This document shows, piece after piece, positions 1 through 64,000 of a DNA stretch of 64,000 nucleotides. A program made the translations under genes and the position numbers. Every line of letters starts with the position of its first letter. Within the stretch, counting starts at the first letter, position 1. A model generated the notes under the pieces. That model had not been told where the DNA came from. It did no database searches and was given only the letters and a program-made list of their open reading frames with translations. This stretch comes from Hymenobacter swuensis DY53 (lineage in GTDB: Bacteria; Bacteroidota; Bacteroidia; Cytophagales; Hymenobacteraceae). The stretch spans positions 3,928,501 through 3,992,500 of the forward strand of contig NZ_CP007145.1 of the NCBI RefSeq assembly GCF_000576555.1. The letters run 5' to 3'.

Positions 1-754
1 TCACGGCCGCTTTACCGAGCGGCAGGTGCAGTGGCGGATTCTCCTGGCGTACTACCTCAAACATAATTTTGGCGGCGCGCTGCGGGTCGCCGGGCTGCTT
101 GCCGCTGTAGCTCTGAATTCCTTTCAGATTCTCACCTACGGTAGCGCGGTAGTCCTCAATGCTGGTATCTACATACGTGGCCGAACTGCCGGCCCACTCC
201 GTGCGGAAGCCGCTGGGCTCGATGTTGGTCACGTAAATGCCCAGCGGCTTTACCTGCTGGCTAAGGCTTTCCCCGATGGCCTCCAGGGCAAATTTGCTGG
301 CGTTGTACACGCCCACCCCGGGAAACGTTTTGAGCCCACCGATGCTGGTGATGTTGAGGATGTGGCCGCTTTTCCGCTCGCGCAGATGGGGCAGCACGGC
401 CCGCAGCACATGCAGCGGCCCGAACACATTCACCTCAAACTGACGCTGCACTTCGGCGGCATCGATTTCCTCAATGCTGCCCAAGGAGCCGTAGCCCGCG
501 TTATTTACTACTACATCCAAGTGGCCAAAATGCTGAATAGCGTCGGCAATGCCCTGCTTTACCTGCGCCTCATCGGTTACTTCTACCACGAAGCCCCGGC
601 CGTTTGCGCCAGCCTTCTTCGTAAACTCATCGGCCTGCTCCTGCTTGCGGAAGGTGGCGGCCACGTTGTCGCCTTGGCTCAGACAGTAGTCGGCCAGTTC
701 TTTACCGAAACCGGTGCTGACGCCGGTAATAAACCAGTTTTTGGTGGTTGTCAT
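1..754 (-). CDS. SDR family oxidoreductase, C-terminus beyond window
   Basis: NAD(P)-dependent short-chain dehydrogenase/reductase whose 3' end lies outside the window; about 251 residues are visible of a family that usually has 250-290. Read on the minus strand from the ATG at 752-754. The N-terminus MTTTKNWFITG leads into the nucleotide-binding glycine motif TGVSTGFG; NNAGYG follows, and the active-site YNASK supplies the catalytic Tyr and Lys. This arrangement is typical of 'classical' SDRs with unknown substrate. It is divergent from guaB with about 240 bases between them. Long open frames on the opposite strand here are antisense shadows. Family assignment is firm; the substrate cannot be read from the sequence. 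Confidence 0.9.
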   Translation of the reverse strand, partial: MTTTKNWFITGVSTGFGKELADYCLSQGDNVAATFRKQEQADEFTKKAGANGRGFVVEVTDEAQVKQGIADAIQHFGHLDVVVNNAGYGSLGSIEEIDAAEVQRQFEVNVFGPLHVLRAVLPHLRERKSGHILNITSIGGLKTFPGVGVYNASKFALEAIGESLSQQVKPLGIYVTNIEPSGFRTEWAGSSATYVDTSIEDYRATVGENLKGIQSYSGKQPGDPQRAAKIMFEVVRQENPPLHLPLGKAAV

Positions 755-756
755 GA

Positions 757-2466
<1,710 letters not shown>

Positions 2467-2509
2467 GCCAGCTTCGGAAGCACTGCTTGTTTTCTTTCGG
2501 GGTATATCG

Positions 2510-2547
2510 AAAAAGCCGACGGCCTTTACCGGCCGTTGGCTTTTTTC
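2510..2547 (+). terminator. Rho-independent terminator after guaB
   Basis: The stem AAGCCGACGGCC pairs with GGCCGTTGGCTT around a short TTTACC loop and is followed by a run of T. It separates guaB from the downstream phosphatase operon. Confidence 0.85.
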
Positions 2548-2670
2548 TGTCGATTACGTAGGTAGTCCGGACTACGTGCCCGATAGATATGTGCAGCTTT
2601 TTCCGCCCACTCCCCTATCTTGCTTTCCCATTTCGGCCCGCCTCCCGGCCCTTTCCAGTAGGATTACCGC

Positions 2671-4767
2671 ATGTCATTTTTTCGGAAGCTCCATTCCTTC
2701 CTGGTTCCTTTCTCCCTGCTGAGCTGGCTGGGCCTGCTGGCCTGTACGCTGTTATACGCACATCCTTCCCTGGCGCCGTCCATCGGCACCCCGCCCGGTT
2801 GGCTCCTTTTAGTGCTACAGGCAGTCTTCACGGCCTGTATATTCATTCAGGAGCGAGGCACTGAGGAACGGCTGCGGGGCCTTGATTTTGTAGGCCTGAT
2901 CCGGCGACTGGTGCTGGGACCGGGGTTGCTGGCTACCGTTTGTGTGGGCTTGCACCTAGTACAGCAACTCGTTCAAACCAAGCTACCCGAAACCGGCTCG
3001 GTCCTTTTCACCTGCATTTATACCATAAATGTTGGCCTCTTCGTGGTACTATTGGCCCGCACGAACTATGCTTGGCGGTCTTTAGTGCTATTTCGCTCCT
3101 CTGCCCGGTTGCGGCGGCTGTGGCTGTGGTTTGAAGTTCTGCTGGGCATTACTCTGCTTTTTCGTCTGTTTACCTGGACGCCCCCCTTTGGTCTGAGCAC
3201 TGCTTTGTTAGGTGCTTTGGCTGCGTTTGGTGCTTATATCAGTGGACAGCAGAAGTGGGTCGCTTACCTCAACCGCCGACAGAAAATAGAAGTTATTCTG
3301 TTGCAGCTGGCCATCATTCTGGCCATGGCTGTATTTGTGGCGTACTTCCTGCAAACCAAATCCGACCCGCAGCTGATTGCGCCCGCTACGCAGCACGCCT
3401 TTCTGCTTTTAAATGCTTTTTTCGCGGGTTTTTATGCGGTGATAGGTCTGTTGGTCACTTTCTTCAACCTGCCTACAGCAGGTGTATTTGAGCAGAAGCG
3501 CGAAGAAATTCTGAGTCTGCAGCGGCTGACGCAGCTTATCCAGCGCGGCCAGAACACGGAGGAAGTGTACCGTATGTTCTTTGACTCAGCTATTCAGACT
3601 GTGGAGGCCGATGCGGCCTGGCTGGATGTGGAGGAAGCCGGGGAAAGCCACCCGGGGCAATACTACACGTTGCAGCCCGAGCAGGCCAAGACCATGCGCA
3701 ATCTGCTGATTGACTACAACCTCAACCATATCGAGTACCTCAACAACGACCTATTCAACAGCAGTGGTTTTCGGGCCCTAAATTTACCGTTCGGCTCCTT
3801 GATTGTCATGCCATTGCGCTCCAGCAAACGGCAGTATGGTAACCTCTACATGCTGAAGGAGATACCACAAGGCTTTGACCGGGAGAGCCTGAGCATTCTG
3901 CAGACCTTCGCCAGCCAAGCCGTGCTTAGCATCGAGAATCTGCAGCTGATTCAGGCTTCCCTGCACACGCAGCGCGTACAGGACGAGTTAAAAATTGCCT
4001 CGGCGGTACAGGACAGCCTTATTCCGAAGAATCTACCTATTGATAACTGGTTTGAAATCAGTTCCCACGCCTTGGCGGCCACGGAAGTGGGCGGCGACTT
4101 TTACGACTTTCTGCACTTGCCCGGCCGTCGGCTGGCAGTGCTCATCGGCGACGTATCGGGCAAGGGCGTGACTGCCGCATTTCATGTGGCGCAGATGAAA
4201 GGGATTTTTCACGCGTTGATGCAGGAAAATCCGCTGGCCCGCAACGAGCGGGAGAAGTTTCCGGTGCCCAGCAAATTCATGGCGCAGGCCAATACTGCGT
4301 TGGCTCGCTGCCTAGAAAAAGCGGCCTTCATCACCGCTTCGCTCTATATCATTGATTATGAGCATGGTGGTTTTGTATTTGCCCGAGCCGGGCATTGTCA
4401 CACGTTGTACTACCATTCCATCAAGGAGGAAGTATCCTATTTCCGTACCGCCGGATTGGGACTGGGCATTATCCGCCACGATGGCTACGAAAAGCACATC
4501 AAGAATCAGTTCTACGACTACAATCCCGGCGACGTGATGGTAATTTACACCGACGGCATTGTGGAGGCCCGCAACGGCGCGCAGGATGAATATGGTGAAG
4601 AACGCCTTCAGCAGATGCTGGAACGCACCTATTATCTTGATGCCGAACAGATTAAAGAGCAAATTCTGGCCGACCTCAATGAGTTCAGCAAAGGCCAGCC
4701 CATACACGATGACCAGACGCTGCTGGTAATTAAATTCAAAGCTTCCCAACCTGAAGGCAGCCTTTAA
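2671..4767 (+). CDS. Membrane SpoIIE/RsbU-type PP2C phosphatase with GAF domain
   Basis: Predicted Mn2+/Mg2+-dependent Ser phosphatase of the SpoIIE/RsbU family, which dephosphorylates a phospho-STAS protein and so flips a partner switch. About eight hydrophobic segments occupy residues 1-270 (for example LLSWLGLLACTLLYA and LLQLAIILAMAVFVAYFLQ), suggesting a membrane sensor. A GAF-like domain spans about residues 280-430, followed by a short helical linker (VQDELKIASAVQDSLIP). The catalytic domain then shows all metal-binding motifs: GGDFYDF (about 474), GDVSGKG (about 493), YTDGIVEA (about 627) and HDDQTLL (about 680). The 698-residue product starts at the ATG at 2671. The STAS gene follows 14 bases later and the HATPase gene after that, so the three very likely form one operon and one pathway. 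The signal sensed is unknown. Confidence 0.92.
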   Translation: MSFFRKLHSFLVPFSLLSWLGLLACTLLYAHPSLAPSIGTPPGWLLLVLQAVFTACIFIQERGTEERLRGLDFVGLIRRLVLGPGLLATVCVGLHLVQQLVQTKLPETGSVLFTCIYTINVGLFVVLLARTNYAWRSLVLFRSSARLRRLWLWFEVLLGITLLFRLFTWTPPFGLSTALLGALAAFGAYISGQQKWVAYLNRRQKIEVILLQLAIILAMAVFVAYFLQTKSDPQLIAPATQHAFLLLNAFFAGFYAVIGLLVTFFNLPTAGVFEQKREEILSLQRLTQLIQRGQNTEEVYRMFFDSAIQTVEADAAWLDVEEAGESHPGQYYTLQPEQAKTMRNLLIDYNLNHIEYLNNDLFNSSGFRALNLPFGSLIVMPLRSSKRQYGNLYMLKEIPQGFDRESLSILQTFASQAVLSIENLQLIQASLHTQRVQDELKIASAVQDSLIPKNLPIDNWFEISSHALAATEVGGDFYDFLHLPGRRLAVLIGDVSGKGVTAAFHVAQMKGIFHALMQENPLARNEREKFPVPSKFMAQANTALARCLEKAAFITASLYIIDYEHGGFVFARAGHCHTLYYHSIKEEVSYFRTAGLGLGIIRHDGYEKHIKNQFYDYNPGDVMVIYTDGIVEARNGAQDEYGEERLQQMLERTYYLDAEQIKEQILADLNEFSKGQPIHDDQTLLVIKFKASQPEGSL

Positions 4768-4781
4768 CGTAGCACGGAGCT

Positions 4782-5111
4782 ATGAAAATAACGCAACAAT
4801 CAACTGAAAGTACCCTTACCCTCAGCCTGGACGGTGAACTGGATGCCAGCTCTTCAGTACTACTTGATACGGAGCTTAGCAAGCCGGAAATACTGAACAA
4901 CCAGAAAGTATTGATTGATTGCCGCCAGCTGAATTATATTTCTTCGGCCGGTTTGGGCGTTTTTATCTCGCATCTGCAAACGTTTCAGGATGCAGGAGTG
5001 AAGCTGGTGTTCTTTAACATGCAGGATAAAGTGCATAACGTATTTGAGATTTTGGGCCTTGATTCGCTGATGACGATTGTTCCGTCGGAGGTTGAAGCGG
5101 TGGCCGTATAG
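4782..5111 (+). CDS. STAS-domain anti-sigma-factor antagonist
   Basis: A single 109-residue STAS domain of the SpoIIAA/RsbV type. The beta strand VLIDCRQLNYISSAGLGVF contains the phosphorylation site; by alignment with DSSGLG of SpoIIAA and DSTGLG of RsbV, the acceptor should be Ser55 of SSAGLG. In the family, the unphosphorylated form binds the RsbW-like kinase and the phosphorylated form does not. It sits between the likely phosphatase (gap 14 bases) and the likely kinase (gap 24 bases), which is the expected three-part switch. The STAS assignment is firm. That its partner is a sigma factor is not shown here. Confidence 0.93.
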   Translation: MKITQQSTESTLTLSLDGELDASSSVLLDTELSKPEILNNQKVLIDCRQLNYISSAGLGVFISHLQTFQDAGVKLVFFNMQDKVHNVFEILGLDSLMTIVPSEVEAVAV

Positions 5112-5135
5112 TAGTGCTGCACGGAAGCCGAGGGG

Positions 5136-5549
5136 ATGAAACACGCAATCAGAATTAGCTGCACACGCCGCAACCTAAAGGTGGTGCGTGACTTTGTAAG
5201 CGAGTTTCTGCTAAGCTACCATCTTGCTGAGCTGGTGATTAACCAGATTGTGCTGGCCGTGGATGAGGTGGTGGCCAACCTTATTATTCATGGCAACGGC
5301 GAAGATGAGTCGCAGTTTCTGGATATGCGGGTGAGCCTGCAGAACCAGGAATTCAGCATCGAAATTGAGGACACTAACCTTACCTCTTACTCCCCCACCA
5401 GCTACGTGGAGCCCGATTTGCAGGAATATGTGCGCATCGGCAAGAAGGGGGGCGTAGGCATGATGCTTGTCAACCGCATTATGGATCGGGTGGAGTTTAC
5501 CACCGATGGAACGCGCAACCTTTGTCGGTTGTATAAGAAACTGAGCTAA
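5136..5549 (+). CDS. RsbW-like HATPase, anti-sigma/switch kinase
   Basis: A 137-residue GHKL ATPase domain of the RsbW/SpoIIAB type (HATPase_c_2), predicted to phosphorylate the adjacent STAS protein. The N box is DEVVANLIIHG (about residues 43-53), with Asn for Mg2+. The G1 region is IEDTN, less canonical than the DxG of classical kinases. The G2 region GKKGGVGMMLVNRIMD is well kept, and the C-terminal strand VEFTTDGTRNLCRLYKK closes the fold. It is the last gene of the phosphatase-STAS-kinase operon, before a strong terminator at 5577. Bacteroidota generally lack a SigB/SigF-type sigma factor, so the kinase may instead act on another STAS or effector protein. Confidence 0.9.
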   Translation: MKHAIRISCTRRNLKVVRDFVSEFLLSYHLAELVINQIVLAVDEVVANLIIHGNGEDESQFLDMRVSLQNQEFSIEIEDTNLTSYSPTSYVEPDLQEYVRIGKKGGVGMMLVNRIMDRVEFTTDGTRNLCRLYKKLS

Positions 5550-5576
5550 ACCACCGTTAGGGCGGTGGCTCGCCGG

Positions 5577-5608
5577 AAAGCACTCCGCCTGCGGAGTGCT
5601 TTTTTTTG
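5577..5608 (+). terminator. Terminator of the partner-switching operon
   Basis: AAAGCACTCCGC and GCGGAGTGCTTT form a near loop-free stem followed by eight T. A smaller hairpin (CCACCG...CGGTGG) lies just upstream at 5551. Confidence 0.9.
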
Positions 5609-5737
5609 TGGCCGCCCGCCCGCTGCAGTTCTCGTCGGGCTCCCGGAAAAAATCCGTAAAATTGCGTCAGTCAGCCATCCGTACCCGGAACATTTCCCGA
5701 CCGGATTTCCTTGCTTCGCCGATTCCTTATTTACTGT

Positions 5738-8110
5738 ATGCACAAACGCATTTTGTTTGCCGGCACCGCCGCGGCTGCTCTTCTGGCCGGGTGCCAAGCC
5801 ACCAAACCCACCACCAAAGCCCCGGTAACGCCGGTTGAAACGCTGGGCACCACGGCAGTTCCCGCTTCCGAGTTTGCCTACGTCTACCGTAAAAACAACA
5901 GCTCGGCCCCGGAGTATGGTACCAAAGCCAGCGTACAGGAATACCTCGACCTTTACACCAACTTCAAGCTGAAGGTGCTCGAAGCTGAGCAGCGTGGCCT
6001 CGATACCACGCAGGCGTTTAAGCGCGAGTTGGACGGCTACCGGCAGCAATTGGCCCAGCCGTATCTCACGGAGAAAAGCGTGACCGATAAACTGGTACGC
6101 GAGGCGTATGACCGCATGAGCAAGGAGGTAAACGCCTCCCACATTCTCGTGCGACTCATGCCTGATGCCACCCCCAAGGATACGCTGGCCGCCTACCAGA
6201 AAGCCATGGCGCTGCGTCAGCGCGTAACCAGTGGTGAGGACTTTGCTACAGTAGCGCGGGCAACTTCCGAAGACCCTTCAGCCCGCGAGAACGGCGGCAA
6301 GCTGGGCTACTTCACGGCCATGCAGATGGTGTATCCTTTTGAGTCGGTGGCGTACGTTACGCCTGTAGGGCAGGTGTCGCAGCCGGTACGCACCCGCTTT
6401 GGCTACCACATTATCAAAGTGAACGACGTACGCCAAGCGCAGGGCGAAATCAAGGTGGCCCACCTCATGATCCGGGCCACGCCCGGCATGCCGGCCGCCG
6501 ACTCCGTGACGGTGCGCAAGAAGGTGGATGAGCTATATAACCGCCTCGCCCGACGCAATGAGAACTGGGAGAAGTTGGTGGGCCAGTTTTCCGAAGACGC
6601 CGGCTCAGCAGCCAACGGTGGCGAGTTACCGCCCTTCGGTACCGGCCGCATGATTCCCAGCTTCGAGGAAGCTGCCTTTAAGCTCCAGAAGTCCGGCGAC
6701 ATCTCCCAACCCGTCCAGACGCCTTATGGTTGGCACATCATCAAGCTGATTGAGAAACAGCCGGTGCCGTCGTTTGAAGCTATGGAGCCCACGCTTAAGA
6801 GCAAGGTCGCGAAGGATTCCCGCTCGGAACTCAATAAAACCGCTTTCCTTAAGCGCGTACGCACCGAAAACAACTTCACCGAAAACCAGGCCGGCAAGGA
6901 GTACCTGTTTGCTAAGGTGGACACCTCGCTGGTAACCGGGCGCTTTGCATACACGGCCACGGCCACTCCCACCAAGCCGGGCAAAACGATTACCGATAAC
7001 TCTACCTTGTTCACTATTGCCGGGAAGCCCTACTTGGTGAAGGACTTCCTAACCTTCGCACAGCAGAACCAGAAGCCGCGCCCTGGCGCCGAGCCCCGCT
7101 TCGCCGCGCAGCAGCTCTATGACCAGTACGTGGAGCAAACCCTGACCGACTACGAGAAGGCCAACCTTGAAAACAAGTACGAAGACTACCGCATGCTCGT
7201 GAAAGAGTACCGCGACGGGATTCTCTTGTTCCAACTCATGGATGAGAAGGTATGGAGCAAGGCCATTGAGGACACCGTAGGGCTGCAGAAATACTTTGCT
7301 GAAAACCAGGCGAAATACCAGTGGGAACCCCGCGTGCAGGCCACCGTTATCAGTGCCGCTTCGCCGGAGCTTCGCTCCCAGGCAGCCCAGTATTTTGTAA
7401 AGCCGACTACGCCAACACGCATTCCGGGCACGTCTACTCAAACCAGCATTGCCAAAACAACAATGCCTACTACGCAGGGCATTCCTGCCACTATTGACTT
7501 TCAGGCCAATGCGGCTACTCCATTACCTGCAAGCTTATCGGCGCTTGAGAGCCTGTCGGCACAAATGGATGCAGATACTACCCTGGAAATTCTGGTTAGC
7601 GGCCATGCGAAGGCACAAGCAAATGTTAAACTGGCCCAGCAACGCACGGCCCGGGTAAAGGCGTATCTGCAGGAACGGGGAATTCGGGGCGGACGGATTA
7701 TGAACAGCGTAACAATAGGCGGGAAAGAGTCCCGTCTGAAGGCGGCGACGAATGGCGTTTTTGTTCGGGGCTACACGCGCAACCCCGTTGCCATCGAACA
7801 GCGTTTGAACGCTCAGAATCCGCTAGCCGTACAAATTCAGCAGCGCAGCTTCCAGAAAGGCGACAACAAAGCCGTAGACCAGTTTCTAAACAGTGCCCCC
7901 GGCACGTATACTTCTCAGCAGGATGGCCGTTACTACACGGTCATCGTTGACAAGCAGCTGCCAGCCGGCCCCAAAACCCTGGCCGAAGCCCGGGGCCAAG
8001 CCACTTCTGACTACCAGAATTATCTGGAAAAGCTGTGGATCAGCCAACTGCGCGAAAAATATCCGGTTAAGATCAACCAACCCGAGGTTGATAAGCTGGT
8101 AACGAAATAG
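5738..8110 (+). CDS. Parvulin-type peptidylprolyl isomerase lipoprotein with OmpA-like insert
   Basis: Predicted periplasmic prolyl isomerase/chaperone acting on envelope proteins. The start is taken at the ATG at 5738 because it gives a clean lipoprotein signal (MHKRILFAGTAAAALLAGCQ); an in-frame TTG at 5711 would only lengthen it. Two parvulin (PpiC) domains lie at about residues 130-232 (NASHILVR to GYHIIKVND) and 242-345 (VAHLMIRA to GWHIIKLIE). A later region at about 583-672 resembles an OmpA C-terminal domain (IDFQANAATPLPAS, then GHAKAQANVKLAQQRTARV), but the peptidoglycan-binding Asp is absent. At 790 residues it is longer than usual PpiC lipoproteins. It is followed by a second prolyl isomerase gene, a common arrangement in this group. 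Confidence 0.88.
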   Translation: MHKRILFAGTAAAALLAGCQATKPTTKAPVTPVETLGTTAVPASEFAYVYRKNNSSAPEYGTKASVQEYLDLYTNFKLKVLEAEQRGLDTTQAFKRELDGYRQQLAQPYLTEKSVTDKLVREAYDRMSKEVNASHILVRLMPDATPKDTLAAYQKAMALRQRVTSGEDFATVARATSEDPSARENGGKLGYFTAMQMVYPFESVAYVTPVGQVSQPVRTRFGYHIIKVNDVRQAQGEIKVAHLMIRATPGMPAADSVTVRKKVDELYNRLARRNENWEKLVGQFSEDAGSAANGGELPPFGTGRMIPSFEEAAFKLQKSGDISQPVQTPYGWHIIKLIEKQPVPSFEAMEPTLKSKVAKDSRSELNKTAFLKRVRTENNFTENQAGKEYLFAKVDTSLVTGRFAYTATATPTKPGKTITDNSTLFTIAGKPYLVKDFLTFAQQNQKPRPGAEPRFAAQQLYDQYVEQTLTDYEKANLENKYEDYRMLVKEYRDGILLFQLMDEKVWSKAIEDTVGLQKYFAENQAKYQWEPRVQATVISAASPELRSQAAQYFVKPTTPTRIPGTSTQTSIAKTTMPTTQGIPATIDFQANAATPLPASLSALESLSAQMDADTTLEILVSGHAKAQANVKLAQQRTARVKAYLQERGIRGGRIMNSVTIGGKESRLKAATNGVFVRGYTRNPVAIEQRLNAQNPLAVQIQQRSFQKGDNKAVDQFLNSAPGTYTSQQDGRYYTVIVDKQLPAGPKTLAEARGQATSDYQNYLEKLWISQLREKYPVKINQPEVDKLVTK

Positions 8111-8136
8111 AGGCAGCAACCGCACGTACAAGCAGC

Positions 8137-8184
8137 AAGTCAGGAGTTGGAATGAAATGCCCATATCATTCCGGCTCCTGACTT
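8137..8184. repeat. Intergenic inverted repeat between two isomerase genes
   Basis: AAGTCAGGAGTTGGAATGA (left arm) pairs with TCATTCCGGCTCCTGACTT (right arm) almost without a loop; the two mismatched positions are adjacent (TT against CC). It begins 27 bases after a stop codon and has no T-run, so a simple terminator is a poor fit. It belongs to the inverted-repeat set discussed in the findings. Confidence 0.75.
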
Positions 8185-8383
8185 TTCACTTCTCTTGGCG
8201 GCGGCTCTGCAACCCATTGCGGCCGGCCTGACTCTCTGCTGCGAAGCGGGCACTTCCCGGAGTAATCTGTGGTTTTGCCGGAGAAAGGATTTATGATGAA
8301 ATTTACGGGCAGCTTTTGGCGTTTTGCCGGCTGTCTGGCTTCAGCAACGCCCTTGGCTTGTTGCAGCATTACGGAAAGATTCC

Positions 8384-9772
8384 ATGATTCAAGTATTGCG
8401 AGTACCGGCCCGTAAGCTACTGCTGAGCGCGGTGCTGCTGGCTGCTTCGGCCACTGCCAGCTACGCCCAGCTGGGCGTTGGCCGCCCGGTGGGGCAGAAA
8501 ATAGTAGACGGCATTATCGCTAAGGTGGATAACCAGATTGTGCTGCGCTCCGACCTGGAAACCATTTATGCCCAGGAAGTAGCCCGCGCCGAAGGCAAGC
8601 CGCTGCCGCCCGATACGCAGTGCCGCATTCTGCAGAGCCTAGCTCTTAACAAGCTGCTATTGGCCAAAGCCGAAACTGACTCCGTGGTGGTAGAGGACTC
8701 CCAGGTGAAAAGTGAGCTGGACCGCCGCATGGCCTATTTCGTGCAGCAGATTGGCTCCGAGAAAAAGCTGGAGGAATACTACAACAAGCCGCTGAAGCAA
8801 CTGAAGGAAGAGTTGCGCATTCAGGTGAAAGAGCAGCTGGTGCAGCAGAAAATGCAGGACCAGATTGCCGGCAAAGTGTCCGTTACGCCCCGGGAAGTCC
8901 GCCAGTTTTTCAACCGGATGCCCAAAGACAGCCTGCCCTATTACTCCACCGAAGTGGAAGTAGGCCAGATTGTGAAGGTGGCCAAAACCAACAACAAGGC
9001 CAAGCAGGAGTCCCAGGCCAAACTCAACGATATCCGGGCCCGCATTGTGGCCGGCGAGGATTTTGCCACGCTGGCCAAGCAGTATTCCCAGGACCCCGGC
9101 TCGGCCGTGGAAGGGGGTTACCTGGGCTTTTTCAAGCGCCGCGAACTGGTACCGGAGTATGAAGCCGCCGCGCTGCGGTTGGAGCCGGGCGGATTATCTC
9201 CCATCGTGGAGTCGCAGTTTGGCTTTCACCTGATTCAACTGATTGAGCGCAAAGGCGACTCCTACAGCACCCGGCACATTCTGCTCAAGCCCGAAACCGG
9301 CACAGCCGATACCAACGAGGCCTCTCAGGAACTCGCCAAATTGCGTCGTCGCATTCTATCTGATAGCGTAAGCTTTGCTAAAGCCGCCAAGGACAACTCC
9401 GACGACAAGCTTTCGGGCGGCAACGGGGGCCTGATGCAAAACCGTCGCGACGGTAGCACCTACCTCTCCCTTGACCAGCTCGACCCCGCCATCTTCTTTA
9501 CCATTGACACCATGAAGGTGGGGAGCGTAACGCCGCCCCTGCCCTACCGGACCGACGATGGCAAAGATGCCGTACGCATTCTGTACCTGAAGTCGAACAC
9601 CCCGCCTCACCAGGCCAACATCGACGACGATTACCAGAAAATTGCAGCAGCGGCCCTCAACGAGAAGAAAAACAAAGCACTCGACACTTGGTTTGCCCAG
9701 AACCGCGGCACCGTTTATCTGGAGGTTGACCCCGAGTACTCCGGCTGTCAGCTGCTGAACGCCGTGAATTAA
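8384..9772 (+). CDS. SurA-like periplasmic peptidylprolyl isomerase
   Basis: Outer-membrane-protein chaperone of the SurA type: an N-terminal helical SurA_N region (about residues 40-170) followed by two parvulin domains, about 190-290 (EVEVGQIVKV to GFHLIQLIE) and 292-400 (YSTRHILLKP onward). The ATG at 8384 is chosen because it opens a standard signal peptide ending in TASYAQLG; the open frame extends upstream to 8324 without signal-peptide character. The 462-residue length is typical of Bacteroidota SurA homologues. It lies 273 bases after the lipoprotein isomerase, with an inverted repeat between them, and is followed by a MoxR ATPase gene. Confidence 0.92.
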   Translation: MIQVLRVPARKLLLSAVLLAASATASYAQLGVGRPVGQKIVDGIIAKVDNQIVLRSDLETIYAQEVARAEGKPLPPDTQCRILQSLALNKLLLAKAETDSVVVEDSQVKSELDRRMAYFVQQIGSEKKLEEYYNKPLKQLKEELRIQVKEQLVQQKMQDQIAGKVSVTPREVRQFFNRMPKDSLPYYSTEVEVGQIVKVAKTNNKAKQESQAKLNDIRARIVAGEDFATLAKQYSQDPGSAVEGGYLGFFKRRELVPEYEAAALRLEPGGLSPIVESQFGFHLIQLIERKGDSYSTRHILLKPETGTADTNEASQELAKLRRRILSDSVSFAKAAKDNSDDKLSGGNGGLMQNRRDGSTYLSLDQLDPAIFFTIDTMKVGSVTPPLPYRTDDGKDAVRILYLKSNTPPHQANIDDDYQKIAAAALNEKKNKALDTWFAQNRGTVYLEVDPEYSGCQLLNAVN

Positions 9773-9781
9773 TGTAGTTGT

Positions 9782-9847
9782 TTTTAGTAGTTGGTTGGTG
9801 GTTTTTGGCCTGTTCAGTTGCCAAGTACTAACAACCAATTACTAAAA
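9782..9847. repeat. Heptamer-built inverted repeat before moxR-like gene
   Basis: Left arm 9782-9809 and right arm 9820-9847 match at 23 of 28 positions when one is reverse-complemented. The left arm reads as degenerate 7-base units (TTTAGTA, GTTGGTT, GGTGGTT). It fills most of the 90-base gap between the SurA-like gene and the MoxR start, which would place it in the 5' leader if the genes are cotranscribed. Confidence 0.75.
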
Positions 9848-9862
9848 GCCAAAACCCAACTT

Positions 9863-10825
9863 ATGCCTTTCGCCTCCGATAAAGAAGCCGCCGACGCGCT
9901 GGCCCGGTCCTACCAAAAGCTCCGCCAGGAAATCGGCAAAGTCATTATCGGGCAGGACGACGTGGTAGAGTTGGTGCTGACGGCCGTGTTTTCGCAGGGC
10001 CATTGCCTGTTGGTGGGCGTGCCAGGGCTAGCCAAAACCCTGCTCATTCAGACTATTGCCGACTCGCTGGACCTTTCGTTCAACCGGGTGCAGTTCACGC
10101 CGGATCTGATGCCGTCGGACATTGTCGGCTCGGAAACGCTAAACCAGCAGCGGGATTTTCACTTTGTACCAGGGCCGATTTTTGCCAACATTGTGCTGGC
10201 CGACGAAATCAACCGGACTCCTCCCAAAACCCAGGCGGCCCTACTCGAAAGCATGCAGGAATACGCCGTGACGGTGGCGGGTAAGCGGTATCCGTTGCAA
10301 CGCCCGTTCTTCGTGCTGGCTACCCAGAACCCGATTGAGCAGGAAGGCACCTATCCGCTGCCCGAAGCTCAGCTGGACCGCTTCATGTTTAATATTGAGC
10401 TGGGCTACCCAAGCTACGAGGCGGAGCTGCAAATCGTGAAAAACACCACGTCCGACCACAAGCCTACGGTTAGCAAAATCCTCCACGCCGACGACATTCA
10501 GGCGTTTCAGCAGCTGGTGCGCCGCGTGCCCGTAGCCGATAACGTGGTAGAATATGCCGTTGGTCTGGTACACAAAACCCGCCCCAATACCGACCGCGCC
10601 GCTGCCCGCGCCTCGCAGCTGCTGGAATGGGGAGCAGGGCCCCGCGCTTCGCAGCACCTCATTGTAGGGGCCAAATGCCACGCTCTCATTCACGGCAAAT
10701 ACTCGCCCGATATTGAGGATGTGAAAGCAGTAGCTCTGCCCATTCTGCGCCACCGTCTGGTGCGCAACTTCAAGGCCGAAGCCGAGGGCATCACCGTGGA
10801 CCAGATTGTAAAAGAACTCCTTTAG
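9863..10825 (+). CDS. MoxR family AAA+ ATPase
   Basis: A MoxR-type AAA+ ATPase, a family acting as chaperone-like remodeller of partner complexes. Residue order: helical N-terminus, Walker A GVPGLAKT (about 52-59), Walker B VLADEINRTPP, sensor region ATQNPIEQEGTYPLPEAQLDRF, and the AAA lid (SPDIEDVKAVALPILRHRL). The 320-residue length is normal. The ATG at 9863 follows the inverted repeat; the open frame upstream (from 9791) runs through that repeat and is not credible coding sequence. The usual partners (DUF58 and VWA/BatA-type genes) are not adjacent; the next gene is an uncharacterised 147-residue protein. Confidence 0.95.
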   Translation: MPFASDKEAADALARSYQKLRQEIGKVIIGQDDVVELVLTAVFSQGHCLLVGVPGLAKTLLIQTIADSLDLSFNRVQFTPDLMPSDIVGSETLNQQRDFHFVPGPIFANIVLADEINRTPPKTQAALLESMQEYAVTVAGKRYPLQRPFFVLATQNPIEQEGTYPLPEAQLDRFMFNIELGYPSYEAELQIVKNTTSDHKPTVSKILHADDIQAFQQLVRRVPVADNVVEYAVGLVHKTRPNTDRAAARASQLLEWGAGPRASQHLIVGAKCHALIHGKYSPDIEDVKAVALPILRHRLVRNFKAEAEGITVDQIVKELL

Positions 10826-10827
10826 AT

Positions 10828-10935
10828 AATGATGAATCCGGAATGATAAATCAGGAATTGGTAGACCGCCAACAAGCTGCTCTTAACCATATCTCCTTTT
10901 TGACTCATCATTCTTAATTCATAACTCATAATTCC
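10828..10935. repeat. Degenerate heptamer repeats in opposed orientation
   Basis: The left part reads as units of the form GAATNNN on the plus strand (TAATGAT, GAATCCG, GAATGAT, AAATCAG, GAATTGG). The right part (about 10900-10935) reads the same way on the minus strand (GAATTAT, GAGTTAT, GAATTAA, GAATGAT). The arms keep the 7-base rhythm but pair only partially. This fills the 118-base gap after the MoxR gene. Confidence 0.6.
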
Positions 10936-10943
10936 CTTCAAGC

Positions 10944-11387
10944 ATGGAAGCAGCCGGTTACTACCAGCAATTTGAGCGCAACCTGGAAATTATTATCAGT
11001 GGTCTGGAAGCTGGGCTCGATGTGCGCACTACCGCCCTCACTACCTCTTTGCCGCTTGAGGTGTATGTGCTGAGTGAAGTACTGAACCAGGGTGGCGGCC
11101 AGTTCCGCCTTACCACAGAAACACCTCTGGAGCGGCTGCGCGAGTTTCATGCCCAGTTTCGCCAGAACGAAGCCGGCAACGAAGCCCTGATGCAACGCAT
11201 CCTGGACGACAAAAAGGCACTGATGCGCACACCCGAAGGCCGCGTGCTTACCAAGGAAATGTTGATTCGCCGCCTGGAATACTTTAATGAGGCCGCCCGC
11301 CAGGTAAACGTAATGCGCAACCAGCATGCTCTCGGCAGTCCACCGCAGGCCCGTTCCGGCATCGGGGCAGAACTGCAGAAAGGCTAA
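10944..11387 (+). CDS. Uncharacterised 147-residue protein
   Basis: I do not recognise a named domain. The protein is soluble, without signal peptide or membrane segment. It starts MEAAGYYQQFERNLEI and is rich in helical, charged stretches (LERLREFHAQFRQNEAGNEALMQRILDDK is split by a likely turn). A region near the end (GRVLTKEMLIRRLEYFNEAARQ) looks like a pair of amphipathic helices. It lies downstream of the MoxR gene on the same strand with repeat-filled spacing of 118 bases and could be cotranscribed. Codon use looks like that of its neighbours, so it is probably a real lineage-specific gene. Confidence 0.75.
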   Translation: MEAAGYYQQFERNLEIIISGLEAGLDVRTTALTTSLPLEVYVLSEVLNQGGGQFRLTTETPLERLREFHAQFRQNEAGNEALMQRILDDKKALMRTPEGRVLTKEMLIRRLEYFNEAARQVNVMRNQHALGSPPQARSGIGAELQKG

Positions 11388-11391
11388 GCCC

Positions 11392-11578
11392 GGGTTGGGC
11401 CGGATTCATCGGATTTCGTGGATGATTTGCTGTTAGATAAACTCCATATAAGTCCTCCGGATTTAGAAAACAGAAAGGCTTGCCACATTGGCAAGCCTTT
11501 CTGTTTGGGTTTATCGGATTGTAAACCGGTTCGTTGTAGTCATCCATAATATCCGACGACTCCGGCCCAACCAAGGCT
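11392..11578. repeat. Large nested inverted repeat with terminator core
   Basis: Outer arms: GGTTGGGCCGGATTCATCGG near 11394 pairs with CCGACGACTCCGGCCCAACC ending near 11574, with two mismatches. The inner core at 11468-11506 is a perfect hairpin of 17-base arms (AAACAGAAAGGCTTGCC) and a 5-base loop, ending in TTT. It separates a plus-strand gene from a convergent minus-strand SDR gene and likely terminates both. Confidence 0.8.
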
Positions 11579-11592
11579 TAGCCTTTCTACGG

Positions 11593-12477
11593 CTACGACA
11601 TAGAAGCTGCAGCTTCTTCGCGCACTTTGGTATTGCCTTCCTTGCTGTGTTGCAGGTTGAGGCTGCCGGTGGGCTCCTGCTTCAGATGACTGGGAACCTC
11701 GTCACCGGCTGCGCTCTTGGAGATAGTGACGCCACCATCTACAAAGTATGTGGCCCCGGTAACGTAGCTGGCTTCCTCGGAGGCCAGGAACAGGTACACG
11801 TTGGCTACTTCTTCAGGCGTACCCCGGCGACCCAGCGGTACACCGGCCACCGTATTCTTTTCCATTTTCTGGTTCATCGGTCCGGTTTCCTTGTGCGTCC
11901 AGGCCGTATCAATAGGCCCTGGGCCGACGCAATTCACCCGGACACCGTGCTTGGCTTGCTCCACCGCTAAGCCCTTGCTGAAGGTCATCACCCAGGCTTT
12001 GGTGCCGCCGTAGGGCGTAATCATGGGGGAACCCATCTGCCCGGCTTCCGAACCCGCCGATACTATGTTGCCCTTTGTCTTTTGTAGCTCTGGCAACGCT
12101 GCTCGGCTCATCATGAACACCGAGTAGATGTTGTTTTTGATCATGTACTCAAAAGCATCCACCGGATACTGGTCCAGTTCGGCGGTGGCCGGGAATACAC
12201 CCGCATTGTTAACGAGGATATCGAGTTTGCCGAATTCCTGCACGGCTGCTTTTACGCAGGCTTCCGCTACCTCCTGGGCCGAAATGTCGCCGAGGTAACC
12301 GATGGCGCGGCCCCCTTCGGCCAGAATTTCATCCACGACTTCCCGCACCGGGTCCGATTCGAGCCCGACAACGACGACTGCAGCCCCTTCACGGGCAAAC
12401 TTCTTGCTGATTGCTTCGCCGATACCCGAGCCACCGCCCGTTACTATTACTACTTTATTGGTGAGTCTGCCTGACAT
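11593..12477 (-). CDS. SDR family oxidoreductase
   Basis: A classical NAD(P)-dependent short-chain dehydrogenase, related in layout to glucose 1-dehydrogenase/3-oxoacyl reductase-like enzymes. Cofactor motif TGGGSGIGEA near the N-terminus, NNAG in the middle, catalytic YGGTK with an upstream Ser (IVSAGSEAGQ), and the family C-terminal YVTGATYFVDGG. The chosen ATG at 12477 (MSGRLTNKVVIVTGG) gives 294 residues; the longer open frame to 12579 lacks SDR character. A hydrophilic tail of some 35 residues follows the domain. Substrate unknown. It is transcribed divergently from an acetyltransferase gene. Confidence 0.93.
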   Translation of the reverse strand: MSGRLTNKVVIVTGGGSGIGEAISKKFAREGAAVVVVGLESDPVREVVDEILAEGGRAIGYLGDISAQEVAEACVKAAVQEFGKLDILVNNAGVFPATAELDQYPVDAFEYMIKNNIYSVFMMSRAALPELQKTKGNIVSAGSEAGQMGSPMITPYGGTKAWVMTFSKGLAVEQAKHGVRVNCVGPGPIDTAWTHKETGPMNQKMEKNTVAGVPLGRRGTPEEVANVYLFLASEEASYVTGATYFVDGGVTISKSAAGDEVPSHLKQEPTGSLNLQHSKEGNTKVREEAAASMS

Positions 12478-12674
12478 GTTGAAAGGATTAAAAAGGAACA
12501 ATACGCCTCCGGACGGGAGTAGCTCCCGAAAATTCATCCGGTAATGAGGCGTGCGTATACCCTTCTGAACGACTGCCATGTGCCGAAGTTTCTACCGCCG
12601 AGCTTTAGCTTGCCGTCGTGTAGGCCGGTTTTGCGTCTTTCTCTGTAGTATCACCCGGTTACCTACCCCAAATC

Positions 12675-13250
12675 ATGTACGCCGTTCCGCCCCTGCCAGC
12701 TCCTGCCGGCACGCCTATTCGGGCGGCTAGGCTTACGCTGCGCCCCTACCTGCCTTCCGACACGACCGATTTCTTCCGGCTTATCGATGAAAACCGAACC
12801 CGGCTACGGCCGTCGTTTCCGGCCCGCGAAGCGGCCGTGCAAAGCCCTGCTGCCGCTTCGCAAACCCTCACCCGGTTCCGGCACGACTGGACTACCGGCC
12901 GGCTGTACGTCTTCGGTATCTGGCATCAGGAAACCCAGCAGTACCTTGGCGACATCAGTCTAAAGCCTAACTGGACTCCGCCCATCACCCTTGAAATCGG
13001 CTATTACCTCGCAGCCGATGCGGAAGGGAAAGGATACGCGCGCGAGGCATTAGCGGCCATTGCCACTTTTGGCTTTGAGGTACTGCACGCTGAACGGCTC
13101 CTGATTCGTTGCAAAGCAACGAATCCCCGTAGCTGCGCCGTAGCCGAAGCCGTGGGCTTCCGGCCCCTGCCACCCCGGCCGCGCCCCTGGCCTCTGCGCG
13201 TCTTCGGTAGCTCCGATATTCTCTATTATTGCCTGCGACGGCCGGCCTGA
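12675..13250 (+). CDS. GNAT family N-acetyltransferase (RimJ/RimL-like)
   Basis: A 191-residue GNAT acetyltransferase, the family that moves an acetyl group from acetyl-CoA to an amine. The N-terminal strand GTPIRAARLTLRPYLPSD is typical of the RimJ/RimL branch. The acetyl-CoA-binding region is EIGYYLAADAEGKGYAREAL (motif A, with the Q/RxxGxG/A-like turn as AEGKGYA), followed by AERLLIRCKATNPRSCAVAEAVGF (motif B). The branch includes ribosomal-protein alanine acetyltransferases and many enzymes acting on small molecules, so the substrate is open. It stands alone, convergent with the barrel gene at 13271. Confidence 0.9.
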   Translation: MYAVPPLPAPAGTPIRAARLTLRPYLPSDTTDFFRLIDENRTRLRPSFPAREAAVQSPAAASQTLTRFRHDWTTGRLYVFGIWHQETQQYLGDISLKPNWTPPITLEIGYYLAADAEGKGYAREALAAIATFGFEVLHAERLLIRCKATNPRSCAVAEAVGFRPLPPRPRPWPLRVFGSSDILYYCLRRPA

Positions 13251-13270
13251 AACACCCTGAAAAGCGCCTC

Positions 13271-14434
13271 CTAATTGCCTTTTATGGTCCCCAGCAGGAA
13301 GCTCTGGTTGAAATTCAGATACAACGCGAAGGAGAAATCGAACAGACCATTATTGAGGTCGTAGAGCGGCTCGAAGCGCGTAGTAAGGATAAGATTGCCG
13401 GGTAGCCGGTAGTCCTTAATGGCCCGCAGAATTAGCAGCTGCCGCTGCTTTTCGGTGTAGCCCGGGTCGGCCACCGAAACGGAAACCGACTGGTACAGCC
13501 GCCCCCCGATGGGCGAGATATACCCGCTGCCCTGCCAATACGCCAGCTGCAGATTAGACAGGCGGGTATCGAGGCCGACGTTGAGGTAGAGCCCGGTCCC
13601 GCGCTTGTAGGGCAACGCGTAGGTGAAGGAGTAGTCGTGGAAGTAAGTTACGTAGCCATCAAAATGCGCCGCCTGCACGAAACGTGAGGCCAGTGCCTTA
13701 CGCATCCGCAGGCCGGTAGCCACGTTGAACAACGTCTGCAGCGGTTTATCAATAGTATCCAGCTGCCCACCAACGTGGGTAGCCGTGAACTGAAACGGCA
13801 GCTTCAGTAGCCAGCCCGTGGAGTCGCCCAAAAGGCGGCGCTCCACGCTCAGGCCGCCGGCCACTTCCTCCTGGTAGTTGCTGAAGCGGTACTGCTGCCG
13901 CCGCCAGTTCACCCAGGCATCCAGAAACGTATTATCTGTCAGGTATTGATACTGCACGCCTTCTTCCAGTCGGTCGTATAGTACCCGCTCAAAGTCATAC
14001 ATCGGCTCGATGTAGCCGTGCTGCAGGTTACCTTCAATGTTGCCGAACAGCAGCCGGTGTGGCCCCTGCGCGTACTTGAGTGTGAACAAGGGCCGCACCT
14101 GCCGCAGCCGCTGCGTGCCGTAGTCCTTCTGCAGAAAAATGCCGGCCTCCAGCCGCAGGTTAGCTGCCGGGAAATACACCAGCCGCGGGGCCAGCTGCGC
14201 CCCAAAGTAGGTCAGGCCGGGGTCAATTTTGTTGAAATACTCGTTGTCTTTATTGTAGAGCAGCCCCTGCACTTCCAGCCGCACCTGCCGCTCATAGCTC
14301 GGGCCCAGCGGCAGGCGGTTAAAGAAAGCCCGGTTATCCAGTTGCGCCTGCGCGGCTCCCGTCAGGGCCAGCCACGCTACCAGCGTCAGTATCAGAACCC
14401 TAGAAGCCCGGTTTGATTCCAAAAAATTTAGCAC
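13271..14434 (-). CDS. Exported protein, probable outer-membrane beta-barrel
   Basis: 387 residues beginning at a GTG (MLNFLESNRASRVLILT...), with a clear signal peptide ending TGAAQAQ. The rest alternates polar and hydrophobic residues in many short strands rich in Tyr, Phe and Arg (for example LLFGNIEGNLQHGY, AWVNWRRQQYRF, LTTRFEPLYDL), typical of an outer-membrane barrel. It ends in a Phe-containing strand (FALYLNFNQSFLLGTIKGN). I do not recognise a named family. It is divergent from recA and convergent with the GNAT gene. Confidence 0.8.
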   Translation of the reverse strand: MLNFLESNRASRVLILTLVAWLALTGAAQAQLDNRAFFNRLPLGPSYERQVRLEVQGLLYNKDNEYFNKIDPGLTYFGAQLAPRLVYFPAANLRLEAGIFLQKDYGTQRLRQVRPLFTLKYAQGPHRLLFGNIEGNLQHGYIEPMYDFERVLYDRLEEGVQYQYLTDNTFLDAWVNWRRQQYRFSNYQEEVAGGLSVERRLLGDSTGWLLKLPFQFTATHVGGQLDTIDKPLQTLFNVATGLRMRKALASRFVQAAHFDGYVTYFHDYSFTYALPYKRGTGLYLNVGLDTRLSNLQLAYWQGSGYISPIGGRLYQSVSVSVADPGYTEKQRQLLILRAIKDYRLPGNLILTTRFEPLYDLNNGLFDFSFALYLNFNQSFLLGTIKGN

Positions 14435-14628
14435 AGAAAAAACATCCTGAATTCAACGAATTTTTTTAGCATTGCGGGCACAAAATATAGTCCGGCGGCG
14501 TTACCATGAGCCGCCCCTGACCGGCCCCGTTTCTACTGCTTCCTGCGCTCGGGCAAGTGGTTGTTCCGGCCGGCTAAAAGGCCTACATTCACCAAACCTA
14601 AGCATTTCCAAACAACCCCTTTATACTA

Positions 14629-15738
14629 ATGGCAGCAACCACTGAAAAGGCTGAGAAAGCGGAAAAAACCGCCTCTAACCCCCAGGCCGAGAAACTCAAA
14701 GCCCTTCAGCTTACCCTCGATAAGCTAGATAAGAGCTACGGCAAAGGTACCGTGATGAAGCTCAGCGACAACAAGGTGATGGACATTGAAGTCATCAGCA
14801 CCGGCTCGTTAGGGCTGGATATTGCGCTGGGTGTGGGTGGTCTGCCTAAGGGCCGCGTAGTGGAAATCTACGGCCCGGAATCGTCGGGTAAAACGACCCT
14901 CACGATGCACTGCATTGCTGAGGCGCAGAAAAAGGGGGGTATTGCCGCCTTCATTGATGCCGAGCACGCCTTCGATCCGCTGTACGCCAAGAAACTCGGT
15001 ATCGACACAGCCAACCTGCTCATCGCCCAGCCCGACAATGGCGAGCAGGCGCTGGAAATTGCCGACCAGCTGATTTCCTCCGGCGCCATCGACATCATTG
15101 TGATTGACTCCGTAGCCGCTCTGGTACCGAAAGGCGAGTTGGAAGGCGACATGGGCGACTCGAAAGTGGGTCTGCATGCCCGCCTCATGAGCCAGGCCCT
15201 GCGGAAGCTCACCGGCACCATCAATAAAACCGGCTGCTGCTGCATCTTTATCAACCAGCTGCGCGAGAAAATCGGGGTGATGTTCGGTTCACCCGAAACC
15301 ACTACCGGTGGTAACGCCCTGAAATTCTACGCTTCGGTTCGCCTGGATATCCGCCGCATTGGCCAGATCAAGGAGGACAAAGACAATATCACCGGTAACC
15401 GCACTAAGGTGAAGGTGGTGAAGAACAAGGTAGCACCGCCTTTCAAAGTCATTGAATTCGACATCCTGTATGGCGAAGGCATTTCCAAAGTGGGTGAAAT
15501 TCTGGACTTGGGCGTGGACATGGGCATCATTGCCAAATCGGGCTCCTGGTTCTCTTACGAAGGCAACCGCCTGGGTCAGGGCCGCGAAGGCGTGAAAACC
15601 GTCCTGCTCGACAACCCGGAGCTGGCTGATAAAATCGAAGCCCAGATTCGGGCTAAGGTGAAAGGTGCCCCCGAGGAAGCCTTGGCTGCTATTCCCGAGG
15701 ACCACACCACCGACGAAGACGAGGACGACGACCTGTAA
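14629..15738 (+). CDS. recA: Recombinase RecA
   Basis: The DNA strand-exchange ATPase and SOS coprotease. 369 residues, a normal length. Walker [10 protein letters not shown] (residues 82-90), Walker [15 protein letters not shown], loop L1 region [22 protein letters not shown], loop L2 [13 protein letters not shown] preceded by [13 protein letters not shown]. It ends in the expected acidic tail ([10 protein letters not shown]). The N-terminus has an extra Ala/Lys/Glu-rich stretch ([15 protein letters not shown]) common in this phylum. A weak TAGCATTG box (one mismatch to TAnnTTTG) lies at 14467. A strong terminator follows. Confidence 0.99.
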
Positions 15739-15762
15739 GCTTTGCACAAGCTCTTGGAGTGA

Positions 15763-15797
15763 AAAAAGCCCTGCCGGACAACCGGCAGGGTTTTCTT
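15763..15797 (+). terminator. Terminator after recA
   Basis: CCCTGCCGG and CCGGCAGGG form a stem with a 4-base loop, preceded by a run of A and followed by TTTTCTTTT. Confidence 0.9.
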
Positions 15798-15898
15798 TTG
15801 CGTATGGCTCACGCTCGATGCCTTCCGGTTTTTCACACGATGCGTAACTGGTCGATACCGGTTTTAGTATCGGATTCTACCGCGTTTGACAGCTGCTT

Positions 15899-15928
15899 TT
15901 TGGCTCTGTCAGAATCCGAGTATCTTTG
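15899..15928 (+). promoter_or_regulatory. Bacteroidota-type promoter for DUF3108 gene
   Basis: TTTG at 15899-15902, an 18-base spacer, then TATCTTTG at 15921-15928: both elements of the TTTG/TAnnTTTG consensus with ideal spacing, about 50 bases before the start codon. Confidence 0.75.
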
Positions 15929-15980
15929 CTGGCACCGCATTTGAGAAGGTCCCGGCTACACTCTACTTTGCCGCTTGTCC

Positions 15981-16811
15981 ATGAACCGCCGCTGGCTTCT
16001 GTTTTCTGTGCTGACCCTGCCGCTGGCTGCGGCACTCACAGCGTTTGGCCCGGCCTCCGAGGCCACCCGCACCGTCTCCAATCAAAGTTTTGACCGAGGC
16101 GAAACCTTGCAATATAAGGTGCATTATGGCCTCATCAACGCGGCAGAGGCCACTATTGAGGTCGACGATGCCGTGCATCGAGTGAATGAGCGGCCCTGCT
16201 ACAAGGCCACCGTTACGGGCCGTACCACGGGCTCCTTCGACTTCTTCCTGCGCATCCGCGACACCTGGCGCTCTTACATCGATACCACCAGCATTCTACC
16301 GCAACGGTTCTTCCGCAACATTGAGGAGAACAACTACCGCAAGCGCGAAACTGTGGACTTTGATCATGCTCGCGACGTAGCCGATGTGGAAAGCCACAAG
16401 CGCGATAAAAACAACGTCAAGAAGGGCACGTTCAAAATCCCGAATAACGTGCAGGACATTGTCAGCGGCTTTTATTTCCTGCGCACCCTGAATTATGACC
16501 AGCGCAAGGTGGGGGAAGTAATCAAGGTGCAGGGTTTCTTCGACGAAGACGTGTTTAACATGGATGTGGTGTATAAGGGCCGCGAAGTGGTGGAAACTAA
16601 GGCCGGCACCATTCGCACCATCCGGCTGGTGCCTAAAATGCCCAGCAACAAGATCTTTAAGGGAGAAAATGCCGTTTCGGTGTATCTCTCCGACGACCGG
16701 AATAAGGTTCCGGTCCTGATTCAGGCCGAAATGTTTGTAGGGGCCGTGAAGGTCGACCTCTACAAATACAAAGGCCTCCGAAACCGGCTAAATCTGGTGG
16801 CGCAAAAATGA
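15981..16811 (+). CDS. DUF3108 domain exported protein
   Basis: 276 residues from the ATG at 15981; a TTG two codons earlier is less likely. A signal peptide (MNRRWLLFSVLTLPLAAALTAFG) is followed by a DUF3108 domain covering almost the whole mature protein: FDRGETLQYKVHYGLINAAEATIEV, then DTWRSYIDTTSILPQRF and the C-terminal VPVLIQAEMFVGAVKVDLYKY. The family is found in the periplasm of Gram-negative bacteria and has no assigned activity. It has its own TTTG/TATCTTTG promoter and a terminator at 16821, so it is a single-gene unit. Confidence 0.9.
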   Translation: MNRRWLLFSVLTLPLAAALTAFGPASEATRTVSNQSFDRGETLQYKVHYGLINAAEATIEVDDAVHRVNERPCYKATVTGRTTGSFDFFLRIRDTWRSYIDTTSILPQRFFRNIEENNYRKRETVDFDHARDVADVESHKRDKNNVKKGTFKIPNNVQDIVSGFYFLRTLNYDQRKVGEVIKVQGFFDEDVFNMDVVYKGREVVETKAGTIRTIRLVPKMPSNKIFKGENAVSVYLSDDRNKVPVLIQAEMFVGAVKVDLYKYKGLRNRLNLVAQK

Positions 16812-16820
16812 TTCTGTGTG

Positions 16821-16856
16821 AAGCGGCTTCCGTTGGGGGCCGCTTTTCTTTTTTTC
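16821..16856 (+). terminator. Terminator after DUF3108 gene
   Basis: AAGCGGC (16821-16827) pairs with GCCGCTT (16839-16845), followed by a T-rich tract TTCTTTTTTT. Confidence 0.8.
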
Positions 16857-17094
16857 CATACCTGTTCATCCCCCGCTCCTTGTCTGATGCCGACTACCCT
16901 CGCCACCCGCCGCCGCATGGTTCTGCAACCCAGCCGTGTGGCAGTGCAGGCCCCAGTGAAAGCCCCACCGGCCGTAGCTGATTTTGTGTGGCCCATTCCC
17001 AACCCCGCTCCCCGGAAGGAGTCGGCTCCCGGCCGAATCCGGCTACCGGCAGCGGGTAACGAAAACGTAACACGCCGCGCGCGCCGGCCGGCGG

Positions 17095-17102
17095 TACTTT
17101 TG
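17095..17102 (+). promoter_or_regulatory. Probable -7 element of response-regulator gene
   Basis: TACTTTTG matches TAnnTTTG and lies 39 bases before the GTG at 17142, which supports that start over longer versions. Confidence 0.55.
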
Positions 17103-17141
17103 TCCTCGCGCATTCTCTTTTACCCTAAACCTCCCCGTTCC

Positions 17142-17843
17142 GTGCAACCAACCGCCAACCCCAACGCCTACAAGATTCTGGTAGTGGACGACGACCCCGA
17201 CATCGTGGAGCTGCTGGAGTACAACCTGCGCAAGGAAGGCTACGAGGTAGCCAGCGCCCCCGACGGCCGTAAAGCCCTCGAAGTTGCGCCTCTGTTCGGG
17301 CCGGATATTATCCTGCTCGACGTGATGATGCCCAACCTTGATGGGATTGCCGCCTGCCGCCAGCTGCGTGAGCAACCCAAGTTCAAGGATACATACATCA
17401 TCTTCCTGACGGCACGGGCTGAGGAATTCTCGGAAGTAGCCGCCTTCGACGCCGGGGCCGACGACTTCATTGCCAAGCCCATCAAGCCCCGGGCCTTGCT
17501 CAGCCGCTTGGCTGCCTTCGTGCGCCGCGACAAAGACCCGCAACAGGTGTCGGATACCATTGAAATCAACGGCCTCAAGATTGACCGTACCGGCTTTGCC
17601 GTGTATCAGGAGGGCCGCAAAATCTCGCTGCCCAAAAAAGAGTTTGAGCTGCTGGCCTTCCTGGCCGCCTCGCCCCATAAAGTATTCGGCCGCGACGAGT
17701 TACTGCAGAACATCTGGGGCAACGACGTATTTGTGCTGGCCCGCACCGTAGACGTACACATCCGCAAAGTGCGCGAAAAAGTAGGTGACCACCACATCCA
17801 GACCATTAAAGGCGTCGGCTACAAGTTCAATACCGACAACTAA
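17142..17843 (+). CDS. OmpR/PhoB-family response regulator
   Basis: A two-component transcription factor. The receiver domain (about residues 12-125) shows the acidic pocket VVDDDPD, phospho-acceptor Asp60 in ILLDVMMP, Thr in FLTARA and Lys in FIAKPIKP. The winged-helix OmpR domain follows (KISLPKKEFELLAFLA, then VDVHIRKVREKVGDHHIQTIKGVGYKF). The GTG at 17142 (VQPTANPNAYKILVV) is preferred: a promoter-like TACTTTTG and a terminator lie inside the longer open frame. Length 233 residues fits PhoB/PhoP relatives. The cognate kinase gene follows 108 bases later, across a large hairpin. The nearest functional guess is PhoB, not proven. Confidence 0.93.
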   Translation: MQPTANPNAYKILVVDDDPDIVELLEYNLRKEGYEVASAPDGRKALEVAPLFGPDIILLDVMMPNLDGIAACRQLREQPKFKDTYIIFLTARAEEFSEVAAFDAGADDFIAKPIKPRALLSRLAAFVRRDKDPQQVSDTIEINGLKIDRTGFAVYQEGRKISLPKKEFELLAFLAASPHKVFGRDELLQNIWGNDVFVLARTVDVHIRKVREKVGDHHIQTIKGVGYKFNTDN

Positions 17844-17845
17844 GT

Positions 17846-17940
17846 GAAGTGGTGAGATGGTGAAATGGTGAGTTGCTGTTCTATCCGCACAAGTGGTGCT
17901 TGCAGAACAGCAACTCACCATTTCACCATCTCACCACTTC
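17846..17940. repeat. Perfect 37-bp-arm inverted repeat between RR and HK genes
   Basis: Arms 17846-17882 and 17904-17940 are exact reverse complements around a 21-base loop, which itself holds a GCAC/GTGC pair. The left arm is four degenerate 8-base units (GTGAAGTG, GTGAGATG, GTGAAATG, GTGAGTTG, counted from 17844). It fills nearly all the space between the two genes of one two-component system. Confidence 0.95.
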
Positions 17941-17951
17941 TTCATTTCCTT

Positions 17952-19031
17952 ATGCGCTTCTCTGTTTCTTCCCGGACCATTGCCATCATCCTGTCGTTAC
18001 TGGTGGCGGCGGTACTGACGACGCTGGCGTGGCTGGGGCCGACCCTGCCGTTTGAGCAGGGCGTACTGGCGGCTGGTATTACCGTGGCGGCCTGCTTTCT
18101 GCTGCTGTATCTGATGTTTGAGGCCCTCATTTTTCGGGAAATCAACAACATCTACGAGGGGCTGGAGCACATCAAGCGCAAGGAGTTCCGGCGCATGTCG
18201 AGCAAGTTTCTGTTCCGCCCCGAGCCGCTCAAGCGCATGCGCGACGAAATCCTGGACATGGCCCAGCGCAAGCAGCAGGAAATTGATGAGCTGAAGCGTC
18301 TGCAGGCCCTGCGGCGCGAGTTTCTGGCTGACGTGTCGCACGAGCTGAAAACGCCCATTTTCGCCGCCCAGGGCTTCGTGCACACCATCCTGGACGATGA
18401 CGACGTGGACGAATTCACGCGCAAAAAATTCCTCCAGAAAGCCGCCACCAGTCTCGATGCGTTGGATGCCCTGGTGCAGGACCTCGTCACGATTTCTCAA
18501 TTGGAAAAAGGCGTGGTACGCATGCGTCGGCAGAGTTTCGAGCTGCCCCAGCTGGTGCTGGATATCTTTGAGCAGCTGGAGCTGAAAGCTGCCCGCCGGA
18601 GTGTCACCCTGGAATTGTCGTTGCCCCCGGCCCTGGTGCCCGAGCAGGTCCGGGTACTGGCCGACCGTAACCGCATTCGACAGGTCCTCATCAACCTGAT
18701 TGACAACGCCATCAAATACGGCCGCGAGAACGGCCACGTCCGGGTAAGCCTGCAGGAAAGCGGGAAAGGCATCCGCATCAGCGTGCAGGACGACGGCGAA
18801 GGCATCCCGAAACAGCATCAGAACCGCATTTTCGAGCGTTTTTACCGCATTGATAAAAGCCGCACCCGGGAGTCGCGCGACGCGGGCGGCTCGGGGCTGG
18901 GCCTCGCCATCAGCAAGCATATTGTGGAAGCGCACCGTTCCACTATCCGGGTACGTAGTGAGATAGGCCAGGGCACTACGCTGGAATTCAAGCTCCCCCG
19001 CCCCCGCCGCGCACCCGAGGAAACGGTGTGA
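17952..19031 (+). CDS. PhoR-like sensor histidine kinase
   Basis: 359 residues from the ATG at 17952. Two transmembrane helices near the N-terminus (TIAIILSLLVAAVLTTLAWL and VLAAGITVAACFLLLYLMF) are joined by a loop of only some ten residues, so there is no periplasmic sensor domain. A HAMP-like/linker stretch follows, then HisKA with His130 in ADVSHELKTP, and HATPase_c with N box LINLIDNAIKYG, G1 DDGEGIP, F box FERFYRIDKSRTRES and G2 GGSGLGLAI. The pairing with the adjacent response regulator is inferred from position. The open frame upstream of 17952 crosses the hairpin and is not coding. Confidence 0.95.
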   Translation: MRFSVSSRTIAIILSLLVAAVLTTLAWLGPTLPFEQGVLAAGITVAACFLLLYLMFEALIFREINNIYEGLEHIKRKEFRRMSSKFLFRPEPLKRMRDEILDMAQRKQQEIDELKRLQALRREFLADVSHELKTPIFAAQGFVHTILDDDDVDEFTRKKFLQKAATSLDALDALVQDLVTISQLEKGVVRMRRQSFELPQLVLDIFEQLELKAARRSVTLELSLPPALVPEQVRVLADRNRIRQVLINLIDNAIKYGRENGHVRVSLQESGKGIRISVQDDGEGIPKQHQNRIFERFYRIDKSRTRESRDAGGSGLGLAISKHIVEAHRSTIRVRSEIGQGTTLEFKLPRPRRAPEETV

Positions 19032-19074
19032 AGTGGAAAGTCAAAGCTGGCTGCTGTGCTTTGACTTTTTACTT
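19031..19074. repeat. Heptamer-type inverted repeat after histidine kinase
   Basis: Left arm 19031-19047 and right arm 19058-19074 pair at 15 of 17 positions. Both read as AAGTNAA-type 7-base units (AAGTGGA AAGTCAA; on the other strand AAGTAAA AAGTCAA). The T-rich right arm may also act as a terminator for the kinase gene. Confidence 0.75.
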
Positions 19075-19080
19075 TTTCCC

Positions 19081-19109
19081 TTTGACTTCGCCATAGCCCC
19101 GTACCTTTG
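19081..19109 (+). promoter_or_regulatory. Promoter of pseudouridine synthase gene
   Basis: TTTG (19081-19084), 17-base spacer, TACCTTTG (19102-19109). Both elements match the phylum consensus. The ATG is only 9 bases after the -7 box, which implies a transcript with almost no leader. Confidence 0.75.
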
Positions 19110-19118
19110 CAGCTTCCT

Positions 19119-19832
19119 ATGAAGCTGCCTGATTTCAACGACCTGATTTTGTTTGAAGACGACGATTTCGTCATCATCAACAAGCCCCCATTCCTGGCCA
19201 CGCTCGATGAGCGGTTTGGCGGAGCGCCCAACATCCTGCGCCTGGCCCGCGAGAAATACGAAGACATCCAAGCCTGCCACCGCCTCGACAAGGAAACCAG
19301 TGGGGCGCTAGCGCTGGCTAAAAACCCGGCCGCCTACCGCCACCTGGCCATGCAGTTTGAGGACCGGCAGGTGAAAAAGGTGTACCACGCTGTGGCATGG
19401 GGCGTACATCACTACGACGGCCTCCGTGTGGACCGTAGCATCGAAACCACCACCAAAGGCAAGGCCCGCCTGGCGTACAAGGGCAAACCCGCCGTAACGC
19501 TGGTACGCACGCTGGAGGCCTATGCCCGGCACACGCTGCTGGAATGCCAGCCCGTTACCGGTCGCATGCACCAGATCCGCCTGCACCTAGCCTATCTGCA
19601 AGCCCCCATCGTGGGCGACGGTATGTACGGCGGCGACGATTTCTTCTTGTCGTCGCTCAAAAAGAAGTTCAATGTGAAGCAGGGCGAGGAGGAACAACCC
19701 TTCATCAAGCGGTTTGCTTTGCATGCCCGTCAGCTCACCTTTGCTAAACTAAATGGCGAGCTGGTAACCATTGAAGCCCCCTACCCCAAGGATTTCCGGG
19801 TGCTGGTGGAGAATCTGCAGCAGTACCAGTAA
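19119..19832 (+). CDS. RluA-family RNA pseudouridine synthase
   Basis: Converts uridine to pseudouridine in rRNA or tRNA. 237 residues from the ATG at 19119. The catalytic Asp is in CHRLDKETSGAL; other family motifs are the KVYHAVAWG strand and TGRMHQIRLHLAYLQAPIVGD. There is no N-terminal S4 domain, as in the shorter RluA members; the N-terminus is instead FNDLILFEDDDFVIINKPPFLATL. The target nucleotide cannot be read from the sequence. Promoter at 19081 and a perfect palindromic terminator at 19839. Confidence 0.93.
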   Translation: MKLPDFNDLILFEDDDFVIINKPPFLATLDERFGGAPNILRLAREKYEDIQACHRLDKETSGALALAKNPAAYRHLAMQFEDRQVKKVYHAVAWGVHHYDGLRVDRSIETTTKGKARLAYKGKPAVTLVRTLEAYARHTLLECQPVTGRMHQIRLHLAYLQAPIVGDGMYGGDDFFLSSLKKKFNVKQGEEEQPFIKRFALHARQLTFAKLNGELVTIEAPYPKDFRVLVENLQQYQ

Positions 19833-19838
19833 TTATTT

Positions 19839-19900
19839 AGGTAAGTCCCAACGGAAAGGGCGACGCCATATGGCGTCGCCCTTTCCGTTGGGACTTACCT
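19839..19900. terminator. 62-bp perfect palindrome shared by convergent genes
   Basis: Positions 19839-19900 form one loop-free perfect palindrome centred between 19869 and 19870 (core GGCGACGCCATATGGCGTCG). It is followed by a T-run on the plus strand. On the minus strand it contains the stop codon and last Arg codon of the gene ending at 19895, so it can act as terminator for the plus-strand gene and overlaps the coding end of the other. Confidence 0.95.
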
Positions 19901-21352
19901 TTTTTCAAATACGGCAATCCGCACAGAGTCAACAGTATTTTTTTGACGGTTACGGGGCATAGCTCCCAGCCACCGTAACCGCAGGGATGCGTCAGCTCGC
20001 AGCTTTTCGAATGGCGTACCGCCCTCGACAACGGCGTACCATTCGTCCCAGAACACTAGGCTGCCTGTCGGCAATGGCCATTCCTTATCCTGTAGCACCA
20101 AGGCCGGCCGGTGGCGCGAACCAAACGGATCCAGCTGCGTGGCCATAGCTACATACGGATGCCAGTATACTATCTGAGCTCCATTGTATTTACGAGCAGC
20201 CCAGCGGCCGGCAGCATCCAACAGTAATTGATCAGAGGCCCGCCCGAAGTCCCGCTGCCATCGAAAGGCAATACGCGAACCGGAGAACAGAAACCCGATA
20301 ACGGCCACCATCAGCACCACCCGAATTACCTTTCGGGTTCCGGAGGTGCGCCCCGCCATGCTCAGCAGCCACACGCCCCGCAATACAACTAGGCTCAACA
20401 GCGGCACTATGCTACAAATCACCCGTATCAGCCCCAATGAGCCGAATATACCCAACACCCAGAATACTGTATGAGCCGCCAGAAATACACTAATGCAGCC
20501 GTATACCAACAGTAATTCGGTGGTGAACACCATTTTACGGAGCCTCATGCCGGGTTGCAGCCATGCCCAAATCATACCTGCCCCTCCAAGCCAGAACAGC
20601 CCATACTGCACCCACCCGATGGTATCAGCCACTCCCATAATAAAGTGCCCTGCATGACCTGTAGCAAAAGAGTAGCTGGTATTATGCACTGGGTACGCAT
20701 TGCGGGTGAAAGCCCACATAAAATCCTGATATACAAATAGCCCTGCCACCCCATACACTACAAACCCGAGGCCCAGCCACGGCAATGCTCTCCACTGGCG
20801 TGTCACCAGCAGATAAAAACCATACACAGCAATCAGCAGAAAGCCTTCTGAGCGAGCAAATGGCAGAAATGAGATAACCACTGCCCCCCAACTAACCTGG
20901 CGGCGCAAGGCTAAGGCTACGGCGGCTACCAATACCACACTAAAAGTAGGTTCGGTAAGACCGGAGAACTGAATCCGGAAATAGTCGGCGGAAGAGTAGC
21001 AGCAAATAATGGCCAACCAAGGCCAGGGCAACCGCAGTTGCCGGGCTGCGTCATATGCCAGACCCGCAGCGCAAGCTACCAGCAGGCACTGCAGCACCAT
21101 CACCCCACGCAAACCTAGTTGTGCCGGCCCGGCCATAAGCTGTACCACCAGCGGCTTTGACCATGATTCCAGGAAATTTATGGGATGTTCGAAAGCATAG
21201 CGTGCGAACAGATAGTGCATGATACTGTCGCTGGAATCGTATGTACCCTGAGTCAGCACGGCAGTAAGCAAGGAGATACCTAGTAGCAATAGCAGCAAAG
21301 CATACGTACGGCGGTCAGCAGAGGCAGGAAGATTGGATTCGGGAGAAAGCAT
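19895..21352 (-). CDS. Polytopic membrane protein, glycosyltransferase-like
   Basis: 485 residues from the ATG at 21352 (MLSPESNLPASADRRTYALLLL); a GTG at 21394 is less likely. About ten to twelve hydrophobic helices alternate with short loops. The first large loop (HYLFARYAFEHPINFLESWSK, broken here by family-typical acidic/His residues) resembles GT-C fold lipid-linked sugar transferases (ArnT/PMT-like), which have an Asp-containing first loop: DSSDSIMHY lies there. I cannot assign the donor or acceptor, and the family link is tentative. Its coding end is inside the 62-bp palindrome. Confidence 0.75.
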   Translation of the reverse strand: MLSPESNLPASADRRTYALLLLLLGISLLTAVLTQGTYDSSDSIMHYLFARYAFEHPINFLESWSKPLVVQLMAGPAQLGLRGVMVLQCLLVACAAGLAYDAARQLRLPWPWLAIICCYSSADYFRIQFSGLTEPTFSVVLVAAVALALRRQVSWGAVVISFLPFARSEGFLLIAVYGFYLLVTRQWRALPWLGLGFVVYGVAGLFVYQDFMWAFTRNAYPVHNTSYSFATGHAGHFIMGVADTIGWVQYGLFWLGGAGMIWAWLQPGMRLRKMVFTTELLLVYGCISVFLAAHTVFWVLGIFGSLGLIRVICSIVPLLSLVVLRGVWLLSMAGRTSGTRKVIRVVLMVAVIGFLFSGSRIAFRWQRDFGRASDQLLLDAAGRWAARKYNGAQIVYWHPYVAMATQLDPFGSRHRPALVLQDKEWPLPTGSLVFWDEWYAVVEGGTPFEKLRADASLRLRWLGAMPRNRQKNTVDSVRIAVFEKR

Positions 21353-21427
21353 AGTGGCGGTAAAAATACATAGTAGCCGCAGAGAGTCTATCACTCAGTG
21401 TTTCAGAGACAATTATTAGCCACCAAC

Positions 21428-21457
21428 TTGCATTTTGGCGGAAAGGCGGTAACTTTG
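21428..21457 (+). promoter_or_regulatory. Promoter of the rplM cluster
   Basis: TTG (21428-21430), 19-base spacer, TAACTTTG (21450-21457). The start codon lies 64 bases downstream, leaving room for a leader of about 60 bases. Confidence 0.65.
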
Positions 21458-21521
21458 TGTCCGTTTTCCCCGAACCGTGTTCGGCTTCTTCTTCATTTTC
21501 AAACGCTTATCCTCCTCCCCA

Positions 21522-21974
21522 ATGGATCATCTGAGCTTCAAGACGGTATCCGTCAACAAAGCCAACGCCAACAAGGGCTGGGTTGTGGTTGACGCCGCCG
21601 ACGCTACCCTAGGTCGTCTGGCCAGCCAAATTGCCAACATGTTGCGTGGCAAGCACAAGCCCTCCTTTACGCCCAACTCGGATTGTGGCGACAACGTCAT
21701 CGTCATCAACGCCGACAACCTCCGCGTGACTGGCAAAAAGATGACCGACAAAATCTACATCACCCACTCGGGCTACCCTGGCGGACAGAAGCGCATCAAC
21801 CTGCGCGACAAGAAAGCCAAGGACTCGACGCGCGTGATTGAGCACGCCGTACGGGGCATGCTGCAAGGCAACAAGCTGGGCGCGGAGCAGTTCCGCAACC
21901 TGTATGTGTATGCCGGCGTTGCGCACCCGCACGAAGCTCAGCAGCCCAAGGCTGTTTCTTTCACGAATCTCTAA
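21522..21974 (+). CDS. rplM: 50S ribosomal protein L13
   Basis: Large-subunit ribosomal protein, 150 residues from the ATG at 21522; the open frame upstream to 21477 is not family sequence. Hallmarks: KGWVVVDAADATLGRLASQIA, the LRGKHKPSFTPNSDCGD stretch, ITHSGYPGG, and VRGMLQGNKLG near the C-terminus. It is first in rplM-rpsI-rpsB-tsf, the conserved order in Bacteroidota, with a promoter at 21428. Confidence 0.98.
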   Translation: MDHLSFKTVSVNKANANKGWVVVDAADATLGRLASQIANMLRGKHKPSFTPNSDCGDNVIVINADNLRVTGKKMTDKIYITHSGYPGGQKRINLRDKKAKDSTRVIEHAVRGMLQGNKLGAEQFRNLYVYAGVAHPHEAQQPKAVSFTNL

Positions 21975-22008
21975 GCCGAATTCGGCCTCTCTTTAACCTC
22001 TTCACTTA

Positions 22009-22395
22009 ATGGAAATCTCCAATACCTCTGGTAGAAGAAAAACCTCGGTGGCCCGCATCTACATGCAGGCCGGGCAAGGGAATATCACTATCAACGGCCG
22101 GGACATCAAGGCTTACTTCAGCAATGAGCTCCTGGAAAACATCGTGAACCAGCCTTTGGCGACGGTCGAGCAAGTCGGCCAGTACGACATCAAGGTAAAC
22201 GTGCGCGGTGGTGGCATCTCGGCTCAGGCTGAGGCTATCCGTCTGGCCATCTCGAAAGCCCTTGTAGGCGACAACGAAGAAGTTCGTCCCGCCCTGAAAA
22301 AAGAAGGCTTCCTGACCCGTGACCCGCGCATGGTGGAACGTAAGAAATTCGGTAAGCGCAAAGCTCGTCGTTCGTTCCAGTTCTCGAAACGCTAA
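22009..22395 (+). CDS. rpsI: 30S ribosomal protein S9
   Basis: Small-subunit protein whose C-terminal tail reaches the P-site tRNA. 128 residues. It starts with the S9 strand SGRRKTSVARIYMQAGQGNI and ends with the basic tail VERKKFGKRKARRSFQFSKR, finishing in the conserved SKR. It lies 34 bases after rplM and 20 bases before rpsB, and is almost certainly cotranscribed. Confidence 0.99.
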   Translation: MEISNTSGRRKTSVARIYMQAGQGNITINGRDIKAYFSNELLENIVNQPLATVEQVGQYDIKVNVRGGGISAQAEAIRLAISKALVGDNEEVRPALKKEGFLTRDPRMVERKKFGKRKARRSFQFSKR

Positions 22396-22415
22396 TCTTC
22401 CAGAGGAACTCTATC

Positions 22416-23183
22416 ATGGCTCAGACCACCACGTATAAAGAACTGCTTGATGCCGGTGCCCACTTTGGTCACCTCACGCGCAAGTGGGACCCCAAAATGG
22501 CGCCGTACATCTTCATGGAGAAGAACGGCATCCATATTATTGACCTGAACAAAACCCTCGTTTCGCTCGACCACGCTGCTGCGGCTATCCGCAACATCGC
22601 CAAGAGCGGCCGCAAGGTGCTGTTCGTAGCTACCAAGAAGCAAGCGCAGGAAATCGTAACGGAAGAAGCTAAGCGCCTGAAAATGCCTTTCGTAACGGAC
22701 CGCTGGTTGGGTGGCATGCTCACCAACTTCGCTACCGTACGCAAGTCGCTGAAGAAAATGAGCACCATCGACAAGATGGTGAAGGAAAACACGGCCTACG
22801 CCGCCCTCGCCAAGCGCGAGAAACTGATGATGTCGCGCGAGCGGGAGAAGCTGGAGCGCGTATTGGGTGGCATTGCCGACCTGAGCCGCCTGCCCGCTGC
22901 CCTGTTCGTAATTGACGTGAAGCGTGAGCACATTGCCGTGAAAGAAGCCCAGAAATTGGGTATTCCGGTATTCGCTATGTGCGACACGAACTCGAACCCC
23001 GAGTTGGTGCAATTCCCGATTCCCGCCAACGACGATGCTTCCAAGTCCATCCAGCTCATCGTGAGTGTGATTGGCAAGGCTATGGAAGATGGTCTGTCGG
23101 AGCGCAAAGTCGACAAAGAAGACGCCGACAAGAAGCAAGCCGAAGAAGAAGGCATTCAGGAGAAGCAGAACGCTGACGAATAG
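22416..23183 (+). CDS. rpsB: 30S ribosomal protein S2
   Basis: Small-subunit protein, 255 residues. Recognised by LLDAGAHFGHLTRKWDPKM, the TDRWLGGMLTNFATVR motif and FVIDVKREHIAVKEAQKLGIP with FAMCDTNSNP after it. The C-terminal extension (DKEDADKKQAEEEGIQEKQ) is acidic and low-complexity. Its partner gene tsf follows after a 159-base gap filled by inverted repeats. Confidence 0.99.
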   Translation: MAQTTTYKELLDAGAHFGHLTRKWDPKMAPYIFMEKNGIHIIDLNKTLVSLDHAAAAIRNIAKSGRKVLFVATKKQAQEIVTEEAKRLKMPFVTDRWLGGMLTNFATVRKSLKKMSTIDKMVKENTAYAALAKREKLMMSREREKLERVLGGIADLSRLPAALFVIDVKREHIAVKEAQKLGIPVFAMCDTNSNPELVQFPIPANDDASKSIQLIVSVIGKAMEDGLSERKVDKEDADKKQAEEEGIQEKQNADE

Positions 23184-23197
23184 TCTTGAAGCAGCTG

Positions 23198-23336
23198 GAA
23201 GCTAGGAGCTAGGAGTTAGAATCTGTGATGTCGGCCACTCGCCCATTCAGTTCTGACTTTTAGCTCCTAGCTTCTTTCTGTACTGCTTCCCTCCTCTCAT
23301 TTCATTCTAACTACTAGCTTTTCGCTACTAACTCCC
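23198..23336. repeat. Heptamer inverted repeats between rpsB and tsf
   Basis: Arms 23198-23221 and 23251-23274 pair at 21 of 24 positions. The left arm reads as GAAGCTA GGAGCTA GGAGTTA, i.e. 7-base units with AGYTA. A further stretch at 23303-23336 carries similar units on the minus strand (AAGCTAG TAGTTAG), so more than one pairing is possible. This occupies the whole gap between two cotranscribed translation genes. Confidence 0.85.
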
Positions 23337-23342
23337 AAAGAA

Positions 23343-24182
23343 ATGGCAGCAATTACAGCCGCAGACGTGAACAAACTGCGCACCATGACGGGTGCGGGCA
23401 TGATGGATTGCAAGAAAGCCCTGGTGGAAGCCGATGGCGACTTCGAAGCAGCCCGCGACTTGCTCCGCAAGCAGGGTCAGAAAATTGCCGACAAGCGTTC
23501 GGACAACGAAACGTCGGAAGGCGTGGTGCTGGCCGCCGTCAGCGAGGATGGCACCAACGGCAAGCTGGTGTCGCTGGCCTGCGAAACCGAGCCCGTTTCA
23601 AAGGTCCCCGATTTCAAGGAACTGGCCCAACGCGTGCTGAACACGGCTGTGAAAACCAACGCCGCTACCAAGGAAGAGCTGCTGGCTACTTCGCAGGAAG
23701 ACGGCCGCTCCCTGCAGGAGCACATCACCGACCTGATGGGCAAAATTGGTGAGAAGCTGGTCGTAACGGCCTACGAAAACATCACGGCTGAGAAAGTAGC
23801 TTCCTACATTCACTCCGATAACAAGAAGGGTGTACTCGTGGCTATGAAGAACGTAGGCGGTGCCGACGTAACGACCGTTGGCCGCGACGTAGCGATGCAA
23901 ATCGTAGCCATGAAGCCGGTTGCCCTCGATAAAGACGGCGTTGACTCGGCTACCGTGGAGCGCGAAATCGAAATTGGTAAAGAGCAGGCCCGCTCCGAAG
24001 GCAAGCCCGAGGCGATGCTGGAGAAGATTGCCCAAGGCAAGCTGAACAAGTTCTATAAAGAGAACACCCTGCTCAACCAGGAGTTCGTGAAGGACAACTC
24101 GGTGACCATCGCCCAGCTGCTCGACAAGACGCAGAAAGGCCTGACCATCTCGGACTTCAAACGCGTAGCCATCGTAGGCTAA
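23343..24182 (+). CDS. tsf: Elongation factor Ts
   Basis: Guanine-nucleotide exchange factor for EF-Tu. 279 residues. The N-terminal UBA-like helix pair reads LRTMTGAGMMDCKKALVEADGD, followed by a conserved Asp/Phe-rich core. The dimerisation domain includes SYIHSDNKKGVLVAMKN and the coiled-coil PEAMLEKIAQGKLNKFYKEN. It lies downstream of rpsB, as in most bacteria, and ends at a strong terminator. Confidence 0.99.
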   Translation: MAAITAADVNKLRTMTGAGMMDCKKALVEADGDFEAARDLLRKQGQKIADKRSDNETSEGVVLAAVSEDGTNGKLVSLACETEPVSKVPDFKELAQRVLNTAVKTNAATKEELLATSQEDGRSLQEHITDLMGKIGEKLVVTAYENITAEKVASYIHSDNKKGVLVAMKNVGGADVTTVGRDVAMQIVAMKPVALDKDGVDSATVEREIEIGKEQARSEGKPEAMLEKIAQGKLNKFYKENTLLNQEFVKDNSVTIAQLLDKTQKGLTISDFKRVAIVG

Positions 24183-24206
24183 GCTTCCTCGGAAGTTCAT
24201 GCATAG

Positions 24207-24243
24207 AAAAGCCCTGCTGGTACCTGCCGGCAGGGCTTTTTTG
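24207..24243 (+). terminator. Terminator after tsf
   Basis: AAAAGCCCTGC and GCAGGGCTTTTTT form a stem with a 12-base loop and a T-run. It ends the rplM-tsf cluster. Confidence 0.9.
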
Positions 24244-24256
24244 TTATATTCCAAGC

Positions 24257-24577
24257 ATGAAAGATGCCTGGTCAGCTACATCTGAGCCCTCCGGAGGAAG
24301 TTCATCTAATAAACATTTCCATTGGGGAAAATTCTTCTTGTGGATGGCAGCATCCTTTATTGTGGATGCAGTACTAGCTATAGTAATTCCTCTAATAACG
24401 TTTGCTGCATCCGGTTTCAATATACATGGTAGTACTTCAGGAAGTGAGTTATCCATGTACTACCTATTGAATATTATCCTCTTGGGCTATGCAGCATATA
24501 AAGGACGCGACGCAGCTTTAGGTTGTTTTTGTGGAGCGTTGTTACCTGTAATAACAATGCAGGGATGGTTTGGCTGA
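24257..24577 (+). CDS. Small integral membrane protein, unknown
   Basis: 106 residues with a polar N-terminus (MKDAWSATSEPSGGSSSNK) and three probable membrane stretches: FFLWMAASFIVDAVLAIVIPLI, then LSMYYLLNIILLGYAA, then a shorter C-terminal one (CFCGALLPVITMQGWFG). No family recognised. The base composition here is visibly more AT-rich than on either side, which suggests a recent arrival or relaxed selection. It starts only 14 bases after the tsf terminator and has no clear promoter. Confidence 0.6.
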   Translation: MKDAWSATSEPSGGSSSNKHFHWGKFFLWMAASFIVDAVLAIVIPLITFAASGFNIHGSTSGSELSMYYLLNIILLGYAAYKGRDAALGCFCGALLPVITMQGWFG

Positions 24578-24606
24578 TTTTCAATACATCAGCGGAAAAT
24601 TTTGCA

Positions 24607-25653
24607 CTACTGCCCGTTCAGCAGCATGCGGTAGGCACGCACGCGGGCGGCGGCATTCTGGCGGATGTTGCCGTAGAACAACGCGTAATCGGCGATGTGG
24701 AAGGAGTTGCGCAGTTCGGGATGGCCGGGTAGCAGGAAGCGGGGGTAGCCTTTGGGCTGCGGCGGGTGCACCCACACGAGGCCATTTGTTACCTTGGCAT
24801 CCACTATGCGCTTATCCAGCCGATTAAAATCGTGCGGGACACCGCCCAGGTTCAGGCGGGCCGGAGCCGTAACAGTGTCGCGCGTCCAGGTAAGCGGATT
24901 GACGGCGACACCCTTTTCAAACGCCTTGGCGGCAGTTCCCCAGGCTACCGTGTTCCAGGCCATGTAGCAGCCCGTTTGGGTAGAATCCTCACATGGACGA
25001 AGGTGCTGAAAGTCGTCGGACTTTACATTGAAGCCAATGAGATACGCGGCCACCAGTTGTCGGCGCAGACTGGGGCTGGTTTCAAAGAAATCCTGCAGGA
25101 GCTGGGTGGCATGCACGGTTCCCTGGCTGTGGCTGGCAATGATGATTGGGCGGCCGTGGTTATAATTATCGAGATAGTACTGGAAAGCGGCCTTCACATC
25201 CATATATGCCAAGTCCAGGGCTGCTTTGCCACTGGTATCTTCCTCATCAAAAAACGAGTATAGTGTGGCCTGCCGGTATCGGGGTGCATACACCCGCGCC
25301 GTATTGTTGAAAGCTGTGGCCTGCCCCCGAATCACCGATTCATCGGTGAAGCGGTTGAGCCGCTCATCGGTAAGGCTGGCATTCCACTGCTTGCGCCAGT
25401 AGTAAGTAGTGGGGTGAATAAAGAAAACATCGGCCGGGGCGTTGCGCTGGTTGTCATGCAGCAGCGTGTTGCGGGGCACCACATCGGCAGAGTCGCGCCG
25501 GTCGGGCAGAGCGGCCCAGTTGTCCTCCATGCGGTAGTCAGGGGCCTCGGGAACCGGGGAAACGGCAAAGTCCTGCGCTGGTTTGAGTACTTTCAGGCAG
25601 GCACTCAGCGGCAAAACTCCCAGGATAAGCAGATAGAAAAAACGGAGGCGCAT
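24607..25653 (-). CDS. DUF3089 alpha/beta-hydrolase lipoprotein
   Basis: 348 residues. A lipoprotein signal (MRLRFFYLLILGVLPLSACLK) anchors it in the envelope. The body fits DUF3089, a hydrolase-fold family: VFFIHPTTYYWRKQWNASL, the nucleophile elbow IIASHSQGTVHA (Ser), and a C-terminal region with NSFHIADYALFYGNIR that supplies a candidate His. Substrate unknown. It is upstream-linked on the same strand to the SHOCT protein gene, 93 bases away. Confidence 0.85.
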   Translation of the reverse strand: MRLRFFYLLILGVLPLSACLKVLKPAQDFAVSPVPEAPDYRMEDNWAALPDRRDSADVVPRNTLLHDNQRNAPADVFFIHPTTYYWRKQWNASLTDERLNRFTDESVIRGQATAFNNTARVYAPRYRQATLYSFFDEEDTSGKAALDLAYMDVKAAFQYYLDNYNHGRPIIIASHSQGTVHATQLLQDFFETSPSLRRQLVAAYLIGFNVKSDDFQHLRPCEDSTQTGCYMAWNTVAWGTAAKAFEKGVAVNPLTWTRDTVTAPARLNLGGVPHDFNRLDKRIVDAKVTNGLVWVHPPQPKGYPRFLLPGHPELRNSFHIADYALFYGNIRQNAAARVRAYRMLLNGQ

Positions 25654-25745
25654 TAGAGAAGGTAAAAATCGGCGGGCTATAAAAACGCCAACGCACGCCG
25701 CCGGTTGCAGGCAGCGTGCGTCGGGGCCACCAAAAAGCTGGCCAG

Positions 25746-26924
25746 TTAGTCGCTAAAGTTATTTTCGAGCAGTTTTTCCTGGCGCAGATACACGATTTTA
25801 AAATTCTTGTCGAAGCGCACTCGTACCTGGGCAGCGGTCTGCTGATGCTTCTGCAATGACTGCCGTAACGCGCTGCTTTTCTCCACGAAGGTGACTACCC
25901 GGGAGCCGTCGGCCACGGGCGGGCTTACCTTCAGCGTTCCAGGCTCGATAGTACTCTGCGCCTCCAGAAATTCGGGAAAATGCGACCTGTCAAGCTCGGC
26001 GGTAATAGCGGCCGGCGTGGTATTCTGCTGCAGATAGAAACGCTCTACTCTGGGAGCAAAGTACGCCGAGGCCGAAAAAGGTGCGGCCTGCAGATCGGCA
26101 TAATAGTTCTGCAAAACCCCTTCAATTCGGGCCTGGGCCGCGCTTTCATCGGCTACTACAGGTGTGGCCGACGCATCCTCAGCCGGAGTCGTTACGGGCG
26201 CAGCTACGGAATCGGGGGCGGGCGTAAAGGGCACGACCGGAGCAACACGAATGGTTTCGGGGGCGGCTGCCGGCGGCAGATCAATCTGCTCCGACTGCGG
26301 GCCTTCTTCGGGACGCGTTGCCAGGGAATCGGCAGCGGTGAGGTTGGTGCTGGACAGGCGCTCGGAGTCACGGTTGCCCATCATCAGGTATGCTACCAGG
26401 CCCAACAGCAGCAGTATTCCGCCGATTATGAGAATAGTACCGAGGGGGCTTTTAGCTGGCGCGGTGTAGGGAGCTTCTTCCACATACTCTTCTCCTGCCG
26501 CCGCGGCCGGGGTTATAAAGGCATCCTCCTGGCTGGGCGAAGCCCCGGGCCGGCCGGCTTCCAGTGGGTGCGAGAAACCCGGGGTGGCAGCAGGTGGGGT
26601 CGGCGGCACGGCCATTGCCGGTCCCCCGCCAGTAGATGCGGTGGTTACGGGCGGCAGCAGCGGGTCTTCAATAGGCGCAATGGTGGCCGTGGGGTCGGGC
26701 GTAATCGGAAACGCGGGCGGTATTGCGCCAATGGGCTGACCCAGCGAAACCGACAGATCGGGCTGCGGGGCCGTGGGCGGAGCAGAGGCGGGCGAAGCAG
26801 GCGCAGCAGTGGGGAATAGCAGCTTCTGCTTCAGCACATCGAACTCCTGCTGCGTAATGGTGCCGGCGTCGAGCCATTCCTTGAGCTGGCGCAGGGTATC
26901 GAGGGGAGAAGAGTCTTTTTCCAT
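25746..26924 (-). CDS. SHOCT-domain membrane protein with Pro-rich linker
   Basis: 392 residues in four parts. Residues 1-33 are a short SHOCT helix pair (TLRQLKEWLDAGTITQQEFDVLKQKLL). Residues 35-160 are a Pro/Ala-rich linker. A single membrane helix follows (SPLGTILIIGGILLLLGLVAYLMMG). After another low-complexity stretch, the last 140 residues form a folded domain (RIEGVLQNYYADLQAAPFSASAYFAPRV, then strands VTFVEKSSALRQSL and VRFDKNFKIVYL) similar in outline to NTF2-like folds. SHOCT domains are oligomerisation/regulatory add-ons. The protein likely puts its C-terminal domain in the periplasm. No function assigned. Confidence 0.75.
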   Translation of the reverse strand: MEKDSSPLDTLRQLKEWLDAGTITQQEFDVLKQKLLFPTAAPASPASAPPTAPQPDLSVSLGQPIGAIPPAFPITPDPTATIAPIEDPLLPPVTTASTGGGPAMAVPPTPPAATPGFSHPLEAGRPGASPSQEDAFITPAAAAGEEYVEEAPYTAPAKSPLGTILIIGGILLLLGLVAYLMMGNRDSERLSSTNLTAADSLATRPEEGPQSEQIDLPPAAAPETIRVAPVVPFTPAPDSVAAPVTTPAEDASATPVVADESAAQARIEGVLQNYYADLQAAPFSASAYFAPRVERFYLQQNTTPAAITAELDRSHFPEFLEAQSTIEPGTLKVSPPVADGSRVVTFVEKSSALRQSLQKHQQTAAQVRVRFDKNFKIVYLRQEKLLENNFSD

Positions 26925-26961
26925 GAATCGGGAGAAACGCCTGGAGAGGCGTGGGAGGGCG

Positions 26962-27690
26962 TTATTTTCGGTCGAGGTTGGTAAGGCGGGCGCGACGGCG
27001 CTCTAGCTGCTGTTTACGCAACTCCATGAGACGCACATTGTCGAGCAGCTTCACGGAATCCTCGGCCGATTTGAGCTTGTTGTCGATGTTCTGCTTCTTG
27101 AGCTGCTCGATTTTTTCGAGGTTCGATTTGGTGTTGCCAGCTAGGCTGACGCGCTCCTTTTCGAGTTTTTCCTTCTCCTTCTCAGCGGCAGCTACTTGCT
27201 TCTCAGCTTCCGAAATTTGCTCCCGATAGGCTTTCAGACGGGCAGCGGCAGCAAAGCTCTGCACGATGTTACGCAGGGAGCTGAATTCCGAAGGAGTACC
27301 GGTAGCCGACAGAAACGACTCGGGGCCGGTGGCGGCCCACACCGACAGTTCCGCCACCGAATCGGAGGGCGCGGTGACGGTGGAGTACAGGTCGATGAGC
27401 TTGCCCGTGACGCTGGACATGGGCACCTGTTTAGCCGCCAGAATGTCCTTTTTGCCCACCCCGAATACTCCGTCGCCTTTCAGCCTGATGTTGTAGGTAT
27501 CCTTAAGCCAGCTTTGCCAGAAGTCGCGCGTCCACTGGGCGCTGCCGTCAATCTGCACTTTGAAGGCTTCCCGCTCCCGTTTTTCAAAGTTTACGGTACT
27601 GGTGCGGGTATCGTACAGCTGGGCCTGGGCGGTAGCGGCGGTGGTAAGCAACAAAGTTGCACTCAGCAGCAGATGAGAAACGCGTAGCAT
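26962..27690 (-). CDS. Exported coiled-coil protein, unknown
   Basis: 242 residues. A signal peptide (MLRVSHLLLSATLLLTTAATAQAQ) is followed by a globular part of about 120 residues and then a long charged coiled coil (EAEKQVAAAEKEKEKLEKERVS and on to LRKQQLERRRARL). No family recognised. It probably forms oligomers in the periplasm. It is 37 bases upstream of the SHOCT gene on the same strand, so the two may share a transcript. Confidence 0.75.
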   Translation of the reverse strand: MLRVSHLLLSATLLLTTAATAQAQLYDTRTSTVNFEKREREAFKVQIDGSAQWTRDFWQSWLKDTYNIRLKGDGVFGVGKKDILAAKQVPMSSVTGKLIDLYSTVTAPSDSVAELSVWAATGPESFLSATGTPSEFSSLRNIVQSFAAAARLKAYREQISEAEKQVAAAEKEKEKLEKERVSLAGNTKSNLEKIEQLKKQNIDNKLKSAEDSVKLLDNVRLMELRKQQLERRRARLTNLDRK

Positions 27691-27748
27691 GGTTGAAGGG
27701 AGGAACAGGGAGTGAAACAGAAAAACGCAGTTAACTGCCGGACGGTTA

Positions 27749-27994
27749 TCAGATACCGTGCCGGTCGAAGGCAGCCTGCAGGTCCTGCTGCATCAACCGG
27801 AACCGCTGCACGGCCGACCCGATAAATTCCTCGTCCAACAGGGTATGGACGTCGTCCTCACTCGTGAGGTCCAGTTCACTCACCTTGTACGTTTGCTCAA
27901 AAGGACCTTTTTCCAGCTTGATCAGGTATTTACCGTTCCAGCTGAACAGAGTAATCTTGGCATCAGGATGCGGAATGACGGCGAGCTGGCGCAT
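27749..27994 (-). CDS. Small conserved-looking protein, 81 residues
   Basis: Start taken at the ATG at 27994 (MRQLAVIPHPDAKITLFSWNG); the open frame continues upstream but that part has no visible conservation-like character. The core ITLFSWNGKYLIKLEKGPFEQTYKVSELDLTSEDDV is split into strands, followed by a helix LLDEEFIGSAVQRFRLMQQDL. It is soluble with no known domain. Similar small proteins are widespread in Bacteroidota genomes, from memory; function unknown. Confidence 0.7.
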   Translation of the reverse strand: MRQLAVIPHPDAKITLFSWNGKYLIKLEKGPFEQTYKVSELDLTSEDDVHTLLDEEFIGSAVQRFRLMQQDLQAAFDRHGI

Positions 27995-28135
27995 AACAAA
28001 GAACGGGAGCAGTTGAACGGGGCGAAGATACGCAGTGACCCGCAACCCCAACCGGTAGCTCGACATAACACCTACTTACTTCGCTCGTACAGCCTGGTAT
28101 AATTCGGATTGTTTCACCTTCACCCCATTTGCATC

Positions 28136-28312
28136 ATGCCACAGGGAGATAAATCGGCTTACACCGACAAGCAGAAGCGGCAGGCTGAGCACATTGAAGA
28201 GAGCTATGAAAAGCGCGGCGTTTCGGAAGAAGAAGCTGAAAAGCGCGCCTGGGCTACCGTCAACAAGCAGGACGGCGGCGGCAAGAAGAGCGGCTCCGGC
28301 CGTGGGAAATAA
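28136..28312 (+). CDS. Small hydrophilic Gly/Lys-tailed protein
   Basis: 58 residues from the ATG at 28136 (MPQGDKSAYTDKQKRQAEHI). It continues EESYEKRGVSEEEAEKRAWAT and ends in a Gly/Lys/Ser tail (GGGKKSGSGRGK). It belongs to a small family found in many proteobacteria and Bacteroidota, sometimes labelled 'plasmid stabilization protein' on weak evidence. The sequence is highly charged and probably partly disordered. It is convergent with the yeiH-like gene across a strong shared terminator. Stress relevance is plausible but not shown. Confidence 0.8.
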   Translation: MPQGDKSAYTDKQKRQAEHIEESYEKRGVSEEEAEKRAWATVNKQDGGGKKSGSGRGK

Positions 28313-28339
28313 AGAGCCCTCTGATAAGGAAAACACTAC

Positions 28340-28377
28340 AAAAAAGCCCTCAGCCGAGTAGCTGAGGGCTTTTTTTA
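28340..28377. terminator. Bidirectional terminator
   Basis: AAAAAAGCCCTCAG and CTGAGGGCTTTTTTT form a stem with an 8-base loop, with A- and T-runs on both sides. It lies between convergent genes ending at 28312 and 28397. Confidence 0.92.
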
Positions 28378-28396
28378 TCGCTTATTTTTAGTGAAG

Positions 28397-29401
28397 CTAT
28401 ACGTGTATAATCACATAAAGTGAGGCCGTGGAAACCACTACCCACAGCAGCACGCCCAGCGCAAACGGCTTCGGCCCCACTGAGCGGATGGCTTTCAGAG
28501 ACAGGCCGGCCCCGATGAAGAACAGTGTAACCGTGAGCCCCAGACGGGCTGCCTGCACCAGCCAGGGGCCTACGATGTGGGTAGCGGGCACGTAGGTGTT
28601 CAGCAGCATAGCTCCGATAAAGCCCAGAATAAACCAGGGCAGCTTCACTTTCACGTCCTGCTGCTTGAACACCATAGCAGTGCTCAATGCCACCGGAATA
28701 ATCCAGAGGGCGCGGGCCAGCTTGACGGTAGTGGCGACTTCCAGCGCCTCTTTACCATAGGCAGCGGCCGCTCCTACTACAGAGGAAGTATCGTGAATGG
28801 CAATGGCGCACCAGAGGCCAAACTGCTGCTGCGTGAGACTAAGCGCGTGCCCGATGGGCGGAAACGCAAACAGGGCAATGGCATTGAGCACGAATACCGT
28901 AGCCAGCGCCACCGACATTTCCTCATCCCTAGCGCGCAGAACCGGGCCTACCGCCGCAATAGCTGAGCCCCCGCAGATGGCAGTACCGCAGGAAATCAGG
29001 TGCGTTACGTGGCGACCCAGCTTCAGCCAGCGACCGACCACGTATCCCAGCAGCAACGTACCAAAAATGGAACAAACGGTAAAGAGAATGCCTTCGCGCC
29101 CGGCCTCTACGGCCGCGTGGGCATTCATCCCAAAGCCTAGCCCGATGACGGAGAACTGGAGCAGTTTGGCCGTGTACTGTTTGGTAAACGCGGGAAAAGG
29201 GTTGCCGAGCGTCTGGGCCAGCCACAGCCCCAGGGCCAGAGCCAGCGGCGGCGAGGCCCAGGGCGTAAGGCAGAATACCAGTATCAATACAAATCCTATC
29301 CGGGACAGGAGTAGCTGGTGGAAGGCCTTAGCAGCGGGGAGGTGGTGTTGCCGTAGGGACGCTGCCGCATGGTGGGTGGGAGGTGGAAGGGTGGCTTTCA
29401 C
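28397..29401 (-). CDS. YeiH/UPF0324 family membrane transporter
   Basis: 334 residues, about ten membrane helices. Recognised as UPF0324/YeiH by LLQFSVIGLGFGMNAHAAVEAG, the motif SCGTAICGGSAIAAVGPVL and AIHDTSSVVGAAAAYG. The family is proposed to export sulfate-like anions, but this is poorly tested. Start is a GTG at 29401. Its own promoter is likely at 29432-29439 (TACTTTTG on the minus strand). The LysR regulator gene lies 72 bases upstream on the same strand, matching the yeiE/yeiH association of enterobacteria, where the two are divergent instead. Confidence 0.88.
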   Translation of the reverse strand: MKATLPPPTHHAAASLRQHHLPAAKAFHQLLLSRIGFVLILVFCLTPWASPPLALALGLWLAQTLGNPFPAFTKQYTAKLLQFSVIGLGFGMNAHAAVEAGREGILFTVCSIFGTLLLGYVVGRWLKLGRHVTHLISCGTAICGGSAIAAVGPVLRARDEEMSVALATVFVLNAIALFAFPPIGHALSLTQQQFGLWCAIAIHDTSSVVGAAAAYGKEALEVATTVKLARALWIIPVALSTAMVFKQQDVKVKLPWFILGFIGAMLLNTYVPATHIVGPWLVQAARLGLTVTLFFIGAGLSLKAIRSVGPKPFALGVLLWVVVSTASLYVIIHV

Positions 29402-29431
29402 GGAGGGGAAACGGAAGTGGGTGCTTCAACG

Positions 29432-29439
29432 CAAAAGTA
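29432..29439 (-). promoter_or_regulatory. Probable -7 element of yeiH-like gene
   Basis: Read on the minus strand, TACTTTTG matches TAnnTTTG and ends 30 bases before the GTG at 29401. It lies in the 72-base gap between the LysR gene and the transporter gene. Confidence 0.5.
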
Positions 29440-29473
29440 CGACCTCTCCTACCCTCTTAATAATCCCGAATAG

Positions 29474-30385
29474 TTATACGCTATTACCTGAAGTTATAAC
29501 GCCCTGCACATGTCGCAGGAAACGCTCGGCGGGCCGGGTCAGGGGCTGGCCCTGCACCCATAGGGCCTCAAACTGCCGGGGCAGCCGCAACCCCCGAATG
29601 GGTACCTCCTCCAGCAGCCCCGCCGCCAGTTCCCGCGTGAGGGCCCGCCTAGATACAAAACCCAAGGCTTCGGGTGCGGCTTCGAGGTAGGTTTTAATGG
29701 CCTCGGTGTTGTCGAAGTAAAAGGCGACGTGCAGGCTGGCGAGCTTGATTTTCTGCTCCCGCAAGGCAAATTCCAGGACTTCCAACGTACCCGAGCCTCG
29801 CTCCCGCAGCACCAGCGGGCAAGCCAGGGCCTCTGACAGCGGCACGGGCAAGGCAGGTGGGCCGGCAGCAGTGGCACGGCGCACGGCTACCAGCTCATCA
29901 TCCAGTAGCGGTTCATAATGCAGATCCTGGCTTTTAGAGCGGCCTTCCACAAACCCCAGATCCAGCTGACCGGCAAGGATGGCCTCGGCAATCTGCTCGG
30001 AGTTGCCGTTGAGCAGCGTCAGCTCCACTTGGGGGTAACGGTGCCGGAAGCCGGGCAGCACGGCGGGCAGCACGTACTGGCTGAGGGTAGTGCTGGCCCC
30101 CAGGCGCAGGCGGCCGGCCGCTTCGCCGTGCAGTTGGTGCAGCTTTTCGGTAAGCATCTGGTGGAGCAGTTCCACCTCATCGGCGTGGGAGAGCAGCAAC
30201 GTGCCGGCTTCGGTGAGACTGATGCGGTTGCCACGCCGCTCGAACAGCCGCTGCCCGTAGGTGCGCTCCAGCTCCCGGATGTGCTTGGTAATGGCCGGCT
30301 GGGTGATGTACAGCTCCTGGGCCGCCCGGGTAAAGCTCAAATGCCGGGCCACCGCCTGAAACACACGTAATCGAAAATCAGGCAT
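29474..30385 (-). CDS. LysR-family transcriptional regulator
   Basis: 303 residues. The N-terminal winged helix-turn-helix is typical: FRLRVFQAVARHLSFTRAAQ, then LYITQPAITKHIRELERTYG and LFERRGNRISLTEAG. A linker helix and a LysR substrate-binding domain follow (AAGRLRLGASTTLSQYVLPAVL onward). In layout it resembles YeiE/CysB-like regulators; the effector is unknown. Position suggests control of the downstream YeiH-type transporter. It is divergent from the S9 peptidase gene with 134 bases between, which could hold an operator for both. Confidence 0.92.
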   Translation of the reverse strand: MPDFRLRVFQAVARHLSFTRAAQELYITQPAITKHIRELERTYGQRLFERRGNRISLTEAGTLLLSHADEVELLHQMLTEKLHQLHGEAAGRLRLGASTTLSQYVLPAVLPGFRHRYPQVELTLLNGNSEQIAEAILAGQLDLGFVEGRSKSQDLHYEPLLDDELVAVRRATAAGPPALPVPLSEALACPLVLRERGSGTLEVLEFALREQKIKLASLHVAFYFDNTEAIKTYLEAAPEALGFVSRRALTRELAAGLLEEVPIRGLRLPRQFEALWVQGQPLTRPAERFLRHVQGVITSGNSV

Positions 30386-30468
30386 AGTAGCGCATGCTTT
30401 AGCTTGCGAAAAACAGAACGGCCCGGCTGAAGTATCAGCCAGCGGGTAGCAGTCAGGCGCGGGGAAAG

Positions 30469-30476
30469 TACCTTTG
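30469..30476 (+). promoter_or_regulatory. Probable -7 element of S9 peptidase gene
   Basis: TACCTTTG matches TAnnTTTG and ends 43 bases before the ATG at 30520. No clear -33 element. Confidence 0.5.
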
Positions 30477-30519
30477 CCCTTCTCCCACCCTCATTGCCCT
30501 TGCTTCCGCAAGCTACAGC

Positions 30520-32583
30520 ATGCGCTATATGAAACGAAACCTATTGACCGCGCTGGCGCTGCTGCCGCTGGCCGCCGCTGCCCAAACCGGCAGCACCTAC
30601 ACCCCCGAGCTACTTTGGAAGCTGGGTCGCCTGGGCGAAATGCAGGTGTCGCCGGACAAGAAAACCGTGGCCTATACCGTCACGCGCTACAACCTGGCCG
30701 ATAACAAGGGCCAGTCCGACATCTGGCTGGTGCCCGTGGCCGGCGGACCGGCCCGGCAGCTCACCAACACGCCCGCTGTATCAGAAAACACCCTGAACTG
30801 GCGGCCCGACGGCAAGCTAACCTTCCTGAGCGGGGAAAGCGGCACCGACCAGCTCTACGTGATGAGCCCCGACGGCTCGGGCAAGCAGCTGCTGAGCCAG
30901 TTTTCCGACGAGGGCCTGAGCAACCTGAAGCTGGCCCCCAAAGCCAACTTCCTACTCTACACCCAAGACGTGAAAACCGGCAAATCGGTGCAGGACTGGT
31001 ACCCCGACCTGCCCAAGGCCGATGCCAAGATCATCGACGACCTGAACTACCGCCACTGGAACGTGTGGGACGACTACAAAGCCTCGCACGTGTTCTTCCA
31101 GCCCCTGGGCCCCGATGGCAAGCCCACCGGCTACGGCAAGGACGTGATGGCCGGCGAGAAGTTCGACTCGCCGCTGCAGCCACTGGGCGGCTCCGAGCAG
31201 ATCAACTTCGCGCCCGACGGATACCGGCTAGCTTACACCTCGCGCAAGCTCACGGGCAAGGCCGAGGCCGAAAGCACCAACTCCGACATCTTCCTCTACG
31301 ACGTACGCTCGGGCCAGACCCAAAACCTGAGCGAGGGCCTGGGCGGCTACGACACGGAGCCGACTTTCTCGCCCGATGGCTCGAAAGTAGCCTGGCTGAG
31401 CATGGCCACGCCGGGTTTTGAGTCGGACCGCAACGGCGTGGTGGTGTATGATTTCAAGACGAAGGAGCGTGAGGACGTAACGAAGGGCTCGGAGCAGAGC
31501 GCCGCCAACCTGCGCTGGAGCCTCGATGGCAAGACACTGTACTTCGTGAGCCCGCTGGAAGGCACCGAGCAGCTGTTCAGCGTACCGACCAAGGGCGGCA
31601 AGGTGCAGCAGCTCAGCAAGGGCGCATTCAACTACAACAGCTTCGAGCTGGCCGGCCCCGGCGTGGCCATCGTCAGCAAAACTACCCAGGCCAGCCCCGC
31701 CGACTTGGTGCGCGTGGACCTGAAAACCGGCCGCGAAACGGCCCTTACCACCATCAACGCGCAGGAGTTGGCCGGCGTGAAAACCGGCAAGACCGAGGCC
31801 CGCATGGTACGCACCACCGACGGCAAGCAGATGCAGGTGTACGTCATCTACCCACCCGATTTCGACCCCGCCAAGAAATACCCGGCGTTGCTGTACTGCC
31901 AGGGCGGCCCGCAGAGCCCGATTACGCAAAGCTTCTCATACCGCTGGAACTTCCAGCTGCTGGCGGCCCAGGGCTACATTGTGGTGGCGCCCAACCGCCG
32001 CGGCCTGCCCGGCTTCGGCACCGAGTGGAACAACAGCATCTCGGGCGACTGGGGCGGTCAGCCCATACAGGACTACCTCTCGGCCATTGATAACGTGAGT
32101 GCCGAGCCCTACGTGGACAAGGCCCGCCTGGGCTGCGTGGGTGCCAGCTACGGCGGCTACTCGGTGTACCTGCTGGCCGGCAAGCACGAGGGCCGCTTCA
32201 AGACGTTTATTGCCCACTGCGGCCTCTACAACCTCACCAGCTGGTACCCCAGCACCGAGGAAATGTTCTTCGCCAAGCACGACATCGGGGCCGCGCCCTG
32301 GGAAACCCCGCTGCACAAGAGCTACACCGATTTCAACCCGCAGCAGTTTGCCAAGAACTGGGATACGCCCCTGCTGGTAATTCACGGCGGCAAGGATTTC
32401 CGGGTGCCCGAGGGCCAGGGCATGGAAGCTTTTGGCACGGCGCAGCTGCGCGGTATCCCGAGCCGCTTCCTGTACTTCCCCAACGAGGGCCACTGGATTG
32501 GCAAGCCGCAGAACTCGGTGCTCTGGAACCGGGTATTCTTCGACTGGCTGGGCCGCACGCTCAAGCCGGAAACCACGAAATAA
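30520..32583 (+). CDS. S9 family prolyl oligopeptidase-like peptidase
   Basis: Exported serine peptidase of the prolyl oligopeptidase/DPP-IV clan, likely cutting short peptides in the periplasm. 687 residues; a second ATG at 30529 is nearly equivalent. Signal peptide MKRNLLTALALLPLAAAAQT. Residues 30-400 form a beta-propeller with TolB/WD-like units (SDIWLVPVAGGPARQLTN, DGSKVAWLSM and similar). The alpha/beta-hydrolase domain has the nucleophile GASYGGYS (Ser about 546), Asp in HGGKDFRVP and His in NEGHWIGKP. All three catalytic residues are present. Own promoter and terminator, so probably a single-gene unit. Confidence 0.95.
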   Translation: MRYMKRNLLTALALLPLAAAAQTGSTYTPELLWKLGRLGEMQVSPDKKTVAYTVTRYNLADNKGQSDIWLVPVAGGPARQLTNTPAVSENTLNWRPDGKLTFLSGESGTDQLYVMSPDGSGKQLLSQFSDEGLSNLKLAPKANFLLYTQDVKTGKSVQDWYPDLPKADAKIIDDLNYRHWNVWDDYKASHVFFQPLGPDGKPTGYGKDVMAGEKFDSPLQPLGGSEQINFAPDGYRLAYTSRKLTGKAEAESTNSDIFLYDVRSGQTQNLSEGLGGYDTEPTFSPDGSKVAWLSMATPGFESDRNGVVVYDFKTKEREDVTKGSEQSAANLRWSLDGKTLYFVSPLEGTEQLFSVPTKGGKVQQLSKGAFNYNSFELAGPGVAIVSKTTQASPADLVRVDLKTGRETALTTINAQELAGVKTGKTEARMVRTTDGKQMQVYVIYPPDFDPAKKYPALLYCQGGPQSPITQSFSYRWNFQLLAAQGYIVVAPNRRGLPGFGTEWNNSISGDWGGQPIQDYLSAIDNVSAEPYVDKARLGCVGASYGGYSVYLLAGKHEGRFKTFIAHCGLYNLTSWYPSTEEMFFAKHDIGAAPWETPLHKSYTDFNPQQFAKNWDTPLLVIHGGKDFRVPEGQGMEAFGTAQLRGIPSRFLYFPNEGHWIGKPQNSVLWNRVFFDWLGRTLKPETTK

Positions 32584-32588
32584 TCTTT

Positions 32589-32620
32589 GCCCCGCTCCAC
32601 CATTGGTGAGCGGGGCTTTT
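32589..32620 (+). terminator. Terminator after S9 peptidase gene
   Basis: GCCCCGCTC and GAGCGGGGC pair around a 10-base loop and are followed by TTTT. Confidence 0.85.
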
Positions 32621-32640
32621 CGTGTAGCTTTCCTTTTTCA

Positions 32641-32724
32641 CGCAGTGGCGCGCGGTGGTTGGCGCAGTGGTTTGCAGTGAACGACCACCCCGAACCACTG
32701 CGTATCCCACTGCGAACCACTGCG
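32641..32724. repeat. Inverted repeat with 10/12/10-base unit spacing
   Basis: Both arms are built from CGCAGTGG units. On the left strand they start at 32641, 32651, 32663 and 32673 (spacing 10, 12, 10); the reverse complement of the right arm has the same 10, 12, 10 spacing. About 39 bases pair with several mismatches around a short loop. It is 13 bases before the ATG of the M28 peptidase gene, so it falls in or just ahead of its leader. Confidence 0.85.
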
Positions 32725-32737
32725 AGAAATCAACTAT

Positions 32738-34216
32738 ATGACCAACATGTCCATTCGTCGGCTGCTGCTGGCTGGGTTGCTGGCGGCGACTCCGCTGCTG
32801 GCGCCGGCCCAGAAAAAGCCCGCCAACGCCCTCGGTGCCATCAAGGAAGCCGACATCAAAGCCGACCTGTTTGCCCTGGCCGACGACAAGTACCGGGGCC
32901 GGGAAGGCGGCACCCTCGATGAGCTGCGGGCCAGCGTGTGGCTGGCCGAGAAGATGCGCGCCCTGGGCCTGCAGCCCGCCGGCGACGACGGCACCTTCTT
33001 CCAGTTCTTCAACCTGCAGCGCACCCGCCTCACCAAAGCCAGCCGCCTGAGCATCGGCGCGCACCCGCTGCGGCCCAACCACGATGCCCTAGTGTTTGCG
33101 CCCACCACCTACGCCGTGCAGGCCCCGCTGGTGTACGTGGGCACCGGCACGGCCGCCGAGCTGGCCAAAACCGACATCAAAGGCAAGGCCGTGGCCCTGC
33201 TGTTCTCGGGTCAGCCCCCGGCCGACATGAGCTTCCGGCGCTACCTGAGCCAGGTGCTGCGCGATAAGTCGGCCGAGCTGCTGAAGGCCGGGGCGGTGGC
33301 CGTGGTGTTTGTGGCCGACGACCGGGCCCAAAACATTTACGAGCACTGGGACCATACCTACGAGCGGGGCCGCTATGGTTTGCCCGGCGACGCCAACGTG
33401 GCCGCCGTCACCACCGCCCCCACCCTACTACTGCCCGCCAGCGCCCTGAGCTGGGTGCAGCAGGCCGGCCAGCAGTTCACGGCCGATTTGCGCACCGAGT
33501 CGTTCCAGTACCCTTCGGTGAATATCGTGGCTACCGTACCGGGCACCGATGCCCAGCTCAAAAACGAGTACGTGCTGTTCAGCACCCACCAGGACCACGA
33601 CGGGGTGCGCGAGGCTGTGCAGGGCGACTCCATCTGGAACGGGGCCGACGACAACGCCACCGGCTGCGCCGCCCTGCTGGCCATCATGAGGGCCTATAAG
33701 CAGCAGCCCGCTCGCCGCTCGGCACTGTTCGTGTTTCACGGGGCCGAGGAACGGGGCCTGCTGGGCTCCCGCTACTACTCGGCCAAACCCACCGTGCCGC
33801 AGAAGAGCATTGTGGCCGTACTGAACGCCGAAATGATGGGCCGTAACACCCCCGATTCGGCCGCGCTACTGGGCTCCATCCCGCCCCACCTGAACTCCTC
33901 CGACTTGGTGAAAACCGCTTTGGAAGCCAACCAGCAGGGCCCGAAGTTCAAGCTGGATACCAAGTGGGACCAAGCCAGTCACCCCGAGGGCTGGTACTTC
34001 CGCTCCGACCACCTGCCCTACGCCCGCTTGGGCATTCCGGCCGTGATGTACACCTCCTGGCTCCACCCCGATTATCACACGCCCAAGGACGAAGCCAGCC
34101 GCATCGACTACGGCAAGCTCCTGCGCATGACGCAGTGGATGTACCTCACCGGCTGGGCCGTGGCCAACCGCCCCACCTCACCCGCCCGGGAACCCGGCTT
34201 CAAGCTGGAACGATAA
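32738..34216 (+). CDS. M28 family zinc metallopeptidase
   Basis: Exported aminopeptidase-like enzyme of the M28 family. 492 residues; the ATG at 32747 is an equal start. The signal peptide (SIRRLLLAGLLAATPLLAPAQ) is followed by an M28 N-terminal segment and an inserted PA-like domain (about residues 110-250). The metal ligands are all present: His in STHQDHDG, Asp in GADDNATG, Glu-Glu in GAEERGLLGS, Asp/Glu in EMMGRN and His in HPDYHTPKDE. It lies between the S9 peptidase and a TonB receptor on the same strand, and could contribute to extracytoplasmic peptide use. Direct functional link to its neighbours is inferred only. Confidence 0.93.
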   Translation: MTNMSIRRLLLAGLLAATPLLAPAQKKPANALGAIKEADIKADLFALADDKYRGREGGTLDELRASVWLAEKMRALGLQPAGDDGTFFQFFNLQRTRLTKASRLSIGAHPLRPNHDALVFAPTTYAVQAPLVYVGTGTAAELAKTDIKGKAVALLFSGQPPADMSFRRYLSQVLRDKSAELLKAGAVAVVFVADDRAQNIYEHWDHTYERGRYGLPGDANVAAVTTAPTLLLPASALSWVQQAGQQFTADLRTESFQYPSVNIVATVPGTDAQLKNEYVLFSTHQDHDGVREAVQGDSIWNGADDNATGCAALLAIMRAYKQQPARRSALFVFHGAEERGLLGSRYYSAKPTVPQKSIVAVLNAEMMGRNTPDSAALLGSIPPHLNSSDLVKTALEANQQGPKFKLDTKWDQASHPEGWYFRSDHLPYARLGIPAVMYTSWLHPDYHTPKDEASRIDYGKLLRMTQWMYLTGWAVANRPTSPAREPGFKLER

Positions 34217-34235
34217 GCACCAAATCATTAAAAGT

Positions 34236-34275
34236 GAGGCGCTGGCTGATGTGAAAGCATCGGCCAACGCCTCGT
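34236..34275 (+). terminator. Probable terminator after M28 peptidase gene
   Basis: GAGGCGCTGGC pairs with GCCAACGCCTC (one G-T pair) around a 15-base loop, followed by a short T-rich tract. Confidence 0.65.
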
Positions 34276-34515
34276 TTCTTTGTACTATAACCCCAACTGC
34301 TACGGCTGCTGTAGAGACGTGACACTTCGCGTCTTCTCATTGAACGACGCCGTCAGGTTTGGGGCAGCATAAACCTCCTCAGCAACAAGGGGTGCGAAGT
34401 ATTGCATCTTTACAGGCAAATACTTGAGGGAAAGAGAACGGAAATCAACACGCTACCCAAATTGTTTTATTTAGATTTTTTCTAATCACTTATTTAAAAT
34501 CAATCTGAACAGTAG

Positions 34516-34523
34516 TACTTTTG
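34516..34523 (+). promoter_or_regulatory. Probable -7 element of TonB receptor gene
   Basis: TACTTTTG lies 36 bases before the ATG at 34560. It falls inside the longer open frame that starts at 34521, which argues for the later start. A small hairpin (GGGAC/GTCCC) follows in the leader. Confidence 0.6.
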
Positions 34524-34559
34524 CAGCCGAAAACGGGACCTTCTGTCCCGGCCTGGTTT

Positions 34560-37052
34560 ATGCGAACTACGTCTCTGCTGCTCACTTCTTTGCTGACGGC
34601 CACCGTGCCGGCTCTACACACCACTGCCGCTACTCCCAGCGTTACGAACGGTCCGGACGAAACCGGCCGTGGGGCCACGCTCACCGGTACCGTGCTCGAC
34701 CGCACCGGCCAGCCCGTGGAGGGCGTGCTGGTAACGGTAGCCGACCGCTCGGCCACCACCGACGCCCGCGGCAGCTTCCGCCTCTACGGCCTGCCGGCCG
34801 GCGAAGCCACCGTGGCGGTAACCGGCCTCAGCACCAAACCCCAGACGCAAACGCTCACGCTCCAGAGCGGGCAGTCCTACACCCTGCGCTTCACGCTGGA
34901 AGAAGCCCTGCGCGAGCTGGCGGGCATAACCGTTGCGGCCAAGGCCACCCGCTACGCCCCGGAAGTAGACGGCACGACGGTGACGGCCGGCAAGAAAAAC
35001 GAAATCATTCAGCTGGATAAGCTCGATGCCAACCTGGTGGTGAACTCGGCCCGGCAGGTGTTTGCCAAGGTGCCCGGCATTACGGTGTGGGAGAGCGACG
35101 GCTCGGGCCAGCAGATCAACGTGGCCAGCCGTGGCCTCTCGCCCAACCGCAGCTGGGAGTTCAACACCCGCCAGAACGGGATGGACATCAGCTCCGACCC
35201 CTTCGGCTACCCCGAGGCCTACTACAACCCGCCGCTGGAGGCTGTAGACCGCATCCAGATTATCCGGGGGGGCGGCTCCTTGCAGTACGGGCCCCAGTTC
35301 GGTGGTATGCTCAACTACGAGCTCAAGCACGGACCGCGCGACAAGAAAATCGAGTTTGAAACCAGCAACTCGGTGGGCAACAACGGGCTGGTGGGCACTT
35401 ACAACTCGCTGGGCGGCACGGTAGGCAAAGTGAGCTACTTTGGCTACTACCAGCAGCGCCTGGGCGGCGGCTGGCGCGACAACTCGGAGTTCAACATCCG
35501 CAACGCGCATGTGAACGTGCAGTTCCAGGCCACCAGCAAGCTGCGCCTCGGGGCCGAAATCAGCCACCTGGGCTACGAGATTCAGCAGCCCGGCGGCCTC
35601 ACCGATGCCCAGTTCTACAACGGCAACGTGCGCAACAGCTCACGCGGCCGCAACTGGTTCAGCACCCCCTGGACGATTCCGGCCTTCACAGCCGACTACC
35701 AGTTCTCGGAGCGCACCCGCCTGAGCCTGAAAACCTTTGGCTTGCTAGGCGAGCGAAACTCCATTGGCCTGGCCAGCAGCGTGGGCGTGGACAAGCCCGA
35801 CGCGGTGAACCCCGCCACCGGCCAGCCCGCCAACCGCCAGCTCGACCGGGACCGGTACCGCAACCTGGGCTCGGAGCTGCGCCTGCTCACCGATTACGGC
35901 CTGCTGGGCCAGCAGCACACGCTGGCCGCTGGCGTGCGCGTGGCCGCCGCCAACCTGGGCCGCCGCCAGCAGGGCAAGGGCGACACCGGCTCCGACTTCA
36001 ACCTGGACCTGCAAGCCGCACGCTACGGCCGCGACCTGAGCTTCCGGACCCGCAACTACGCCGCCTTCGTGGAAAACATTTTCCGCCTGGGCTCCCGCTT
36101 CACTTTCACGCCGGGCGTGCGCTATGAGGTGATTGACAACGAAGGCCGCGGCTACCTGAGCCTGAACGCCGACGGCTCGGAAAACCAGATCAAGCAGGAC
36201 TCGCGCCGCCGCGTGTTTCTGTACGGGGCCGGGGCCGAACTGCGCGTGACCGACCAGACCAACCTGTACGCCAACTATTCGCGGGCCTTCCGCCCGGTGA
36301 CCTTCGGCGACCTGACCCCGCCGGCCACGTCCGACGTCATCGACCCCAACCTGAAGGATGCCCGCGGCTATAACGCCGAGGTGGGTTACCGGGGCACCTG
36401 GGGCAAGGTGCTCACCTTCGACGTGGACGCCTTCTGGCTGAACTACGACAACCGCATCGGGACCATCCGGCGGCTGGTACCGGGCAGCACTACCCAAACC
36501 CAGCAGCTGCGCACCAACATTGGCACCAGCGTACATAAGGGCGTGGAAGCCTACGTGGAGCTGGACGTACTGCACGCCCTCACCCAGAACTTTGAGCTGC
36601 CCCACCTGGACGTATTCGTTTCCTCAGCCCTGGTGGATGCCCGCTACACCCGCCTGCTGACTACTACGCTGGCTAATGGCGGTATTCAGGAAGGTGATCT
36701 GAAAGATAACCGCGTGGAGTACGCGCCCAAATACACGCACCGCGTGGGCGCTACCTTCGCTCACAAGGGCCTTTCGGCTACGGCCCAGCTCACGCGGGTT
36801 TCCAGCGTGTTTGCCGATGCCAACAACACTGTGGCCGCCAATGCTGCCGCCACCACCGGCCGCGTGCCCGGCTACTCGGTTACCGATCTGTCGGCCACCT
36901 ACCGCTTCGCCAAACGCTTTACGGTGCGCGGTGGCCTCAACAACGTGTTCGACAAAAACTACTTCACCCGCCGCTCGGGTGGCTACCCCGGCCCCGGCCT
37001 GCTGCCCGCCGACGGCCGCACCTGGTTTGCCTCGGTGGGCGTGAAGCTCTAG
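34560..37052 (+). CDS. TonB-dependent outer-membrane receptor, FecA-like
   Basis: Outer-membrane importer driven by TonB. 830 residues from the ATG at 34560. Signal peptide (MRTTSLLLTSLLTATVPALH); then a carboxypeptidase-regulatory-like domain (about 35-120: LTGTVLDRTGQPVEGVLVTV); then the plug (VNSARQVFAKVPGITVWE, INVASRGLSPNRSWEFNTRQNG split by a turn) and the 22-strand barrel. It ends in a strand with terminal WFASVGVKL. The plug layout resembles ferric dicitrate/siderophore receptors (FecA), but the substrate is not settled. No sigma/anti-sigma pair is adjacent. A large inverted repeat follows. Confidence 0.92.
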   Translation: MRTTSLLLTSLLTATVPALHTTAATPSVTNGPDETGRGATLTGTVLDRTGQPVEGVLVTVADRSATTDARGSFRLYGLPAGEATVAVTGLSTKPQTQTLTLQSGQSYTLRFTLEEALRELAGITVAAKATRYAPEVDGTTVTAGKKNEIIQLDKLDANLVVNSARQVFAKVPGITVWESDGSGQQINVASRGLSPNRSWEFNTRQNGMDISSDPFGYPEAYYNPPLEAVDRIQIIRGGGSLQYGPQFGGMLNYELKHGPRDKKIEFETSNSVGNNGLVGTYNSLGGTVGKVSYFGYYQQRLGGGWRDNSEFNIRNAHVNVQFQATSKLRLGAEISHLGYEIQQPGGLTDAQFYNGNVRNSSRGRNWFSTPWTIPAFTADYQFSERTRLSLKTFGLLGERNSIGLASSVGVDKPDAVNPATGQPANRQLDRDRYRNLGSELRLLTDYGLLGQQHTLAAGVRVAAANLGRRQQGKGDTGSDFNLDLQAARYGRDLSFRTRNYAAFVENIFRLGSRFTFTPGVRYEVIDNEGRGYLSLNADGSENQIKQDSRRRVFLYGAGAELRVTDQTNLYANYSRAFRPVTFGDLTPPATSDVIDPNLKDARGYNAEVGYRGTWGKVLTFDVDAFWLNYDNRIGTIRRLVPGSTTQTQQLRTNIGTSVHKGVEAYVELDVLHALTQNFELPHLDVFVSSALVDARYTRLLTTTLANGGIQEGDLKDNRVEYAPKYTHRVGATFAHKGLSATAQLTRVSSVFADANNTVAANAAATTGRVPGYSVTDLSATYRFAKRFTVRGGLNNVFDKNYFTRRSGGYPGPGLLPADGRTWFASVGVKL

Positions 37053-37060
37053 GTTTTATA

Positions 37061-37161
37061 GAAGCTGCAGGCAGTAAGCGGCAAGTCAAAAGCTCCGGAC
37101 GGCAAGGAATCAACCCCTGCTATCCGGAGCTTTTGACTTGCCGCCTGAAGCTTGCAGCTTC
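37061..37161. repeat. 39-bp-arm inverted repeat reaching a stop codon
   Basis: Arms 37061-37099 and 37123-37161 pair at 34 of 39 positions; the inner 22 bases (core GGCAAGTCAAAAGCTCCGGA) are exact. The left arm divides into 7-base units (GAAGCTG, CAGGCAG, TAAGCGG, CAAGTCA, AAAGCTC). The right arm ends on the first base of the minus-strand stop codon at 37161-37163. It lies between convergent genes and may end both transcripts. Confidence 0.92.
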
Positions 37162-39287
37162 TATTTTAGCACGGCTTCCGTGACTTTGTTGATGTCGCTG
37201 CTTACTTTTTGGATGAACTCCAGCTGCTCCCCCAGCTGCGCGTCGGGCAGATGCGTGGGAGCGGGCACGGGAAGGTCAGTAGGCATGCTTTCGGGCTCCT
37301 GCGGATCAAGGCGGTGCAAGCTGCGGTGTAGCGACTGTTGCGCGTGGCGCAGGCTCTTGAGGCCGGCAGCGGGCAGGGCCGGCCGGGTTTCGCCATTGAG
37401 CAAAGAGGTAGTAATGGAGGCCACGTTGGACGACAGGATGTGGTTGAGCACCACAAATTCGTGTACCTCCGTGGGCCGGTGCTGCTTGCCCCGGGGCTCC
37501 GACATCATACGCTGAAAGGCCGCGCCCAGGTTAGCCGACGATACGTACACTTCCTTGCGGGCCAGCTTATAATCAACCAGGGCCACCGGGGAGCCAATCA
37601 GGACCTCCTGCAAGGTGCGCAGGTATTGTAGATTGGCCCGCAGCACAGCCTTCAGATAATCCTGCAACTGGTCGGATTCCCACCTTGGAAACAGCACATA
37701 GCCCACGGTGAAGGCAATGAAGCACCCCAATACGGTATCAAACACCCGCTCCTCCACCACCTGTACATAACCCAGCCCCAGAAAGCTAAACAGGATGAGA
37801 ATAAAGGGCGTCATGAACGTGACGGTGACCAGATAATTGATGCGCACAAAGCTGTACGACACCACCATAAACACCACCATCAGGGCCAGCAGCACCATTC
37901 GGTCGGGAATGATCCATAGGATGCAGGCCCCCAGCACGCCGCCTGCTAGCGTGCCCAGTACGCGCTGTACGTTGCGCTGTTTGGTGAGGCTGAAGGCCGG
38001 TTTGAGCATGTAGGTAATCGTCATGAGCACCCAGTAGCTGTGGTGGCCGGGCAGCACTTTGGTAATCAGAAACCCGATCAGACAGGCTACCAGCATGCGT
38101 ACGGAATGACGGAAAACGCCTGAGTGCAGCGTCAGATGGTCGCGCAGCTGCTTAAAGTCGAAGCTCTGGTGGGCCACGAACCGGCCAAACTCCAGCTCCC
38201 GCCCCGAGGCAGCCGGCGCGTTGGCGTCGAAATAAGCCAGAATATCCTGGAGGCGCAGCACGAGGTTGCGCAGGTTCACCAGAATCTTCTTGAGCATGAG
38301 CGTATGGCCGGGCCGCGTAGGGTCTTCCAGCGCATCAATGCGGGTTTTTATGCGGTCCAGACCGGCCAGCAGGTCGCGGCGGGCGGTGTAGCCGTGGTTG
38401 GCCTGAATGGCGAAGCCGATGCTTTCCAGCTCAGCCGCCAGCTCTTCTATTTCACTCGCCACGGCATCGAGAATCCCGGTAGGCTCGAAGCGGCGGTGCA
38501 GATCGGCGTAGTCGTAGTAGGTGATGGTAATCTGCTCGTAGAGGTCTACCAGATCCACGAACGTGAGTACCAGCCGTCGCCCCGTACCGGTGGATTCCTT
38601 GATGAGCTGGCGGGTTTTGAACAGAATTTCGCGCACGGCATCCTGCTTCTCACTCACGGTTACCTGCTGGGCCACCAAGCGGCGGTAATCGGCCTCCAGG
38701 TTGGTGCCGGTGCGGTAGAACTCGGCCTTGAGGCGCAGAAAATCCGCCACGGATCGGATGGCGTCGCCAAGGGCCTGCTGGGCCACGCGATAGGGCCGCA
38801 GTTGGTTGAGCAGCCCCGCAATACCGGCATACCAGAGGCCACCCATCACCACCAAGCCGGCGTGAGGCAGCACTTCAGCCGGGGCCAGTGGTCGGTCCAG
38901 CATCAAAATCATGATCAGCAAACCGGCGGTACCCACCGCGCCGGCCCGGTTACCATAGGCCAGCAGCAAGGTAAAAATGAAGCTCACACTCACCACCATC
39001 AGCCCCAGCAGCCACGGATACGGCCCCAGAAAGCCGGTCAGTAGGGCCATTAGGCCCGTCAGGACGGTAGCGGCCAGCATGCCGTTGCGCTTGTGCGCGG
39101 GCGGTCCGGGTATATCGGTCAGGCTCACGCACACCGCCCCGAGCGACATGGTGAGGCCGGTGTTCAGGTCGCCGTGCCAGCCCAAAACCAGCCCCGGCAA
39201 CAAAATGGACAGCGTGGTGCGCACGCCATCAGAGAATTCCTGGCCGGAGAAGAAGTAGCGAAGGGAGCGGAAATTGAAACCAGACAT
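37161..39287 (-). CDS. FUSC-family (YccS-like) membrane transporter
   Basis: 708 residues with two membrane blocks separated by a cytoplasmic part, the layout of FUSC/YccS aromatic-acid-exporter-like proteins. First block residues about 20-170 (DGVRTTLSILLPGLVLGWHGDL to LLIMILMLD), then a helical cytoplasmic region of about 230 residues, then the second block (VRMLVACLIGFLITKVLPGHHSYWVLMTI), where HSYWVLMT is the FUSC hallmark, and a soluble C-terminus. Substrate unknown. ATG start at 39287. Its coding end touches a long inverted repeat. It has no partner membrane-fusion protein gene here. Confidence 0.92.
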   Translation of the reverse strand: MSGFNFRSLRYFFSGQEFSDGVRTTLSILLPGLVLGWHGDLNTGLTMSLGAVCVSLTDIPGPPAHKRNGMLAATVLTGLMALLTGFLGPYPWLLGLMVVSVSFIFTLLLAYGNRAGAVGTAGLLIMILMLDRPLAPAEVLPHAGLVVMGGLWYAGIAGLLNQLRPYRVAQQALGDAIRSVADFLRLKAEFYRTGTNLEADYRRLVAQQVTVSEKQDAVREILFKTRQLIKESTGTGRRLVLTFVDLVDLYEQITITYYDYADLHRRFEPTGILDAVASEIEELAAELESIGFAIQANHGYTARRDLLAGLDRIKTRIDALEDPTRPGHTLMLKKILVNLRNLVLRLQDILAYFDANAPAASGRELEFGRFVAHQSFDFKQLRDHLTLHSGVFRHSVRMLVACLIGFLITKVLPGHHSYWVLMTITYMLKPAFSLTKQRNVQRVLGTLAGGVLGACILWIIPDRMVLLALMVVFMVVSYSFVRINYLVTVTFMTPFILILFSFLGLGYVQVVEERVFDTVLGCFIAFTVGYVLFPRWESDQLQDYLKAVLRANLQYLRTLQEVLIGSPVALVDYKLARKEVYVSSANLGAAFQRMMSEPRGKQHRPTEVHEFVVLNHILSSNVASITTSLLNGETRPALPAAGLKSLRHAQQSLHRSLHRLDPQEPESMPTDLPVPAPTHLPDAQLGEQLEFIQKVSSDINKVTEAVLK

Positions 39288-39366
39288 GAAGGGCGCAACA
39301 GACGACGAGGCAAAAGCAGCAGAACCGCAGGCCTAACTAGCCGATTATTTTCGGCATTCTAACGCA

Positions 39367-39397
39367 GAACGGCGCGGCAGGATATGCCGCGCCGTTC
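39367..39397. repeat. Perfect 13-bp-arm hairpin
   Basis: GAACGGCGCGGCA and TGCCGCGCCGTTC surround a 5-base loop. It lies in the 281-base gap between the bestrophin and FUSC genes (both minus strand) with no T-run on either strand, so it is not a standard terminator. Confidence 0.8.
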
Positions 39398-39535
39398 CGG
39401 ATGACGACTTTCAATACAAAGAACTCCAATGAACTGACCGTCATGCTTCGGTAAGCTAGGAATGGCCTCCTGCTTCGGTAAAGTACCATCCTAACCTCAG
39501 CACGCAAGAGTCCTCGGAAAGCTCGGGATGACGTG
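39398..39535. repeat. Degenerate palindromic repeat remnants
   Basis: The stretch carries pieces of opposite orientation (GGATGACG, CGTCATGCTTCGGTAAGCT, TGCTTCGGTAA again, and TCGGAAAGCTCGGGATGACG). They look like decayed copies of a REP-type element with a GTCAT...ATGAC frame and an AGCT-centred core. I recall such elements in related genomes, but this needs comparison. Confidence 0.5.
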
Positions 39536-39568
39536 CTGCTTAGCTTCCAGCGGTTGCCGGCCTACATG

Positions 39569-40537
39569 TTAATACAGGATATCCTCTACCGGGTCCAGCT
39601 TGGGCGGCACTTCGGTTTCGCCCAGCATCTGGCGCAGGTCGATTTCGATGCTGCGGCAGATGGCCGTCATCGACACGTCGTTCATATTGTTTTCAAACGG
39701 ATTCTCGCTGCTGTGACCCACCGTTTCGATGGTGGCAAACACCCAGGATACCACCACCGAAAACGGTACCGTCAGCCAGATGTGGCTCGTGCCCATCTTG
39801 GCGAATTCCGTCACGAGACCCAGCGGCATCATAGCTGTAAACAGGTACACGAATACCATGCTAAAAAAAGCGTATTGACGTGGAAAAGGCGTGTTCTTTA
39901 TTCTTTCGCAACCGCCCTGCAGGTTATACAGCACCTCCAGCGTATTCATCATGGTTACGTGCTGGAAGTCGTTGAGCAGGCCCCGCTCCTCGCGTAGCTT
40001 GCGCAAAGCCGCTGCCTGCTGCCGGATAATCTGCGCGGGCGGATTAGCCATCTGGCGGAGCTTTTCCGACTCTTCTTCTTCCAGGAAAGGGGCTACGGCC
40101 GCGTCCCACTGCTCGGGCTGACGGCGCAGATGAATACGCAAAGCGTTGCACCAGGCAATCTGGCGATACACCATGCGCCGGTGCCGCTGGGTCAGTTCCT
40201 CGGCCGAGGCAGCCGGGGCGTCTACCCCAGGAGCATCCACCACGGAGGTAACAAATTCCAGAATCTGGACGGCCGTGGTGCGGCTGCTGTTCACGATGCC
40301 GCCCCAAAGCTGCCGACCTTCCCAGAAACGGTCGTAGGAGCCGTTGTTTTTAAAGCCAATGTAGAAGGCCACGGCAGTACCCAGCGTAGCCACCGGTTGC
40401 CACGGAATAGCCACCGCGTGAATATTCAGTGGCCCGTACACCAGGCAAACCAACGCGCTGTACACCGTAAAGATGACAATGGATTTCCAGCCGAGTTTCC
40501 AGATTATATGCCAACGGAGGTTTTCGCGGATGTACAC
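39569..40537 (-). CDS. Bestrophin family protein
   Basis: 322 residues from a GTG at 40537. Bestrophins are anion channels in animals; bacterial ones (KpBest type) conduct cations. The N-terminus MYIRENLRWHIIWKLGWKS leads to four membrane helices. The hallmark GFKNNGSYDRFWEGRQLWGGIVNSSR is split around the signature NxxSYxRxWE. A later segment FSVVVSWVFATIETVGHSSENPFE holds the conserved acidic/Asn end that forms the Ca-binding region in animals. Function here is probably ion passage. It is downstream of the MutS-like gene on the same strand. Confidence 0.92.
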   Translation of the reverse strand: MYIRENLRWHIIWKLGWKSIVIFTVYSALVCLVYGPLNIHAVAIPWQPVATLGTAVAFYIGFKNNGSYDRFWEGRQLWGGIVNSSRTTAVQILEFVTSVVDAPGVDAPAASAEELTQRHRRMVYRQIAWCNALRIHLRRQPEQWDAAVAPFLEEEESEKLRQMANPPAQIIRQQAAALRKLREERGLLNDFQHVTMMNTLEVLYNLQGGCERIKNTPFPRQYAFFSMVFVYLFTAMMPLGLVTEFAKMGTSHIWLTVPFSVVVSWVFATIETVGHSSENPFENNMNDVSMTAICRSIEIDLRQMLGETEVPPKLDPVEDILY

Positions 40538-40695
40538 AGAGCAAAGTGGAATAGAAGCGTGGAGTCAGAAAGAGTGGCCGGCAAGGTAGAAGCCCAACAT
40601 TAACCTCCTATTAAACCGGCCGGCTCTCCCTGCCTCCTACGGCTAAGCGCCCACCTATAGTTGCCTCAGGCCTCCATCCGGCCGCATACTATTGG

Positions 40696-42552
40696 TTATT
40701 CCACCACAATCCCCATCAGGCGCATCAGTTGGCTGGCATTGAAAGAGCGACACATGCCCGGCGTGAGCTGGTAGTCGAAGCGCAACGTCCCGTCGGGGTT
40801 CAGGTAGCTGTTGAAGCTCACGTTGCGCACGTTCTCAGGCAGGTCGGTTTCCAGCGCGGCCAGCTCTAGGTCGTGGGTACTGATGAGGCCGCTGGCGGGC
40901 CGCTGCCGCAGCTGGTACACCAGGGCCCGCGCGCCCCGGTGCCGGTCTTCGGAGTTGGTTCCCTTCAGAATCTCATCGAGCAGGTAGAAAACCGGGTATT
41001 GGCTGGTGGCTGCTGGTTTTTCGGGGTTGCTTTCCGTCAGGTCCAGCAGCAGGCGCAGGCGCTTCAGCTCGGCATAGAAGGAGGAAGTGCTTTCGGCCAG
41101 ATTATCGTTGGTACGCATAGCCGTGAACACCTGGGCCGGGCCGCAGCGCAGCGCGGCAGCCGGAACCACTGCTCCAGCCTGAGCCAGCACCAAATTCAGC
41201 CCTACCGTGCGCAGAAACGTGCTTTTACCGGCCATGTTGGAGCCCGTCACGACCACCGTCTGACCGGCTCCGGCCGTTTGAAAGTCGTTGCGGACACCCT
41301 CACCCCCGAACAGCAACGGATGGCCCAGCTGGGTAGCTTCCAGCGTCAGGGCCGGGGCGGTTACGTCGGGCTCGGCGAAGGTCGGGTTAGCAGCCCGGAA
41401 CGCGGCCAGACTCACCAGCGCGTCTAGCTCGGCGGCGGCTTCCAGCAGCGGCTCCAGGCCGCCCTGCAACCGGCGTTTCCAGCGTTCCAGCTGCCATATG
41501 CCCCACAGGTCCCATAGCAGCAGCGTGTTCAGTACGCCCGCTACGGCCGGGTTCTGGCGGGCCGAGAACCACCCCGCCACGGCAGCCAGCTGCTTCAGTA
41601 ACCGGGCGGCAGCCGTGCCACCGGTATCATGTAGTACCCGGTGCAGGCGACGCAGCGCAGGGCTTTGCCACTCACCGGCTTCAAACAGTGCCAGTTGGTC
41701 GTGAGCGGCGCGCAAAGCGTCGCGCATGGTGGTGGCCTGCTGGTAATAGTCGGCCCGAATAGCGGCGAAGCGAGCATTTAAGGCAGCGGGCAGAGCCAAT
41801 AGTACCAGCCAGAGGTTGCTATAGCCGTTGAAAGCCGCCAGCACCGCCCCTACCGCCAGTACGGGCAATACTACCAGTAATGGCAGCAACCACGCACGGG
41901 AAGCAAAGAAATCAGGAGTGCGCAGCCAGCCGGCAAACTCGCGCGGGTCCCGCTCCTGGCGGGGATAATGGCGGGCTCGGGCCTGCCATTCCTGCTGCCA
42001 GACTACATCAAGGGCCAGCTCAGCGGCAGCCTGCTGCCGCTCGCGCACGGCCGCCGGCGCGGCCGGGGCCAGCAACCAGCCGGCCAGCCAGTCTTGGCCC
42101 AGCCGCGAGGTACTACGGTTCAGCAGCTGAAATACCGAATGCGTCCCGAATACGTCCAGGTCGGCGGCGTAAGGGTGCTGGGCATCCAGATAGCGCAGGC
42201 CGGGGTCGAAGCCGCTAAGTTTGCCTTCCAACCGGGCCAGCTCGTCGCGGTTGAGTTGAGCCAGAAGCCGGTGATGCTCCCGCTGATAGCCCACTTTGCG
42301 GTGCCACTGCACCAACCCCAGAAACGCCAGGTATGCGGCTAATATTACCCCGAAGCCGGCCAGGGTTGCGCCGGCACTGAACAGTACCCAGGCCCCCACA
42401 ACCGCCCCACCAAATACCAGCAGCCGCACCAACGCCACCAGCCGGTGCCGACCGGCAAAGTAGGTTTCCCGCTCGGTGTGGTGGGTCAGGTTTTCCCGGA
42501 ACAGCTCGGCGGGAGCAACGGTAAGCTTGCGGAATTCGGCAGAAACGGGCAC
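40696..42552 (-). CDS. Membrane-anchored MutS-like ATPase
   Basis: 618 residues from the GTG at 42552; an in-frame TTG at 42612 is possible, but a near-consensus promoter (TACCTTCG, minus strand, 42576-42583) sits between. There are two hydrophobic pairs: residues about 35-85 (VRLLVFGGAVVGAWVLFSAG, then GVILAAYLAFLGLVQW) and about 220-265 (LPLLVVLPVLAVGAVLAAF, then LWLVLLALPAALNARF). A helical MutS_III-like part follows, then the MutS_V ATPase: Walker A GSNMAGKST (about 436), Walker B YLLDEILKGTN and STHDLELA. The mismatch-recognition domain with its Phe-x-Glu is missing. It is unlikely to be the replicative mismatch-repair MutS. Confidence 0.85.
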   Translation of the reverse strand: MPVSAEFRKLTVAPAELFRENLTHHTERETYFAGRHRLVALVRLLVFGGAVVGAWVLFSAGATLAGFGVILAAYLAFLGLVQWHRKVGYQREHHRLLAQLNRDELARLEGKLSGFDPGLRYLDAQHPYAADLDVFGTHSVFQLLNRSTSRLGQDWLAGWLLAPAAPAAVRERQQAAAELALDVVWQQEWQARARHYPRQERDPREFAGWLRTPDFFASRAWLLPLLVVLPVLAVGAVLAAFNGYSNLWLVLLALPAALNARFAAIRADYYQQATTMRDALRAAHDQLALFEAGEWQSPALRRLHRVLHDTGGTAAARLLKQLAAVAGWFSARQNPAVAGVLNTLLLWDLWGIWQLERWKRRLQGGLEPLLEAAAELDALVSLAAFRAANPTFAEPDVTAPALTLEATQLGHPLLFGGEGVRNDFQTAGAGQTVVVTGSNMAGKSTFLRTVGLNLVLAQAGAVVPAAALRCGPAQVFTAMRTNDNLAESTSSFYAELKRLRLLLDLTESNPEKPAATSQYPVFYLLDEILKGTNSEDRHRGARALVYQLRQRPASGLISTHDLELAALETDLPENVRNVSFNSYLNPDGTLRFDYQLTPGMCRSFNASQLMRLMGIVVE

Positions 42553-42636
42553 GGCAGCAGGTACGGATGAAGCTGCGAAGGTACGGCTACCGGATGCTTC
42601 TGTGCATAGCAAGATCTGGCCCGGCCAAGCTACCGG

Positions 42637-43785
42637 TTACAGTAGGCGCCGTAGTGGGCTTTGGGGTTTCAGTAAGCGGCCCATTTCGGCAAAGGTGAAC
42701 GATAACCGGAACTGCTGGGCGTAGATTTTGCGCGTGAAATTCGACATGTTCTCGTATTCCACAGAGTGGTCAAAGGAAATCTGGCCGTCCTCTAGCAGCA
42801 TGTCCCCCGGTGGGTTGTCGGGCCCGATGCGCTGGCTCCGCAGCCCGGCAACATCCGTTGAATCCTGTTCCTCACTGTCCTCCGCCGATGGGTCGAGGTA
42901 GGTGGCTATCTGTTGTTGCAGCTTCGCGTTGCAGGCTGCCAGGAAGGCGGCTTTCCGGGCCGGGTCAATTTCATCTACCCCCAGCGTTTCGCCGGTGCGC
43001 AGGTCTACTATCACCGACCAGAAGCGGCTGTTCACGTTGGCGGCCGTGTACTCGTCGCGCAGGGCCACGCTCAACAGCCCCCGGTCGTTGTAGGTCACCC
43101 GCGAGTCGATGCCACCGTAGCCCTGGTAGCTGCCGCTTTCGTGGTTTCTGTGTTCCTCGCGCAGTTCCTCCAGCTTCTGCTCCGACAAGGCTTCGATGTC
43201 AAACACCCAGTACAGGTCCTGCGTCACCTTCATATCCGCTACAGTGAACTGCGGAGCGGTAAACTCGCCAAAATACGTTTGCTCGCTTACGTGCGCCTTC
43301 TGCACCGGTGCGCTGGCTGCGTACGGTTTCAGTTGAGCTGGCAGCTGCCGACCCGATTTTGCTGCCTGCCAAGTACCAACGAGGCCGCTTTGTGGTGTGA
43401 GGCGCAGCCGAAAATAGGCGAATGGCTGAATGGTTTTTCCTGCTTGCCCCCAGCCGGCGGCTACCGTATCGGGGCGCTCCGGGTTCATCTCCCGCAGCCA
43501 TATTTCTCCATCGGAGGCCCGGAATCCCCAGAGCCGGATGGGTTTCTGCTGGCTCAGGTAGTAGTAAATACCCGTCAGTTCGGCCCTGTCATTCTGAAAG
43601 TTGATGGCCAGCAGGAATGGGTACTTACCGCCCAGGGAGCCTTCATAGTCGCCCAGTGCCGTGGTTGTCGGCAGGCTGCTGACGGTGGGAACCGTAGTGG
43701 TGGCTACGGGCTTCTTCGTGGCATTCTTCGGGTCACAGCCCCAGAGCAAAGTCAGGCCCAGCACGGCACTCAGTAGTATTCGCAC
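42637..43785 (-). CDS. Lipoprotein, paralogue of next upstream gene
   Basis: 382 residues from a GTG at 43785. Lipoprotein signal MRILLSAVLGLTLLWGCDPK. The mature part begins with a Thr/Lys linker, then a repeat-like strand domain (LGDYEGSLGGKYPFLLAINF, LTGIYYYLSQQKPI). The C-terminal half includes RVTYNDRGLLSVALRDEY and VIVDLRTGETLGVDEI, which in outline resembles the RsiV/PdaC C-terminal domain (DUF3298-like). It ends LKPQSPLRRLL. The adjacent gene encodes a paralogue with the same domain order and the same tail, so this is a tandem duplication. Role unknown. Confidence 0.8.
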   Translation of the reverse strand: MRILLSAVLGLTLLWGCDPKNATKKPVATTTVPTVSSLPTTTALGDYEGSLGGKYPFLLAINFQNDRAELTGIYYYLSQQKPIRLWGFRASDGEIWLREMNPERPDTVAAGWGQAGKTIQPFAYFRLRLTPQSGLVGTWQAAKSGRQLPAQLKPYAASAPVQKAHVSEQTYFGEFTAPQFTVADMKVTQDLYWVFDIEALSEQKLEELREEHRNHESGSYQGYGGIDSRVTYNDRGLLSVALRDEYTAANVNSRFWSVIVDLRTGETLGVDEIDPARKAAFLAACNAKLQQQIATYLDPSAEDSEEQDSTDVAGLRSQRIGPDNPPGDMLLEDGQISFDHSVEYENMSNFTRKIYAQQFRLSFTFAEMGRLLKPQSPLRRLL

Positions 43786-43798
43786 AAATAATCAGGGG

Positions 43799-44896
43799 TT
43801 AGAGTAAGCGGCGCAGCGGGCTGTTGGGCTTCAGAAACGGCTTGAGTTCGGCGTAGGTGAGCGTTATCTGAAAATTACCCGTCAGTACTTTCCACACAAA
43901 GTTCGACAGGCCATCATACGAAACCGGGTGGTCGAACACGAGGCCGTTGGTACTGATGGTGTACTCATCGGTGCTGCCCAGGGAGAACTCCTGGCCCAGC
44001 ACCCCGGCCTTGTCCTCTGCCGACAGAAAATCATCCTGCTCATATTCTTTGGTTTTTACCGCCAGTTTCCGCTGCCCCAGGGCCAGAAACTGCGGTAGCA
44101 ACTCCGGCTTCAACTCATCGGCCAGCACGATAGGAAAGCCGGTTACCAGATCCAGGTTATACGTTTTACTGTCATACCATACGCTGGCACCTACGCCTTC
44201 GGTTAAGGCAGTCAGGCTCAGCAGGCCCCGGGCGTTGTAGTTGACCGAGTAATCTGATGACTGAGTGCCGCTGTGTTCTTGCAGTTGCTCCCGGAGGCCG
44301 GCTACATCGTCGTTGGTCAGGTTTTGCAGGGAAAGCCAGTGCGTCAGCAACCGACTCACGCCCGCGTCTGGCACCGTTACCACCGGCACCCGGAACGAGT
44401 TGAGGTAGGTTTTGGGCGTTATATGCGCCACCAGGCCCGACGGGCGGGTAGCGCCTCCAATGCGCCAGAGCTTCACGGGCAGCAACGTGGTACCAGAGGC
44501 GTTGTACCACTGCCCCAACAGATGCGGCTCATTGGCGTTGCTCAGGCCAATGGTAAACCAGCCGGTAGCCGCCGCATCTGCCGCCGTATTTTCGCGCAGC
44601 TCCAGCTCCTGCGTAGGAATGCTGGCGCGGGTGAAGCCGCTTAGCACCAGGGGCTGCCCTTTAGAAAGATAATAATACGTGCCCGTTACCACCGTGTCGG
44701 CCGGGCCAGGGTTGAGCTGCAGCCGAATGGCATATTTACCACCTATCTGCCCCTCGTAGGTGCCCGTTATGGCTTGCAACTTTGCTACCTGCTCGGTCCG
44801 AAGTTGGCTCCAGGTATCCGTGTTCTGCGCCTGAGCGGCCGGATAACAGCTCAGCACCGTCAGCAGCGTGGTAGCCGCTCTTGCATAGCTACTCAT
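43799..44896 (-). CDS. Exported paralogue of the adjacent lipoprotein
   Basis: 365 residues from an ATG at 44896. It has a cleavable signal peptide (MSSYARAATTLLTVLSCYPAAQAQ) instead of a lipobox-anchored one. Matching landmarks with its neighbour: TYEGQIGGKYAIRLQLN, VTGTYYYLSKGQPLVLSGF, SVNYNARGLLSLTAL, NLDLVTGFPIVLADEL and the tail LKPNSPLRRLL. The two genes are 13 bases apart and surely cotranscribed. One copy is therefore lipid-anchored and the other soluble or otherwise attached, which suggests division of labour after duplication. Resemblance to DUF3298 is tentative. Confidence 0.8.
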   Translation of the reverse strand: MSSYARAATTLLTVLSCYPAAQAQNTDTWSQLRTEQVAKLQAITGTYEGQIGGKYAIRLQLNPGPADTVVTGTYYYLSKGQPLVLSGFTRASIPTQELELRENTAADAAATGWFTIGLSNANEPHLLGQWYNASGTTLLPVKLWRIGGATRPSGLVAHITPKTYLNSFRVPVVTVPDAGVSRLLTHWLSLQNLTNDDVAGLREQLQEHSGTQSSDYSVNYNARGLLSLTALTEGVGASVWYDSKTYNLDLVTGFPIVLADELKPELLPQFLALGQRKLAVKTKEYEQDDFLSAEDKAGVLGQEFSLGSTDEYTISTNGLVFDHPVSYDGLSNFVWKVLTGNFQITLTYAELKPFLKPNSPLRRLL

Positions 44897-44921
44897 AGAA
44901 CTGATCGACTCCTGTAACTGG

Positions 44922-45356
44922 CTAAGCCGGCAGTGCCGCCATACACTTCAGCTCAATGGCAATGGGCGTGGGCAGGCAGTTGACCTCCACTGTCGTGCGG
45001 CAGGGCTGGTTGGTCTGGAAATACTCGGCGTAGAGGCGGTTGTAGGTGGCAAAATCGTCCCGCATGTTGGTCAGGAACACCGTCACGTCCACCAGGTCTT
45101 CCCAGCGGGCCCCGGCATCCTCCAGTATGTAGCGCACATTCTGGAACACGGCGTGGCATTGGCTTTCGAAGTCGTAGTGCAGAATACGGCCCTGTTCGTC
45201 CAGCTCCACGCCGGGCACCTGCTGCTGCCCCCGCTGGCGCGGCCCCACGCCCGAGAGGAACAGCAGGTTGCCCACGCGGCGTGCGTGCGGATACAGGCCT
45301 ACCGGCTCGGGGGCGCGGCCGGAGTGGTGGGTAGCGGAAGTTACGTCAGGTTGCAT
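44922..45356 (-). CDS. RidA family protein
   Basis: 144 residues from the ATG at 45356 (MQPDVTSATHHSGRAPEPVG). A single RidA/YjgF trimeric fold: YPHARRVGNLLFLSGVGPRQ, QCHAVFQNVRYILEDAGARW, VDVTVFLTNMRDDFATYN and the C-terminal RTTVEVNCLPTPIAIELKCM with the substrate-binding Arg (CRTTVEV) and the Glu of IAIE. RidA proteins hydrolyse reactive enamines/imines; some relatives are aminomuconate deaminases, which its extended N-terminus recalls. A promoter box lies directly upstream. Confidence 0.93.
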   Translation of the reverse strand: MQPDVTSATHHSGRAPEPVGLYPHARRVGNLLFLSGVGPRQRGQQQVPGVELDEQGRILHYDFESQCHAVFQNVRYILEDAGARWEDLVDVTVFLTNMRDDFATYNRLYAEYFQTNQPCRTTVEVNCLPTPIAIELKCMAALPA

Positions 45357-45361
45357 AGCGT

Positions 45362-45369
45362 CAAATCTA
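45362..45369 (-). promoter_or_regulatory. -7 promoter element of ridA-like gene, very close to ATG
   Basis: On the minus strand, TAGATTTG matches TAnnTTTG exactly. It ends 5 bases before the ATG at 45356, so the transcript would start at or just by the start codon. Confidence 0.5.
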
Positions 45370-45469
45370 CCGAAAAGCCGTTCTTTTCGTATCATCCGGA
45401 AACCGTGGCATGGGCTGGTGCGGTTGTTGTCCCAGCTGGTCAGTCCGGTCCTCTCTGCTCCCGTCCGTT

Positions 45470-46261
45470 ATGAAACACGCTTTCCGTCTGCTGCCGCTGG
45501 CTGCGCTGCTGAATATGGCCGCACTGGCCCCCACCGTGGCCCAAAAGCTCAAATACCCCAAAGCTCCGGCGGCGTCCGAAATCTACGACGCGGTGGAAAA
45601 GCCGGCTGTGCCGGTGGGTGGCGTAGAGGCTTACGCGCAGTATCTGGCCGATAAACAGCAATACCCCACGGCCGCCTTACAGGCCGGCGCGCAGGGCACC
45701 GTGACGGTGACGTTTGTGGTGGAGAAAACCGGAGCCATTTCCAACGTGACCGTGTCCCAGCCCGTAAATCCGGCCCTGGATGCCGAGGCCATCCGGCTCA
45801 TCAAAGGCGGACCGCGCTGGACGCCTGCCCAGCACCGAGGCGGCGTGGTACGGCAGCGGGCCACGGTACCCATCAGCTTTGAAATTCCTACTGAAAACGG
45901 CGCGGCAGCTACGGCCGGCACTCCGGCTCCGGCAGCGGGTGCCGCTACCACTCAGGTAGTGAAGCCCGACCAACCCGCCCGGCCCGTGGGCGGCACCGAC
46001 GCGTTTTTTGAGTGGATTCAGAAAAACCAGAAGTATCCGGCGCTGGCCCTCCAGCGCAAGGTGCAGGGCAAAGTGCTGATGGAATTCGTGGTGCAGAAAG
46101 ATGGCACCCTGACTGAAATAAAGCCCGTTCAACGCCTTGGCTCCGGCCTCGATGAGGAAGCCATCCGGCTGATTAAGGCCGCGCCGAAGTGGCAGCCCGC
46201 TACCTACCAAGGGCAACCCATGAAGCAAAAAATGGTATTGCCGGTTCTCTTCACGCTGTAG
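45470..46261 (+). CDS. Periplasmic protein with two TonB C-terminal domains
   Basis: 263 residues from the ATG at 45470. It has a cleavable signal peptide (MKHAFRLLPLAALLNMAALAPTVAQK), not the uncleaved anchor of TonB. Two TonB_C domains follow, at about residues 45-150 (YPTAALQAGAQGTVTVTFVV, DAEAIRLIKGGPRWTPA) and 170-263 (KYPALALQRKVQGKVLMEFV, DEEAIRLIKAAPKWQPA), joined by an Ala/Pro-rich linker. Without an inner-membrane anchor it cannot transmit ExbBD energy in the normal way. It may bind periplasmic parts of receptors or serve another role. Confidence 0.88.
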   Translation: MKHAFRLLPLAALLNMAALAPTVAQKLKYPKAPAASEIYDAVEKPAVPVGGVEAYAQYLADKQQYPTAALQAGAQGTVTVTFVVEKTGAISNVTVSQPVNPALDAEAIRLIKGGPRWTPAQHRGGVVRQRATVPISFEIPTENGAAATAGTPAPAAGAATTQVVKPDQPARPVGGTDAFFEWIQKNQKYPALALQRKVQGKVLMEFVVQKDGTLTEIKPVQRLGSGLDEEAIRLIKAAPKWQPATYQGQPMKQKMVLPVLFTL

Positions 46262-46358
46262 CACCAGTAAAATATTCTTCTGCTTTTTCCGTCAGCCTGA
46301 CTAACTGGGCTGAGTCTACCGGGCCTGGCTGCTTGCTGAACCCGTTTTCCTTCCCGCT

Positions 46359-47936
46359 ATGTTGTCGCCTCTGCCCCTGATTGCCGCTCCCCCGGTTGCT
46401 TTCGGAACTCCCCTACCCCTGCCCGCCAGCTTCTCCATCTGGCCCTACCAGACCCGCTTCCGGCAGGCCGCGCAGGCCATTGCCACCGGCATTTTCGACA
46501 GCCTCGACGAAGACCTGGACCCGTACGTGCTGCTGCTGGCCCTGCCCGCCGATGAGGAGGACCAGCCCGATTTCGACACGGCACCGGCTGCCATTTGCCT
46601 GGAGCCCATAGACTGTGGCCTTGAGGGTCTGGCTTTCGGGGAGGCCCGTTCTCGTGGCCGCTACTACCAATATCTGCATCCCTGGAACGCTCCGGAAGGA
46701 GAGCTGATACCGGAAGAAATAGTACAGCGCAAACGGGTAGCAATAGGTTTGCGCCAGGCAGTGCAGGAAATACTGGAAGATCTGACCAGCAGCGGCAAAT
46801 TTCAGTATTACGCCGGCGCACCAGTCCGGATTCAGTCGCACTTTGTGGTACCGGTGCTGCGGCTCAACCGCAAAGTAGTGCAGGCGTATCCCACGCTCCA
46901 GAAAAACCGCTACTACACCGACGGCCGCCTGCTTTCCCACTCCCTGCTGATGTCGGCCGTACTTCGGTTTCATGAGGAGTGCTTCAAGTCGCTCACGGAG
47001 CCTGAGCCGGGTTCCGGGCTGCTGGTGCGCCCCCGTGAAACCGACGAAATCGTGCGCTCGGCCGGTAAGCTGTTCATGGATACGCCGGCCCAGGACCTGG
47101 GCATGAACCCGTCGGCGACCAAGCTGTTTGCCACCTGCAATACTATTTCCTCGCTGCGCTATGAGGGTGAGGAAGGCGTGGGCAAGCTGCTGCTGGCCCG
47201 GCGCGGCCACCCCAACCTCTCGGAGGTATTCGCCCTTACCTGCCCCACCCCCCTCACCGATTACCGGGCGGTGCGCAAACTGCTGGAAATGACGACGCAG
47301 GATGTGAGCCTGTTGGCCGACGGCGAGAATGTGTACGCCTTGGGTCGGCAGGTGGGCCAATACGATGCCACGCGGGAGGATTTGTTTGTCATCAACTTCG
47401 TGACGCACTATGCCTGGGAATTTCAGCACGGCGGGCAGGTGCTTATGCGCGCCCACTATGGCCTGCCCAGCCTGCCGCGTACCCGCCTCAACCGCGCCCG
47501 TTTCCGCCGCGACCTAAAACGCACGTTCCAGCTCACTGACAGTGCCAAGGTAGAGCGCCTTTGGGATGTGGTAGTAGAAGCCAGCCGCCAGAAGCACGGC
47601 ACCCTGCTGGTCATCACCACCGAAGCCCTGGCCGAAGCCGACCGCCTCAAGCTGCAATGCACGCTTATTGAGCCGGTACCCCTCACCCCGCTCATCACTC
47701 GTCTCGTCACTGCCATCGACGGCGCCGTGCTACTCGACCCGGAAAGCTACTGCTACTCTATTGGCGTCATTCTGGACGGGAAGGCCTCCGGCCACGGTAC
47801 CAGCACCCGCGGGGCCCGCTATAACTCCGCCATCCGCTACGTGGATAGCTCACCTTATCCTTGTCTGGCCATCGTGGTCAGTGAAGACGGACTGGTGGAC
47901 GTCATCACCAAGGAAAGCCTGCGGGAGGAGAACTAG
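46359..47936 (+). CDS. DACNV-type protein with diadenylate cyclase-like domain
   Basis: 525 residues. The C-terminal 120 residues resemble a DAC/DisA_N domain: the HGTLLVITTEAL strand, the DGA motif at residues 454-456 (AIDGAVLLD), and a segment ARYNSAIRY (487-489 RYN) where canonical cyclases have RHR. The large N-terminal region (about 1-390) matches in style the 'DACNV' putative sensor modules described for Bacteroidota cyclases; I recognise the arrangement but not its ligand. If active, it makes c-di-AMP from two ATP. No membrane segments or signal. It is 98 bases after a TonB_C protein and is followed by a convergent gene. Confidence 0.8.
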   Translation: MLSPLPLIAAPPVAFGTPLPLPASFSIWPYQTRFRQAAQAIATGIFDSLDEDLDPYVLLLALPADEEDQPDFDTAPAAICLEPIDCGLEGLAFGEARSRGRYYQYLHPWNAPEGELIPEEIVQRKRVAIGLRQAVQEILEDLTSSGKFQYYAGAPVRIQSHFVVPVLRLNRKVVQAYPTLQKNRYYTDGRLLSHSLLMSAVLRFHEECFKSLTEPEPGSGLLVRPRETDEIVRSAGKLFMDTPAQDLGMNPSATKLFATCNTISSLRYEGEEGVGKLLLARRGHPNLSEVFALTCPTPLTDYRAVRKLLEMTTQDVSLLADGENVYALGRQVGQYDATREDLFVINFVTHYAWEFQHGGQVLMRAHYGLPSLPRTRLNRARFRRDLKRTFQLTDSAKVERLWDVVVEASRQKHGTLLVITTEALAEADRLKLQCTLIEPVPLTPLITRLVTAIDGAVLLDPESYCYSIGVILDGKASGHGTSTRGARYNSAIRYVDSSPYPCLAIVVSEDGLVDVITKESLREEN

Positions 47937-47943
47937 GCGGCAG

Positions 47944-48471
47944 CTACCCCGCCTGGGCCAGCTTTTTCAACTGCTTCAGCTCCGCTCGTTTCACGTCCTT
48001 AAGCTCCTGGCCCCGGTTGCAGAGGCTAGTGGCAAAATACGGGGGGATGGGCGTGGCCGGACCACCATACGGGGAGGCCTTCTCGCTGATCTGAAAACCA
48101 TACAAAAGGTACTCAGCCCCTGCCTTGAACTCCCGGCCGCACGAGGCACTCTGCGTTGCCGACGACACCAGCACAGTGTCCTCGGTAGTTAGGCCCTTAT
48201 ACTTCCGTGACACGGTAAACGTATAACGAAACGATTCCTTTCGCACCATTTGGGTACGCTGCTCCAGGGGCCCCGTATCCGAAACCTGTAGGGTATCAGT
48301 AGTTACCACGGTTTCTACGGCAACCACCCGTCCCACAAACACCAGCGCGTCGCGCTGATAAGCAGTTGCAATCTGTTGTTTCTCGGAGCCGCTGCCACCA
48401 ACGCAGGAACACGCTAGTGCTACGGATGAGTGGAGAAACAGGAACATGGCAATAAGAAGGGCAGGTCTCAT
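47944..48471 (-). CDS. TIMP/NTR-like exported protein
   Basis: 175 residues from the ATG at 48471. A signal peptide ends LALACSC-like: predicted cleavage after ALA puts Cys at mature position 1 (CSCVGG). A Cys-x-Cys N-terminus is the hallmark of the tissue-inhibitor-of-metalloproteinase family, in which the free amino group of Cys1 binds the zinc. Strands typical of the NTR fold follow (FVGRVVAVETVVTT, FRYTFTVSRKYKGL, ACxREF-like ASCGREFKAGAEYLLYG). The fold assignment is moderate; the target is unknown. Confidence 0.8.
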   Translation of the reverse strand: MRPALLIAMFLFLHSSVALACSCVGGSGSEKQQIATAYQRDALVFVGRVVAVETVVTTDTLQVSDTGPLEQRTQMVRKESFRYTFTVSRKYKGLTTEDTVLVSSATQSASCGREFKAGAEYLLYGFQISEKASPYGGPATPIPPYFATSLCNRGQELKDVKRAELKQLKKLAQAG

Positions 48472-48506
48472 ACAGATTAGGAAGCTGGTTCTTACTAGCA
48501 GATGCC

Positions 48507-48537
48507 AGGCCCATTCATATTCCATATGAATGGGCCT
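48507..48537 (+). repeat. Perfect hairpin with T-run upstream of TIMP-like gene
   Basis: AGGCCCATTCATAT and ATATGAATGGGCCT surround a 3-base loop, followed by TATTTTTTCC on the plus strand. It has terminator form in plus direction, yet the nearest plus-strand gene ends 570 bases earlier with a minus-strand gene in between. It could also stop minus-strand transcription from 48637 (A-run on the other side). Confidence 0.85.
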
Positions 48538-48636
48538 TATTTTTTCCTGTCAAACAGAAGTATCTTGGGTCAGCTCCCGATTCTACTAAGGCACCGGTTA
48601 GTGGGCATCCCCTTGTAGTGTCCTCCCAACTACCCT

Positions 48637-49134
48637 TTACTTCTTCGCCCGGAACGACCACGTAATCCGGAACACGGCCACCACGTCGCCGGCGGCATCA
48701 GTACCGGTGCTGGTGCAGACGACGGTGCGGCCTTCCCCGGTGGTGCGGCTTTCGGCAATGGCTTGGCCAATAGCAGCTCCATCAGTGCTGGTGAAGCGGA
48801 TAAGGCCCACGGCTTTCTTCGAGAAATCAGCCTCCAGCCCTACCACCAGCATAGATACCGGCGAACCGGCCTGCACATGCATCATGCTCAGCAGGCCGCT
48901 GGCCATTTCGGCCGCCATACTCAGGCAGGCAAAGTAGATGCTACGGAACGGGTTCTGGGTAAGGTATTTGTACGGCACCGTCACGGTGGCCCGTTCGGCT
49001 GTCAGCTCCGCAATGCGCAGCCCGGCCAGGTAGGCCATCGGCAGCCGCCGGAGCATGAACAGTTTTAGTTTAAGCGGATTGCTGATGTCGCGGCGGAATT
49101 TCTCCAGGCGGACGGTATCGGAGGTACTAGTCAT
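48637..49134 (-). CDS. DUF4442 hotdog-fold protein, possible thioesterase
   Basis: 165 residues. DUF4442 is a hotdog-fold family related to acyl-CoA thioesterases. Visible landmarks: NPLKLKLFMLRRLPMAYLAGL, VTVPYKYLTQNPFRSIYFAC (the helix start), AAEMASGLLSMMHVQAG and the C-terminal strand VVAVFRITWSFRAKK. Length is typical for the family. Substrate unknown. It is 144 bases upstream of the DUF3857 gene end on the same strand, with a terminator between them. Confidence 0.88.
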   Translation of the reverse strand: MTSTSDTVRLEKFRRDISNPLKLKLFMLRRLPMAYLAGLRIAELTAERATVTVPYKYLTQNPFRSIYFACLSMAAEMASGLLSMMHVQAGSPVSMLVVGLEADFSKKAVGLIRFTSTDGAAIGQAIAESRTTGEGRTVVCTSTGTDAAGDVVAVFRITWSFRAKK

Positions 49135-49227
49135 GGCAACGTGGGTTGGGCGGTTGCAATGAACGAAAAATACTCGGCATGCTGAGTATCTCCTTTTGGT
49201 TTGGGCTGCTTTATAGAAACCCCAAAG

Positions 49228-49257
49228 GCCCCATCCTGTGCCAGGAATGGGGCCTCT
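49228..49257 (-). terminator. Terminator between DUF3857 and DUF4442 genes
   Basis: AGGCCCCATTC and GATGGGGCCT form a stem around a 9-base loop, with TTTGGGG after it on the minus strand. It likely ends the 49279-56609 operon. Confidence 0.7.
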
Positions 49258-49278
49258 TATTCCGTTCAGGGTATACGA

Positions 49279-51258
49279 TTACCCTTTCTTTTCCAGCACC
49301 AGTACCACTTTATTGAAGTTGGCGGCGGCGTTTACTACTCCCCGAAAAGCCTCAAAATCGGCTTTGGGCCAGCGGATCTGGCGGTAATACTCCCGGATGG
49401 TAACCGTGACTTTCTGGCCCTGCTGCTCGTAGCTGGATTTGAACAGGTACTCCGGGCCGGCGGCCGTGGGGCCGGCCTGCACATCGAAGTTCAGATCCTG
49501 CAGATTGCGCACCTGGTAGCCAGCCGGCACCTCGAAGGTGATGGTGCGGTTGTAGCGGCGGTTGAAGTCATTCTCCACGTCAAACTGCCGTTCATCAGCC
49601 TGGTACAGCTCCGATTGTGGCCCCAGCAGCGTACCGACCTTGAATAGGTACTTCGGTCCTGCCCGGTCCAGTAGCGCCACCGACTCGACGGTGGCATCAA
49701 TCAGGAAGGGCTTTTCTAACGGGTTCAGGCCGGTTTCGCCGTTGGTAGATTCCAGCTTCTGAAAAGCAGCATCGGGCACGTTGCTCTTGATGACGCCCTG
49801 CAATACTTCGGGCCGCTTATCTTCCGGAATCTGCGCGAAGAAGGGCTGAATCTGTTGGGCATGGTAGCCCCCCAGCGTTTCCCGGATGGTCACGGTGCTT
49901 TTATCGAGGTTGGGGGCAAACTGCACAGCTATGTTCAGGTCGCTGGGGCTTTGGTCGGCGGTGAGAGTCGGGATTTCGCCGATTTTGCCCACGGCCGTTT
50001 CCGTGCTGCCCAGCTGCACGCGGCGCACAAACAGGCCTTTGTTCGCCGTCCATTCAGCCGGAATCAGAGGCAGGCGGTAGTCGGGGCGGCCGGGAGCCAG
50101 CCACTGCTTGGTGCTCGGGAAATAGAAAACCGGGTGGTCGAGGTAGTTCCAGGTGTCGAAGGTATCGTCGAAGGGGGCCTCGCTCCGGTCGTTGGTCAGT
50201 ACCAGCTCGTGGGCAATGTTGAGCCGGTTCATGAGGGCGGCAAACAAACGGGCAAACCCCGTTTCGGAGGCGGAACGGTCGGTCACCACGCGCGTGAGGT
50301 TTGCCTCGCTGCCGTCTTCGATCAGCCGGAAATTGGTTTTGAGGTAGTTTTCCAGTACCGGCAACGGCTGGGTGGCGGGCAGGTTCATCTGCTTGAGCAG
50401 CTTGTCCACTGCTTTCAGCTCGTCCTTATTCCAGTTATACACGCGGTTATAGAGGAACTGGCTGGCATCGGCCCAGGTAAAAAGCCGGGTGCGGCCCCGG
50501 GCGGAGCTGTAGGCAAATTTGTATTCCAGCCGCTGGCGTTGGGCCTGGGCATTGGCAAAACCTTCTTCCCGCAGGGCCGGCACATCGCGCAGCGTAAGGC
50601 GGCTGACGCGCTTCTCGTTCAGCACCGTGTCGCGCAGCAGGCCGCCGGGGTAGCGGCGCACTTCAAACGTGAGGGCCTCGGGCGTAATCAGCTCCACCTG
50701 AATTTCGCGGGTGAGTACTTCGCTTTGTAGGTAGATGCGGCCGAAGTAGCTGGGAGCCCTCTCCCGTGTGAAGAGGTATTCAATTTCACTGCCTTTCTCC
50801 ACGCCTTCTACGGCAAACACCTTGTAGCCCCGGCTGCCGTCCTCGTCTTTCAGCTCCTTCATGTTGCCTTCCGCCACATCCACAATTTCCCCCCGAGGGC
50901 TGATGGTGCGGGCTTTCAACGACAGGATGCGGCCGCCATCCTGCACGGGCAGGTAGATTTTGTTGAAACGCTCAATGCCATCAGACGTGTTTACGCGCAC
51001 GATGCGGTGGTCTACTGAGTACAGCTTGAGTTCCCGACGCGCATCCACGGCAAATTCCTCTGCCCGGAAATCATGCAGTACCACGGCGGGTTGTTTGCTC
51101 TCGGCGGCGGTAATGGTGAGGGGTTTGCGTTTCGCCTCCCAGGTGTAGGCGGCGTAGGTAATGGCCGCCGGGGCAGTTTGGGCCTGCACAGTGGCGGGCA
51201 GCCACAGCAGCAACCCGGCCAGTAGCAACGGGGTGTAGCGTTTGAATAGCGTTATCAC
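49279..51258 (-). CDS. DUF3857 protein with inactive transglutaminase domain
   Basis: 659 residues from a GTG at 51258. Signal peptide (LLLAGLLLWLPATVQAQ). The N-terminal DUF3857 domain spans about residues 60-260 (TSDGIERFNKIYLPVQDGGR, EIEYLFTRERAPSYFG). A transglutaminase-like region spans about 290-440. By gapless alignment with the active paralogue next to it (RYGDCKDMANLL against RSASETGFARLF), the catalytic Cys is replaced by Glu, and the region of the catalytic Asp (VFLDATSKYTP against WLAPGRPDYRLP) is also lost. It is therefore probably a structural or binding protein. Last gene of the operon. Confidence 0.88.
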   Translation of the reverse strand: MITLFKRYTPLLLAGLLLWLPATVQAQTAPAAITYAAYTWEAKRKPLTITAAESKQPAVVLHDFRAEEFAVDARRELKLYSVDHRIVRVNTSDGIERFNKIYLPVQDGGRILSLKARTISPRGEIVDVAEGNMKELKDEDGSRGYKVFAVEGVEKGSEIEYLFTRERAPSYFGRIYLQSEVLTREIQVELITPEALTFEVRRYPGGLLRDTVLNEKRVSRLTLRDVPALREEGFANAQAQRQRLEYKFAYSSARGRTRLFTWADASQFLYNRVYNWNKDELKAVDKLLKQMNLPATQPLPVLENYLKTNFRLIEDGSEANLTRVVTDRSASETGFARLFAALMNRLNIAHELVLTNDRSEAPFDDTFDTWNYLDHPVFYFPSTKQWLAPGRPDYRLPLIPAEWTANKGLFVRRVQLGSTETAVGKIGEIPTLTADQSPSDLNIAVQFAPNLDKSTVTIRETLGGYHAQQIQPFFAQIPEDKRPEVLQGVIKSNVPDAAFQKLESTNGETGLNPLEKPFLIDATVESVALLDRAGPKYLFKVGTLLGPQSELYQADERQFDVENDFNRRYNRTITFEVPAGYQVRNLQDLNFDVQAGPTAAGPEYLFKSSYEQQGQKVTVTIREYYRQIRWPKADFEAFRGVVNAAANFNKVVLVLEKKG

Positions 51259-51355
51259 GGAGAAAGAAGGAAATACAAGCCAGAAGAAAACCGGGCGGAG
51301 CTAAACCGCAAACGACCTGAAAGCGCAGGACCGCCCCGGCGTGAAATACGCGGCG

Positions 51356-53320
51356 CTACGCTTTTTTGCGCTTGAGAATAATGGCGTCACGGTACGCCGC
51401 ATTGAGCTTATCTACCACGGTGTTCCATTGGCCGAACTGGGCGGGTTCCAGCATCAGGTAGTTCACGAACACCTCCTTCTCTTGGATGATTTTAGTGCCT
51501 TTCCGCTCGTAACGAATGGAAAAGCCCAGCATCTGGTCCTGGCCGGTGGTGTTGGCAGGCAGGTAGGTTACCTCGTACCCGGCCGGCACCTCAAACTCGG
51601 TGCGGGTGCGGGTGGTATGGAAGTAGTCGTTGGTGCGGGCCAGGGTACGCTTGGCGGGGTCGAGACGGTCGGCGGCGTACCGCTGGTCGAGGTTGAGGTT
51701 TACGTACACTTCGTCATCGAGACGCTGCACATAATCCTGCAAGCGGTACTCGTAGTCCACTACCAGCGGCTGGTCGCGGGTGTCGAGGTCGTGGACCGCG
51801 TACTTGTCCACAAAGAACTTGTTGTTGCCACGCTCCACCAGGCTTTTCACCAGTTTGGCTTCATCGGTAGGGTTGAGGCCGTCGAGGGCGTAGGAGTGGC
51901 GCACTTTGGCGTAACCATTGAGGGCCAAGCGGCCCGTGCCGCGCAACCCGGTAGTACCATCAAGCACCACGACCGAGCTGTCAACGGTGCGGCTGCGCTG
52001 GCGCTCCATCACGGGCACGCTCACCACCTTGCAGTTCTTGCCATCCAGCGCCAACAGCGCATCCTTGCCCTGAATCATCCAGGAAGGCATGCCATAGGGC
52101 GTGTATTTGCTGGTGGCATCCAGAAACACGTACTCGCCGGGGCGGGGCTCATAGGTGGTAATCATGTGGTTATCCACACCGGGCGTGGCCAGGTCAGCGT
52201 AATGGTAGGGCAGGTCACGGGTGCCAATCCAGGTGCGGTACGATTTTACGCCGGCCATGCGCAGCATTTCGTGCAGCAGATTGGCCATGTCCTTACAGTC
52301 GCCGTAGCGGCTGGCGTACACGCGGCCGGCGTCGTGCGGGATAAAGCCGCGCAGGCCGTTTTCAAAGGCAATGTAGCGGACGTGGTCCTGCACCCAGTAG
52401 TAGATGCGGGCTACCTTCTCGGGCTCAGTGCGGGCACTTACCGTCAGCGAATCCACCACCCGGCGCAACGCGGGACTTTCCTGCTTATCGAGGCCGGTCA
52501 CAAAGCCCGAATACAGGCTGTAGAGTTCGGGTACTCCCCCCAACAGCTTCCGCGTTTGACCGTTCACCTGGGCTTCTTCCACGAAGAACACTAGGTGCGG
52601 CACGTAGTAGCTTGACTCCGGGCCATCGGCTTCCCGTTTGGCGGCGGGCAGGTTATCAGCCACCCAGCGGTAGATGACGTTGCTTCCCTTTTCCTGGCGG
52701 GTGTACGTGACTTTCCCAGTCGGAATATTGAACTGCTTGGTATTGAGGCGCACGGTACGCGGGGCCGTTATGACCAACTCAGCATGTTGCACGGGTACGT
52801 AGCTGGCGAAGTAGAACGGGTTCAAAAAGCGGGCATCGGGGTGGCGCACCGTATAGTCGCACACGGTGCGTACGCCGGGCGCCACGGCCGGATAGGAAAA
52901 GCTCACCACCCGGGCATCATCGAAGAAAATACCCGGCCGGATTTCAAATTTATCCTTGAATTCCGTCACCTTCAGCGCCTTATAGTCGTTGGTGGCAGGC
53001 AACAGGGTGCGGGCCTCAATTTTCTGAAGGCGGTTGAAGTGGGAGCTGTACACCTGGTCCGGAGCGTACATATCCGACTGCCCGGCCAGGTGCAGCATAT
53101 CGTAGTGGTGCCGGGCCACTACCTGCACCGAGTCGCCTTTCAACTCTACCGTCAGTTCCTGGCGGTAATCGAGGTACACGGCCTTCTCGGCGGGATATTG
53201 CTGCTTGAGCTGCATGAACTGCTGCACCGGCTGCTGCGCCCGGGCCTGCTGGCTTATTCCTAATAGCAGTAACCACAGCCCCAGAGCCCACTGCCCCGAG
53301 TTAACGCGTTTCGTAGACAT
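51356..53320 (-). CDS. DUF3857 protein with transglutaminase domain
   Basis: 654 residues from the ATG at 53320. Signal peptide (MSTKRVNSGQWALGLWLLLL, ending QQARAQQ). The DUF3857 domain is followed by a transglutaminase-like core with a full triad: Cys in RYGDCKDM (about residue 340), His in VDNHMITTY and Asp in VFLDATSKY. A C-terminal beta-rich DUF3858-like domain ends the protein. Likely periplasmic or surface-exposed. Its start overlaps the end of the upstream MORN gene by 20 bases, so the two are translationally coupled. Substrate unknown. The longer open frame back to 53470 is an overlap artefact. Confidence 0.9.
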   Translation of the reverse strand: MSTKRVNSGQWALGLWLLLLGISQQARAQQPVQQFMQLKQQYPAEKAVYLDYRQELTVELKGDSVQVVARHHYDMLHLAGQSDMYAPDQVYSSHFNRLQKIEARTLLPATNDYKALKVTEFKDKFEIRPGIFFDDARVVSFSYPAVAPGVRTVCDYTVRHPDARFLNPFYFASYVPVQHAELVITAPRTVRLNTKQFNIPTGKVTYTRQEKGSNVIYRWVADNLPAAKREADGPESSYYVPHLVFFVEEAQVNGQTRKLLGGVPELYSLYSGFVTGLDKQESPALRRVVDSLTVSARTEPEKVARIYYWVQDHVRYIAFENGLRGFIPHDAGRVYASRYGDCKDMANLLHEMLRMAGVKSYRTWIGTRDLPYHYADLATPGVDNHMITTYEPRPGEYVFLDATSKYTPYGMPSWMIQGKDALLALDGKNCKVVSVPVMERQRSRTVDSSVVVLDGTTGLRGTGRLALNGYAKVRHSYALDGLNPTDEAKLVKSLVERGNNKFFVDKYAVHDLDTRDQPLVVDYEYRLQDYVQRLDDEVYVNLNLDQRYAADRLDPAKRTLARTNDYFHTTRTRTEFEVPAGYEVTYLPANTTGQDQMLGFSIRYERKGTKIIQEKEVFVNYLMLEPAQFGQWNTVVDKLNAAYRDAIILKRKKA

Positions 53321-56300
53321 GGGTATTCCAGTAAAAATCAGTTCGTAAGGGTTTGCCCTGCGCGTCATAGTATACCGTAGGGCCGGCTTTTTCACCGCAA
53401 CGGAAGGTTTCTTCGCGCTCCAGCGTGCCATCGGGGCGGTAGTAACGGCTGCGGCCGTGCAGCTCGTCAAACGCGTAGGCTTCCTCTTCCTGCACCTTGC
53501 CGTTGGGGTAATAGGTAGTGAGCGTGCCCGTCAGCTGCCCATCGGGCGAGTTCTGGGCCCGCCGATACACTTGGCCGGTGCTGTAATAATAGGTACGGGA
53601 GCCGCTGAGGGTACCTTTCTGGTATGTTTCGGTAGCGGCAGGTTTGCCGTTGGTGAAAGTAGTGCTGATGGTGCCGACGGGTTTCAGGTCGCCGGTGGCT
53701 TTACCATCGGGGCCGGGGCTACGGAAGCCCAGCAGTTCCCCATCGGCGTACAGCTTTTCCAGCAGCAGTTCGCCTTGCATATTGTAAATGCGCAGAGGTC
53801 CGTTCAGGTCATCGGCGGCGTAGGTGGAAACCTTTTCCAACTGTCCGTTCTCGAAGTAGCTGCTCCACTCCCCTTCCGACTCACCGCGCTGATAAGTGCC
53901 TCTGCTGCGCAAGGTGCCCGAAGCATAGTAGTACTTCCACTCGCCTTCCCGCTTACCGTCACGGTAGGTACCTTCCTCCACCAGCTTGCCCGTGAACGGG
54001 TGGTAGGAGCGGTAAGCCCCTTGCCGGTTGCCCTGGTCCATTTCGCTGGTAACTTCGGTTTTGCCGTTGGGGAACAGCCATTTTTCACTCCCTTGATAAT
54101 CATAGCACAACCAGCCGCTTTCAACGCGGGGCTTACCATTGGGGTAGTGCATAGTGAAGGCTTTGGTGGTCGGCTGCACCACTAGGCGGTCTACTACTGC
54201 CCCAACGGAATCGAAGGAAGTGATAGTGAGGGGCCGGTCATACTCCAGCCACCGCTCCTGAGTGAGCTTGCCGCCGGGTGTATAGCTGCGCGTCTGGCCA
54301 TGCATGGTGCCGCTTTGCAGGTTATACTCCTCACTAAGCTGACCGGTAGGGTAATACTGCTTCCAGGTACCCTGCTGCTCCCCGGCGGTGTAGTAACCCG
54401 CCCGTTGCAGCTGGCCGTGCGGGTAGTAGGTCTGCGAGAAACCATCCAGCTGGTCGTCCTGGTACTGGTTGCGCTGACTGACCCGGCCGTTGCTGGCGTA
54501 GAATTCCTCTGCGCCCTGCTGCTTGCCATTGAGGTAGTTGCGTACTGTAGCCAGGCTGCCGTTGCGCCGAAACCAGCGCCATTCGCCGCTCATGCGGCCA
54601 TCGGTGTACGCACCCGTGAAGCGGGTAACGCCATCGGGACGCACGCCTTTCACTTCGGTACGCCCCTTTTTGGCAATAGCCGTCTGACTTATTGGCTTGC
54701 CGGCCGCGTCGAAATACGTGAGCTTGGTTACGCGCCCCTGGACGTACTCCAGCTCACTAAGCAGCCGGCCATCCTTGTCGTAATCTTTCAGTGTTCCGTG
54801 CAGCTCGCCGGTAGCCGGGTCAAACGTCTTCTCGTCGCTGGGCTTGCCGGAGGCGTAGAACGTCTGCCAGCGGCCGACCTGCTTGCCGTGGTCGTATCGG
54901 CCGGCACTGGCCAGCTGCCCGTTCGGGAAATAGTCTTTGTAGTCGCCGTGCAGCTCACCCTGTTCGTACGCGCCTTTGCGTTCCAGCTGCTTGTCGGGGT
55001 AGAAGACCTCAAAGGCTCCCTGCCGCTTATCGGCCACGTAAGTGTACGTGGCTTCGGGGGTTCCATCGGGGTAGAAATGAGCGGAAGGCCCTTCCAGCTT
55101 ATCAGCGCGGTAATTGGCCCGGCGCTGCAGCTTACCGGTGGGATAGTAGAACAGGGCCTCGCCGGTGGCGTCACCATTCTCGTACTTACGCGCCTCCCTT
55201 GCCTCGCCGCAATAGTGGTACAGCTTGGCCGTACCCACAAGTTTACCGGCCTGGTAAGTACCGTCCACCGACAGCGCGCCGTTATCATGATACTCCGCGT
55301 AGCGGCCTTCCAGCAGCCCCTGCGCATCGTAGTTCATGTCCTTGGCTAGCTGCCCGTTGTCGTGGTATTCGCGCCAGCGGCCGGTACGCTTGCTATCCGC
55401 CGTGAAGGAGCCTTCCTTGCTGACGGCTCCGGCTTTATCCAGGAACAGCCAAGGGCCGCGCAGGCTTTCCAGGTCGCCATCTTTGGTGGTGCCTTCGCCG
55501 ATACCCTGGATCTTTTTCTCGTGAAACCAGGCCGTACGGCGAGTCCCTTCAGGCTGGCCAGACACGGGCTGTTGCACCCGCAGGCTCAGTAGCGCCTGGG
55601 AAACGGCCTGGCTCATGCGCTCCACTTTGCTTTTGTTGGATTTCACCCACTGGCTGGCCCGCTTATCATCGGCGGAGTACAGAATGAGGTAGGTGAAGGC
55701 CGTCAGGTTGTCGTCGCGGCGCAGGGCTTCCACCATGGGGCCGTACGCCCGGAGCCAGAGGTCGGTTTCAGAGGAGCCACCAGCCGGAAATTTCTCTATC
55801 AGCAGCTGCGCCTGCTTTACAATGTTGGCATCGAACTTCACCTTGGTGGTGTAGTCTTTGCGCAGGGCCACTTTGGAGGTCAGCAGCAGATCCAGGTCCT
55901 GAAAGGCGTCGTTGGGCACGAAGGGCTTTTCCCGTTCCTTTTCTTCTACTTCCTGCGTGTTAGCGGCAATATTCTCGGCCAGAATCAGGGCTTGCTGACT
56001 GTTTTCCGAATCGGGCTGAATGGCCAGAAACGTAAGCAGGCTGATAAGGGCCCGGGCCGTCTGGCCCTGCTCCAGTGCCAGCCACGCCAGTTGGTAATGC
56101 GTGCCCGGGTGCATGGGCGCCAGCTCCAAGCTCCGCTGCCAGCTGGCCAGCGCGGCCGGCCGCTTTTTAAGCGCATCGTAGCTCACGCCCTGGTTGAACC
56201 ACAGCAGCTGGTTGTAGGGCATGAGCTTCAGCCCATCGGTGTAGGCCCGAAAGGCTTCGGACTCATGCTTCAGGTTCTCTTCGGCTTCGGCCAGCACGTA

Positions 56301-56609
56301 GTATGGCTGGGCATCGTGCATGTGCAACGCAATGGCCCGGCGGCTGGCTTCGGCGGCTTCTTTGTACTGCTTGTTCTGCAGATAAGAAAGGGCCAGCTCG
56401 CCCTGAATCCCTACGTAGCCGGAATCGGAGGAAGGTACCAGCAGATACTGCCGGATGGCCCCGGCAAAGTCGCCTTTATCATGCAGTGCAATGCCCTCCT
56501 GCAAAGCCCGGGAGGCGGTGGGTACGGTAGCCGGCTGCTGTTGGCCGTACGCCGTGGCGGCAGCTCCGGCCCACAGGCTCAGGAGCGTACCGTACGTAAA
56601 AACTCGCAT
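53301..56609 (-). CDS. 1,102-residue TPR plus MORN-repeat protein
   Basis: Signal peptide (MRVFTYGTLLSLWAGAAATAYGQ), then TPR-like helical repeats over residues 30-230 (GDFAGAIRQYLLVPSSDSGY, ALASWQRSLELAPMHPGTHY). A helical middle follows at about 230-370. From about residue 385 to the end, about two dozen MORN-type repeats of about 23 residues occur (typical unit G-W-x-Y-Y-x-x-G-x-L-x-x-x-G-x-Y). These MORN variants are often labelled YwqK-type, but no toxin partner is present. First of the three-gene operon; its stop overlaps the next start. Probably a periplasmic or surface protein scaffold. Confidence 0.9.
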   Translation of the reverse strand: MRVFTYGTLLSLWAGAAATAYGQQQPATVPTASRALQEGIALHDKGDFAGAIRQYLLVPSSDSGYVGIQGELALSYLQNKQYKEAAEASRRAIALHMHDAQPYYVLAEAEENLKHESEAFRAYTDGLKLMPYNQLLWFNQGVSYDALKKRPAALASWQRSLELAPMHPGTHYQLAWLALEQGQTARALISLLTFLAIQPDSENSQQALILAENIAANTQEVEEKEREKPFVPNDAFQDLDLLLTSKVALRKDYTTKVKFDANIVKQAQLLIEKFPAGGSSETDLWLRAYGPMVEALRRDDNLTAFTYLILYSADDKRASQWVKSNKSKVERMSQAVSQALLSLRVQQPVSGQPEGTRRTAWFHEKKIQGIGEGTTKDGDLESLRGPWLFLDKAGAVSKEGSFTADSKRTGRWREYHDNGQLAKDMNYDAQGLLEGRYAEYHDNGALSVDGTYQAGKLVGTAKLYHYCGEAREARKYENGDATGEALFYYPTGKLQRRANYRADKLEGPSAHFYPDGTPEATYTYVADKRQGAFEVFYPDKQLERKGAYEQGELHGDYKDYFPNGQLASAGRYDHGKQVGRWQTFYASGKPSDEKTFDPATGELHGTLKDYDKDGRLLSELEYVQGRVTKLTYFDAAGKPISQTAIAKKGRTEVKGVRPDGVTRFTGAYTDGRMSGEWRWFRRNGSLATVRNYLNGKQQGAEEFYASNGRVSQRNQYQDDQLDGFSQTYYPHGQLQRAGYYTAGEQQGTWKQYYPTGQLSEEYNLQSGTMHGQTRSYTPGGKLTQERWLEYDRPLTITSFDSVGAVVDRLVVQPTTKAFTMHYPNGKPRVESGWLCYDYQGSEKWLFPNGKTEVTSEMDQGNRQGAYRSYHPFTGKLVEEGTYRDGKREGEWKYYYASGTLRSRGTYQRGESEGEWSSYFENGQLEKVSTYAADDLNGPLRIYNMQGELLLEKLYADGELLGFRSPGPDGKATGDLKPVGTISTTFTNGKPAATETYQKGTLSGSRTYYYSTGQVYRRAQNSPDGQLTGTLTTYYPNGKVQEEEAYAFDELHGRSRYYRPDGTLEREETFRCGEKAGPTVYYDAQGKPLRTDFYWNTHVYETR

Positions 56610-56729
56610 TAACGTAAACTATATAAAACACCTCATCGGCCCTGCCGCCCTTGCGGTGGCCCGCTGATAGTTCCACAAGTATACCTGTTTTGCGTGGCTT
56701 GAAAAAGGCCCGCCAGCGTTTCGGCCGGC

Positions 56730-57296
56730 CTATTTTTTCGGTTTCGACCGGGGTTCTTTCCGGGTAGGGGCGGGAGCAGTTGCACCGGGCGCGGCCGGGT
56801 ACACGGCCAGCTCCTTGTACCCGAACGTGGTATCTGTTTCCCGCCGAAAGTCCAACTCCGGCAGTTCACCAATTACCAGCTCGGCGGTGGTGTAAATCAG
56901 ATTCCCATCCAGCAGATGCCCGCCGATGGTGCGCCCCGTGGAGTCAGCTACCGACAGGTGCAGGTGACTCCCTTCCACCGACAGTGTTCCTACCAGCGAC
57001 ACGATTTCGAAGTGGCCGTGGTATACCGTGGGGCCCTCCTGATTGGCCAGCCGTAGCGTAGTGGTGGTCAGGCTGCCTACGCCCGTCAGCACGCAGGCCG
57101 CCCGCAGTTGATGTCGGGTTACAAACGCCAGCAGTTTCTGCCGCAAATCCTGACCGGGCCGGAGGCGCAGGGCGTACGTACGGAGCGACGAAGAGGCAAC
57201 GGCAGAGGCAGCAGACATAGCAACAGGAGCAGTTTGGGCAACGGCAGCCGGGGAAACACCCAGGCCCAGTAGCCCGATCAGTAGAAAACCACGCAT
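56730..57296 (-). CDS. Exported PPC/DUF296-domain protein
   Basis: 188 residues from the ATG at 57296. It has a signal peptide (MRGFLLIGLLGLGVSPAAVAQ). The PPC (DUF296) domain covers residues 40-155: YALRLRPGQDLRQKLLAFV, AACVLTGVGSLTTTTLRLA, and the two His motifs GSHLHLSVADSTG and GGHLLDGN that bind metal in other members. PPC proteins in plants carry AT-hooks and act in the nucleus. Here there is no DNA-binding motif and the protein is exported, so another role (metal or ligand binding) is likely. It lies at the end of the sigma-factor cluster, separated by an inverted repeat. Confidence 0.88.
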   Translation of the reverse strand: MRGFLLIGLLGLGVSPAAVAQTAPVAMSAASAVASSSLRTYALRLRPGQDLRQKLLAFVTRHQLRAACVLTGVGSLTTTTLRLANQEGPTVYHGHFEIVSLVGTLSVEGSHLHLSVADSTGRTIGGHLLDGNLIYTTAELVIGELPELDFRRETDTTFGYKELAVYPAAPGATAPAPTRKEPRSKPKK

Positions 57297-57308
57297 AGAG
57301 AAAGGCAA

Positions 57309-57383
57309 AAGCAGAAGGTCAAAAGTAAGCGCGGCACCACGTTTTACCGGAGCAGCCGCGCTTTTACTTTTGACCTTCTGCTT
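57309..57383. repeat. Heptamer inverted repeat before the PPC gene
   Basis: Left arm 57309-57335 and right arm 57355-57383 pair nearly perfectly, with two extra bases (AA) in the right arm. Core GCAGAAGGTCAAAAGTA. On the minus strand the right arm reads as AAGCAGA AGGTCAA AAGTAAA. It fills the gap between two minus-strand genes. Confidence 0.85.
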
Positions 57384-57401
57384 CTGACGTTTTATCCGTT
57401 C

Positions 57402-58658
57402 CTATCGGTTGAAGCTCACGTTGCCGTAGCGCACTTTGATGTTTACGTTACCGGCATTACGCGCCTGAACCGCCCCGAAACTGCCCTGCGTATCACTGGA
57501 GGAGGCGCTGCTTTCCTCCGATTCTACCTTCACCAGCCGCTTATCCACCAGCAGTCGGCCGTGGTCAGTATTCACATCGAAATCAAAAGCCGCCCCATCG
57601 GGGAAGTTCAACAGAATGGTGCTGTAGCCCCCATCCACGTTGATCTGCCGGAAATTTTTACCCGTACTGCGCACTTCAAAGTTGGGGCAATACTGCAGTT
57701 TCATGTCCAGCTGATTACTGATTTTGTCAATGCTGAATTTGGAGTAGCCGGAGGAGCCACGCAGGTTCCGGACCGTGCCTAACGCCACGTCGCCGTACTT
57801 GCTATGCACCGTCAGGTCCTGCACCGTGCTGATATCGATATCTGAACTGTTGTTGCGCAGTTCCACAATACCGCCCTCAGTAAGGCGCAGCTTGGAATAC
57901 GAGGCCTCAATGGTAGCCCGTCGAGCGTAGGGTATGGCGCACTGCGCGTTACCCACACGCACGGTATTGCGCGGGCCATCCAGCCGGGCAGTGCGCAGGC
58001 TGCCATACTCAATAGCCAACTCGGTGGCTCCGGTCAGGTCGCCGGTTACACTGATTTCACCGAAGGTATTATGCACGGCCAGCGGCGTGTTTTTAGGGAC
58101 CCACACCGTATAATTCACCTCGTAGAGCTTGGTACGGCTCCAGCATTCCCGGGGCATGGCCCCAAAGCGCGAGCGGGCTACAATACCGCCGGTGGCAGGG
58201 TCCTTGTCCTGCAGTTGCACCTGAATCATTTCCTGGAGCTGCTGGGCTTTTTCCTCCGTTTCAGCGCGGGTAATGATATCCACGTCGGTCCGGATTTCGG
58301 GGCGGTTCCACACGTTCACCTGCACCCGGCCGTAGCGGGTATCCAGGGTGTAGAGCTTGGTGGCGCTGGCCGGAAACGTACGGCTGAGCTTCCGGACTTT
58401 CTCGACGGCTGGCGTGGGCTGCGCTTCTTCCTGTGGCCCTTGGGCAGCACCTTGGCCTGGGCTGCCCTGCCGGGCATCGGGCGTACCCTGCTCAGTAAAC
58501 TGCGCTAGCAATGCATCCGGCTCCCGATAATAGGCAGTGGCTACTTCCGGCTGCACTATAGCCATCTGGGCATGCCCCGTCTGGCCGGCCACACTCAGCA
58601 AGCCAGCCAGGAATACCAACCGCCCGGCCCGACGAAAAAACAACGAAGTGGGGCGCAT
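57402..58658 (-). CDS. DUF4097-like exported beta-helix protein
   Basis: 418 residues. Signal peptide (FFRRAGRLVFLAGLLSVAGQ ending GHAQM). After a Gln/Pro-rich linker, a beta-rich region from about residue 95 shows the ladder typical of DUF4097/GIN adhesin-like proteins (VQVNVWNRPEIRTDVDI, LAVHNTFGEISVTGDLTGA, IDISTVQDLTVHSKYGDVAL, ending NVNIKVRYGNVSFNR). These are often encoded with sigma/anti-sigma genes. Starts 3 bases downstream of the anti-sigma-like gene's stop, so cotranscribed. Function probably envelope-associated. Confidence 0.82.
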   Translation of the reverse strand: MRPTSLFFRRAGRLVFLAGLLSVAGQTGHAQMAIVQPEVATAYYREPDALLAQFTEQGTPDARQGSPGQGAAQGPQEEAQPTPAVEKVRKLSRTFPASATKLYTLDTRYGRVQVNVWNRPEIRTDVDIITRAETEEKAQQLQEMIQVQLQDKDPATGGIVARSRFGAMPRECWSRTKLYEVNYTVWVPKNTPLAVHNTFGEISVTGDLTGATELAIEYGSLRTARLDGPRNTVRVGNAQCAIPYARRATIEASYSKLRLTEGGIVELRNNSSDIDISTVQDLTVHSKYGDVALGTVRNLRGSSGYSKFSIDKISNQLDMKLQYCPNFEVRSTGKNFRQINVDGGYSTILLNFPDGAAFDFDVNTDHGRLLVDKRLVKVESEESSASSSDTQGSFGAVQARNAGNVNIKVRYGNVSFNR

Positions 58659-58661
58659 GAT

Positions 58662-59414
58662 TTATGGAATCCGGCGGCTATCGGCCACCATGTAAGGTTG
58701 GCTATGATAATCCCGGATTCGCTCCCGGGTGCGCAGCTGCTGCGTCAGCAGGTCCAGCCGGATCTGCATGTTGCGGTTCATGGCTTCCAGCACCACATCG
58801 GGCTCGGGGTTGCGGTACAGCTCTGTTTTCAACTGCTGATACGTAGAATCCAGGGTGGTAAGCTCCCGCTGCCAGTCGGCCCGGGGCATGGCGGCAGCGC
58901 CCTCCTCGTCTACCTCACGCAGTTCCCGCTGGCGTTCCGTAATCTGGGCGGCGTAGTAAGACTCCATGCGCTGCACAGCGGCGGCCAGGCGTTGCTCAGG
59001 ACCATCAGAAGTAGCCGTAGCCAAAAGGTCAGGGCTGGAATACAGGGAAGGCTCGCCGGGGGTAGCAAGGGCTACGGCCGGCTGCCCGGTGCGCGTCCAG
59101 ATGGTCGCTTCGGTGCGGTGCTGCCAAAACCAAGTCCCTACCATCAAGAGAGCCGCTACTGCAGCAGCTACCCCATAAGGACGGGCCGAGCGTACAGCAG
59201 CCGTATCGGGAGCGGCAGCAGGAAGCAAAGGAGTAGTCTCAGCTGTTGGGAAAAGTGGCAATACGCGCAACGGTTCGGCAGCAGTATCTTCTTCGGGAGC
59301 CATTTCCAGCTCCAAAGCAATATCGTCCCAGAGGTTCGGCCGGGGCTCGAACACATCGAAGTCGGCGCGGTGGTGTTCCACGAAGGCTTCCAGTCCGGTT
59401 TTCTTCTCGTTCAT
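58662..59414 (-). CDS. Single-pass membrane protein, probable anti-sigma factor
   Basis: 250 residues from the ATG at 59414 (MNEKKTGLEAFVEHHRADFD). A cytoplasmic N-terminus of about 80 residues starts with FDVFEPRPNLWDDI, a helix found in Bacteroidota anti-sigma-like proteins. One membrane helix follows (GVAAAVAALLMVGTWFW), and then a periplasmic part with coiled-coil character (QITERQRELREVDEE, LTTLDSTYQQLKTEL). No ASD or ZAS motif is obvious. It follows the ECF sigma gene by 125 bases. The role is inferred from order and topology, not from a family match. Confidence 0.7.
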   Translation of the reverse strand: MNEKKTGLEAFVEHHRADFDVFEPRPNLWDDIALELEMAPEEDTAAEPLRVLPLFPTAETTPLLPAAAPDTAAVRSARPYGVAAAVAALLMVGTWFWQHRTEATIWTRTGQPAVALATPGEPSLYSSPDLLATATSDGPEQRLAAAVQRMESYYAAQITERQRELREVDEEGAAAMPRADWQRELTTLDSTYQQLKTELYRNPEPDVVLEAMNRNMQIRLDLLTQQLRTRERIRDYHSQPYMVADSRRIP

Positions 59415-59539
59415 GGCAGGTGGTAATGGGGGCGTGGCGGGCCGGGGCAAGCTGGTCGGAAAGGTTGGGTGGGCCAGCAGAAGAACTACCGATCCGGCAC
59501 GCTACGGGTGAGGTCAGAAGGTAAAATCAGGTAGCAGAA

Positions 59540-60109
59540 TTACAGGCCGTGCTGGCGGGCCAGCTCCAGAAGCTTTTTCCGGGCCCGGCTGTACTGCGAC
59601 TTCGAAGTGGACTCGGTGATGTTGAGGATACCGGCAATTTCGGCGTGGTCGTAGCCTTCCAACAAATACAGCGTGAGCACCACGCGGTAGCCATCGGGCA
59701 ACTCCTGTACGCAGCGGCGCACCACGTCGGCTCGCCAGCCCAGCTCCTCCGAGTTCAGCCCACCGAGGCCGTCGTCGTAGTCGGCGGCGGCCCCGTCGTG
59801 CTGTTCGGCCAGGGGCACCAGCTGCAGACGCCGGTTGCGCAGGCAGTTGATGCTTTTGTTGATGACGATGCGCTTAAGCCAGGAACCGAACGAGGAGTCA
59901 CCTTTGTAGCTGTGCAACTCGCGGAAAGCACTCAGGAACGACTCCTGCAGCACGTCCTCCGCCTCGGCGTAGTCGCCGGTGATGCGCAACGACGCGTTGA
60001 ACATGGCCTTGGAATAGCGCTTGTAGATTTCGGCCTGGGCGCGTCGGTCACCTAAGCGGCACCGCTCGACCAGCGGCGCGTTGATGTCGGTATACGAAAA
60101 TGCCTCCAT
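59540..60109 (-). CDS. ECF-type RNA polymerase sigma factor
   Basis: 189 residues from the ATG at 60109; an in-frame TTG at 60160 would lengthen it. Sigma region 2: RCRLGDRRAQAEIYKRYSKAMF, DYAEAEDVLQESFLSAFREL (the 2.2-2.3 core binding and melting segment), WLKRIVINKSINCLRNRR. Region 4: LPDGYRVVLTLYLLEGYDHAEIAGIL and STSKSQYSRARKKLLEL, the helix-turn-helix for -35 recognition. It heads a minus-strand cluster with a membrane protein, DUF4097-like protein and PPC protein, suggesting an envelope regulon. Confidence 0.95.
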   Translation of the reverse strand: MEAFSYTDINAPLVERCRLGDRRAQAEIYKRYSKAMFNASLRITGDYAEAEDVLQESFLSAFRELHSYKGDSSFGSWLKRIVINKSINCLRNRRLQLVPLAEQHDGAAADYDDGLGGLNSEELGWRADVVRRCVQELPDGYRVVLTLYLLEGYDHAEIAGILNITESTSKSQYSRARKKLLELARQHGL

Positions 60110-60399
60110 AGGTTGCTCAGTGGGCGGATGGTCGGAAACGGGTGAATCGTAAATATCCAACTTTCCGGGCTAAAACGGCTCGTGCTATCAGGTAAGCAGG
60201 TGAAAGACAGTGGGCCGGCGGCGGGGTTGCACTGCGGGGCAAAGACAGCAGCGCATTCAGAATTGTTCAATAGCTTTATTTGTCTGCTTACGGCTATGTC
60301 CTAACGTTATTCCTACCGGTTGCCGGGTATACTGCCCACAGCCATATCCCGCAACGTAGCGTATGTTGCGCTGCCGATTTCATCTACCTGTACCTATCC

Positions 60400-60933
60400 A
60401 TGAGAAAAATTCTGTTCGGCATTGGACTTCTGGCCGCTCTCACGGCGTGTTCTAAAAAGGAAACGCCGCCTACTATCGACTTTGGGCCGGAAAGAGGCAT
60501 TACGGAGCGCGACGCCAGCAACCGCTCCATCGGTCCTACTGACCCCACCGACTGGGCCCGCGACGAAACCTGGAACGAGCAGGAGCTCGGGCTATTCAAG
60601 CTGCCATTGTATCTGAACGTCACTTCGGCCGTGACTGTGCAGCCGCGCACCTTCTATCCTAACCCAGCAACTATTCAGGGTGGTGGAAACTTTGGTTTTT
60701 ACGGCATTCCAAACGGAGCCATGTTGAAGCTGGTCTTCGTTGACAGGAACTATCAGGTGGCTAATGAGCTGGAATATGGCCCCTTCAGCGTTTCAGATAT
60801 TCTGTTTCACTTTGAGTTTCCTGCCGACAAGTTCAAACCCAATACAACGTATCGTGTGTACTACGTCATTTACAGTCCCACGCAGGCGACCTTATACCTG
60901 AAAGGTCACGGTGACATTACATTTGGCGGCTAA
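60400..60933 (+). CDS. Small lipoprotein, unknown
   Basis: 177 residues from the ATG at 60400. Lipoprotein signal MRKILFGIGLLAALTACSKK. The mature part starts with a polar, Pro-rich stretch (ETPPTIDFGPERGITERD) followed by a beta-rich domain (LYLNVTSAVTVQPRTFY, MLKLVFVDRNYQVANEL, TYRVYYVIYSPTQATLYL). No family recognised. It is convergent with the dehydrogenase gene across a strong terminator; base composition is slightly more AT-rich than neighbours. Confidence 0.78.
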   Translation: MRKILFGIGLLAALTACSKKETPPTIDFGPERGITERDASNRSIGPTDPTDWARDETWNEQELGLFKLPLYLNVTSAVTVQPRTFYPNPATIQGGGNFGFYGIPNGAMLKLVFVDRNYQVANELEYGPFSVSDILFHFEFPADKFKPNTTYRVYYVIYSPTQATLYLKGHGDITFGG

Positions 60934-60953
60934 GCGGGTGTGAATGCTCACGC

Positions 60954-60998
60954 ACATAAAACGGCCCGCCCGGTAAAACCGAGCGGGCCGTTTTATGT
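60954..60998. terminator. Bidirectional terminator
   Basis: ACATAAAACGGCCCGC and GCGGGCCGTTTTATGT form a long stem around a small loop (one C/A mismatch near the top). It lies between convergent genes ending at 60933 and 61021. Confidence 0.92.
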
Positions 60999-61020
60999 AA
61001 TACCCATAAGGTAACAGACC

Positions 61021-62619
61021 TTACACGTCGAACTTGATGCCCTGGGCCAGCGGGAGCTGGGTGCTGTAGTTGATGGTGTTGGTCTGGCGGCGCATATACA
61101 CGCGCCAAGCATCAGAGCCGGATTCGCGGCCGCCGCCGGTTTCCTTCTCGCCGCCAAACGCACCACCGATTTCAGCCCCGCTGGTGCCGATGTTCACGTT
61201 GGCAATGCCACAGTCGGAGCCGGCGTGGCTGAGGAAGGCTTCGGCCTCGCGCATGTTTACCGTAAAGATGCTCGACGACAAACCCTGACGCACACCGTTC
61301 TGCGTGTCAATGGCATTTTCCACGCCGCCGCTGTACTTGATCAGGTACAGGATGGGCGCGAAGGTTTCTTCCTGCACCGTGTGGTATTCGTTGCGGGCTT
61401 CCACTAAGGCGGGCTTCACGTAGGTGCCGGTTTCGTAGCCAGCGCCGCTGAGGATTTCCCCACCGATGAGCAGCTGCCCACCTTCGGCCTGCACGGCGGC
61501 CAGGGCTTTGGTGAAGCTCTGCACGGCGTCCTGGTCGATGAGCGGGCCTACCAGCGTGCCTTCCTGCAGCGGGTGGCCGATGGGCAGGTTGGGGTAGATT
61601 TTGAGCAGACGAGCCTTCACATCCTCGAAAATCGATTCATGGATGATGAGGCGGCGCGTGGTGGTGCAGCGCTGCCCGGCCGTGCCCACGGCCCCGAACA
61701 CGATGCCCGGAATGGCAATGCCCAAATCGGCGTGCTCGGTGAGGATGATGGCGTTGTTGCCGCCCAGCTCCAGCAGCGCGCGGCCCAGACGGGCACCCAC
61801 AACTTCGCCTACCTTCTTACCCATGCGGGTGCTACCCGTGGCCGACACCAGCGGCACGCGCGTATCAGCCGCCATCTTGGCCCCAATTTCCGCGTCACCG
61901 ATAATCAGGTTGAAGATACCTTCAGGCAACTCGTTTTCGCGCAGCACGTCCCGGATGATGTGCTGCACGGCTACGGCCGTAAGGGGTGTTTTTTCGGAGG
62001 GCTTCCAAATGCAGGTATCACCGCAGACGGCGGCCAGCATGGCGTTCCAACTCCACACGGCTACCGGGAAGTTGAAGGCCGAAATGATGCCCACCACGCC
62101 CAGTGGGTGATACTGCTCGTACATGCGGTGCGCGGGGCGCTCCGAGTGCATGGTGAAGCCGTGCAGCTGCCGCGAGAGGCCCACCGCAAAGTCGCAGATG
62201 TCAATCATTTCCTGCACTTCGCCGAGGCCTTCCTGCAGGATTTTGCCCATCTCGTAGCTCACCAGCTTGCCCAGCGAGTCCTTGTATTCACGCAGCTTGT
62301 TGCCGATCTGACGCACGATTTCGCCGCGTTTAGGAGCCGGCATCAGCCGCCAGGTTTTGAAGGCTTCCTGGGCTTTCTGTACCACCTGTTCGTAGTCCTC
62401 GGCAGTAGCCAGAGCCACGGTCCCGATGGTGCGGCCATCGGTGGTGGAGGTGATGGTGCGGGTGTTGCCGTTCTGCGCGCCGCCCCAGGTCAGGCCGGTG
62501 CTCCAGGCAGCGTTATGGGCCTCAATACCCAGGTCATGCAACACCTGCTTAATACCGTGGTGGTCGTGGTCCTGCACATCGGTGCCAGTAGCGGCAGCTT
62601 CTTCGAGAGCTTGTTTCAT
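61021..62619 (-). CDS. ALDH7-type aldehyde dehydrogenase
   Basis: 532 residues from the ATG at 62619. NAD(P)-dependent aldehyde dehydrogenase of the ALDH7 (aminoadipate/piperideine-6-carboxylate dehydrogenase) type. Catalytic Cys in GTAGQRCTTTRR, Glu in ALLELGGNN; the nucleotide-binding ISAFNFPVAVWSWN and SATGSTRMGKKVGE are clear. It ends with EIGGAFGGEKETGGGRESGSDAW, typical of ALDH7. Family members act in lysine degradation (2-aminoadipate semialdehyde) or osmoprotection; substrate not proven. No other lysine-pathway gene is visible in the window. Confidence 0.93.
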   Translation of the reverse strand: MKQALEEAAATGTDVQDHDHHGIKQVLHDLGIEAHNAAWSTGLTWGGAQNGNTRTITSTTDGRTIGTVALATAEDYEQVVQKAQEAFKTWRLMPAPKRGEIVRQIGNKLREYKDSLGKLVSYEMGKILQEGLGEVQEMIDICDFAVGLSRQLHGFTMHSERPAHRMYEQYHPLGVVGIISAFNFPVAVWSWNAMLAAVCGDTCIWKPSEKTPLTAVAVQHIIRDVLRENELPEGIFNLIIGDAEIGAKMAADTRVPLVSATGSTRMGKKVGEVVGARLGRALLELGGNNAIILTEHADLGIAIPGIVFGAVGTAGQRCTTTRRLIIHESIFEDVKARLLKIYPNLPIGHPLQEGTLVGPLIDQDAVQSFTKALAAVQAEGGQLLIGGEILSGAGYETGTYVKPALVEARNEYHTVQEETFAPILYLIKYSGGVENAIDTQNGVRQGLSSSIFTVNMREAEAFLSHAGSDCGIANVNIGTSGAEIGGAFGGEKETGGGRESGSDAWRVYMRRQTNTINYSTQLPLAQGIKFDV

Positions 62620-62936
62620 TAGGAAGTAGACTGTATGAGTTGGGTGGGAATTTTGGGGCTGACTGCCGGCATACCGCAACGGTACCGAAGCTGGCTACAA
62701 AACAAACCATAAAAACTAACACCGGCCGGTTTCAAGCCAAGACCCCACTTTAAACTGACCGGAAAAACCATCTACGTCGTCGCCAACCCATTGCGCTTTC
62801 CCCGTTTTTGCTATTGATATTGCCGATTCGGCGGGTGAAGTGGGCATTTTCAGGATGCCCGGGGTCCCTTATGCCAACCAGGGTGGAGGCCGCCCAGCTG
62901 GTAGTTTCCCGGTTGTAATCTGCTACCTTGGAGTCT
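62620..62936. other. Intergenic region, no clear feature
   Basis: 317 bases between divergent genes. A near-consensus TACCTTGG (one mismatch to TAnnTTTG) lies at 62923-62930, just before the 62937 gene. On the minus strand TACCGTTG near 62680 could serve the dehydrogenase. No repeat or RNA-like structure stood out. Confidence 0.4.
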
Positions 62937-63344
62937 ATGCCCAGCTCTCTGCTCACCCTCACTCCCCGCCCCGATTTAGGTATTCTGGTGGCCCGCTGGG
63001 CCGATGACGCCCCCACGTCTTTGCTCCAAGCAGACTACACTGAACTACTTGCCACGGCCCGGCGGCATGGCCTCAGCCGCTGGCTTCTTGATGTGCGCCG
63101 CCGCGACCAGCTAAACCCCGAACTGGGCCAGTGGACCACCCATGTATTCTTCCCGATGGCCACCGCGCAACTGCTGCCGCAGCTGCTGCGCGTTGCGGTA
63201 CATTGCTCCCCAGGCCGGCTAATAGTGTATGAGAATGATCCGACCCAACAGCAGTACTTATCATACGGCCTGTCGGATGACCGGGAATATGAGTTGCGCC
63301 TGTTCATCGAAGAAGGTCCCGCCATGGAGTGGCTGCTTGCGTGA
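62937..63344 (+). CDS. Small STAS/SEC14-like protein
   Basis: 135 residues from the ATG at 62937; a TTG three codons upstream is less likely. The fold outline is that of small Bacteroidota STAS/SEC14-like proteins: opening strand LGILVARWADD, a helix-strand pair (YTELLATARRHGLSRWLLDV), then VAVHCSPGRLIVYENDP and the C-terminal amphipathic region. No phospho-acceptor Ser is evident in the position where anti-sigma antagonists carry one, so it may not be a partner switch protein. Convergent with the DegP-like gene. Confidence 0.6.
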   Translation: MPSSLLTLTPRPDLGILVARWADDAPTSLLQADYTELLATARRHGLSRWLLDVRRRDQLNPELGQWTTHVFFPMATAQLLPQLLRVAVHCSPGRLIVYENDPTQQQYLSYGLSDDREYELRLFIEEGPAMEWLLA

Positions 63345-63364
63345 AAAGCTACGCGGAAACCAAC

Positions 63365-63402
63365 AAAAAACCCCTCCGTTTTGCAGCGGAGGGGTTTAAT
63401 TT
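63365..63402. terminator. Bidirectional terminator
   Basis: AAACCCCTCCG and CGGAGGGGTTT form a stem around an 8-base loop, with A and T tracts on the two flanks. Between convergent genes ending at 63344 and 63421. Confidence 0.88.
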
Positions 63403-63420
63403 TATTGCGCCGGCACCAAA

Positions 63421-64000
63421 TTACTGGGCCTGCCCGATGGGGTAGTAGGCTTTGCGGCCATCGGGGTACACGCCTTCTACCAGCGCGCCTTCGGTTTCCT
63501 TGGCGGCTTCGAGGTAGCGCTGTACATCCTGGGGCTTCTCTACCCGGTTCTTGTCGATGCGGGTGATGATGAAGCCGTCGGCAATGCCGGTTTCGCGGAA
63601 GTTGGAGTTACGGATGCCGGTGATTTTCGCGCCGCCTTCAATATCCAGCTTGCTCTGCTCCTGCTTACTCACCGGGGCCAGCGAAGCACCTTCGTACTTC
63701 ACCACGGAAGCCACTTCCTCCCGAATAATATCGGTGGTGCCGGTGGAGTTGCGCAGGGTGGCCGTGGCGGTGCGCTCTTTCTCGTCGCGCAGGTAGGTCA
63801 CCTTGATTTTGTCGCCGGGCCGGAAGCGGGCCACCTGCTCCTGCAGCTGCGAGGAGGTGTTCACCTTCACGCCGTTGATTTCAGTAATGATGTCACCTTC
63901 CTCAATACCTGCCTGGGCCGCCGAGCTCGTTTTGCCCGCGCCCATTACGTACACGCCGTTCAGGCTCTTGAGCTTCTTCTCAGAAGCCAGTTGGGCATCC
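63421..64000 (-). CDS. DegP/HtrA serine protease, C-terminal two PDZ domains, 5' end outside window
   Basis: The C-terminal part of a periplasmic HtrA-type protease/chaperone; the open frame runs through the window edge, so about 192 residues are seen and the protease domain with its triad is outside. PDZ1 is visible from AAQAGIEEGDIITEINGVKV and FRPGDKIKVTYLRDEKE. PDZ2 is at the end (GGAKITGIRNSNFRETGIADG, IDKNRVEKPQDVQRYLEA). Both have the GxxxGD-type turns expected. Family placement is firm from the PDZ pair; symbol withheld because degP and degQ cannot be told apart here. Confidence 0.85.
   Translation of the reverse strand, partial: DAQLASEKKLKSLNGVYVMGAGKTSSAAQAGIEEGDIITEINGVKVNTSSQLQEQVARFRPGDKIKVTYLRDEKERTATATLRNSTGTTDIIREEVASVVKYEGASLAPVSKQEQSKLDIEGGAKITGIRNSNFRETGIADGFIITRIDKNRVEKPQDVQRYLEAAKETEGALVEGVYPDGRKAYYPIGQAQ

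Follow-up and report, generated by a model that had tools for sequence, protein, structure and literature searches.

The window, a stretch of 64,000 nt from Hymenobacter swuensis DY53, contains ten intergenic gaps in which a sequence-only reading had reported long inverted repeats, and a repeat search of the window found an inverted repeat at all ten places. Eight of the gaps lie between codirectional genes and two (11392 and 37058) between convergent genes; the octad hairpin at 17846, for example, is flanked by genes for a response regulator and a histidine kinase. Arms reported as 17–39 bases measured 17–50 nt, so that the lower limit stood and the upper one had to be raised. The features are collected in Table 1. 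At 19031 the right arm continues as T-rich heptads, and the hairpin at 37058 spans its convergent gap from stop to stop.

Table 1. Inverted repeats and terminators of the window (positions counted from its first nucleotide)
Positions	Strand	Feature	Remark
8137..8184	.	Hairpin with purine-first arms	26 nt past stop codon
9782..9847	.	Heptad hairpin, TAGTTGG/TGGTTGG words	Occupies whole gap
10826..10943	.	Weak heptad hairpin, 14/7-base rhythm	
11377..11588	.	Imperfect 49-nt outer inverted repeat, 10-base rhythm	Convergent gap
11468-11506	.	Ordinary bidirectional terminator	Inside outer repeat 11377..11588
17846..17940	.	Octad hairpin, perfect 37-nt arms of GTGANNTN units	21-nt loop
19031..19074	.	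AAGTNAA heptad hairpin	Begins at kinase gene's stop codon
19839..19900	.	Perfect palindromic bidirectional terminator	Outside heptad class
23193..23333	.	GAAGCTA/GGAGCTA heptad hairpin	Second right-arm copy 23304-23333
32636..32729	.	Inverted repeat of 10-base units (GCAGTGGTT words)	Ordinary terminator upstream in same gap
37058..37164	.	50-nt-arm hairpin, 7/14-base rhythm	AAGCTGC and AAGTCAA words
57301..57391	.	AAGTNAA/AAGGTCA heptad hairpin	Downstream of minus-strand gene

In a 464-kb sample of this Hymenobacter genome, 94 repeats with a score of at least 15 were present in 318 gaps of at least 40 nt, and none in each of three first-order resamples, which establishes the intergenic excess and rules out a chance origin. 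Repeats inside genes accounted for 1 of 97 in the same sample. Nine window stretches were also folded against 200 dinucleotide shuffles, and eight of them, with z values between −5.1 and −14.8, are far more stable than the shuffles; the remaining one, 10826-10943, forms a weak structure (z −2.2, with 7 of 200 shuffles equally stable).

Most arms had been read as series of degenerate seven-base units, and this holds for some of them. Base shuffles, with p values uncorrected for picking the best of about 10 lags, gave a lag-7 signal in the arms at 23198 (p<0.0005), 19031 (p 0.007), 9782 (p 0.024), and 37058 (p 0.049, with lag 14 at p 0.021). At 10828 and 57301 the rhythm appears at lag 14 (p<0.0005 and p 0.016), with lag 7 reaching p 0.07 and 0.09, respectively, and no significant seven-base period was found in the arm at 8137. 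Other rhythms are lag 8 at 17846 (p<0.0005) and lag 10 in the arm beginning at 32636, the repeat first placed at 32641 (p 0.001). The 49-nt outer repeat around 11392 likewise has a period of 10 (p 0.0015).

The listed repeats had been taken for one family. Gap repeats instead fall into three classes, namely ordinary terminators, REP-like palindromes, and a separate group with a 7- or 8-base rhythm in its arms, and the single-family reading was rejected on this finding. Across 2.04 Mb from six species, the 316 arms of non-REP repeats peak at lag 7 (26 arms vs 4 by resampling), lag 8 (18 vs 7), and lag 14 (16 vs 2), and REP-like elements peak at neither of the first two lags, which confirms that a rhythmic class exists genome-wide. 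This class was defined by our own script as repeats with a lag-7 or lag-8 z of at least 2, taken from those free of the REP-like motifs on a list of our own; it numbers 30 by this count and 40 in this genome under a looser repeat threshold, with genes called by a simple codon-score script. The arms had been compared with the STRR of Cyanobacteria, which are intergenic, degenerate seven-base repeats. Tandem degenerate seven-base units do occupy gaps at the level of the class, not at every site.

The placement of the rhythmic class relative to genes is distinctive. Among 119 convergent gaps 11 hold a member; the figures are 18 among 447 codirectional gaps and 1 among 130 divergent ones. In this genome, 24 of the 27 codirectional repeats begin between −15 and +25 nt from the upstream stop codon. 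The hairpins thus lie directly behind a gene rather than before promoters, as intrinsic terminators do. The median fraction of the gap that they fill in the six species is 0.78 (codirectional) and 0.94 (convergent), vs 0.30 and 0.54 in the other non-REP repeats, this remainder being all that the terminator class of the six-species lag analysis comprises. The purine-rich arm comes first in 16:1 convergent and 36:17 codirectional cases; the remaining non-REP repeats (64:25 and 88:31) resemble the rhythmic class in this respect, and the REPs (11:6 and 26:33) do not. In the wider version considered below, a purine-rich arm read behind a gene would also carry stops in several frames, neither 7 nor 8 being a multiple of 3. 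Stop codons number 8.75 per 100 nt vs 6.85, and 28 of 90 arms vs 14.6 contain stops in all frames, comparisons that treat repeated units as independent and are only suggestive.

Intrinsic bidirectional terminators combine a short hairpin and GC-rich apex with a T-run. The rhythmic hairpins share their place, purine-first layout, and hairpin form but are longer relative to the gap, and many have no T-run and lie between genes that are likely cotranscribed, as at 17846. Their 3′ tails are 30% T, 30% C, and 11% G (34% T in the remaining class), and a terminator scan of 8000-27999 restricted to loops of 3-8 contains none of the listed rhythmic hairpins. Three other window repeats, at 19839, 28340, and 60954, are strong and resemble canonical terminators. 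By the rule used for gap counts (short loop, GC-rich apex, A or T tract), no canonical terminator shares a gap with a rhythmic repeat in any of 696 gaps at the thresholds used, although a subthreshold ordinary terminator may co-occupy a gap with an element, the 10-base repeat at 32636 being an example. The absence of canonical terminators beside the class may reflect a lack of room. The suggestion that the repeats are something other than terminators is not supported, as the class occupies terminator positions, never shares a gap with a canonical terminator at these thresholds, and substitutes for terminators at some orthologous gaps.

Variation between species at the same gap is readily seen. 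The sister species G054 is the nearest relative available, none closer being found with a 1.5-kb query among 120 genomes of the genus. It carries an identical gap at 23193, a related hairpin at 8137, and, at 57301, a hairpin in which one pair differs by a mirrored change and two differ on one side. At 32636 it keeps the terminator without the 10-base repeat, and at the terminator 19839 it retains the core GGGCGACGC with outer arms that differ yet remain nearly perfect. In the gap of 10826, the inverted words of G054 and G012 differ from those here, and G002 has a REP; that of 9782 holds other hairpins in G012, G055, and G053; and G055 and G053 have plain terminators at 57301. A convergent gap elsewhere (C3:4075699) contains a heptad hairpin in this species and plain terminators in three relatives. 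In the regulator-kinase gap of 17846, 28 of 33 species (those of 35 distinct best-match species whose two flanking gene ends could be located) have a repeat with a score of at least 11, of at least six kinds. Retention of a hairpin with replaced letters suggests that shape rather than sequence would be conserved.

How far such gaps differ from others is less clear-cut. Repeat presence clusters by gap, with 0 of 2000 permutations reaching the observed variance in 58 codirectional gaps of four species and p 0.0045 in the 32 gaps of at least 112 nt, a test in which shared descent also clusters presence. Where the class is present in one of four species in a codirectional gap, some hairpin occurs in the others in 19 of 30 cases, compared, elsewhere, with 76/188 for gaps of at least 40 nt (p 0.03), 73/168 for at least 60 nt (p 0.05), and 65/132 for at least 80 nt (p 0.22). 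Persistence is therefore weakly above that of other gaps after length matching. A much stronger figure (20/31 vs 78/364, p 1e-6) was discarded, being mostly a short-gap effect lost on matching, and convergent gaps show no excess (8/11 vs 30/32). The failure of this figure to survive gap-length matching lowered our confidence in a 3′-end explanation.

The two arms of a repeat often change together. Among 29 homologous repeats compared between this genome and G054, 18 pair changes are mirrored vs 0-1 in slid controls, and 18 of 19 two-sided changes preserve Watson-Crick pairing (0-1 of 4-9 with slid partners). Changes confined to one arm are more frequent than mirrored ones, at 48 vs 18. In the convergent gap C3:3861587, the mirrored changes include three transversions. 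Among 20 octad-like copies, at least two of which are heptad elements carrying GTGA, the partner arm is a better fit than any other copy in 12. The proposal that arms were generated by copying agrees with this excess of coupled changes over slid controls, which is consistent with one arm having been copied onto the other. No template switch could be polarized, the outgroups G012 and G053 having different hairpins at the gaps examined. If pairing in the transcript is under selection, an excess of G-U over A-C mismatches would be expected. In codirectional gaps the rhythmic class shows no significant excess (81:70, p 0.42), and the other non-REP repeats do show one (147:98, p 0.002). RNA-level selection as the sole keeper of the arms was dropped when the ratio of 60:37 in a first sample fell to 81:70 in a larger one.

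One dispersed, many-copy family was found, formed by the octads of 17846. A 101-nt query yields at least 89 matching stretches in the genome, among them at least 12 further sites that match 80 or more query bases (E<0.001), counts that are lower bounds with 40 of 61 candidate places scored, and an inner stem and loop recur in the copies. The pattern is concentrated in the genus (25 places in this genome, G000, and 80 in G225); of 296 genomes sampled across the phylum, 14 have it at all. A mobile origin had been raised. All three octad gaps in a 264-kb comparison are common to the closest species and not new, and the one Y1 transposase profile tried, PF01797, has no match in this genome at E ≤ 0.001, with matches in 5 of 14 control genomes, so that transposase-driven mobility lacks support and mobilization by a resident Y1 transposase was rejected. 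The AAGTNAA word is present in Cyanobacteria as well as in further phyla, and some of its occurrences share the inverted layout. At least 114 stretches in many phyla carry AAGTNAA arrays; some analyses used 80 named stretches, and in the inverted-partner count, which used all 114 listed, 97 of 115 clusters among the matches listed lack an inverted partner at the chosen threshold; of the inverted cases, two come from a single MAG. Words are also shared between unlinked gaps, where 39 pairs among 118 elements have a common 11-mer vs 13-21 in five resamples.

Our preferred explanation, to which we assign a probability of roughly 0.4, is that the rhythmic repeats are 3′-end hairpins, terminator-like or protective, whose letters are rewritten by slippage and template switching. 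Heptad and octad hairpins begin at or just past a stop codon, often reach the next stop or start, and most likely play the role of intrinsic terminators or of hairpins protecting 3′ ends. Because both strands read a purine-rich arm, a loop, and a pyrimidine-rich arm, they would work in either direction. In a given gap, the hairpin would tend to persist as its letters are replaced; tandem units of 7-8 bases would vary in number and spelling via slippage, and intrastrand template switching would copy the changes of one arm onto the other, with the stem staying paired. Position, rhythm, replacement between species, and mirrored changes are observed, and from them we infer both the termination or protection function and these two mutational routes. 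Support for the view that the class would serve gene 3′ ends as terminators do is moderate, the G-U excess falling short of significance and persistence being weakly above that of other gaps after length matching. Local slippage gives no account of the octad dispersal. A wider version, in which several phyla share a sequence-independent, purine-first 3′ hairpin of 7-8-base arrays, with heptads, octads, REPs, and GC-rich terminators exchangeable and the hairpin kept as its letters are rewritten by slippage and arm-to-arm template switching, appears unlikely.

The dispersal of the octads, with their recurrent inner stem and loop and their concentration in the genus, could instead mark passenger elements, REP- or MITE-like palindromes that insert or are copied into gaps and are retained mainly immediately after stop codons, the sites of least damage, with the rhythm being a feature of the element. 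Words that recur between unlinked gaps, REP-like families in the same genome and gap types, and the weakness of length-matched persistence all point in this direction. The different words found at one gap across species are nevertheless more than a single element can explain, the three compared octad gaps are shared with the closest species, and the one transposase profile tried, PF01797, has no match, so that we regard such an origin as somewhat doubtful.

The shared position and purine-first layout, together with the GC-rich terminators that replace the class at some gaps, would equally fit ordinary terminators or attenuators kept by plain selection for RNA pairing, of which mirrored changes are the classical sign. 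The rhythm would then be incidental, yet it stands far above resampling at lags 7, 8, and 14; the stems cover most of the gap, the G-U excess is not significant in the rhythmic class, and the transversions at C3:3861587 could not easily arise by way of G-U intermediates on both strands, making this improbable. Periods of 7 and 8 with degenerate units, and AAGTNAA arrays found in many phyla mostly without a listed inverted partner, would also be produced by selfish or neutral STRR-like slippage that chance template switches inverted, leaving the products functionless. Near-absence from divergent gaps, a start at the stop codon, and presence clustered by gap (to which shared descent contributes) make this very improbable.

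Heptad-built stems have a precedent in the P6b stem of the tRNA-Leu(UAA) group I intron of Cyanobacteria, where paired seven-base motifs (TDNGATT or NNTGAGT) are unrelated, one replaces the other in the same stem, and unit number varies, sometimes on both sides (PMC4476775). That heptad-built stem with interchangeable words is a single stem in one intron, whereas here many words form many intergenic 3′-end hairpins in Bacteroidota. The tRNA-gene intron that houses it has no counterpart in the window, which contains no Rfam family at gathering score and no tRNA. Intergenic heptamer repeats include TAACTGA repeats in Beggiatoaceae, Cyanobacteria, and five Bacteroidetes (PMC4679880) and GGGAATC and GGGGA(T/C)T repeats in Xanthomonas and Nostoc (PMC4692102). 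They share with our class the degenerate seven-base gap units, often near start or stop codons, and an element of the CAGTTGC...TAACTGA type is present here (L021:4099). Those repeats, like STRR, are described mainly as direct, with one inverted set in BOGUAY (PMC4679880) and a mention of inverted ones in Xanthomonas (PMC4692102), whereas the arrays here are the arms of hairpins, the class having been collected as inverted repeats. The GTAG and CGTC REPs are palindromes located between genes, chiefly downstream of a gene where the gap is codirectional or convergent (PMC3733652), similar gap types to ours, but they have a fixed tag and sequence, and the rhythmic class lacks REP motifs by construction. 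In template-switch maintenance of RNA hairpins (PMC8794818) and in the homogenization of yeast inverted-repeat arms (PMC8604942), stems are made or repaired several bases at a time by reverse-complement copying; tree reconstruction there contrasts with mirrored differences of two species here. None of the repeat or hairpin terms sought occurs in PMC13289151, on cyanobacterial termination, and no report of a rhythmic hairpin class in Bacteroidota was found among the results listed by searches of open-licence PMC papers.

Heptad stems are thus known from Cyanobacteria, and the genome-wide intergenic version described here is a new variant. It provides a natural collection of hairpins respelt in the same place across many gaps of one genus, which makes testable how stems arise and stay paired, through template switching vs single-step selection, and whether transcription ends without a classical T-run. 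It could also link the scattered reports of heptamer repeats from Cyanobacteria, Beggiatoaceae, and Bacteroidota.

The sequence-only reading had placed inverted repeats at ten sites, built mostly from 7-base units, with an 8-base unit at one of them. All ten repeats are present, and 8 of nine stretches folded much more stably than their shuffles. The octad was recovered; the heptad was found at four sites and failed at 8137 (table). The window lies within one of the four contigs of this 5.25-Mb genome (G000), and among the genes around the repeats are those for SurA/PpiC-like isomerases, for a PhoB-like regulator and its kinase, and for a TonB-dependent receptor. Ten plasmid records, every one from Hymenobacter, match a 20-kb piece of C1, the small contig, and on this ground the genome is assigned to that genus of Bacteroidota.

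Inverted repeats of the window and related loci, with arm rhythm as the lag in bases (p values of the lag tests per site are uncorrected for lag choice). Bare numbers are window positions; C1 and C3 are contig labels; G054 is the closest species, G012 and G053 are further relatives, and G225 belongs to the same genus.
Site	Rhythm	Observation
8137	none	
9782	7	
10828	14	folding stability weak against shuffles
11392 (11377-11588)	10	ordinary terminator nested in a 49-nt outer inverted repeat with CGGATTTCGTGGAT-like words
17846	8	regulator-kinase gap
19031	7	
23198 (gap 23183-23343; C3:3951684)	7	gap, with hairpin and second right arm, identical throughout in G054; compare average identity of 0.62-0.76 over paired gaps
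32636	10	
37058	7	
57301	14	
C3:3861587		convergent gap; G012 and G053 each have a different long hairpin
C3:4075699	7	heptad hairpin in G000; GC-rich terminators in G054, G012, and G053
C3:4086447, C3:3911317	8	octad hairpins seemingly decayed or shortened in G000 or G054
G225 C1:932717-932784		array of alternating GTGAGATG/GTGAGGTG units

That such repeats exceed chance held beyond the window: in 464 kb with 318 gaps, made up of the window and 20 scattered stretches, 94 gap repeats scored at least 15, against 0 in three resamples, and only 1 of 97 repeats lay inside a gene. A larger sample of 864 kb (735 genes, 587 gaps) held 213 gap repeats scoring at least 14. Motifs like those of the CGTC and GTAG REP types (PMC3733652) mark 55 of them, the others being terminators and a rhythmic class with 7- or 8-base periods. 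REP-like palindromes (GTCATTCCGAGC..., GTAGCGCG..., AGACGCGA...) are abundant in G000 (L009, L010, L013, L025, and others), although a search of the genome for Y1 transposases with the profile PF01797 found none.

The rhythm itself was measured in six species (2,039 kb), where 409 repeats with arms of at least 18 bases were kept. Among the 316 non-REP arms, peaks (z >2.5) fell at lag 7 in 26 (4.0 resampled), at lag 8 in 18 (7.0), and at lag 14 in 16 (2.0), while counts at the remaining lags from 3 to 13 equaled or fell under the resampled ones; the 93 REPs had no peak at lag 7 or 8. Typical heptads are AAGTNAA, GAAGTGA, GGAGCTA, CAGTTGC, AATTAAG, AATGTGA, and GGGACTT, and a typical octad is GTGANNTN. 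Extrapolation from 40 members in 1.05 Mb gives about 200 in the whole genome.

Rhythmic hairpins sit at the 3' ends of genes. In this genome, 24 of 27 codirectional cases start between 15 nt before and 25 nt after the upstream stop codon, and 10 of 12 convergent cases lie within 15 nt of a stop codon on both sides. They occupy 18/447 codirectional, 11/119 convergent, and 1/130 divergent gaps and, at the thresholds applied, never share a gap with a canonical terminator. The purine-rich arm is usually the left one (16:1 convergent, 36:17 codirectional), a bias common to the remaining non-REP repeats and absent from REPs. In heptad left arms of this genome and five relatives, the gene-sense strand of the purine arm seems to be enriched for stop codons, and 28 of 90 arms have a stop in every frame (14.6 by resampling, which treats repeated units as independent). 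Were pairing in the transcript selected, codirectional gaps should hold more G-U pairs than A-C mismatches. Non-REP repeats outside the rhythmic class have this excess (147:98, p 0.002); the rhythmic class has no significant one (81:70, p 0.42; 60:37 in an earlier, smaller sample), which leaves an RNA role without proof by this test.

The spelling at a given gap changes between species. An inverted repeat scoring at least 11 is present in the regulator-kinase gap in 28 of 33 species (8 of the 28 REP-like) and is missing in 5, the kinds including respelt octads, AAATGTG heptads, AATTAAAAATTAA heptads, and GC-rich hairpins. Against G054 (median amino-acid identity 96.0% over 223 orthologues), 155 paired gaps divide into 22 with repeats in both species, 16 in G000 only, 12 in G054 only, and 105 in neither.

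Whether rhythmic gaps retain hairpins preferentially was judged in four species, persistence being any hairpin in other species where a relative has the rhythmic class. A first codirectional count (20/31 versus 78/364 elsewhere) was undone by its inclusion of gaps too short for any hairpin. With gaps matched at a minimum length in all four species, persistence was 19/30 versus 76/188 elsewhere at 40 nt (p 0.03), 19/30 versus 73/168 at 60 nt (p 0.05), and 19/30 versus 65/132 at 80 nt (p 0.22); convergent gaps of at least 40 nt had no excess (8/11 versus 30/32). Repeats scoring at least 14 cluster by gap: among 58 codirectional gaps, 35 had none (expected 24) and 7 had three or four (expected 1.6), with the same result for longer gaps alone. 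Shared descent contributes part of this clustering. Certain gaps thus tend to carry hairpins of one kind or another across species, but those with the rhythmic class are only weakly special.

The two arms change together more often than slid controls. A comparison of 29 homologous repeats between G000 and G054 yields 67 differing stem pairs, of which 48 changed on one side and 19 on both; Watson-Crick pairing is kept in 18 of the 19, versus 0-1 when partners are slid by 1-3 positions. The clearest case, C3:3861587, has four mirrored changes over 42 paired positions, three of them transversions, and a single one-sided change at the end. At 19839 the core is common to both species and the outer arms, differing by six mirrored and five one-sided changes, are nearly perfect in each despite these differences. 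Such changes fit the template switching reported in RNA genes by PMC8794818 and in yeast inverted repeats by PMC8604942. None could be polarized, because the outgroups carry other hairpins.

The octad of 17846 is also dispersed. A 101-nt query from it matched at least 89 stretches of its own genome, with at least 12 further places covering 80 or more query bases at E <0.001. Copies vary in unit spelling and number, mostly keep nearly or fully complementary arms, and share a recurring inner stem (e.g., GTGAGTTTGACGTTC) with a GC-rich loop; in 12 of 20 octad-like copies an arm fits its own partner above all other copies. The pattern GTGANNTGGTGANNTGGTGA occurs at 25 places in G000 and 80 in G225, and in any number in 14 of 296 genomes of a phylum sample, where its reversed control gave one match. 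Such dispersal needs a route additional to slippage and arm copying.

Heptads extend beyond the genus. AAGTNAAAAGTNAAAAGTNAAAAG has at least 114 stretches among species genomes, the 80 listed spanning Cyanobacteria, Bacteroidota, Patescibacteria, Planctomycetes, Bacillota, proteobacteria, and others. Among the 114 loci retrieved, 18 of 115 clusters lie within an inverted repeat, 18/18 purine-first; for the 80 listed loci the figure is 14/81. In these 80 loci, 49 clusters fall between two ORFs; the left-hand gene has the same sense in 29 cases, and in 18 of the 29 the cluster is within 20 nt of its stop. No report of a genome-wide heptad-armed hairpin class in Bacteroidota turned up in the literature searched. 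Known relatives of the class are the intergenic heptamer repeats of PMC4679880 and PMC4692102 and the Nostoc trnL intron with its heptad stems, where two unrelated seven-base motifs serve one stem (PMC4476775).

Our favored, still tentative reading, at a probability of roughly 0.4 that was lowered because of the length-matched persistence result, is that these are gene 3'-end hairpins interchangeable with terminators, whose arms would be respelt by slippage of their units and by copying of one arm onto the other.
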